A DNA stretch of 21,525 nt from a virus: positions 1 to 21,525 of IMG/VR virus record IMGVR_UViG_3300042310_000730; one strand, given 5' to 3'. The notes under the pieces are model-generated. The model saw nothing but the letters and a program-made list of their open reading frames with translations. It searched no databases and was not told where the DNA came from. The position numbers and the translations under genes were made by a program. Shown here piece after piece: positions 1 through 21,525 of this stretch (within the stretch, counting starts at the first letter, position 1; each line of letters starts with the position of its first letter).

Positions 1-39
1 TAATTCCCGCAAAGCGCCCGCACCGCGCTCCTCGCCCGC

Positions 40-80
40 AAAAGCCCTCGCCGTCTCACTCCGGCGGGGGCTTTTCTTTT
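40..80 (+). terminator. Intrinsic terminator before the connector/tail genes
   Basis: Arms 40-53 and 62-75 (AAAAGCCCTCGCCG and CGGCGGGGGCTTTT) pair over 14 positions with one T-G wobble and an 8-base loop, followed by further T-rich sequence to position 80. It probably ends transcription of upstream head genes outside the window. The TAA at positions 1-3 may be the stop of the preceding gene, but nothing upstream is available to test that. Confidence 0.75.
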
Positions 81-83
81 TCC

Positions 84-107
84 CCTCCGTGTCTCCGCGC
101 CTCCGTG
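84..107 (+). repeat. Three-copy 8-bp tandem repeat
   Basis: CCTCCGTG, TCTCCGCG and CCTCCGTG follow each other directly (84-91, 92-99, 100-107) in the gap between the terminator and the first gene. Degenerate CTCCGTG-type strings are common in intergenic DNA of some bacteria. No function can be read from the sequence. Confidence 0.6.
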
Positions 108-118
108 AGAGCAAATCT

Positions 119-126
119 TTTGACAC
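119..126 (+). promoter_or_regulatory. TTTGACAC motif, copy 1
   Basis: TTTGACAC lies 12 bases before the GTG start of the first gene. GACAC is repeated inverted just downstream (GTGTC at 134-138), giving a possible 5-bp stem over GGCCCCA. It resembles a -35 box, but no -10 box lies at the right distance and the start codon is too close. Confidence 0.45.
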
Positions 127-138
127 GGCCCCAGTGTC

Positions 139-459
139 GTGTCGCCCACCGCTCGCAACGCCCTCGCTCTCCGCTCCGCGCAACTGCGCCAAACCGCGCA
201 CGGCACCACGGTCAAGTTTCGCCAGGCTGAGATCCGCGTCTGCCTCGCTCCCGTCTCCATCGGCCTCGACCTCGAAACCGGCGGCCTCCGCCAAGGCGGT
301 GAGTTCTCGATCCGTTTCCTCGCCGCCGACCTGCAATCGCCACCCCGCCGAGGCGAAGCCGTCACCTTCAGCGCCAAGACCTACTTCCTCTCGCAGATCA
401 GCGAGACCCACGCCCCCGGCGAATACCTCGCCACCATGTCCCCAGGAGGTGCCGCGTGA
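139..459 (+). CDS. Head-closure / head-tail connector-like protein
   Basis: 106 residues, GTG start, no Shine-Dalgarno. I do not recognise a named family with certainty. The second half (RRGEAVTFSAKTYFLSQISE, then PGEYLATMSP) has the pattern of small beta-barrel head-closure proteins: a proline- and glycine-flanked turn, then an aromatic strand describing a parameter value. Its position supports this, since it directly precedes a tail-completion-like gene and the tail tube genes, as in siphovirus genomes. In frame, a TGA at 121 blocks extension upstream, so GTG 139 is the first usable start; a frame read from 89 is only a compositional shadow. It overlaps the next gene by 4 bases (GTGA), implying coupled translation. 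Role inferred mainly from position. Confidence 0.6.
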   Translation: MSPTARNALALRSAQLRQTAHGTTVKFRQAEIRVCLAPVSIGLDLETGGLRQGGEFSIRFLAADLQSPPRRGEAVTFSAKTYFLSQISETHAPGEYLATMSPGGAA

Positions 460-848
460 ATATCCCCGTCGAGAGCGCCCTCGCCGCGTGGCTCCGCAGC
501 CAGCCCGCCTTTGACGGCATCCCCGTCCACACCGGCCAGAGCGCCGAGACGATCCCAGCCGACTGCTCGGTCCTTTTTGCCGGGTGCGAGAATGTCGAGA
601 TCATCGGCGGCACGCTCTCACGCGCCACGGCCTCCATCGTCCTCGCTACTCCGTCGCACCTAGAGATCGATCAGCACCAGCAGCTCACTTCCGCGCTCCG
701 CGCTGCCCTCCGCAATCTCTCAACCCTCGCCGCGCACTTCGAGGCCGTCGCATTTGCCGGAGCGGTTTTGACCGGCCTCACGGAATCGCAGTCCGATTCG
801 CGCTGGGTTTGCAGCGCCACCCTCGTCCTCGGCATCGCCGAAATTTGA
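456..848 (+). CDS. Tail completion / tail terminator-like protein
   Basis: 130 residues. GTG start overlaps the previous stop, with one of the few strong Shine-Dalgarno sequences here (AGGAGGT at 444-450). The N-terminus (VESALAAWLRSQPAF) fits the amphipathic helix that opens many small tail-completion proteins. It is followed by strands around VEIIGGT and a C-terminal SDSRWVCSATLVLGI strand, typical of the alternating layout of tail terminator proteins that cap the tube at the neck. No catalytic motif. Placed between the connector-like gene and the tail tube candidates, where such proteins normally sit. The stop codon forms part of a TTTGACA motif (844-850). Function is inferred from size, layout and position. 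Confidence 0.6.
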   Translation: MNIPVESALAAWLRSQPAFDGIPVHTGQSAETIPADCSVLFAGCENVEIIGGTLSRATASIVLATPSHLEIDQHQQLTSALRAALRNLSTLAAHFEAVAFAGAVLTGLTESQSDSRWVCSATLVLGIAEI

Positions 849-850
849 CA
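844..850 (+). promoter_or_regulatory. TTTGACA motif, copy 2
   Basis: TTTGACAG begins in the last codon of the preceding gene, its TGA being that gene's stop, and lies 28 bases before the ATG of the first tail-tube candidate. TTTGA (844-848) is matched by TCAAA at 860-864, so a small stem is possible. No -10 box visible. Confidence 0.4.
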
Positions 851-878
851 GCCCCACCCTCAAAGAAATCCACCACCT

Positions 879-1190
879 ATGCCAGCAACCTACACCTTCG
901 GAATCACAGGCGGGAACGCAGGATCGATGATCGTTAATTCGGTCACGATCTCCGACACCTCCGCAAAACAAGAACTTCGTGGCGCGGACGGCGAATACGC
1001 CGCTGTCGGCTACAACAAATTTAAGCGCGAGGTCTCCATCTCCGGCGTCGGCGATGCAGGCTCTCTCGCTGTAGGCGGTGCCCTCGGCAGCATGCCCGGC
1101 GTCTCTGGATCCTATACGATCGACCAAATCTCCACCTCCCGATCCATCGACGGATTCGCGGAATTCCAAATCACAGCAACCCAAGACTAA
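879..1190 (+). CDS. Tail tube-like protein, paralogue A
   Basis: 103 residues, start ATG 879, no Shine-Dalgarno. Small, beta-rich and glycine/serine-rich, without hydrophobic or catalytic segments. It shares a common layout with the next gene: FGI near the N-terminus, a K-x-E segment followed by a DGE turn, a Y-N-K-F-K/Y-G-K-K strand, an I-S/N-G-x-G turn, and a GFA-E/S-x-I-x-x-TQ end. Tail tube monomers of siphoviruses are beta-sandwich proteins of roughly this sort, though many are longer. Just 5 bases separate it from the paralogue. It could be the tube protein itself or a minor tube or tail-tip homologue. Confidence 0.55.
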   Translation: MPATYTFGITGGNAGSMIVNSVTISDTSAKQELRGADGEYAAVGYNKFKREVSISGVGDAGSLAVGGALGSMPGVSGSYTIDQISTSRSIDGFAEFQITATQD

Positions 1191-1195
1191 TTTTT

Positions 1196-1558
1196 ATGCC
1201 CGCACAATTCTACGCCGCCAGCGGAATCACTGCTGATTTCGGAATCCAAGACGAGTCTGCTCTCAATATTTTGATCCAGTCCTACAGCTACGATGTCACA
1301 TCGGATAAAGCCGAGATTTTTAACACCGATGGCGAACTCGAGCACTCACACCGCTACGGGAAAAAAGCCACGATCGCCATCAACGGCATCGGCACCGCCG
1401 TCCCTGATGTCGGCGACAAGATCAGCTCGCTTGTAAATACCGGCGCAGGCGCTCTCACTGGCACGATCCTCGTAGACAGCGTGACCCAAAACCTCACCTC
1501 CGAAGGCTTCGCCTCCGTGGATATTTCGATGACGCAATACGACGCCGTTTTGTCCTAG
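1196..1558 (+). CDS. Tail tube-like protein, paralogue B (major tail protein candidate)
   Basis: 120 residues, starts MPAQFYAASGITADFGIQ. Similar in layout to the preceding gene, including DGELEHSHRYGKKATIAING and a C-terminal GFASVDISMTQ. A strong intrinsic terminator follows directly (1578-1609), as expected behind a highly expressed structural gene. I therefore favour this copy as the abundant tube subunit, but cannot exclude the reverse. No Shine-Dalgarno is visible, because the upstream spacer is only AATTTTT-like sequence after the previous stop. No Ig-like C-terminal domain is present. Confidence 0.6.
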   Translation: MPAQFYAASGITADFGIQDESALNILIQSYSYDVTSDKAEIFNTDGELEHSHRYGKKATIAINGIGTAVPDVGDKISSLVNTGAGALTGTILVDSVTQNLTSEGFASVDISMTQYDAVLS

Positions 1559-1577
1559 CCCACCACGCCCGCCGACA

Positions 1578-1609
1578 GGCTCCCCGGCACAATAGGGAGC
1601 CGATTTTTT
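1578..1609 (+). terminator. Intrinsic terminator after the tail tube genes
   Basis: A perfect 7-bp stem GGCTCCC (1578-1584) / GGGAGCC (1595-1601) with a 10-base loop, followed by GA and six T residues (1604-1609). It lies between the tail tube candidates and the chaperone operon. It probably lowers downstream transcription relative to the tube genes. Confidence 0.82.
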
Positions 1610-1623
1610 ACGAGACAATAGCC

Positions 1624-2013
1624 ATGGAAAAATACACCTACACACAGAACATCAAAGCCGCTGCGGCCCTCACCACGCTCGGCTTCAAGCACAAAGAATC
1701 CTCGCCATGCGTGCGAGTCCACCGCGAAGACGGCAAGGAGACATCCTCCTTCTGGTTTGAAGAGAACGGCCCGAACGGCCTCCGCGCCTCGAAAGTCATT
1801 TTTTGGATGACCAAAGGCCACGCCGAACTCGAAGAGTCCGACCCCGAGCATCCGGTGAATTACATCCGCGCCGGATTCGTGAACCGCGAGACCTGGATCG
1901 ATGTCCACAAAAGCACCCCTCGCGTCCTCGAGCTGAAGCGCAACGGAAAAATCCTCTACCTCTCCGAGAACGCCGACGAAGAAACCCGACGCAAATTCTC
2001 CAAACTTTTCTAG
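1624..2013 (+). CDS. Hypothetical tail-module protein
   Basis: 129 residues, ATG in the context agccATGG, no Shine-Dalgarno. Not recognised. It begins with a short helix (NIKAAAALTTLGF), has a central basic/aromatic stretch with SSFWFEE and VIFWMTKGHAELEE, and ends with a charged helix (EETRRKFSKLF). One cysteine, no membrane segment. Its position between the tail tube and the tail assembly chaperone, and the compact mixed composition, suggest a tail assembly or minor tail role. It could equally be a small regulator carried in the operon. It is separated from the chaperone by 12 A-rich bases. Confidence 0.7.
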   Translation: MEKYTYTQNIKAAAALTTLGFKHKESSPCVRVHREDGKETSSFWFEENGPNGLRASKVIFWMTKGHAELEESDPEHPVNYIRAGFVNRETWIDVHKSTPRVLELKRNGKILYLSENADEETRRKFSKLF

Positions 2014-2025
2014 AAACAAAAAACC

Positions 2026-2439
2026 ATGAAAAAACAAACCCAACCCACCACCACCGACACCGACCTCCTCACCGACGACGAAGTCCTGCGCGAGCAAGCC
2101 ATGACCGGCGGCCCGCAAAAGCTCTCCCGCTGGGAACTCCGCCCCACCGCCGCGCTTGAGATTAGCTGGATGCAGCGCAACAAAATCCTCACCACCGACA
2201 TGGACATCATGTGGCGCGCCTCCGGCTTCGGCTTCATCCACGGCGCACCCAAAGCCAGCGTGCGCGCCGTCGTGAACGACTTCTCCCGATTCGCCGCTGC
2301 CGTCGATGACTGGATGGAAAAACAATCTCCTTCTGCCCAAGAGATCGCCGACCTGCAAAGCCTCTGCCTCGAGCGGACGAACGAATATTTTGCCAGCTAC
2401 AGCAGTCAGCGCGGCGCCAAGGATTCGTCGGGAAACTAA
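2026..2439 (+). CDS. Tail assembly chaperone, short (unshifted) form
   Basis: 137 residues, start ATG 2026 in an A-rich context. After a polar Thr-rich N-terminus comes a helical protein: EVLREQAM, LRPTAALEISWMQRNK, VVNDFSRFAAAVDDWMEK and a C-terminal helix LQSLCLERTNEYFASY. This all-helical make-up and the place just upstream of the tape measure gene match the gpG-type chaperones that coat the tape measure before tube polymerisation. The last codons TCG GGA AAC TAA contain a canonical -1 slippery heptamer. A second open frame continues without its own start, the same arrangement as lambda G/GT. The short form ends with residues S-S-G-N. Confidence 0.8.
   Translation: MKKQTQPTTTDTDLLTDDEVLREQAMTGGPQKLSRWELRPTAALEISWMQRNKILTTDMDIMWRASGFGFIHGAPKASVRAVVNDFSRFAAAVDDWMEKQSPSAQEIADLQSLCLERTNEYFASYSSQRGAKDSSGN
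2430..2436 (+). other. Programmed -1 ribosomal frameshift site GGGAAAC
   Basis: The heptamer G GGA AAC fits X-XXY-YYZ exactly in the frame of the upstream gene and is followed immediately by that gene's TAA stop (2437-2439). Slipping back one base puts ribosomes into the open frame CTA AAC AGC CCC GGC TGG, which continues to 2660. GC-rich DNA follows and could form a stimulatory structure, though I did not fold it. Confidence 0.85.
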
Positions 2440-2660
2440 ACAGCCCCGGCTGGCTCGCGAGCTATGTCTACCGCATCGCCCGAATCACCGGCTGGGGCTA
2501 CAGAGAGATTTTGGAAGACCTCCCGTTCGCGGCGGGCCTTCAAATCCTCCACGCCGACGACTTCGCGCACGGCCGCAAACGAGTCTGGGGCCGCAACAAC
2601 CGCGCCACCGATTTTGACTCCCTCGCAGCCATAGAAGCCGCTTTCGAGAACCTGACCTGA
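2436..2660 (+). CDS. Tail assembly chaperone, -1 frameshift extension (GT-like)
   Basis: Read in the -1 frame from CTA 2436 to TGA 2658-2660, giving 74 residues (LNSPGWLASYVYRIARITGW, then YREILEDLPFAAGLQILHAD, ending AAIEAAFENLT). There is no suitable start codon at its head, so it should be made only as a C-terminal extension of the 137-residue protein, giving about 211 residues. The W-x-x-S-Y-V/Y-R-I-A-x-x-T-G-W-x-Y opening followed by a leucine-rich helix fits the second domain of tail chaperones, which binds tube subunits. Stop 2660 is followed at 2662 by the next ATG. A gene finder that requires a start codon would miss this segment. Confidence 0.82.
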   Translation, partial: LNSPGWLASYVYRIARITGWGYREILEDLPFAAGLQILHADDFAHGRKRVWGRNNRATDFDSLAAIEAAFENLT

Positions 2661-2661
2661 G

Positions 2662-3477
2662 ATGCCCAAAATCAAATTAGAAAACCTCAAGTTTGAGCAA
2701 ATCATGAAGGACTACGCCGAGATCCGTGAGACCACGATCCCCGATGCCGTCCACATGAATGCTCGGCTTCTGTGTGTCGAATTTGCCCGCCGCACTCAGC
2801 CATTTGGTAAAGACGACAAAGTAGGCAAAGCAGCCATCGCCCGCGACTTGCTTGGCGGTAAAAAACGATACGGCATCTTTTCTACGCTCACGGCTTTCGT
2901 AGCCTCAAATTACGAAAGATATAAGACAGGAAATATCCGGCTTTTTGTAAAAAAAGACGGCACCGTCTATGGCACCGACACCGCGCACTTTCTTGATGGC
3001 GCTACCGCTGCGACCTTACGCCAAATCCACAAGGGAGCTTTTCAAAACGGCAGAATGTCTAGCGCAGGCAGTGGCACGCGAAACATAGGGCGCTGGAAGT
3101 TTGTGGATAAATACTTTGTCCCAGACACCACGCTTTCGGACTATGTGAAATCCCAACAAGCCAAATCCGGTTTGGCCAAATCCGGCTGGGCGGCTTGCGC
3201 CAAGCAGCTCAAAAAAGTCGGCTCTGGATCAATGACTCGAGATATTCCCGGATGGGTCACGCGGCATCTTGGAGACTACAATTTCGGGACAGTCGAAGAC
3301 CGCACGGGCAACATCTTTTCTCCCACCGTCGTTCTGACGAACACCTGCCGATATGCCGACAAGGTTCTCCGCGAAACCGAAAAGCTCCAAGGCCTCTCGA
3401 TCGTCGCTGGCAAAATGAAAAAGCAAATGGAGCGCATTCTTAAACACCGCCAAACCAAACTCCAGGAGGCCGCGTAA
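2662..3477 (+). CDS. Hypothetical phage protein between chaperone and tape measure
   Basis: 271 residues, ATG one base after the chaperone extension stop. Not recognised. The opening helices (EQIMKDYAEIRETTIPDAVH, ARLLCVEFARRTQPFG) faintly resemble the start of HK97 gp10-like neck proteins, where a long helix precedes a Pro-Phe-Gly turn. The rest is basic and mixed alpha/beta, with a conserved-looking GTRNIGRWKFVDKYF stretch and a C-terminal Lys/Arg-rich helix. A 15-bp tandem repeat at 3160-3189 encodes A-K-S-G-L/W twice. The middle (about 2860-2960) is less GC-rich than its neighbours. Siphoviruses rarely put a gene here, so it may be a tail assembly accessory or a cargo gene. Confidence 0.7.
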   Translation: MPKIKLENLKFEQIMKDYAEIRETTIPDAVHMNARLLCVEFARRTQPFGKDDKVGKAAIARDLLGGKKRYGIFSTLTAFVASNYERYKTGNIRLFVKKDGTVYGTDTAHFLDGATAATLRQIHKGAFQNGRMSSAGSGTRNIGRWKFVDKYFVPDTTLSDYVKSQQAKSGLAKSGWAACAKQLKKVGSGSMTRDIPGWVTRHLGDYNFGTVEDRTGNIFSPTVVLTNTCRYADKVLRETEKLQGLSIVAGKMKKQMERILKHRQTKLQEAA

Positions 3478-3480
3478 GCC

Positions 3481-5973
3481 ATGGCCGATGTCTCAGTAGA
3501 ATTCGGAGCCAAGGATGTCGGGCTACAAGACAGCCTGAAGAAAATCCAAAGCGAGATGCAGACCCTCGAGGGGAAGGTCAAGAGCGGCGAACTCTCTTTC
3601 GAGGAATTGGAATCCACCATGAAGCGCCTCGGCCAAGTCGAGCGCCTCGAGAAGCAACTCCAAGCGATCGGCAATGCCTCTGACGACTCCTCCCCGAAAA
3701 TCAAAAAGCTCGGCGATGAGATCGATTCTGCCGGATCGCGCGCCCAATCGGTCGGCGGCATCTTCGACGCCGAGTTCCAGAAAATCGCAGGCGCGTTCAC
3801 CGTGGGCAACCTCGCCGCGCAGGGCTTCCAGAAAATCGTGGAACTTGCTTTCGGCGCCGCACGCCAAGTCGTCCAAGGCTTCTCTGACGCGCTCGACCTA
3901 GGCGGGCGGTTGAACGAACTCTCCAGCCGCACCGGCGAAACGGCCGGCAAGCTCCTCGTGCTGGAGACCGCTTTCAAAAACTCCGGACTCGAGGCCGCGC
4001 AAGTCGGCACCGCGATCAACAAGCTCCAGAACTTCATGCAGGATGCCGCCAATGGCGGCGAGAAGCAGCGCGCCGCCATGCAATCTCTCGGGATTTCCAT
4101 GTCTGATCTTGCGGGGAAAACACCAACCGAGGAGATGCAGATTTTTGCGGATCGTATCGCCGCGATCGAAGATCCCACGCAGAGAGCAGCCCTAGCCAGC
4201 GAGGTTTTCGGCGACAAGCTCGGAGGGAAACTCCTGCCGCTCTTTTCGGATTTCAGCGGAAACCTAGATGACGCTCGCGAGAAAGTCGGCTCGCTCGAGC
4301 AGGTGATGGATGAAAACGCCGCCACCTTCGATGCGGCCGCCGAGACCATCGAGGCCGTGAAAGGCAAGATGGCCGCGTTTGCCGCCGGAGTTTTGAGCGA
4401 GACGATCCCGGCTCTCGACGATTTGGGCAAATCGATGGAGCAAGTCGATGCGGCAGGGCTAGGCCAAGATGTCGGCGAGTTCCTTTCCCCTCGCCTGGAG
4501 AAACTCAGCTTTGTCACCATAGGCACTTCCGAGGCGCTGAAAGAACTCATCGCTCTGCTCACGACAGCACCATCAAACACATCCACTTTTGGTAAAGCTG
4601 TAAACGCCGTGGCGGAGAGCCTTGACGGGTTCAATTACTACATGCAGAAAGCGATCAATTTCATCTCTCCGATGGATGATCTTTGGACGATGCTTGAGCA
4701 GAAAGGCCGCGACGCAGCCGATGCTCAAGACACCGCTGCCGCATCGATCGCAGGCACCGGCACCGCCGCGCAGACAGCCGCCACCGGCTTGCAAAATGTC
4801 GGCACTGCATCCGACACCGCCGCCGGAAAAGTCGATGCTCTTGGCACCTCGGCACAATCCACAGGCCAAAATATCGCCAGCGCATTTTCCGTCACCTCCG
4901 ATTTTGCTCCGAAGCTCGATGAGATCAGCGGATCGTGGGGTGGAGTAAACGACCAAATCCTCGGAGGCAAAAATCTCCTCTCCGACAGCTACAACCTCGC
5001 CGACTCCATAACCGGCAAGATCGACGAGCAGGTCACTGGATTTGGAGGAGTCAACGAACAACTCACGACCAGCAAAGACCTCTCATCGATCATCGATACC
5101 ACCTACGGAAAGCACGCCGAAAAGCTGGCTGAAATCCAAGCCAAGCAGGACGCGCTGGCGGCCAAAGAAACTGAGCGCAAAGACAAGCTCAGCGAGGCAT
5201 TGAATTTCGAACTTGCGATGAACGAAGCCAAAGCCGCCGGCGACATCGAACTCGTTAAGACCCTCGAAAACCAAAAGCTCTTTAACGCCGAACTGCAAAA
5301 AGCCATCGCCGCCGGAATGGGTGAACCACAAGCCGCTGCTTTCGCCCAGCAAATGGTCAACGCCAAAAACGCCGCCGCCGGGGTTGCAGTGGACAAGACC
5401 ACCGTCACCGAGGCAAAGAAGGAAGCCGCCGAAGCCGCCACCGCCGCGAAATCCTTCGCCACCTGGCTTGACTACATCCAAGGCGTGGACCCCTCAGCGC
5501 CCGTGAAAAGCCTCAAAGAGCAGACCGCCGATGCCCGCAGAGAAATCACCGCTTTCGGCGAATACATCGGCACGGATCTCAAAAACAAATCCTTCCCCGA
5601 TATCGCCCGCGAGCTCGGCATCAAAGACCTCGGCGACACCGGCACCGAGCAGATGAACCAAATTCTCGCCCACATTGCCAGCAAGCGCGGCGAACTCACC
5701 GGCATCCAGCCGATCGATGAGCAAGGCGGCAAGAACTCCCTGCAAAACATCCAAGCCGAAATCACCAAGCTCGGCACCACCCAGCAACCCCTCAACCTCG
5801 ACGCCACCGCCTCCATCGAGTCGATCAAATCCAAGCTCAAAGAAAACATCGACTTGGCCATCACCACTGGCGAAGGCAGCAAAATCCTCGGCGAGATCAA
5901 AACCTTCGTCAGTGAGATCAAAACCCTCGTCGGCACTCTGAGCCAAAAACTCCCCAGCCCTGTCCTGACATGA
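3481..5973 (+). CDS. Tail tape measure protein
   Basis: 830 residues, the longest gene in the window, with CAGGAGG upstream and start in agccATGG. Residues 1-60 form a charged coiled coil. The segment around 120-330 (LSSRTGETAGKLLVLETAFK, then VGTAINKLQNFMQDA, then DPTQRAALASEVFGDKLG) matches the tape-measure core seen in many tailed phages. A Gly/Ala/Thr-rich middle and another long helical region (about 540-680) follow. Tape measure proteins set tail length and are threaded through the tube. At the usual ratio of about 0.15 nm per residue this length suggests a tail near 125 nm. No peptidoglycan hydrolase domain is seen. It overlaps the next gene by 4 bases (ATGA). Confidence 0.93.
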   Translation: MADVSVEFGAKDVGLQDSLKKIQSEMQTLEGKVKSGELSFEELESTMKRLGQVERLEKQLQAIGNASDDSSPKIKKLGDEIDSAGSRAQSVGGIFDAEFQKIAGAFTVGNLAAQGFQKIVELAFGAARQVVQGFSDALDLGGRLNELSSRTGETAGKLLVLETAFKNSGLEAAQVGTAINKLQNFMQDAANGGEKQRAAMQSLGISMSDLAGKTPTEEMQIFADRIAAIEDPTQRAALASEVFGDKLGGKLLPLFSDFSGNLDDAREKVGSLEQVMDENAATFDAAAETIEAVKGKMAAFAAGVLSETIPALDDLGKSMEQVDAAGLGQDVGEFLSPRLEKLSFVTIGTSEALKELIALLTTAPSNTSTFGKAVNAVAESLDGFNYYMQKAINFISPMDDLWTMLEQKGRDAADAQDTAAASIAGTGTAAQTAATGLQNVGTASDTAAGKVDALGTSAQSTGQNIASAFSVTSDFAPKLDEISGSWGGVNDQILGGKNLLSDSYNLADSITGKIDEQVTGFGGVNEQLTTSKDLSSIIDTTYGKHAEKLAEIQAKQDALAAKETERKDKLSEALNFELAMNEAKAAGDIELVKTLENQKLFNAELQKAIAAGMGEPQAAAFAQQMVNAKNAAAGVAVDKTTVTEAKKEAAEAATAAKSFATWLDYIQGVDPSAPVKSLKEQTADARREITAFGEYIGTDLKNKSFPDIARELGIKDLGDTGTEQMNQILAHIASKRGELTGIQPIDEQGGKNSLQNIQAEITKLGTTQQPLNLDATASIESIKSKLKENIDLAITTGEGSKILGEIKTFVSEIKTLVGTLSQKLPSPVLT

Positions 5974-6710
5974 CGCTCTACAAATCAATCGAAGACTGGA
6001 TCCCGCAGCCCGGCCGCATCACGCGTTCATGGAGCAGCGGGCTTGTTTTGATCCAGCAGGAATTCATCGGCAGCATTTCCGACAATGGCTTGGTGGCCAA
6101 AGATGGCGACCCGTTCCCTGGCGACGACGCAGGCACCGGGGCCAAAGTTTACGGAGTCCCCGAATACCGCGACCTCGGCAACGGCCTGCAATCCGCCGTC
6201 GTTTCGGCTTATGGCATTGTGCCTGGCAAAGCGGGCGTTGAGACCCTGACAGAGCTAAGTTTTTCTGTGGCGACCTTACTTTTTAAAGTTTTAAGATCAT
6301 ACCCCGATGCTCCGCCGGAGCTTGTTTTAAGAGACGACGCCAGAACTTTTTCCGTATTAATAACCAACAAAAAATTCGCAAAGCCTTTTCTGAAAAGTTC
6401 TCCGTCAATTATTTCCACCCCGGCGAATGATGATGAATTTAAAATTTTGGCGATCGGCCCTATCGGCGCAATAGCCGCCGGCGCCTCTCTAAAAGGTGCC
6501 ACCTTCACGGTCAGCCAAATCTTTCCCGGAATTACGCCCGCGTGGTCTGGCAACCATGCCCCCATTCCTTTGACTTCAACGATTACATTCGCTCAAGGGA
6601 ATTCCTACGAATACCAAAGCTTTGGGAACATTATTGAGTCAAGTGCGACCTTTTCAGTGATACCTTATGTCATAGATTTCGGACAATTTCAAGTTCCGCA
6701 AACGCCATGA
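5970..6710 (+). CDS. Tail-tip / distal tail-like protein
   Basis: 246 residues, ATG inside the tape measure stop. The N-terminal 90 residues (PGRITRSWSSGLVLIQQEFI, later KVYGVPEYRDLGNGLQSAVV) look like a beta-rich structural domain. The rest is beta-strand-rich with TFTVSQIFPGITPAW and a final strand around FSVIPYVIDFGQF. Its place directly after the tape measure is that of the distal tail or tail-tip component in siphoviruses. From about 6255 the DNA becomes clearly AT-richer and stays so to the gene end, so the C-terminal domain may have been acquired separately. Function by position only. Confidence 0.6.
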   Translation: MTLYKSIEDWIPQPGRITRSWSSGLVLIQQEFIGSISDNGLVAKDGDPFPGDDAGTGAKVYGVPEYRDLGNGLQSAVVSAYGIVPGKAGVETLTELSFSVATLLFKVLRSYPDAPPELVLRDDARTFSVLITNKKFAKPFLKSSPSIISTPANDDEFKILAIGPIGAIAAGASLKGATFTVSQIFPGITPAWSGNHAPIPLTSTITFAQGNSYEYQSFGNIIESSATFSVIPYVIDFGQFQVPQTP

Positions 6711-6964
6711 ATTTACCAGTGAGCTTTGCGGATTTGGCAAAAGCCGCGAACACCTCGGCCAGTGGTGCTTATCCTTATTCTTTAAAAGGTGCCGACCTCG
6801 ACAAAAATTTCAACGCCGTCGCCATCGACATTCCCACCTCATGGGTATCAGGAGCCGCAAACGGCCAACGAATCCTGAATCTCCCCGCCGTCCCAGGCGA
6901 AGGCACCCATGTCCTCGGCGCGGTGAATGGCTCGCTGGCGTGGATCTCAACGGAGGAATGCTAG
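6707..6964 (+). CDS. Small tail-tip-associated protein
   Basis: 85 residues, overlapping the previous stop by 4 bases (ATGA). Opens with a short helix (SFADLAKAANTSA) and continues as a beta-rich, glycine-containing domain ending in LAWISTEEC with a C-terminal cysteine. No recognised family. Repeated overlaps here (5970, 6707) imply a translationally coupled set of tip genes. The GC content returns to the phage norm after the AT-rich end of the preceding gene. Probably structural. Confidence 0.65.
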   Translation: MNLPVSFADLAKAANTSASGAYPYSLKGADLDKNFNAVAIDIPTSWVSGAANGQRILNLPAVPGEGTHVLGAVNGSLAWISTEEC

Positions 6965-6968
6965 CACA

Positions 6969-7061
6969 AGTCTTAAGTCTTAAGTTTGTAAGTTTTAAGA
7001 CTGACCACCGAGACAATCACGCAAACCGCCACTTAAAACTTAATTCTTAAAACTTAAAACT
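6969..7061. repeat. Two inverted heptamer arrays forming a long hairpin
   Basis: Left arm (6969-7002): AGTCTTA, AGTCTTA, AGTTTGTA, AGTTTTA, then AGACT. Right arm (7031-7061): ACT, TAAAACT, TAATTCT, TAAAACT, TAAAACT, the reverse complement of the same unit. A 28-base GC-balanced spacer separates them. The arms can pair over some 30 positions with a few mismatches. This fills the whole gap between two tail-tip genes and is much more AT-rich than its surroundings. Confidence 0.8.
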
Positions 7062-7068
7062 CTCTGCC

Positions 7069-7569
7069 ATGACCCTCGGCCGCACATCATCCGGAGCCAT
7101 CAAGATCAAAACCGACGGCGGCCTGCGCGCTGTCGAGTGCGCGTGTTGTTCACCTTTTCAGCTAACTATTAAATACTCTTGGGAAGGGACAGGTCAACGC
7201 GATCTCGACACCAAAACTGAAGCTTTTGGCGATACGGTGGGGTATGCCTGCGTTGGCAGCCGCACTTATGTGCAGTGGATCGGCGGAGATGACACCAGAG
7301 TAGATGGATTCGAGCAGGTGGATATCCGTGTAATCGATGCACGCCGCGATGGGCTCTGGTCATCGAGCGCAAATATCGCGTGTTTCGCAGGGTGGTATGC
7401 CCCTGCACAAGGATCAGGCTCTGCCGCTTTAATCGTTGAATATCGCGGTAAATCAAAAACCAAGACTATCTCGCCCGGCTCACAATCAGACTGCGCCTCA
7501 ACATCGGTCGGCACGGTTACTGTCTATTCGGCGATACAAGCAGATGAGAGTTTCTTTGAAATTTTGTGA
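7069..7569 (+). CDS. Cysteine-containing minor tail / tail-tip protein
   Basis: 166 residues, ATG in the context tgccATG, no Shine-Dalgarno. The N-terminus reads GAIKIKTDGGLRAVECACCS, with a C-x-C-C cluster. Further single cysteines lie near residues 62, 104 and 142. The rest is beta-rich (VGYACVGSRTYVQWIGG, later ALIVEYRGKSKTK and VGTVTVYSAIQ). I have the impression of a recurring family in prophages of the PVC group, but cannot name it. Its partner is probably the next Cys-rich gene, which it overlaps by 26 bases. The cluster could bind a metal ion or form disulfides outside the cell. Confidence 0.65.
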   Translation: MTLGRTSSGAIKIKTDGGLRAVECACCSPFQLTIKYSWEGTGQRDLDTKTEAFGDTVGYACVGSRTYVQWIGGDDTRVDGFEQVDIRVIDARRDGLWSSSANIACFAGWYAPAQGSGSAALIVEYRGKSKTKTISPGSQSDCASTSVGTVTVYSAIQADESFFEIL

Positions 7570-7765
7570 TTTTTTTTCTGAAGGCACCTGCCAACTGGGA
7601 TTTCATGGAGGATCCCCCCACGCCGGGAATTGCCGAGCATGTATGGCAGCAGGCGAAAACACCCCAGAACACGCTGCCGAACTCGCGGCCCGCGCCGAGC
7701 GAAGCCACCCGCCAACGGCTCGCAGAGTTAGCGGGTGTTGTGATTCAGCTAAGAATTATCAATAG
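7544..7765 (+). CDS. Small cysteine-rich phage protein
   Basis: 73 residues from ATG 7544, beginning inside the preceding gene. The conserved-looking core is FCDFFSEGTCQLGFHGGSPH followed by NCRACMAAGEN: C-x7-C, an L-G-x-H-G-G-x-P turn, and C-x-x-C. A C-terminal CCDSA adds two more. Such C-x7-C ... C-x-x-C patterns fit a small zinc- or iron-binding fold, and I recall similar small proteins beside tail genes in PVC-type prophages. A second frame open from GTG 7566 to 7772 has a perfect GTGA overlap but no comparable motif, so I prefer this frame. Confidence 0.65.
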   Translation: MRVSLKFCDFFSEGTCQLGFHGGSPHAGNCRACMAAGENTPEHAAELAARAERSHPPTARRVSGCCDSAKNYQ

Positions 7766-7767
7766 CC

Positions 7768-7775
7768 TTTGACAC
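7768..7775 (+). promoter_or_regulatory. TTTGACAC motif, copy 3
   Basis: TTTGACAC 18 bases before the ATG of the first large fibre gene, three bases after the stop of the Cys-rich gene. It is followed by the C-rich CAGCCCAACCC, as at other copies. No -10 box. Confidence 0.45.
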
Positions 7776-7793
7776 CAGCCCAACCCAGTAGCC

Positions 7794-9422
7794 ATGCGCA
7801 TCTACATCGACATCGACACGCGGCGGATTCTCACCACTGCCACCCGCCCTGCCACCCGTCTGGAATTTAAGCGGAGGGACAACGACGCTTTCGAGGTGCA
7901 ATTCCTGCGCGCCGGGGCCGTCCAGTCGCTGCCCGTCGGCACGATCGCCAGGGTGGGCGTGAAGGCCACGGAGGATTTCGCCGGGGAGTTTCTTGCCACC
8001 GACACGCTCTCAGTCCTTGGCACAGGCGCGGAAACCGTTTACACCGGATCGTTTAACCTCAACACCACGGCACTCGAGGCGCTATTCCCCGAAGAGCCAG
8101 CCAGCATCACCGCGATGCTCGAGGTTCAGTGGGTGAGCGGCACCTCCGTCGGCTCCTCGCTGACGCTCCCGATCACGATCTTCAACGATGTCATTCGCGG
8201 CGACGAAGGCGCACCCGCCGATCTGCCCCTTTTCTACACCTCGAGCACACCCAATTTCCTCGCCACCCAGGCCGAAGCCGAAGCCGGGTCTGACAATACA
8301 AAGTGGATGTCACCCCTGCGCGTCGCGCAAGCCATAGAAGAGCTTGGCGGCGGCGGAGGCGTCTCGTCATGGAATGACCTGACCGACAAGCCCTCCACAT
8401 TCCCGCCAGCGACCCACACCCACGCCATTGCCGACACGACCGGCCTTCAGACCGCCCTAGATGGCAAAGCCGCCACCTCGCACACGCACCCGCTCTCAGC
8501 CCTCACTCAATCCAGCGCGACGAGCGGCCAAGTCGCCACATGGTCCGGCACCGCGTGGGTGCCGCAGACGCCAAGCGGCGGCGGCGTCACCAGCTACAAC
8601 GACCTAGACGATATTCCCAGCACTTTCCCGCCAGAGGCCCACACGCACGCCATCGGCGATATTGACTACCTGCAAGACGCACTTGACGGCAAAGCGGAGA
8701 CCAGCCACACGCACGCCATCGCCGACACTACTGGCCTCCAGACCGCCTTGAACGGCAAAGCGGCAACTAGCCACACCCACGCCGCCTCCGACATCACCAG
8801 CGGCACATTAGCCAACGCCCGCACTACGGCAACGAGCGCCAATACGGCCAGCGCCATTGTTGCTCGGGATGCCAGCGGGAACTTCTCGGCAGGCACCATC
8901 ACGGCCAACCTCACCGGCACGGCCAGCGGCAACGCCCCAGCAACAGGCATCGCCCAATCTGCCGTGACCAATCTCACGACCGACTTGGCAGGGAAAGCCG
9001 CATCCTCGCACACGCACGCCGCCACCGACATCACCAGCGGCACGCTCGCCATCGCCCGAATCCCGACAGGCACGACGAGCACCACGGTGGCTTTAGGAAA
9101 CGACTCTCGCTTTTCAGACTCACGCACTCCGACAAGCCACACGCACGGGAACATTACCAACGCCGGATCAATCGGCACGACTGCGACTCTGCCGATCATC
9201 ACCGGAACCAGTGGGGTGCTACAAGCGGGCTCCTTCGGAACGACGGCAGGAACATTTGCCCAAGGCAACCACACGCACACTTTTGGCACGACCGCTGGAA
9301 CCTTTTGCCAAGGCAACGACTCACGGCTTTTGACTATTACGGGCGGCATCACCGCCATCGCCGTCGTCGCCACCATGCCTGTGACCCCAGTCGCCACGAC
9401 TCTTTACATAGTCACAGAATGA
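7794..9422 (+). CDS. Tail fibre shaft protein with T-H-T-H repeats (fibre 1)
   Basis: 542 residues. Residues 1-185 form a beta-rich attachment domain (MRIYIDIDTRR..., LEFKRRDNDAFEVQFLRAGA, TMEV-like strand AMLEVQW, then QAEAEAGSDNTKWMSPLRVA). Residues 190-500 are the repetitive shaft with H-x-H motifs near 208, 230, 283, 305, 328, 406, 449 and 493, usually T-H-T-H followed by A-I-A-D-T-T-G-L-Q-T-A-L. In other phage fibres H-x-H motifs of three chains coordinate a metal in a trimer axis, and a trimer is likely here. It ends ATMPVTPVATTLYIVTE, the same junction that precedes the tip in the 600-residue homologue. The next gene overlaps by 4 bases and probably supplies its tip. Confidence 0.88.
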   Translation: MRIYIDIDTRRILTTATRPATRLEFKRRDNDAFEVQFLRAGAVQSLPVGTIARVGVKATEDFAGEFLATDTLSVLGTGAETVYTGSFNLNTTALEALFPEEPASITAMLEVQWVSGTSVGSSLTLPITIFNDVIRGDEGAPADLPLFYTSSTPNFLATQAEAEAGSDNTKWMSPLRVAQAIEELGGGGGVSSWNDLTDKPSTFPPATHTHAIADTTGLQTALDGKAATSHTHPLSALTQSSATSGQVATWSGTAWVPQTPSGGGVTSYNDLDDIPSTFPPEAHTHAIGDIDYLQDALDGKAETSHTHAIADTTGLQTALNGKAATSHTHAASDITSGTLANARTTATSANTASAIVARDASGNFSAGTITANLTGTASGNAPATGIAQSAVTNLTTDLAGKAASSHTHAATDITSGTLAIARIPTGTTSTTVALGNDSRFSDSRTPTSHTHGNITNAGSIGTTATLPIITGTSGVLQAGSFGTTAGTFAQGNHTHTFGTTAGTFCQGNDSRLLTITGGITAIAVVATMPVTPVATTLYIVTE

Positions 9423-10525
9423 ACTTCAAACTTGTTGCAACTGGTCCCCTAAGCCCAGCCATCGGGTTGCAGCTTTTATCTCCAGACAGAGTTTTAATCT
9501 CTGGAAACGGCCTTCGTGCTTTTTGGAGGGCTCAGACGGCGTCTGAAGGCTATATTGGCGCGGCTGATTGGACCGGATCAGCTTGGTCAAATGTAGCGAG
9601 TCTATCCGGCTGGACTGGCGGAACAGAAATATACGATGAAGGCAAAAACCTAGTCGAGATTTCCAAAAATGGCGCAAATGTAGCTTGGGATTTTACATTT
9701 CACTCTCCAAATGGTTCAGGGTATCACGGAATTGACATAAAAGGGCCGAACGCAGAATTTATATATCCATTCGTCGCCGCAGATTCAAACGCGCCAGACC
9801 GTTCAACTGGAACGCAAATCACGCGATTTGCAAATCGCATTTCTAATAATGTTTATATCGTTCGCCGCATTCGATTCAGTGACGACGCGGCGCGTCGATT
9901 TGTTAGTTTTCAAGAAAACACTAACAATCTTATTGAGGCATCAGGAAGACCGAGTTTATTTTTTATAGCGGGAGGGACTTATGGGAGCGACTTGCAAAAT
10001 TTTGAAATTTCCGGAAACGGTTCTAGTGTTTTCGTTTTTATTGGCGGTTCTTTAAGAGAATTTAATTGGAATGGATCGAGTTGGCAGTTTGCAAACAACA
10101 TCTTAAACACAGGGACATCCTTTTTTTCAAATTTTGACGGAACCATTTTAGCCGCTCAAACATCAGACAGCTCTGCTGTAAAAGTTTTTCAAAAAACTGG
10201 GGCAACATGGGCGCAACTGGGCGGGGATATGCCGCCCGGCTCTCCTCGGCTCAATAGTGCAGGCACACTGCTAAATGTTGGCGGGAAACTTTATCTCTGG
10301 ACCGGCACAGCTTGGCAGTTCCAATGGGATACCATTGGAGCGATATCAGACGATGGGTCGGTTGCCGCTGGCAGCGCAGGGGCTGGAGTCATTAGGCGTT
10401 ATGCACTCCAAGATGTCCCGCCAATCTACAAAGGCAGCAGCCTCGTCTCCGCAATTTATGCAGGGTCAACTCCCGCCACTGCGGTCTACTACGGCTCAAA
10501 AAAACTCTGGCCTGCCGCAGTGTAA
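9419..10525 (+). CDS. Fibre tip / receptor-binding protein, propeller-like
   Basis: 368 residues from ATG 9419, which overlaps the fibre 1 stop (ATGA); an upstream start in the same frame lies inside the fibre gene and is unlikely. The protein is full of short strands with W/F-containing turns such as GAADWTGSAWSNVASLSGW, REFNWNGSSWQF, KVFQKTGATWAQLGGDM and LYLWTGTAWQFQW, spaced like blades of a beta-propeller. The C-terminus carries three imperfect Y-x-G-S repeats (IYKGSSL, IYAGSTP, VYYGSKKLWP), a common phage structural tail. The DNA is clearly AT-richer than the flanks from about 9430 to 10200, consistent with an exchanged receptor-binding module. Ligand unknown. Confidence 0.75.
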   Translation: MNFKLVATGPLSPAIGLQLLSPDRVLISGNGLRAFWRAQTASEGYIGAADWTGSAWSNVASLSGWTGGTEIYDEGKNLVEISKNGANVAWDFTFHSPNGSGYHGIDIKGPNAEFIYPFVAADSNAPDRSTGTQITRFANRISNNVYIVRRIRFSDDAARRFVSFQENTNNLIEASGRPSLFFIAGGTYGSDLQNFEISGNGSSVFVFIGGSLREFNWNGSSWQFANNILNTGTSFFSNFDGTILAAQTSDSSAVKVFQKTGATWAQLGGDMPPGSPRLNSAGTLLNVGGKLYLWTGTAWQFQWDTIGAISDDGSVAAGSAGAGVIRRYALQDVPPIYKGSSLVSAIYAGSTPATAVYYGSKKLWPAAV

Positions 10526-10567
10526 CCCCTCCAAACCGCTCCAGTAAACGCTCGGAAGCTCGACTGA

Positions 10568-10575
10568 TTTGACAC
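10568..10575 (+). promoter_or_regulatory. TTTGACAC motif, copy 4
   Basis: TTTGACAC 19 bases before the ATG of the second large fibre gene, immediately before the start-codon hairpin. Same spacing and same downstream CCC as copy 3, which precedes the paralogous fibre. Confidence 0.45.
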
Positions 10576-10576
10576 C

Positions 10577-10597
10577 CATGCCGCAAGCAGCGGCATG
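10577..10597 (+). promoter_or_regulatory. Hairpin containing the fibre 2 start codon
   Basis: CATGCCGC (10577-10584) and GCGGCATG (10590-10597) form a perfect 8-bp stem over AAGCA. The start codon 10595-10597 lies wholly in the right arm. The left arm also has an ATG (10578), opening a 6-codon frame, M-P-Q-A-A-A, whose TGA (10596-10598) overlaps the fibre start. No Shine-Dalgarno sequence is seen. This could limit initiation or couple it to leader translation. Confidence 0.6.
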
Positions 10598-12397
10598 AAA
10601 CTTTTCCTCGATTCAAAAAACCGGCGGTTTGTGAAGTCCGCCGCGAGCAATGTCGCGCTCCAGACGCTCGTCCTCAAACGCCGCGACCAGGTGCCGCTCG
10701 AGGTCATCTTTGTCGAAAACGGCGTGGCCGTCGATCCCGTGGCAGGCACACAGACCACCGTCGCGCTCAAGACCTCTTTCTCTGACGCCAACTTTCTCGC
10801 TCTGGCGGCCGCCGGCCAAACCATCCTTGACCTACACACCGTGCCGGTCGAGGACGCCTTCTCCTCGTCCCCCGCCAGCATCTCCGCCTTCCTCGAGGTT
10901 AAGTGGACCGCTCCCGCTCAAGCCCTCCGCACCGCCACCCTCCAGGTCGAAGTGCAGAACTCCGTCATCATCGGCACCGAAGGCACGCCAGCCGCGATCC
11001 CCGACGGCAAAGCCACGCAATCCGAAGCCGAAGCCGGTCTCTCGAACGAAAAGTGGATGACGCCGCTCCGAACGGCGCAAGCAATCACCGCTCTCGCAGA
11101 TGCCACATTCTACGGCACCACCGCGCCTGATCCGGCACAATTCACTCGATGGGTCCACACCGACCTCGGGCGGCTCTTCACATGGTTCGAAGGCGCATGG
11201 GTAGAATTCACGCACTCCACCGCCGCCGGTATGGGGTCGACAGCCTGGGCCGAAATTACCGGCAAACCCCTCACCTTTGCTCCATCCACCCACAGCCACG
11301 CAATCGCCGACACGACCGGCCTTCAAACCGCGCTCGATAGCAAGGCAGCGACCACGCACGCGCACGCCATCAGTGACACCACCGGCCTACAGGCTGCGCT
11401 CGATGGCAAGCAACCCTCTGGGAATTATTCGTTAAACGGCCACACGCACACCACCGCGAATGTCACCGGTCTCGACGACGCCCTCGCCGCCAAAGTCTCC
11501 GGCACCGGCGTGGCCTCGCTGGAAGTTGTCACCGCTTTGCCTGCCACGCTCGTCCCCACCACTTTCTACATCGTCGTCCCCAGCGGAGCCACGACCGCAT
11601 CGGCCGTGCAGCTCGGCAGCGTCTCGCTTTTCACCGGAGGAGGAGGGGGAGCCGGTGGCGGAGGCGGTGGTGGCGGTGGGGGGTTCACGCCAGCATCGAT
11701 CTCTGGGCTGCAACTCTGGCTCGACGCCTCCGATACAACCACGCTTTTTGATGCCTCCTCGGGCGGGAGTCAGGTCACCACAGACGGGGCCACCGTCGCC
11801 CGGTGGCAGGATAAATCCGGCGCTTCCTACCATGCGCTCCAAGGCGTCGCAAACGCTCGCCCGCTTTTAAAAACTGCCATTCAAAACTCAAAGCCCGCCC
11901 TGCGATTCGATGGCCTCAACGACTGCCTCCGGATTCCAACGATCCCGCTTAATACAAGCATCACGATTTTCGTCGTGGGAAATTTCATAAACGCCAAGCC
12001 GTTTTTGATCGAGCATTCCGCGAACTCGGAAAGCAATTCCGGGTTTTATCTTTACGGAAATTATTTCTCCTCCTGGCAATTTCGAAGGGATGCCGCCTCC
12101 CACATAGGCACAATCTCGCAGAGCCTTTCCACCGGAGCGATGGCGCTTTACAGCTTACGATACGACACTGTCGCCAGCGTAGCAAAAAACGGATCGCTCC
12201 TAATCAATACCGGGCTCACCGGCTCCACCGTGGCGAATGCTTCGGTCATTACGGCGCTCAACATTTGCTCTCGCAACCAAACCGGAGCCTTTTCGCAAGG
12301 CGACCTTTGTGAGGTCGTGATTTACAACTCCGCGATCACCGATGCCGAGCGCGCCCAAGTCGATGAGTATCTAAACAACAAGTGGGGAGTCTTTTGA
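10595..12397 (+). CDS. Tail fibre with fused LamG-like tip (fibre 2)
   Basis: 600 residues. Residues 1-165 are homologous to the start of the 542-residue fibre: LKRRDQVPLEVIFVENG, ASISAFLEVKW, SEAEAGLSNEKWMTPLRTAQ. A shorter shaft has H-x-H motifs near 233, 255 and 283. VVTALPATLVPTTFYIV (about 311-327) matches the end of fibre 1. There follows a glycine run (347-363, encoded by GGC/GGT/GGA/GGG repeats near 11636-11684) that acts as a hinge. Residues 370-600 form a concanavalin-like LamG domain: ISGLQLWLDASD, WQDKSG, PALRFDGLND, ITIFVVGNF, GDLCEVVIYN, ERAQVDEYLNNKWG. LamG-type domains usually bind or cleave sugars; no catalytic residues are evident. Part of the tip DNA (about 11930-12260) is less GC-rich. 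Confidence 0.88.
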   Translation: MKLFLDSKNRRFVKSAASNVALQTLVLKRRDQVPLEVIFVENGVAVDPVAGTQTTVALKTSFSDANFLALAAAGQTILDLHTVPVEDAFSSSPASISAFLEVKWTAPAQALRTATLQVEVQNSVIIGTEGTPAAIPDGKATQSEAEAGLSNEKWMTPLRTAQAITALADATFYGTTAPDPAQFTRWVHTDLGRLFTWFEGAWVEFTHSTAAGMGSTAWAEITGKPLTFAPSTHSHAIADTTGLQTALDSKAATTHAHAISDTTGLQAALDGKQPSGNYSLNGHTHTTANVTGLDDALAAKVSGTGVASLEVVTALPATLVPTTFYIVVPSGATTASAVQLGSVSLFTGGGGGAGGGGGGGGGGFTPASISGLQLWLDASDTTTLFDASSGGSQVTTDGATVARWQDKSGASYHALQGVANARPLLKTAIQNSKPALRFDGLNDCLRIPTIPLNTSITIFVVGNFINAKPFLIEHSANSESNSGFYLYGNYFSSWQFRRDAASHIGTISQSLSTGAMALYSLRYDTVASVAKNGSLLINTGLTGSTVANASVITALNICSRNQTGAFSQGDLCEVVIYNSAITDAERAQVDEYLNNKWGVF

Positions 12398-12657
12398 TGA
12401 GCCGATTTTTTAGCGCCTCGGCCGAGACCTACGAAGCCATCCGCTCGGCGATGGATGCTGCCAGCGGATTCCCAAATGCCCAAGCCACCACTTGGTTCAC
12501 CCCTGCCGCATCCTCCCCGCGTGATTCCGCCGGCCACTGCCTCATCGCCGCCATCCCGCCCATAGCCTCCCATTTCGCCGTCGCCGGAGCCGAGGAAATC
12601 ACCGCCGAGGATTACGCCGCCTCATTTCACACGCCAGCACCCGGCTTCCTGCCATGA
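12397..12657 (+). CDS. Small fibre-linked protein
   Basis: 86 residues from ATG 12397, sharing one base with the preceding stop; an in-frame start at 12382 lies inside the fibre gene and is less likely. N-terminal helix FFSASAETYEAIRSAMDAAS, then GFPNAQATTWFTPAA, a hydrophobic strand CLIAAIPPIASHF and a short acidic helix EEITAEDYAASF. No recognised family. It is bracketed by fibre genes with 1- and 4-base overlaps, so it is probably a fibre assembly factor or cap. Small intramolecular or trimerisation chaperones are often found in such positions, but nothing in the sequence proves this. Confidence 0.6.
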   Translation: MSRFFSASAETYEAIRSAMDAASGFPNAQATTWFTPAASSPRDSAGHCLIAAIPPIASHFAVAGAEEITAEDYAASFHTPAPGFLP

Positions 12658-13838
12658 TCATCTTCCCACAAAACCCCACGCTGAATCAGGAATACGAAGC
12701 GCCCGACGGCCGCCTGTGGCGCTTCAATGGCTTCGCGTGGCTCGGCTTCTCCCCTCCTCTCACAGCCGACAAGATCGTTGATTTCACGGAAGCCGTCGTC
12801 GCCGCCGCCCCGCCGACAACTAACGCCTCGCTCCTCACCACCGGCACGCTGCCAGATGCCCGCCTCGCCGCCACCATCGCCCGCAGTGCCGACCTGACCA
12901 CAGAGCAAAATGCACGCATCGCCGGAGATGCCGCGCTCTCGACGCGCATCGATTTCCTCGCCAGCAACCTCGACCCCGCAGCCCTCGATTCCATCGCCGA
13001 AGCAGCCGCCAGCATCGGGAGCCTGCAAACCCAGATAGACGGCAAAGCCACCGCCGCCCAAGGAGCCAAGGCCGACACCGCCCTCCAGCCTGAGCCTGTC
13101 ACCTATCGCGGAGCCTACAACAACGGGCTCGATTACACTTACAACGATGTCGTCACTTACACTGACGGCCTCCTCTACATTCGCGTCAGCAACCCGAACA
13201 ACCCCGGTTATCCCCCCGGTCACTTTTCCTGGGCGCTCTTCCGCCCTGAGATTGGTTCGCCTGCTTATGACCTCTGGGTTTCCGCCGAGTTCGCCAGCAA
13301 AGCCGACACGATCCACGCGCACATGGCCGCCGACATCGCCGACTTCGCCTCGGCAGTCGTCGCCACCGCGCCAAGCCTCGACATCACCACCACGGTCCGC
13401 ATCGGCGACGGCGCCAGCGTCACATTTCCGATTGACGGCCTAGTCAGCAGCGATCCCGAGCATGTCTTCGTCGCCCTCAACGGCGTCACGCAGACCCCCG
13501 GCACCGACTACCTCGTCAGCGAAGCCACCGGCACGATCACCTTCGACTCCGCGCCCGCCGACGGAATGCAAATCTCCTGCACCGCTCTTGGACTCCGCAC
13601 CGTCCAGCGCCCGATCGACCCGACCCTCTACCTCTACGCCTTCGACCAATCCGCCAACGGCCTCACCACCTACAGCGGCCGACTCCTCAACGCCGACCGC
13701 CCCGCCGCGCCAGCACTCCCCGAGACCGCCACCACCTGGACCGTCAAGCGCAGCACCCTCAACGCCGCCGGCCAAATCCTCGCCACCGCCTCCGCCACCG
13801 GATCGTGGGCTAACCGCACATCGCTCTCCTACACATGA
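12654..13838 (+). CDS. Multidomain tail fibre protein (CBM-like)
   Basis: 394 residues, ATGA overlap. Residues 1-32 (FPQNPTLNQEYEAPDGRLWR, FNGFAWLGF) match the short attachment module that starts many phage fibres. Residues 75-145 are helical (RSADLTTEQNARIAGDAALS). Residues 148-200 resemble a CBM5/12-type module: YRGAYNNGLDYTYNDVVTY then LYIRVSNPNNPGYPPG. Residues 248-312 form the domain DGASVTFPI ... VFVALNGVTQTPGTDYLVS ... ITFDSAPADGMQISC, a common phage fibre module. The last 68 residues (LYLYAFDQSANGLTTYSGRL to GSWANRTSLSYT) are shared with the 125-residue protein at 15099. Probably a sugar-binding fibre. Confidence 0.8.
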   Translation: MIIFPQNPTLNQEYEAPDGRLWRFNGFAWLGFSPPLTADKIVDFTEAVVAAAPPTTNASLLTTGTLPDARLAATIARSADLTTEQNARIAGDAALSTRIDFLASNLDPAALDSIAEAAASIGSLQTQIDGKATAAQGAKADTALQPEPVTYRGAYNNGLDYTYNDVVTYTDGLLYIRVSNPNNPGYPPGHFSWALFRPEIGSPAYDLWVSAEFASKADTIHAHMAADIADFASAVVATAPSLDITTTVRIGDGASVTFPIDGLVSSDPEHVFVALNGVTQTPGTDYLVSEATGTITFDSAPADGMQISCTALGLRTVQRPIDPTLYLYAFDQSANGLTTYSGRLLNADRPAAPALPETATTWTVKRSTLNAAGQILATASATGSWANRTSLSYT

Positions 13839-14062
13839 CGACAATCACCGAGAGCAACATCACGCAGACGCTCGATCTCTCCGGCTTCGACCTCACGCTC
13901 CCCGCCGTCATCGTCGAATACCCGAGCCGCTCGAGCTTTCCGAGCATCGGGAAACCGGACCGCCTCTACATGGCCCTTGACGAGGGCATGCCCTACCGAT
14001 GGAGCACCACCGCGAGCGCCTACAGGTCGTTAATCGAAACCATCGACGGCGGCAATTTTTGA
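13835..14062 (+). CDS. Small fibre-associated protein ending IDGGNF
   Basis: 75 residues, ATGA overlap with the preceding fibre. The middle, SSFPSIGKPDRLYMALDEGM then PYRWSTTASAYRSLI, matches the F-P-x-x-G-K-x-x-x-L-Y-x-A-x-D-x-x-x-x-Y-R-W motif seen in short phage fibre modules. It ends ETIDGGNF, close to the STIDGGTY end of the next gene. This suggests a shared recognition tail or relationship by duplication. Its final Phe and TGA form the next TTTGACAC motif. A structural fibre accessory is likely; an alternative is that it is a detached N-terminal attachment module. Confidence 0.65.
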   Translation: MTTITESNITQTLDLSGFDLTLPAVIVEYPSRSSFPSIGKPDRLYMALDEGMPYRWSTTASAYRSLIETIDGGNF

Positions 14063-14065
14063 CAC
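14058..14065 (+). promoter_or_regulatory. TTTGACAC motif, copy 5
   Basis: TTTGACAC overlaps the stop of the preceding gene (TGA 14060-14062) and lies 40 bases before the ATG of the coiled-coil fibre. The spacer is strikingly A/C-only rich (CACCCACCCACGAACACCAA and so on), with almost no G. That would leave an unstructured 5' leader. Confidence 0.45.
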
Positions 14066-14105
14066 TCACCCACCCACGAACACCAACACCTAACCCATCA
14101 CCACT

Positions 14106-15017
14106 ATGCCACAAGTCATCAAACTAAAACGCGGTTCTGGAATTCCCGTTTCCTTGCAGAACGGGGAAGCCGGTTTCGACACCTTAAACAAGGCCCTCTA
14201 CATCGGCACAGCCGAGGGGGTCTACGACCTCGCGGGCGTCAATTACGCCAAGAAAACCTTCGTCAACGACGCGGTAGAAGCCGAAGCCGACCTGCGCAGC
14301 GCAGCGGATTCGACCCTCACCAGCAACCTAAATGCGGAAATCTCCCGCGCTCAAGGTGCCGAAAGCGATCTCGCTGACGACATCGCCGCCGAGACATCCG
14401 CCCGCCAGTCCGCGATCAGCAGCGCCGTTTCGACATTGGAAGCAGCCGACACCGCTTTGGACGGCAAGATCACCGTCGAGAAAGGCCGCATCGATGCGAT
14501 CCTCAGCGCCGCCTCGGCCGACAAAGACAGCTTCGCGGAAATCGTCAGCTTGATCAATTCGGTCGATCTGACCAACGACAACGCCCTGGCAGCCGCCATC
14601 CTCTCTATCAACGACGACATCGCCGCTGAAGAGACCGCACGCATCGCTGGCGACTCCGGTCTTCAGACCTCGATCAATGGCGTCTCGAGCGACCTCAGCG
14701 CGTTGACCACACGAGTCACCGCAGCGGAAGCCGACATCGTTTCGGAAGAGTCCGCCCGCATCGCCGCAGTCTCCGCCGAAGCCGCAGCCCGCGCATCGGA
14801 TGTGTCCGGCCTCGAGTCCGACATCGCCGGAGTCCAGACCAATCTGGATGCCGAAAGCTCGACTCGCGCGACAGCCGACACCTCGTTGTCCAACCGCATC
14901 ACCACCCTCGAAAACGCCAGCGCGGACAGCCGCCTGGATGCCGTCGAGGCCGATGTCGCCGACCACGAGACCCGCATCAGCGCTCTCGAGTCCACGATCG
15001 ACGGCGGAACCTACTAA
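14106..15017 (+). CDS. Coiled-coil tail fibre
   Basis: 303 residues, ATG 14106. Residues 1-45 (IKLKRGSGIPVSLQNGEAGF then LNKALYIGTAEGVYDLAGV) match the attachment motif K-R-G ... G-E-x-x-x-x-T-x-x-x-x-L-Y-I-G-T common at fibre N-termini. From residue about 55 to 295 it is an Ala/Ser/Asp/Glu/Ile-rich heptad coiled coil with repeated units (AEISRAQGAESDLADDIAAE, ETARIAGDSGLQTSINGVSS, EESARIAAVSAEAAARASD). It ends STIDGGTY, matching the preceding protein. No tip domain is fused, so it may carry another fibre protein or act as a spacer. A stem-loop follows its stop. Confidence 0.82.
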   Translation: MPQVIKLKRGSGIPVSLQNGEAGFDTLNKALYIGTAEGVYDLAGVNYAKKTFVNDAVEAEADLRSAADSTLTSNLNAEISRAQGAESDLADDIAAETSARQSAISSAVSTLEAADTALDGKITVEKGRIDAILSAASADKDSFAEIVSLINSVDLTNDNALAAAILSINDDIAAEETARIAGDSGLQTSINGVSSDLSALTTRVTAAEADIVSEESARIAAVSAEAAARASDVSGLESDIAGVQTNLDAESSTRATADTSLSNRITTLENASADSRLDAVEADVADHETRISALESTIDGGTY

Positions 15018-15029
15018 CCAGCCCACCAA

Positions 15030-15069
15030 CCCCGGCGGGGCGCTCCATAGCGCTCCGCCACGCGGGGGG
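15030..15069. repeat. GC-rich stem-loop in a fibre intergenic gap
   Basis: GGCGGGGCGCT (15034-15044) and AGCGCTCCGCC (15049-15059) pair over 11 positions with one G-T wobble around CCAT. Flanking CCCC (15030-15033) and GGGGGG (15064-15069) can extend it after a bulge. No T run follows, so it is not a standard terminator. It may be a REP-like element or mRNA stabiliser. Confidence 0.6.
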
Positions 15070-15098
15070 ATCAATCCGCGAAATCAAAAACCCGCCAC

Positions 15099-15476
15099 AT
15101 GGCAAACACACAAATAGTTCCCAAACTCTCGACGGTCGCGGGCAAAATCCCAACCGCCGACCAGCTCTCGCCCGGAGCGATTTCGATCAACCACACCGAC
15201 CGCCGAATCTACGCCAAGCATCCGAACGGCACGGTCTACAAACTCGCCGGTGCCAAAGACGCGCCAGATCGCGTCTGGGCCTTCGACCTCTCCGCCGATG
15301 GCACCACCACCTTCCTCGGCTTTCTCCTCTACGCCGACTTTCCCAACAACGGCAGCGTCTACGACAGCGCCAACTGGGAAATCTCCCGCACCGTTTTCAA
15401 CGCCTCCGGCACCACATCCCAAGAATCCAGCGCCACCGGCGCGTGGTCAAACAAAGAAACCATTTCCTACAGCTAA
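15099..15476 (+). CDS. Mini-fibre protein of chimeric make-up
   Basis: 125 residues, ATG 15099, no Shine-Dalgarno. Residues 8-52 (GKIPTADQLSPGAISINHTD, RRIYAKHPNGTVYKLAGAK) align with the N-terminus of the 303-residue coiled-coil fibre. Residues 57-125 (RVWAFDLSADGTTTFLGFLL ... GAWSNKETISYS) align with the C-terminal 68 residues of the 394-residue fibre. The protein thus looks like a head and tail module joined without a shaft. It could have arisen by deletion in a longer fibre, or be a true short fibre or adaptor. Confidence 0.72.
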   Translation: MANTQIVPKLSTVAGKIPTADQLSPGAISINHTDRRIYAKHPNGTVYKLAGAKDAPDRVWAFDLSADGTTTFLGFLLYADFPNNGSVYDSANWEISRTVFNASGTTSQESSATGAWSNKETISYS

Positions 15477-15479
15477 ACC

Positions 15480-16313
15480 ATGATCGCAACCAGCTCCGGC
15501 AAACCCATCATCGCCACCGACCGCCTCCTCGGCCGCTCCACCTCCGGCACCGGCCCCGCCGAAGAAATCTCCCTCGGCACCGGCCTCTCGCTCACCGGCG
15601 GCACGCTGAACGCCTCCGCGCAAACCACCATCGGCGCCAGCGCCGCCGATGTCCTTTCCATCGCCGCTGGCGAGATCACCGCAGACGACCCCGGAGCAGA
15701 CCGTCTACTCTTCTGGGACGACAGCGAAAGCAAGCTCACCCACCTCACCCTCGGCACCGCGCTCTCCATCTCTGGCACTACGATAAACGCAGACACCGGG
15801 ACGAATAATTACACCACGAACAACTACACTTTCGCCAGCAAAACGCTCGCCCGATTCACCCCCCGCGAGAACCAGCCCCCCGTCACCGCATTCGCCACCC
15901 TCGACACGCGAAACTCGATAGCCGTGCTCGATTTCGACGCCACCGTGGACGAATCCGCCATTTTCTCCGGCGTAATCCCCGAAAAAGCCAACCTCGCCTC
16001 CGGCCTGCAAATCCGCCTAGCATGGATGGCCACCTCCGCCACCTCGGGCAGCTGCCGGTGGGGCGTGCAAATCGAGCGCTGCACTACCGCCCTCGATACC
16101 GATTCCTTCGATACCGCCACCGAGGCCACCGGAGCCGCCAACGGCACCAGCGGAGTCGCCACCCTCACATCCATCACCGTCACCGCCATCGACGGCCTCA
16201 CCGAAGGCGACACATTCCGCATCAAAGTCTTCCGCAACGCGGACGATGCCACGAACGACACCATGACAGGCGATGCCGAGTTGATCGCTGTCGAAATCAG
16301 GAGCGCGGCTTAA
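15480..16313 (+). CDS. Tail fibre protein with C-terminal beta-sandwich
   Basis: 277 residues, ATG three bases after the previous stop. Residues 10-50 carry a fibre shaft motif (IIATDRLLGRSTSGTGPAEE, ISLGTGLSLTGGTLNAS). Residues 50-120 are further beta repeats (ADRLLFWDDSESKLTHLTLG, ALSISGTTINAD). From about residue 125 to the end a compact beta-sandwich domain appears: PPVTAFATLDTRNSIAVLDF, GLQIRLAWMATSATSG, LTEGDTFRIKVFRNADD, LIAVEIR. This domain type is common at the ends of phage fibres and structural proteins. Two cysteines (in SCRWGVQIERC) are eight residues apart. Probably a receptor-binding or decoration fibre; the partner is unknown. Confidence 0.75.
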   Translation: MIATSSGKPIIATDRLLGRSTSGTGPAEEISLGTGLSLTGGTLNASAQTTIGASAADVLSIAAGEITADDPGADRLLFWDDSESKLTHLTLGTALSISGTTINADTGTNNYTTNNYTFASKTLARFTPRENQPPVTAFATLDTRNSIAVLDFDATVDESAIFSGVIPEKANLASGLQIRLAWMATSATSGSCRWGVQIERCTTALDTDSFDTATEATGAANGTSGVATLTSITVTAIDGLTEGDTFRIKVFRNADDATNDTMTGDAELIAVEIRSAA

Positions 16314-16928
16314 ATGTCTTACAATATTGCATCAACAAACTATTTAAGCGCAACAAACCCGGTAAGCGCAGCTCCATTCACTATTGCTTGTTGGGCTTGG
16401 GTTAATAACATATCAAGCACTAAAGCATTAGTGTCTCTAAACCAAAACTCAGGACCAAATCGTTTTGTTATGTCTGTGGCCAATGCCATCTTGAGGTTTG
16501 GTGATAGTGGATCAGGTGGCGCAATAGCAACAGGAACTGTAGCTGCAAACACATGGTTTCACGCTTGCGCTGTAGAAGCATCTACAACCAGCCGATTTTG
16601 TTATAGAGACGGAGCAAACGCAGGACAAAACACAACTTTACGCAACCCAACATCAATTAATGCTCTTAATATAGGAACCACCATCAATACAGGCACGATA
16701 ACCCAACGACTAGATGGACGCATCGCCGAAGTCGGCATCTGGAACGCCGCCCTCACCGCCGACGAAGTCGCCTCCCTCGCCAAAGGCATGAGTTGCGACA
16801 AGGTGCGCCCGCAGAGCCTCGTTTTCTACGCGCCCCTCGTCCGCAACCTCATCGACCAAAAAGGCGGCCTCGCCATCACAAACAACAACGGCGCAACCGT
16901 CGCCAACCATCCAAGAGTCTATGCCTAA
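16314..16928 (+). CDS. LamG-like (concanavalin fold) receptor-binding protein
   Basis: 204 residues, ATG directly after the previous TAA. Clear LamG/laminin-G layout: NYLSATNPVSAAPFTIACWA, then NNISSTKALVSL, NTWFHACAVEASTTSRFCY, the strand INALNIGTTINTG, and the conserved RLDGRIAEVGIWNAALTADE ending. This fold binds carbohydrates in many phage and bacterial surface proteins. The first 370 bases (16314-16690) are much AT-richer than the rest, and the change is abrupt near the RLDGRIAEVGIWN codons. The same fold, but different sequence, tips fibre 2. No signal peptide, as expected for a virion protein. Confidence 0.82.
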   Translation: MSYNIASTNYLSATNPVSAAPFTIACWAWVNNISSTKALVSLNQNSGPNRFVMSVANAILRFGDSGSGGAIATGTVAANTWFHACAVEASTTSRFCYRDGANAGQNTTLRNPTSINALNIGTTINTGTITQRLDGRIAEVGIWNAALTADEVASLAKGMSCDKVRPQSLVFYAPLVRNLIDQKGGLAITNNNGATVANHPRVYA

Positions 16929-17352
16929 TCTGTATTACAACATCCACGACCCCGCCGACCTCCGCGACCTCCCGCAAAGCCTCCTCGACGAGTGGGCCGC
17001 GAACAACAACCCCAAGCGCGCCGAGTGGCTACCCGCCCCCGCCAAGCCAGCCGAAAACGCCGTCTGGAACGCAGCCGAGTGGCTCATCCCCACGCCACCC
17101 GCCATCACCGCCGAAGATCACCTCGCCGCCGAAGGCTACAGCCCCCTCCGCCTCCTCACCTGCCTCGATTTCGAAGGCAAACTCCGCGCCACCGGCAAAG
17201 CCTCCCCCAAGCTCGCCGCCGTGCGCGTGTGGCTCGACACCCTCACCCTCGCCGCAGCCGCAAACCCCGACGACGCCCGCCCCGACTGGCCCGCCGCCCC
17301 CCACCCCTTCGATCAAGTCCTCGCCGAAGCCCTCACCGCCCTCAACTCCTAA
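16921..17352 (+). CDS. Hypothetical fibre-region protein
   Basis: 143 residues; ATG overlaps the LamG gene end by 8 bases. Strongly Ala/Pro/Leu-rich: an N-terminal segment NLYYNIHDPADLRDLPQSLL, a proline-rich linker (AEWLPAPAKPAENAVW), the helix-turn PPAITAEDHLAAEGYSPLRL, LTCLDFEGKLRATGKASP and a helical C-terminus. No recognised domain. Tail fibre assembly (Tfa-like) proteins have a similar size and often sit just after a receptor-binding gene, and they tend to carry helical and Pro-rich parts; this is a positional guess. The GC content is among the highest in the window. Confidence 0.65.
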   Translation: MPNLYYNIHDPADLRDLPQSLLDEWAANNNPKRAEWLPAPAKPAENAVWNAAEWLIPTPPAITAEDHLAAEGYSPLRLLTCLDFEGKLRATGKASPKLAAVRVWLDTLTLAAAANPDDARPDWPAAPHPFDQVLAEALTALNS

Positions 17353-17364
17353 CCGCACAACACC

Positions 17365-18882
17365 ATGGCCAACGAACTGAACATCGCACTCTCAACCGGG
17401 CTCACCGTCACCGCCCAAGCCTACACCGCCGGAGCCGCCAGTGGCTCCGCCATCAGTCTCTCCGAAGTCGGCAGCTCCGGCTTCTACAGCGGCAACATGA
17501 CCGGCAGCGCAGGCACCTACCAACTGGTATTCCTCTCGGGAGGAGCCACCGTCGGCACCGGACAGATCAACTGGAGCGGCACCGCCGAAATCCCCTTCTC
17601 GACTCTGACCACCGCCGACATCCCCACCGCCGCGATCTCAGCCATCCAGGCGAAAACCGACAACCTCCCCAGCGACCCCGCCGACCAAAGCCTCGTCGAG
17701 TCCGCCATCTCCGCCATCTCCGCCCTCTCGATCCCGACCGTGGTCCAGATCCGAACAGAGCTTGATTCCAACTCGACCAAGCTCGCCAATCTCGATGCCA
17801 GCGTCTCGAGCCGTTCAACCCTCACGACCGGCGACCTCCCGAGCGTGCCGAGCGCGGCCTCGGTAGCCTCAGCCGTGCGCACCGAGCTAACCGAAATCTC
17901 GAACCTCGACGCCTCCATCTCGAGCCGTCTCGCAGATGCCGACTACACCGCGCCGACCAGCGCCCCGACAGCCGCCGCTGTGGCCTCCGCCGTGCGCACG
18001 GAATTGACCGAGATCAGTAATCTGGATGCTTCGGTGTCGAGCCGACTTGCCTCGGCGTCTTACACAGCGCCAGCCAACTCAGACATCTCCGCGATTAAGA
18101 GCAAAACCGACAACCTCCCGGCTTCGCCCGCAGCGGTCTCGGATATCCCGACCACCGCGCAGATCAGCGCAGCCGTGGAAGGCTCGCTCCTCGATGAGAA
18201 CGACGGCCAAGCCGTCCTCAACGCCATCGTCGGAGCCATCGGCAACACCAACCTCAGCGAAGTTTCACTGGTCGCCGCAGTCCGCGCCGACCTCGAGCGC
18301 ACCGGAGGCAAGATCGACAGCATCCCGACATCCTCGGCGCCATCAGCCTCAACAGTGGCCGGAGCTGTGCGAACTGAACTCGCAACAGAACTCGGGCGTC
18401 TGGATGCCTCGGTGTCTTCGAGACTCTCGCCATCCGGCACGCTTGCCACGGTGACAAACCTCACGAACGCGCCGGCATCAGTCACTCCCGCCGACATCTG
18501 GGACTACAATGCCCGCACGCTCACCAGCGCCAGCGGACCGACAGCGGTCGAGATTCGCCAGGAGATCGACGCCAATTCCACCAAACTGGATGTCGCCGTC
18601 GGAACCCGCCTCGCCGGTTCGGCCTACACCGCGCCAGCCAACAGCGACATCACCGCGATAAAAGCGAAGACCGATGCACTGCCAAGCGATCCTGCAGACC
18701 AAAGCCTCCTCGAGGCCGCCATCGCCGGGGTCGCAGCGCCTTCAGCGGCCACCGTGGCATCAGCCGTGCGTTCCGAGTTAAGCACCGAACTCACGAAAGT
18801 TTCGGCCTTGAACACCGAGCGCCTCGCCAATGTGGCGACAACCGCGATTGTGGGGAATCTTTTAGCCCAGGCTAACAGCTAA
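17365..18882 (+). CDS. Long repetitive tail fibre protein
   Basis: 505 residues, start in the context caccATGG. Residues 1-75 form a beta-rich domain (MANELNIALSTGLTVTAQAY ... QINWSGTAEIPFS). The remainder is built of repeats: VASAVRTEL-type motifs near 167, 206, 331 and 464; LDASVSSRL near 143, 181, 220 and 347; and longer duplications, IQAKTDNLPSDPADQSL at 94 and IKAKTDALPSDPADQSL at 432. A DIWDYNARTLTS element lies near 377. The repeats are helical and Ser/Ala-rich, so a trimeric shaft is likely. It is the last structural gene before lysis. Confidence 0.8.
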   Translation: MANELNIALSTGLTVTAQAYTAGAASGSAISLSEVGSSGFYSGNMTGSAGTYQLVFLSGGATVGTGQINWSGTAEIPFSTLTTADIPTAAISAIQAKTDNLPSDPADQSLVESAISAISALSIPTVVQIRTELDSNSTKLANLDASVSSRSTLTTGDLPSVPSAASVASAVRTELTEISNLDASISSRLADADYTAPTSAPTAAAVASAVRTELTEISNLDASVSSRLASASYTAPANSDISAIKSKTDNLPASPAAVSDIPTTAQISAAVEGSLLDENDGQAVLNAIVGAIGNTNLSEVSLVAAVRADLERTGGKIDSIPTSSAPSASTVAGAVRTELATELGRLDASVSSRLSPSGTLATVTNLTNAPASVTPADIWDYNARTLTSASGPTAVEIRQEIDANSTKLDVAVGTRLAGSAYTAPANSDITAIKAKTDALPSDPADQSLLEAAIAGVAAPSAATVASAVRSELSTELTKVSALNTERLANVATTAIVGNLLAQANS

Positions 18883-19151
18883 TGAGCACAGAAGTTGTCC
18901 GAAACAGACCAGGTGTAAAAATGAGCGTCGGCGAGTTCATCGCCGCGCTCGCCCTGGTGGCAACCGTCTTCTCCGCCTCGCAAGCCTGGTGGATTCTTCC
19001 CGAAAAAGTTTCCCGCGTAGAAGTGGAAAACGAAAAGCAGGAGCAACGCCTTCAAAAGATCGAATCCACCGCCTCCGAGCGCGCCGAGACATTGGCCCGC
19101 ATTGACGAGAGAACCAAACGCATCGAGCAAATCCTCGCCAACCGCCAGTGA
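18882..19151 (+). CDS. Membrane-anchored coiled-coil protein (i-spanin or holin-associated)
   Basis: 89 residues, ATG sharing one base with the previous stop; an internal ATG at residue 14 is an alternative. Residues 18-38 (FIAALALVATVFSASQAWWI) form one hydrophobic membrane segment, followed by a highly charged helix (VEVENEKQEQRLQKIESTAS and on to the end) with heptad spacing. One N-terminal anchor plus a long external coiled coil is the topology of Rz-type inner-membrane spanins. Being first in a lysis cassette with a lipoprotein gene two genes on supports this. XhlA/DUF-like haemolysin proteins of Gram-positive phages put the coiled coil first, so they fit less well. Confidence 0.62.
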   Translation: MSTEVVRNRPGVKMSVGEFIAALALVATVFSASQAWWILPEKVSRVEVENEKQEQRLQKIESTASERAETLARIDERTKRIEQILANRQ

Positions 19152-19157
19152 GCGGCC

Positions 19158-19165
19158 TTTGACAC
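19158..19165 (+). promoter_or_regulatory. TTTGACAC motif, copy 6
   Basis: TTTGACAC between the coiled-coil membrane protein and the holin-like gene, 13 bases before its ATG, followed by CCCGCC. No -10 box. This copy marks the lysis genes. Confidence 0.45.
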
Positions 19166-19178
19166 CCCGCCGCGAAGC

Positions 19179-19352
19179 ATGAAAGCAATCTTCTTTGTCC
19201 TCGATCGTCTCTCTGAAAACAGCACATGGCGCGGGCTGATCCTCGTCGCCGTCGCTCTCGGCGTGAAGCTCGAGCCAGAGATGCAAAACCAGATCATCGC
19301 CGCCGGGCTCGGCCTCGTCGGAACGATCAACATTTTCCGAAAAGGGAAATAA
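19179..19352 (+). CDS. Small holin-like membrane protein
   Basis: 57 residues. MKAIFFVLDRLSENSTWRGL leads to the hydrophobic segments ILVAVALGVKL (about 21-31) and IIAAGLGLVGTINIF (about 39-53), with a basic end FRKGK. Two short hydrophobic stretches around an acidic turn (EPEMQNQ) and a basic C-terminus fit a class II-type holin. Holins gather in the inner membrane and open it at the end of infection. Its place in front of a lipoprotein and an amidase supports the call. The TAA shares its last base with the next ATG. Confidence 0.65.
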   Translation: MKAIFFVLDRLSENSTWRGLILVAVALGVKLEPEMQNQIIAAGLGLVGTINIFRKGK

Positions 19353-19603
19353 TGAACCCCAAACAGGTCGCCGCCGTGCTGATGATCCTCGGCTGGCTCT
19401 TCCTCGCAATGGCATTCCTCACCTCCTGCGTGGCCGTCCCGATGCCTCCCTTCGGCGACCGCGTCGGTGAAGCAGGCACGCTGCACATCCGCACCAGCGT
19501 CCGCTTCGAGCCACGCCTGACCGAAAGCGAAGCCGCGAACCGCGACCTCTGGAACGCATTCGGCGAATTCCAGAAATCCATCCCCGCGCTGAAAGACAAG
19601 TGA
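19352..19603 (+). CDS. Small lipoprotein, o-spanin candidate
   Basis: 83 residues from ATG 19352; an upstream in-frame start would lie inside the holin gene. The N-terminus is a lipoprotein signal: NPKQ, hydrophobic VAAVLMILGWLFLAMAF, then the lipobox L-T-S-C with Cys near residue 26. The mature part of some 57 residues includes RFEPRLTESEAANRDLW and FGEFQKSIPALKDK. A short outer-membrane lipoprotein in a lysis cassette next to a membrane-anchored coiled coil is what an o-spanin (Rz1-type) should look like. Classical Rz1 is proline-rich and this one only mildly so, so other lipoprotein roles such as superinfection exclusion remain possible. A lipid-anchored spanin implies a host with an outer membrane. 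Confidence 0.62.
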   Translation: MNPKQVAAVLMILGWLFLAMAFLTSCVAVPMPPFGDRVGEAGTLHIRTSVRFEPRLTESEAANRDLWNAFGEFQKSIPALKDK

Positions 19604-20211
19604 TGATCTCCCTCCTCGCCCGCTTCTTCATGCTGCCACGCCCGGCACAATCCCCCGCGCCAGCGCCTGAGTCGAAGCCCGCGAAGCCCGCCAAAACCTC
19701 CCCCGCCAAAACCTCCGGCACCATCAAGCCCGAGCCGAAATACTACCAGCAGACGAACAAGAAGACGCCCAACATCAGCGCGGGCCGCGTCATCAAGCCC
19801 ACCCATGTGATCTTGCACCACACGAGCGGAGCCTACGCGGGCAGCGTCTCGTGGTGCTGTGATCCGGTCAGCAAAGTCTCCTATCACTGCATCATCGCAA
19901 GGAACGGCAAACGCACCGCCCTCGCCCTACCCACCCAGCGAACCTGGCACGCCGGCGTCTCCTCGTGGCAAGGCCGCAAAGATGTCAACTCATTCAGCGT
20001 CGGCATGGCATGGGAAGGCGACACCTACGCGACCCCATTGAGCGAAGACGCCCTCCTCTCCGCCGTCGAATATCTCCTCCCCATCCTCCGCGAGCACCAC
20101 ATCCCTCTCGCCAACATCCTGCGCCACGCCGATGTCGCCCCCGGCCGCAAAGACGACTGCTCCCCAGCCGCCCACGCCGCGCTTTTAGCGGCTCTAAACA
20201 AGGTGCTTTAG
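19603..20211 (+). CDS. Endolysin, N-acetylmuramoyl-L-alanine amidase (Amidase_2)
   Basis: 202 residues from ATG 19603, one base over the previous stop; the GTG just before is a poorer choice. A short hydrophobic opening (MISLLARFFML) and a Pro/Ala/Lys linker (about 13-45) precede the catalytic domain. THVILHHTSG carries the first zinc-binding His pair, SYHCIIARNGKR and RTWHAGVSSW the next conserved turns, SVGMAWEG the probable catalytic Glu, and HADVAPGRKDDC the second His with Lys and Asp at +8 and +10, as in AmpD and T7 lysozyme relatives. It should cut the amide between muramic acid and the stem peptide. The start could act as a signal-anchor, but a holin-released enzyme is simpler. The stop TAG overlaps the first GGGCAACA repeat. 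Confidence 0.93.
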   Translation: MISLLARFFMLPRPAQSPAPAPESKPAKPAKTSPAKTSGTIKPEPKYYQQTNKKTPNISAGRVIKPTHVILHHTSGAYAGSVSWCCDPVSKVSYHCIIARNGKRTALALPTQRTWHAGVSSWQGRKDVNSFSVGMAWEGDTYATPLSEDALLSAVEYLLPILREHHIPLANILRHADVAPGRKDDCSPAAHAALLAALNKVL

Positions 20212-20228
20212 GGCAACAACGGGCAACA
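20211..20228 (+). repeat. Left pair of GGGCAACA repeats (putative integrase arm sites)
   Basis: GGGCAACA at 20211-20218 and 20221-20228, centre-to-centre 10 bp, about one helical turn. The same octamer occurs three times on the other side of the tRNA-derived core. Direct repeats on both flanks fit arm-type binding sites for a tyrosine integrase. Confidence 0.6.
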
Positions 20229-20264
20229 CTCCCGTAAGTCATTGAAAAACAAACCCAAGAAAGC

Positions 20265-20320
20265 GACTTAAAATCCGTTTTCGCGAAAGCGGAGTGCGGG
20301 TTCGAGTCCCGCCGCCGGCA
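20265..20320 (+). other. Attachment core: 3' part of a tRNA-Leu(UAA) gene
   Basis: Anticodon loop CTTAAAA (20267-20273), 3' anticodon stem TCCGT, class II variable arm TTCGC-GAAA-GCGGA (20280-20293), T-arm GCGGG-TTCGAGT-CCCGC (20296-20312), acceptor strand CGCCGGC and discriminator A (20313-20320); no CCA encoded. The 5' half is missing: left of 20265 the expected anticodon-stem partner is not kept, and no D-arm is present. The tRNA identity thus starts at the anticodon loop, a usual crossover place for phage integrases, and would rebuild the host gene after integration. It is not a functional tRNA gene. Confidence 0.85.
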
Positions 20321-20390
20321 GAGTGCTTTACAGCGATTTGAGCTAGGTTTTATGCGGGTTGGCGGTTGGTTGGCTTTCAGAAACTACAGG

Positions 20391-20460
20391 CGGCTATTGG
20401 CGGCTACTGGAAGAAAATAGTTGCGATTTCGGGCAACACGGGCAACAAGTCTGGGCAACA
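20391..20460 (+). repeat. Tandem decamer and right GGGCAACA triplet before the integrase
   Basis: CGGCTATTGG and CGGCTACTGG are adjacent (20391-20410). GGGCAACA follows at 20431-20438, 20440-20447 and 20453-20460, the last ending two bases before the integrase ATG. Integrase binding here could both form the intasome and repress its own gene. The rest of 20321-20390 shows nothing I can identify. Confidence 0.6.
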
Positions 20461-20462
20461 GT

Positions 20463-21482
20463 ATGAGCGCCTTTCTTGTGACACCTTACCCGCAGCGGCC
20501 CGGCACCCCTTGGAAGTTGACCATCCCGCAGAAAATTTTTGGCCGTCGCATCCGCCGTTTTTATCGCACGGAGGCGGAGGCTTGGGCGGCGGGGCCGGGG
20601 TTGCTGGAGAAGTTGCAGAAGGGGGGGACGGATTCGCTCTCGGAGGAGCGGGCGACCGGCATGTCTATGAAGTCGGCCGTGCGGGATTACATCGCCTCCA
20701 AGGCGGGGGCTTCGGAGCGGCACAGGGAGAAACTGGAAAAGATATGTGGCGAGCTTTTGGAGGCATTCCCTGGCGCGGTGGCGGCGGTCACTCCAATGCA
20801 AGCGGCTCGGGTGTTTGCGAAGATCCAAGGCGCGCCGACGACGCGGGCGGGGTGGCATCGTTACGCCTCTGGTTTTTTTCGGTGGTGCGTGGATATGGAA
20901 CTTCTAGATCGGAATCCATTTCGCCGGGTGATTGCGCCGGAGGCTGAGAGTAAACGGTCCCTGATCTCGGCGAAGGAACTGCGGGCGATTCTGGATGCCA
21001 CAATGAGCGACGCGCTTCGCGCTTGGTTTCTTCTCGGTGCCTTTGCTGGGATGCGGTCCATCGAGGTCCATCGCATGAGGTGGGAGGATGTCGATGCGAA
21101 AACGGGACAGATCGAGGTGCGGCGGGAGGTTTCAAAACAAAGCTCGGGCCTGCCAGAGCGGATCGTGGATTTCACGGAGCCGCTGGCGAGGCGGAAGGAT
21201 TTTTTCAAAGGGAAATCCGGCCTGATTGTGCCTCCGAAATCTCTTCGCCTTTATCGAGAAAGGGAGGCTTTGATCGAGCGTTTGAATGAGGCGTGCTTGG
21301 TGCCGTGGGCCATGCTTCCCGAGAACGCCCTTCGGCACTCTTACGCGACCTACCACCTTGGGCGGTGCCAAGATGCTGGCAAGACCGCGCACCAGCTCGG
21401 GCATTCCTCGACGGCGCTGGTTCTCAAGACCTACGCGGTGCCGTCTCGCAAAGCGGACTGGCGGGCTTGGTGGCGGGTTTAG
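20463..21482 (+). CDS. int: Tyrosine recombinase / phage integrase
   Basis: 339 residues from ATG 20463. A longer TTG-initiated form would start at 20421, inside the repeat region. Residues 1-55 look like an arm-binding part rich in Arg/Lys (IFGRRIRRFYRTEAEAWAAG). Residues 68-155 are the core-binding SAM-like domain (SMKSAVRDYIASKAG, WHRYASGFFRWCVDMELL). The catalytic domain has R198 (AFAGMRSIEVHRM), K225, N288-A-L-R291 (the usual H-x-x-R with Asn for His), H314 (QLGHSS) and the nucleophile Y324 (LKTYAVP). It catalyses site-specific integration and excision at the adjacent tRNA-derived core. The codon usage, richer in GGG, GCG and CGG codons than the structural genes, suggests a different history. 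No excisionase or repressor lies within the window. Confidence 0.93.
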   Translation: MSAFLVTPYPQRPGTPWKLTIPQKIFGRRIRRFYRTEAEAWAAGPGLLEKLQKGGTDSLSEERATGMSMKSAVRDYIASKAGASERHREKLEKICGELLEAFPGAVAAVTPMQAARVFAKIQGAPTTRAGWHRYASGFFRWCVDMELLDRNPFRRVIAPEAESKRSLISAKELRAILDATMSDALRAWFLLGAFAGMRSIEVHRMRWEDVDAKTGQIEVRREVSKQSSGLPERIVDFTEPLARRKDFFKGKSGLIVPPKSLRLYREREALIERLNEACLVPWAMLPENALRHSYATYHLGRCQDAGKTAHQLGHSSTALVLKTYAVPSRKADWRAWWRV

Positions 21483-21525
21483 GGCTACGCAAGGGTAGCG
21501 TAAAGAAATAACAATCAGTCTTTTA

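Follow-up and report, generated by a model that had tools for sequence, protein, structure and literature searches.

TTTGACA before the late genes of Verrucomicrobia phages: a probable single-element and often leaderless late promoter

The window, by which we mean the whole stretch of viral DNA analysed (21,525 nt), carries the short sequence TTTGACA before a number of its genes, and the question it raises is what kind of signal this might be when no -10 box follows. A preliminary description had claimed that the motif recurs before genes at six coordinates on the plus strand, with 12-40 nt between the octamer and the start codon. All of this is exact: there are six copies, all sense, each directly 5' of a gene, with none on the minus strand, and the gaps are 12, 27, 18, 19, 40 and 13 nt (start codons at 139, 879, 7794, 10595, 14106 and 19179). 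In the list below, as throughout, positions and the distance d to the start codon are counted from the first T of the motif.

41..80, + strand: hairpin and T-run resembling an intrinsic terminator; the last base lies 38 nt 5' of copy 1 (read directly)
119..126, + strand: motif copy 1, TTTGACAC, 5' of the connector gene 139-459 (read directly)
139, + strand: predicted transcript start of copy 1, the G of the GTG start codon, at position 20 and preceded by C; would be leaderless
844..851, + strand: motif copy 2, TTTGACAG, 5' of the tube gene 879-1190; the TGA within it is the stop codon of the preceding gene
865, + strand: predicted transcript start of copy 2, G at position 21, preceded by A
7768..7775, + strand: motif copy 3, 5' of the first large fibre gene 7794-9422
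7788, + strand: predicted transcript start of copy 3, G at position 20, preceded by A
10568..10575, + strand: motif copy 4, 5' of the second large fibre gene 10595-12397
10589, + strand: predicted transcript start of copy 4, A at position 21; leader of 6 nt
14058..14065, + strand: motif copy 5, 5' of the coiled-coil fibre gene 14106-15017; the TGA within it is the stop codon of gene 13835-14062
14078, + strand: predicted transcript start of copy 5, G at position 20 in a CA-rich leader
19158..19165, + strand: motif copy 6, 5' of the small holin-like gene 19179-19352
19179, + strand: predicted transcript start of copy 6, the A of the ATG start codon; would be leaderless

Taken alone, the window offers only a modest excess, with six copies against 1.67 expected on both strands, a number reached by one of 100 dinucleotide shuffles, and for this test TTTGACA was chosen post hoc. 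The doubt is removed by an unbiased ranking of words in relatives: in the 60 nt 5' of called starts in the window and 48 loci, with no word preselected, the top enriched 7-mer is TTTGACA and the top 6-mer TTGACA. Our main sample consists of 126 non-duplicate phage sequences (the window and Verrucomicrobia relatives), with genes called by a custom script, not Prodigal. It holds 635 sense and 21 antisense copies; 420 permuted heptamers gave a median of 31 sense copies. It should be noted that an earlier set of 132 sequences contained six contigs twice (L053, L083, L094, L095, L103 and L115, identical to L014, L047, L001, L005, L046 and L036); this set lies behind the near-floor starts, the class A, B and C counts, the folding and the permuted-heptamer counts, with distinct sequences counted where stated. 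Removal of the duplicates took the sense copies from 671 to 635 and the connector hairpins from 78/80 to 72/74. By place, 492 sense copies are found no more than 70 nt from a called start, a further 90 within the capsid-protease gene and 53 elsewhere. An equal frequency of the octamer inside coding regions, or homologous phages lacking it at the same boundaries, had been named beforehand as grounds for abandoning the motif; the copies away from boundaries (53 sense, 21 antisense) are at background, and the same boundaries carry the motif in homologues. Nine long records have the correctly spaced copies mostly in late genes, with a few scattered copies elsewhere. Counting against a promoter, 23 of their 99 sense copies are more than 75 nt away from any called start, part of them nested and others scattered.

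The spacing recurs in unrelated gene families of the 126 sequences. The motif precedes 84 of 92 portal genes (all at d=20-21), 82 of 89 gpW-like genes (79 of them at d=20-21) and all 76 connector genes (d=20-23, with 72 at d=20); small terminase genes, which open the late region, carry it in 9/12 cases and holin genes in 4/22, all at d=21. It is found before 63/95 tube genes, 26/49 fibre-2 genes and only 10/91 protease gene starts. The partial presence in the tube, fibre-2, holin and protease families is an observation that counts against a promoter. Only ten called starts in the 132 sequences have d<20, and these represent five sequence types: for two types at d=15 and for the d=17 site of G005 a better start codon can be read at 20 or beyond, two further types are start calls inside the motif at tube sites with the usual leader, and the remaining one (L078, offset 6) has no such explanation.

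Where the start codon itself lies at 20/21 (class A), the preceding base is C in 89% of 91 cases, against 31% of 486 non-motif starts, and the start codons are GTG in 66 and ATG in 25, compared with 54 GTG and 421 ATG at non-motif starts. For capsid, tube and fibre genes the distance to the start codon varies and can reach 66 nt, and what is fixed there at 20/21 is a purine. In class B, the long leaders of capsid, tube and coiled-coil fibre genes, G occupies 20/21 in 101 of 103 distinct leaders, with G at 127 of 1236 positions upstream and 50 of 2908 downstream; GAA is found at 20/21 in 84 of the 103, across all three families, and in 10 of 11 distinct coiled-coil fibre leaders. A pyrimidine-purine step marks the predicted start in 34/38 class C sequences, which include copies 3 and 4 of the window. 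Against the promoter reading, this rule is broken in 4/38 class C, 6/103 class B and 6/40 nested sequences, two of the exceptions being in the window (7788 in class C, 865 in class B). The C-rich, G-poor sequence noticed earlier after the motif is in part a trait of the leaders; CA-rich 7-mers are also top-enriched before starts in the host MAG G026.

What leads us to read TTTGACA as a phage-specific late promoter of one element with its start 20-21 nt downstream, often leaderless, is its constant spacing from either a start codon or one purine, and from these comparisons of sequence we put the probability at about 0.73. The sequences do show a single short conserved element ahead of their late genes. 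The preliminary description had offered three readings, namely a site for a late regulator, an RNA-processing or protein-binding site, and a non-standard initiation signal; of these, initiation at late genes agrees best with the data, with processing as the main alternative. In the proposed scheme, the core TTGACA would be the only conserved element, at about -20 to -14, and transcription would begin at a purine, in most cases one preceded by a pyrimidine, 20-21 nt past the first T. At most portal, gpW-like, connector, small-terminase and holin copies this predicted start is the start codon, which would give leaderless messages (269 of 485 motif-bearing gene starts coincide in this way); at capsid, tube and fibre genes a leader of roughly 1-46 nt would follow it. 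Every copy would start a separate late transcript; some copies would do so immediately after a terminator, and one from within the capsid-protease gene.

The absence of a -10 box, noted at the outset, is borne out: no sigma-70 -10 hexamer occurs 16-18 bp downstream of TTGACA and no conserved partner was found on either side. The region from -13 to -4 is GC-rich (AT 32%, against 43% overall), and in class A the first codons occupy the place expected for -10. That such a region should be melted with no -10 is odd for a bacterial holoenzyme, and speaks against a promoter. A sigma-70 start about 35 nt downstream is excluded in class A by the start codons at 20/21, and elsewhere the purine stands at 20/21. 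A -35 box had been set aside on account of the nearness of the start codon, which is right for sigma-70 and not for promoters at large, since the data fit one that starts 20-21 nt downstream.

Alternatively, the late message might be one long RNA in which a sequence-specific endoribonuclease reads UUUGACA and cuts 13-14 nt further on, before a purine. Cleavage would yield an identical fixed 5' end and would require no melting of GC-rich DNA, yet we regard it as unlikely in view of what surrounds the motif. At connector sites a terminator-like hairpin lies upstream in 72/74 (the window's own, too near the sequence end, was left out), ending 1-7 nt before the motif in 65 and 43-46 nt before it in seven; the same search gave 44/1781 at non-motif starts and 21/422 at those of them with a gap of at least 60 nt. 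In the set of 132, no such hairpin was found upstream of portal, capsid and tube copies (0/88, 0/81 and 0/69), a point against the promoter. For the 65 connector copies with a hairpin 1-7 nt upstream, the parent transcript would end there unless the hairpin were leaky, which counts against cleavage. Furthermore, at least one copy lies within the reading frame of 89/92 protease-family genes, where cutting would destroy the protease message, and the small-terminase gene, which heads the late region, carries the motif as well. As a promoter, the copy nested in the capsid-protease gene would serve a presumed nested scaffold protein, and the nested copies have a purine at 20/21 in 40/40.

A signal for translation, whereby the motif would stand in for a Shine-Dalgarno sequence or initiation would be controlled by a hairpin between motif and start codon, seems to us quite improbable. 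In its favour are the fixed spacing in class A and the lack of Shine-Dalgarno words, the latter also in favour of the promoter; such words occur in 0 of 485 motif genes against 162 of 1798 other genes and are rare in the host MAGs (193 of 1470 called genes); the native folding energy is below all 500 half-swaps in fibre-2 and below all 200 base shuffles in the d=20 class. Set against this, capsid, tube and fibre starts vary in distance, to as much as 66 nt, while the purine stays, and half-swapped sequences fold as well in 31/500 (d=20) and 260/500 (d=21) trials, so that a specific pairing of motif and start is weak or absent. The start-codon hairpin was rejected as a general mechanism; the pairings TTTGACAC/GTG and TTTGACAT/ATG resembled covariation, and after thinning and half-swaps only fibre-2 stands clearly.

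Stoperators of the kind found in cluster A mycobacteriophages, asymmetric sites at which a repressor blocks elongation in the lysogenic state, would also be short, oriented with transcription and near gene borders, and the phages are presumably temperate; even so, we consider this highly improbable. The L5 stoperator consensus, in the form we presume it to have, resembles the reverse complement of TTTGACA. The available text of PMC6550527 and PMC9283540 does not contain the letters of that consensus; it describes stoperators as asymmetric, oriented with transcription and present in 20-30 copies per genome. The single orientation is matched here (635/21). Stoperators, in contrast, lie genome-wide, in early and late regions, with no fixed start-codon spacing mentioned in that text (PMC6550527), whereas the spaced copies in the nine long records are in late genes. 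Nor is a fixed spacing to a start codon or leader purine expected of a roadblock. An antitermination RNA of the boxA/nut kind deserves hardly any weight: the order of TTTGACA and then a hairpin resembles that of boxA and boxB, but boxA requires C before TTT, and at 76 thinned sites that base is C in 14% and A or T in 77%.

The promoter reading has partial counterparts elsewhere. Late promoters of the jumbo phage AR9 have the form AACA-N6-T(A/G), the last base being the start site (PMC5312081), and combine one short element with a pyrimidine-purine start set at one spacing from it, as predicted here; according to the available text, element and spacing differ (here TTGACA-N13/14), and AR9 has its own multisubunit polymerases and leaders of 26-491 nt. 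Leaderless transcripts are frequent in phages according to the same source, and to lack a leader is therefore nothing new in itself. Phages phiEco32 and 7-11 also have a phage-specific motif ahead of structural genes (TAATGTATA in phiEco32; PMC4331800, in its available part), which differs from ours; they encode a sigma factor, and none was found here among the scanned proteins. The start-associated sequences (SAS) of cluster K are asymmetric, mostly in one orientation and immediately 5' of starts in different gene families (PMC3203893); their consensus is GGGATAGGAGCCC, in contrast to TTTGACA as the top pre-start word here, and the available text mentions no fixed long-leader purine. Literature searches on late promoters, leaderless mRNA, Verrucomicrobia phage motifs and TTTGACAC in phages gave no description of the element among the matches listed, and the pairing of leaderless with Verrucomicrobia gave no match, subscription journals being mostly outside both. 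This suggests that a late-gene promoter of this form has so far been undescribed.

A gene for a helix-turn-helix (HTH) protein is located upstream of the packaging genes, and its product is probably the activator that recognises the TTGACA element and would direct host RNA polymerase there. The protein is weakly defined: the profile match between its two forms has a probability of 22% (E 0.001), its AlphaFold model is poor (pLDDT 55), three loci have a different second half, and PDB sequence searches returned nothing useful. Late activators of the RinA/ArpU type are likewise small HTH proteins, encoded just before the small terminase, and act at one late promoter; here there are many sites, and none of five proteins scanned had an NCBIfam match to the curated family up to E 10. 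No single-subunit polymerase or sigma factor was found among the proteins scanned, which included part of the early genes, and this is a further point against a promoter.

How far the element extends was judged from 30 loci of a distant search; three are of the window's own lineage, L418 is close to it, leaving a distant set of 26, in which two pairs share >10% of their 24-mers. TTGACA-N13/14-RTG occurs there in 40 sense and 0 antisense copies, in 22/26 prophage loci and, against the promoter reading, not in the other 4/26; with a 27th, closer locus the figures are 41/0, the next best of 180 permuted hexamers reaching 5. Five other phages showed no excess of this pattern. We tentatively suggest, at somewhat less than even odds, that Verrucomicrobia prophages share one late regulon across the whole class. 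A new small HTH family would act in it as promoter-specificity factor, with TTGACA at about -20, no AT-rich -10, starts of many virion-gene messages at start codons and leaderless structural-gene RNAs, the nested scaffold included. If the promoter reading is true, the late genes of a large and mostly uncultured phage group use a promoter that ordinary promoter finders miss, with its GC-rich start and lack of a -10. For hundreds of genes the exact base at which transcription starts would be predicted, start codons (many of them GTG) would be fixed, nested scaffold genes would be indicated, and leaderless translation could be tested in bacteria that seldom use Shine-Dalgarno signals.

Three MAGs, read in part (1.67 Mb), were taken as hosts because they contain portal relatives; one such relative sits in a MAG labelled Burkholderiaceae. 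An element used throughout the host was considered and rejected. A position profile, which the preliminary description had proposed for relatives and host, shows no 20/21 peak of TTTGACA before starts in the three MAGs; TTGACA-N13/14-RTG is present in 3, 7 and 1 copies, with no excess over permuted medians of 6, 5 and 1. TTTGACA itself lies before starts in 10 of 135 host copies, where about 3.2 are expected. Host starts show TA-N3-T peaks at -14/-12, as expected of leaderless genes.

The preliminary description placed TTTGACA at six points of the window, and all six copies are present (119, 844, 7768, 10568, 14058 and 19158, + strand), in the sense orientation only and 12–40 nt before start codons. 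The genes of the window, a complete virus record of 21,525 bases, resemble late phage genes, with matches to tape-measure, fibre and amidase/endolysin proteins and one small protein whose sole match is a PHROG of unknown function. The names connector, gpW-like, tube and holin-like were assigned from gene order. The terminal ORF (20421–21482), judged from its translation, reads like a tyrosine integrase.

In the window and 48 related loci collected via the tape-measure protein, TTTGACA is the top 7-mer ahead of called starts, and 160 of its 199 copies lie before such starts, within 7.4% of the sequence. A portal alignment contributed the best 80 of 301 viral loci (one already in the set) and four MAG contigs. 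Three of the four MAGs with portal relatives are labelled Verrucomicrobia or Chthoniobacter; the portal relative L050 sits in a MAG labelled Burkholderiaceae, which may reflect mis-binning or a second host group. After six doubly fetched contigs had been dropped, the main set comprised 126 sequences (1.66 Mb), in which TTTGACA occurs 635 times in the sense and 21 times in the antisense orientation. The sense copies divide into 492 ahead of a called start, 90 within the protease family and 53 others, the last being near background (median of 420 permuted heptamers, 31 in the 132 sequences before the duplicates were removed).

Genes preceded by TTTGACA, by family (126 sequences)
Major capsid: 75 of 75
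Connector: 76 of 76
Coiled-coil fibre: 14 of 14
Type-2 protease: 10 of 10
Portal: 84 of 92
gpW-like: 82 of 89
Small terminase: 9 of 12
Tube: 63 of 95
Fibre-2: 26 of 49
Holin-like: 4 of 22

Nine records of 33–44 kb hold 99 sense and 5 antisense copies, with 9–14 sense copies each. A called start follows within 75 nt in 76 of the 99, the genes being terminase, head, tail, fibre and lysis-side; the remaining 23 include nested protease copies and a few scattered ones, e.g. in a helicase gene of phage record G034. The finding is a genuine, widespread and coherent one.

An independent test searched the coding strand of prophages for the spaced form TTGACA-N13/14-RTG, drawing on 384 genomes of the same class, 58 of which match the portal profile. 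Thirty prophage loci were examined; three of the window's lineage and one close locus were set apart, leaving 26. In these, TTGACA occurs 65 times sense versus 6 antisense and the spaced form 40 versus 0, with at least one spaced form in 22 loci. With the close locus added (27 loci), the values become 66 versus 6, 41 versus 0 and 23 of 27, and the next best of 180 permuted hexamers reaches 5 against 41. The same pattern, with TTGACA, appears in 23 viral loci that form a second group (GC 46–55%). Five other phages with related portals, including Akkermansia phage Moulinsart, together yielded one sense and one antisense copy. Scanning IMG/VR for exact forms returned at least 120 stretches with TTTGACACGCC-N6-GGCGTG and 41 with TTTGACA-N13-CGAAACCCA; among the matches listed, 137 loci were new, 123 of them coding for relatives of these phages' proteins and the other 14 not.

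The distance from motif to start codon, counted from the first T, falls into three classes.

Geometry classes (223 distinct sequences)
Class A, start at 20 or 21: 80
Class C, start at 22–29: 38
Class B, start at 30–66: 103
Start called below 20: 2

In class B, G stands at position 20 or 21 in 101 of 103; elsewhere it is rare downstream (50/2908) and not common upstream at positions 7–18 (127/1236). GAA occupies this site in 84 (capsid 46/48, tube 27/40, coiled-coil fibre 10/11, one other). A pyrimidine–purine step is found there in 97 of 103 class B, 34 of 38 class C and 34 of 40 nested copies, with the purine in all 40 of the last. GTG is the preferred start codon of class A, and C precedes 89% of its starts compared with 31% of non-motif starts. 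Counting RTG without gene calls gives like peaks (265 at 20, 69 at 21; 126 sequences); a smaller one at 15 (53) is attributed to connector leaders like CAGTGTCGTG, for which the gene call falls at 20. In the 132 sequences ten starts were called nearer than 20 nt, and for all but one there is a likelier reading. One fixed 5' end at 20/21, which no start codon could precede, would account for the three classes and for the scarcity of nearer starts; where that end is itself the start codon, the message would be leaderless.

No Shine–Dalgarno word precedes any of 485 motif genes, as against 162 of 1798 other genes (126 sequences); with a slightly different word set, 193 of 1470 called MAG genes have one. 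In host genome G024, TA-N3-T occurs 9 and 6 times at −14 and −12 of starts (mean 2.28; −46 and −19 also reach 7), and in G026 8 and 8 times (mean 1.37). These peaks are a small sign of leaderless genes and therefore make leaderless messages plausible in these hosts. In two host MAGs (L144:18655, +; L157:18356, reverse-strand position), TTTGACA also lies upstream of a gene reading like ribosomal protein L13; this is probably an ordinary promoter, since CATTGT follows at about 17 nt in one of them.

Such a 5' end could arise by initiation or by RNA cleavage. TTTGACA appears to work like a phage single-element late promoter, without assignment to a named promoter family. Against a promoter count the lack of a second conserved element around the motif and the GC-rich region from −13 to −4. 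Cleavage is improbable, to judge from the connector and protease copies, both of which favour a promoter. A terminator-like hairpin stands upstream of 72 of 74 connector copies, ending 1–7 nt before the motif in 65 and 43–46 nt before it in 7; the control values are 44 of 1781 non-motif starts, and 21 of the 422 whose gap is 60 nt or more. For a transcript that starts behind a hairpin abutting the motif, the promoter can occupy only some 20–30 nt, and the motif falls within this stretch. Portal, capsid and tube copies lack a hairpin of this kind, which counts against the promoter. In the window, the intrinsic-terminator-like hairpin ahead of the connector module spans 41–80 and is kept in relatives, mostly directly 5' of the motif.

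Cleavage within the protease frame would destroy the protease message, and 89 of 92 ClpP-like protease genes contain an internal TTTGACA. The first ATG or GTG, searched from 13 nt on, lies 16–30 nt away in 95 of 96 nested copies, at distances that, by arithmetic, preserve the protease frame. In phage lambda, C/Nu3 has this same layout, and by analogy the motif plus in-frame ATG (L014:5038–5060 and homologous sites) probably marks a nested scaffold gene. Record G037 holds two different scaffold/capsid/connector cassettes (contig 830–3426 and 37450–39985; L243, L244), through either duplication or mixed assembly.

In both groups (fam6/fam7; h2/fam7b), a candidate activator, an HTH protein of 140–200 aa, is encoded together with a partner upstream of the terminase genes.

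Conserved HTH and partner genes before the terminase genes
L241 (record G034), 5660–6612
L267 (record G012), 8541–9498

A Pfam scan of both genes gave no family above its cut-off. The two HTH forms probably share a common ancestor, judging from hhalign (probability 22%, E 0.001) and from overlapping profile matches on G251:C11, G207:C34, G090:C61 and G026:C20. Of the 384 genomes, 12 match profile A2, including 9 portal-positive ones (hypergeometric 4e-6), and 26 match A3, including 20 portal-positive ones (2e-13); the base rate is 58/384, and the calculation treats genomes as independent despite close kinship among some of them. Among 16 A3–portal pairs on the same contig and at most 60 kb apart, the HTH gene is upstream on the same strand in 11 (3.6–24.7 kb), on the opposite strand in four very similar cases and downstream in one, of the window's own lineage; of five A2 pairs, three have it upstream on the same strand and two, of the window's own lineage, downstream. 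We regard the activator role only as a lead, at about even odds, because L068, L072 and L113 encode a protein with a different second half, yet the motif is present in the L068 and L072 records. Adjoining the terminase genes, L241:9946–11184 encodes a ParB-like domain (below its cut-off) and an N4/N6 DNA methylase domain. The same protein is encoded at both ends of G034 (L241, L242, L256), which suggests that this genome, at about 42 kb, is complete and circularly permuted.
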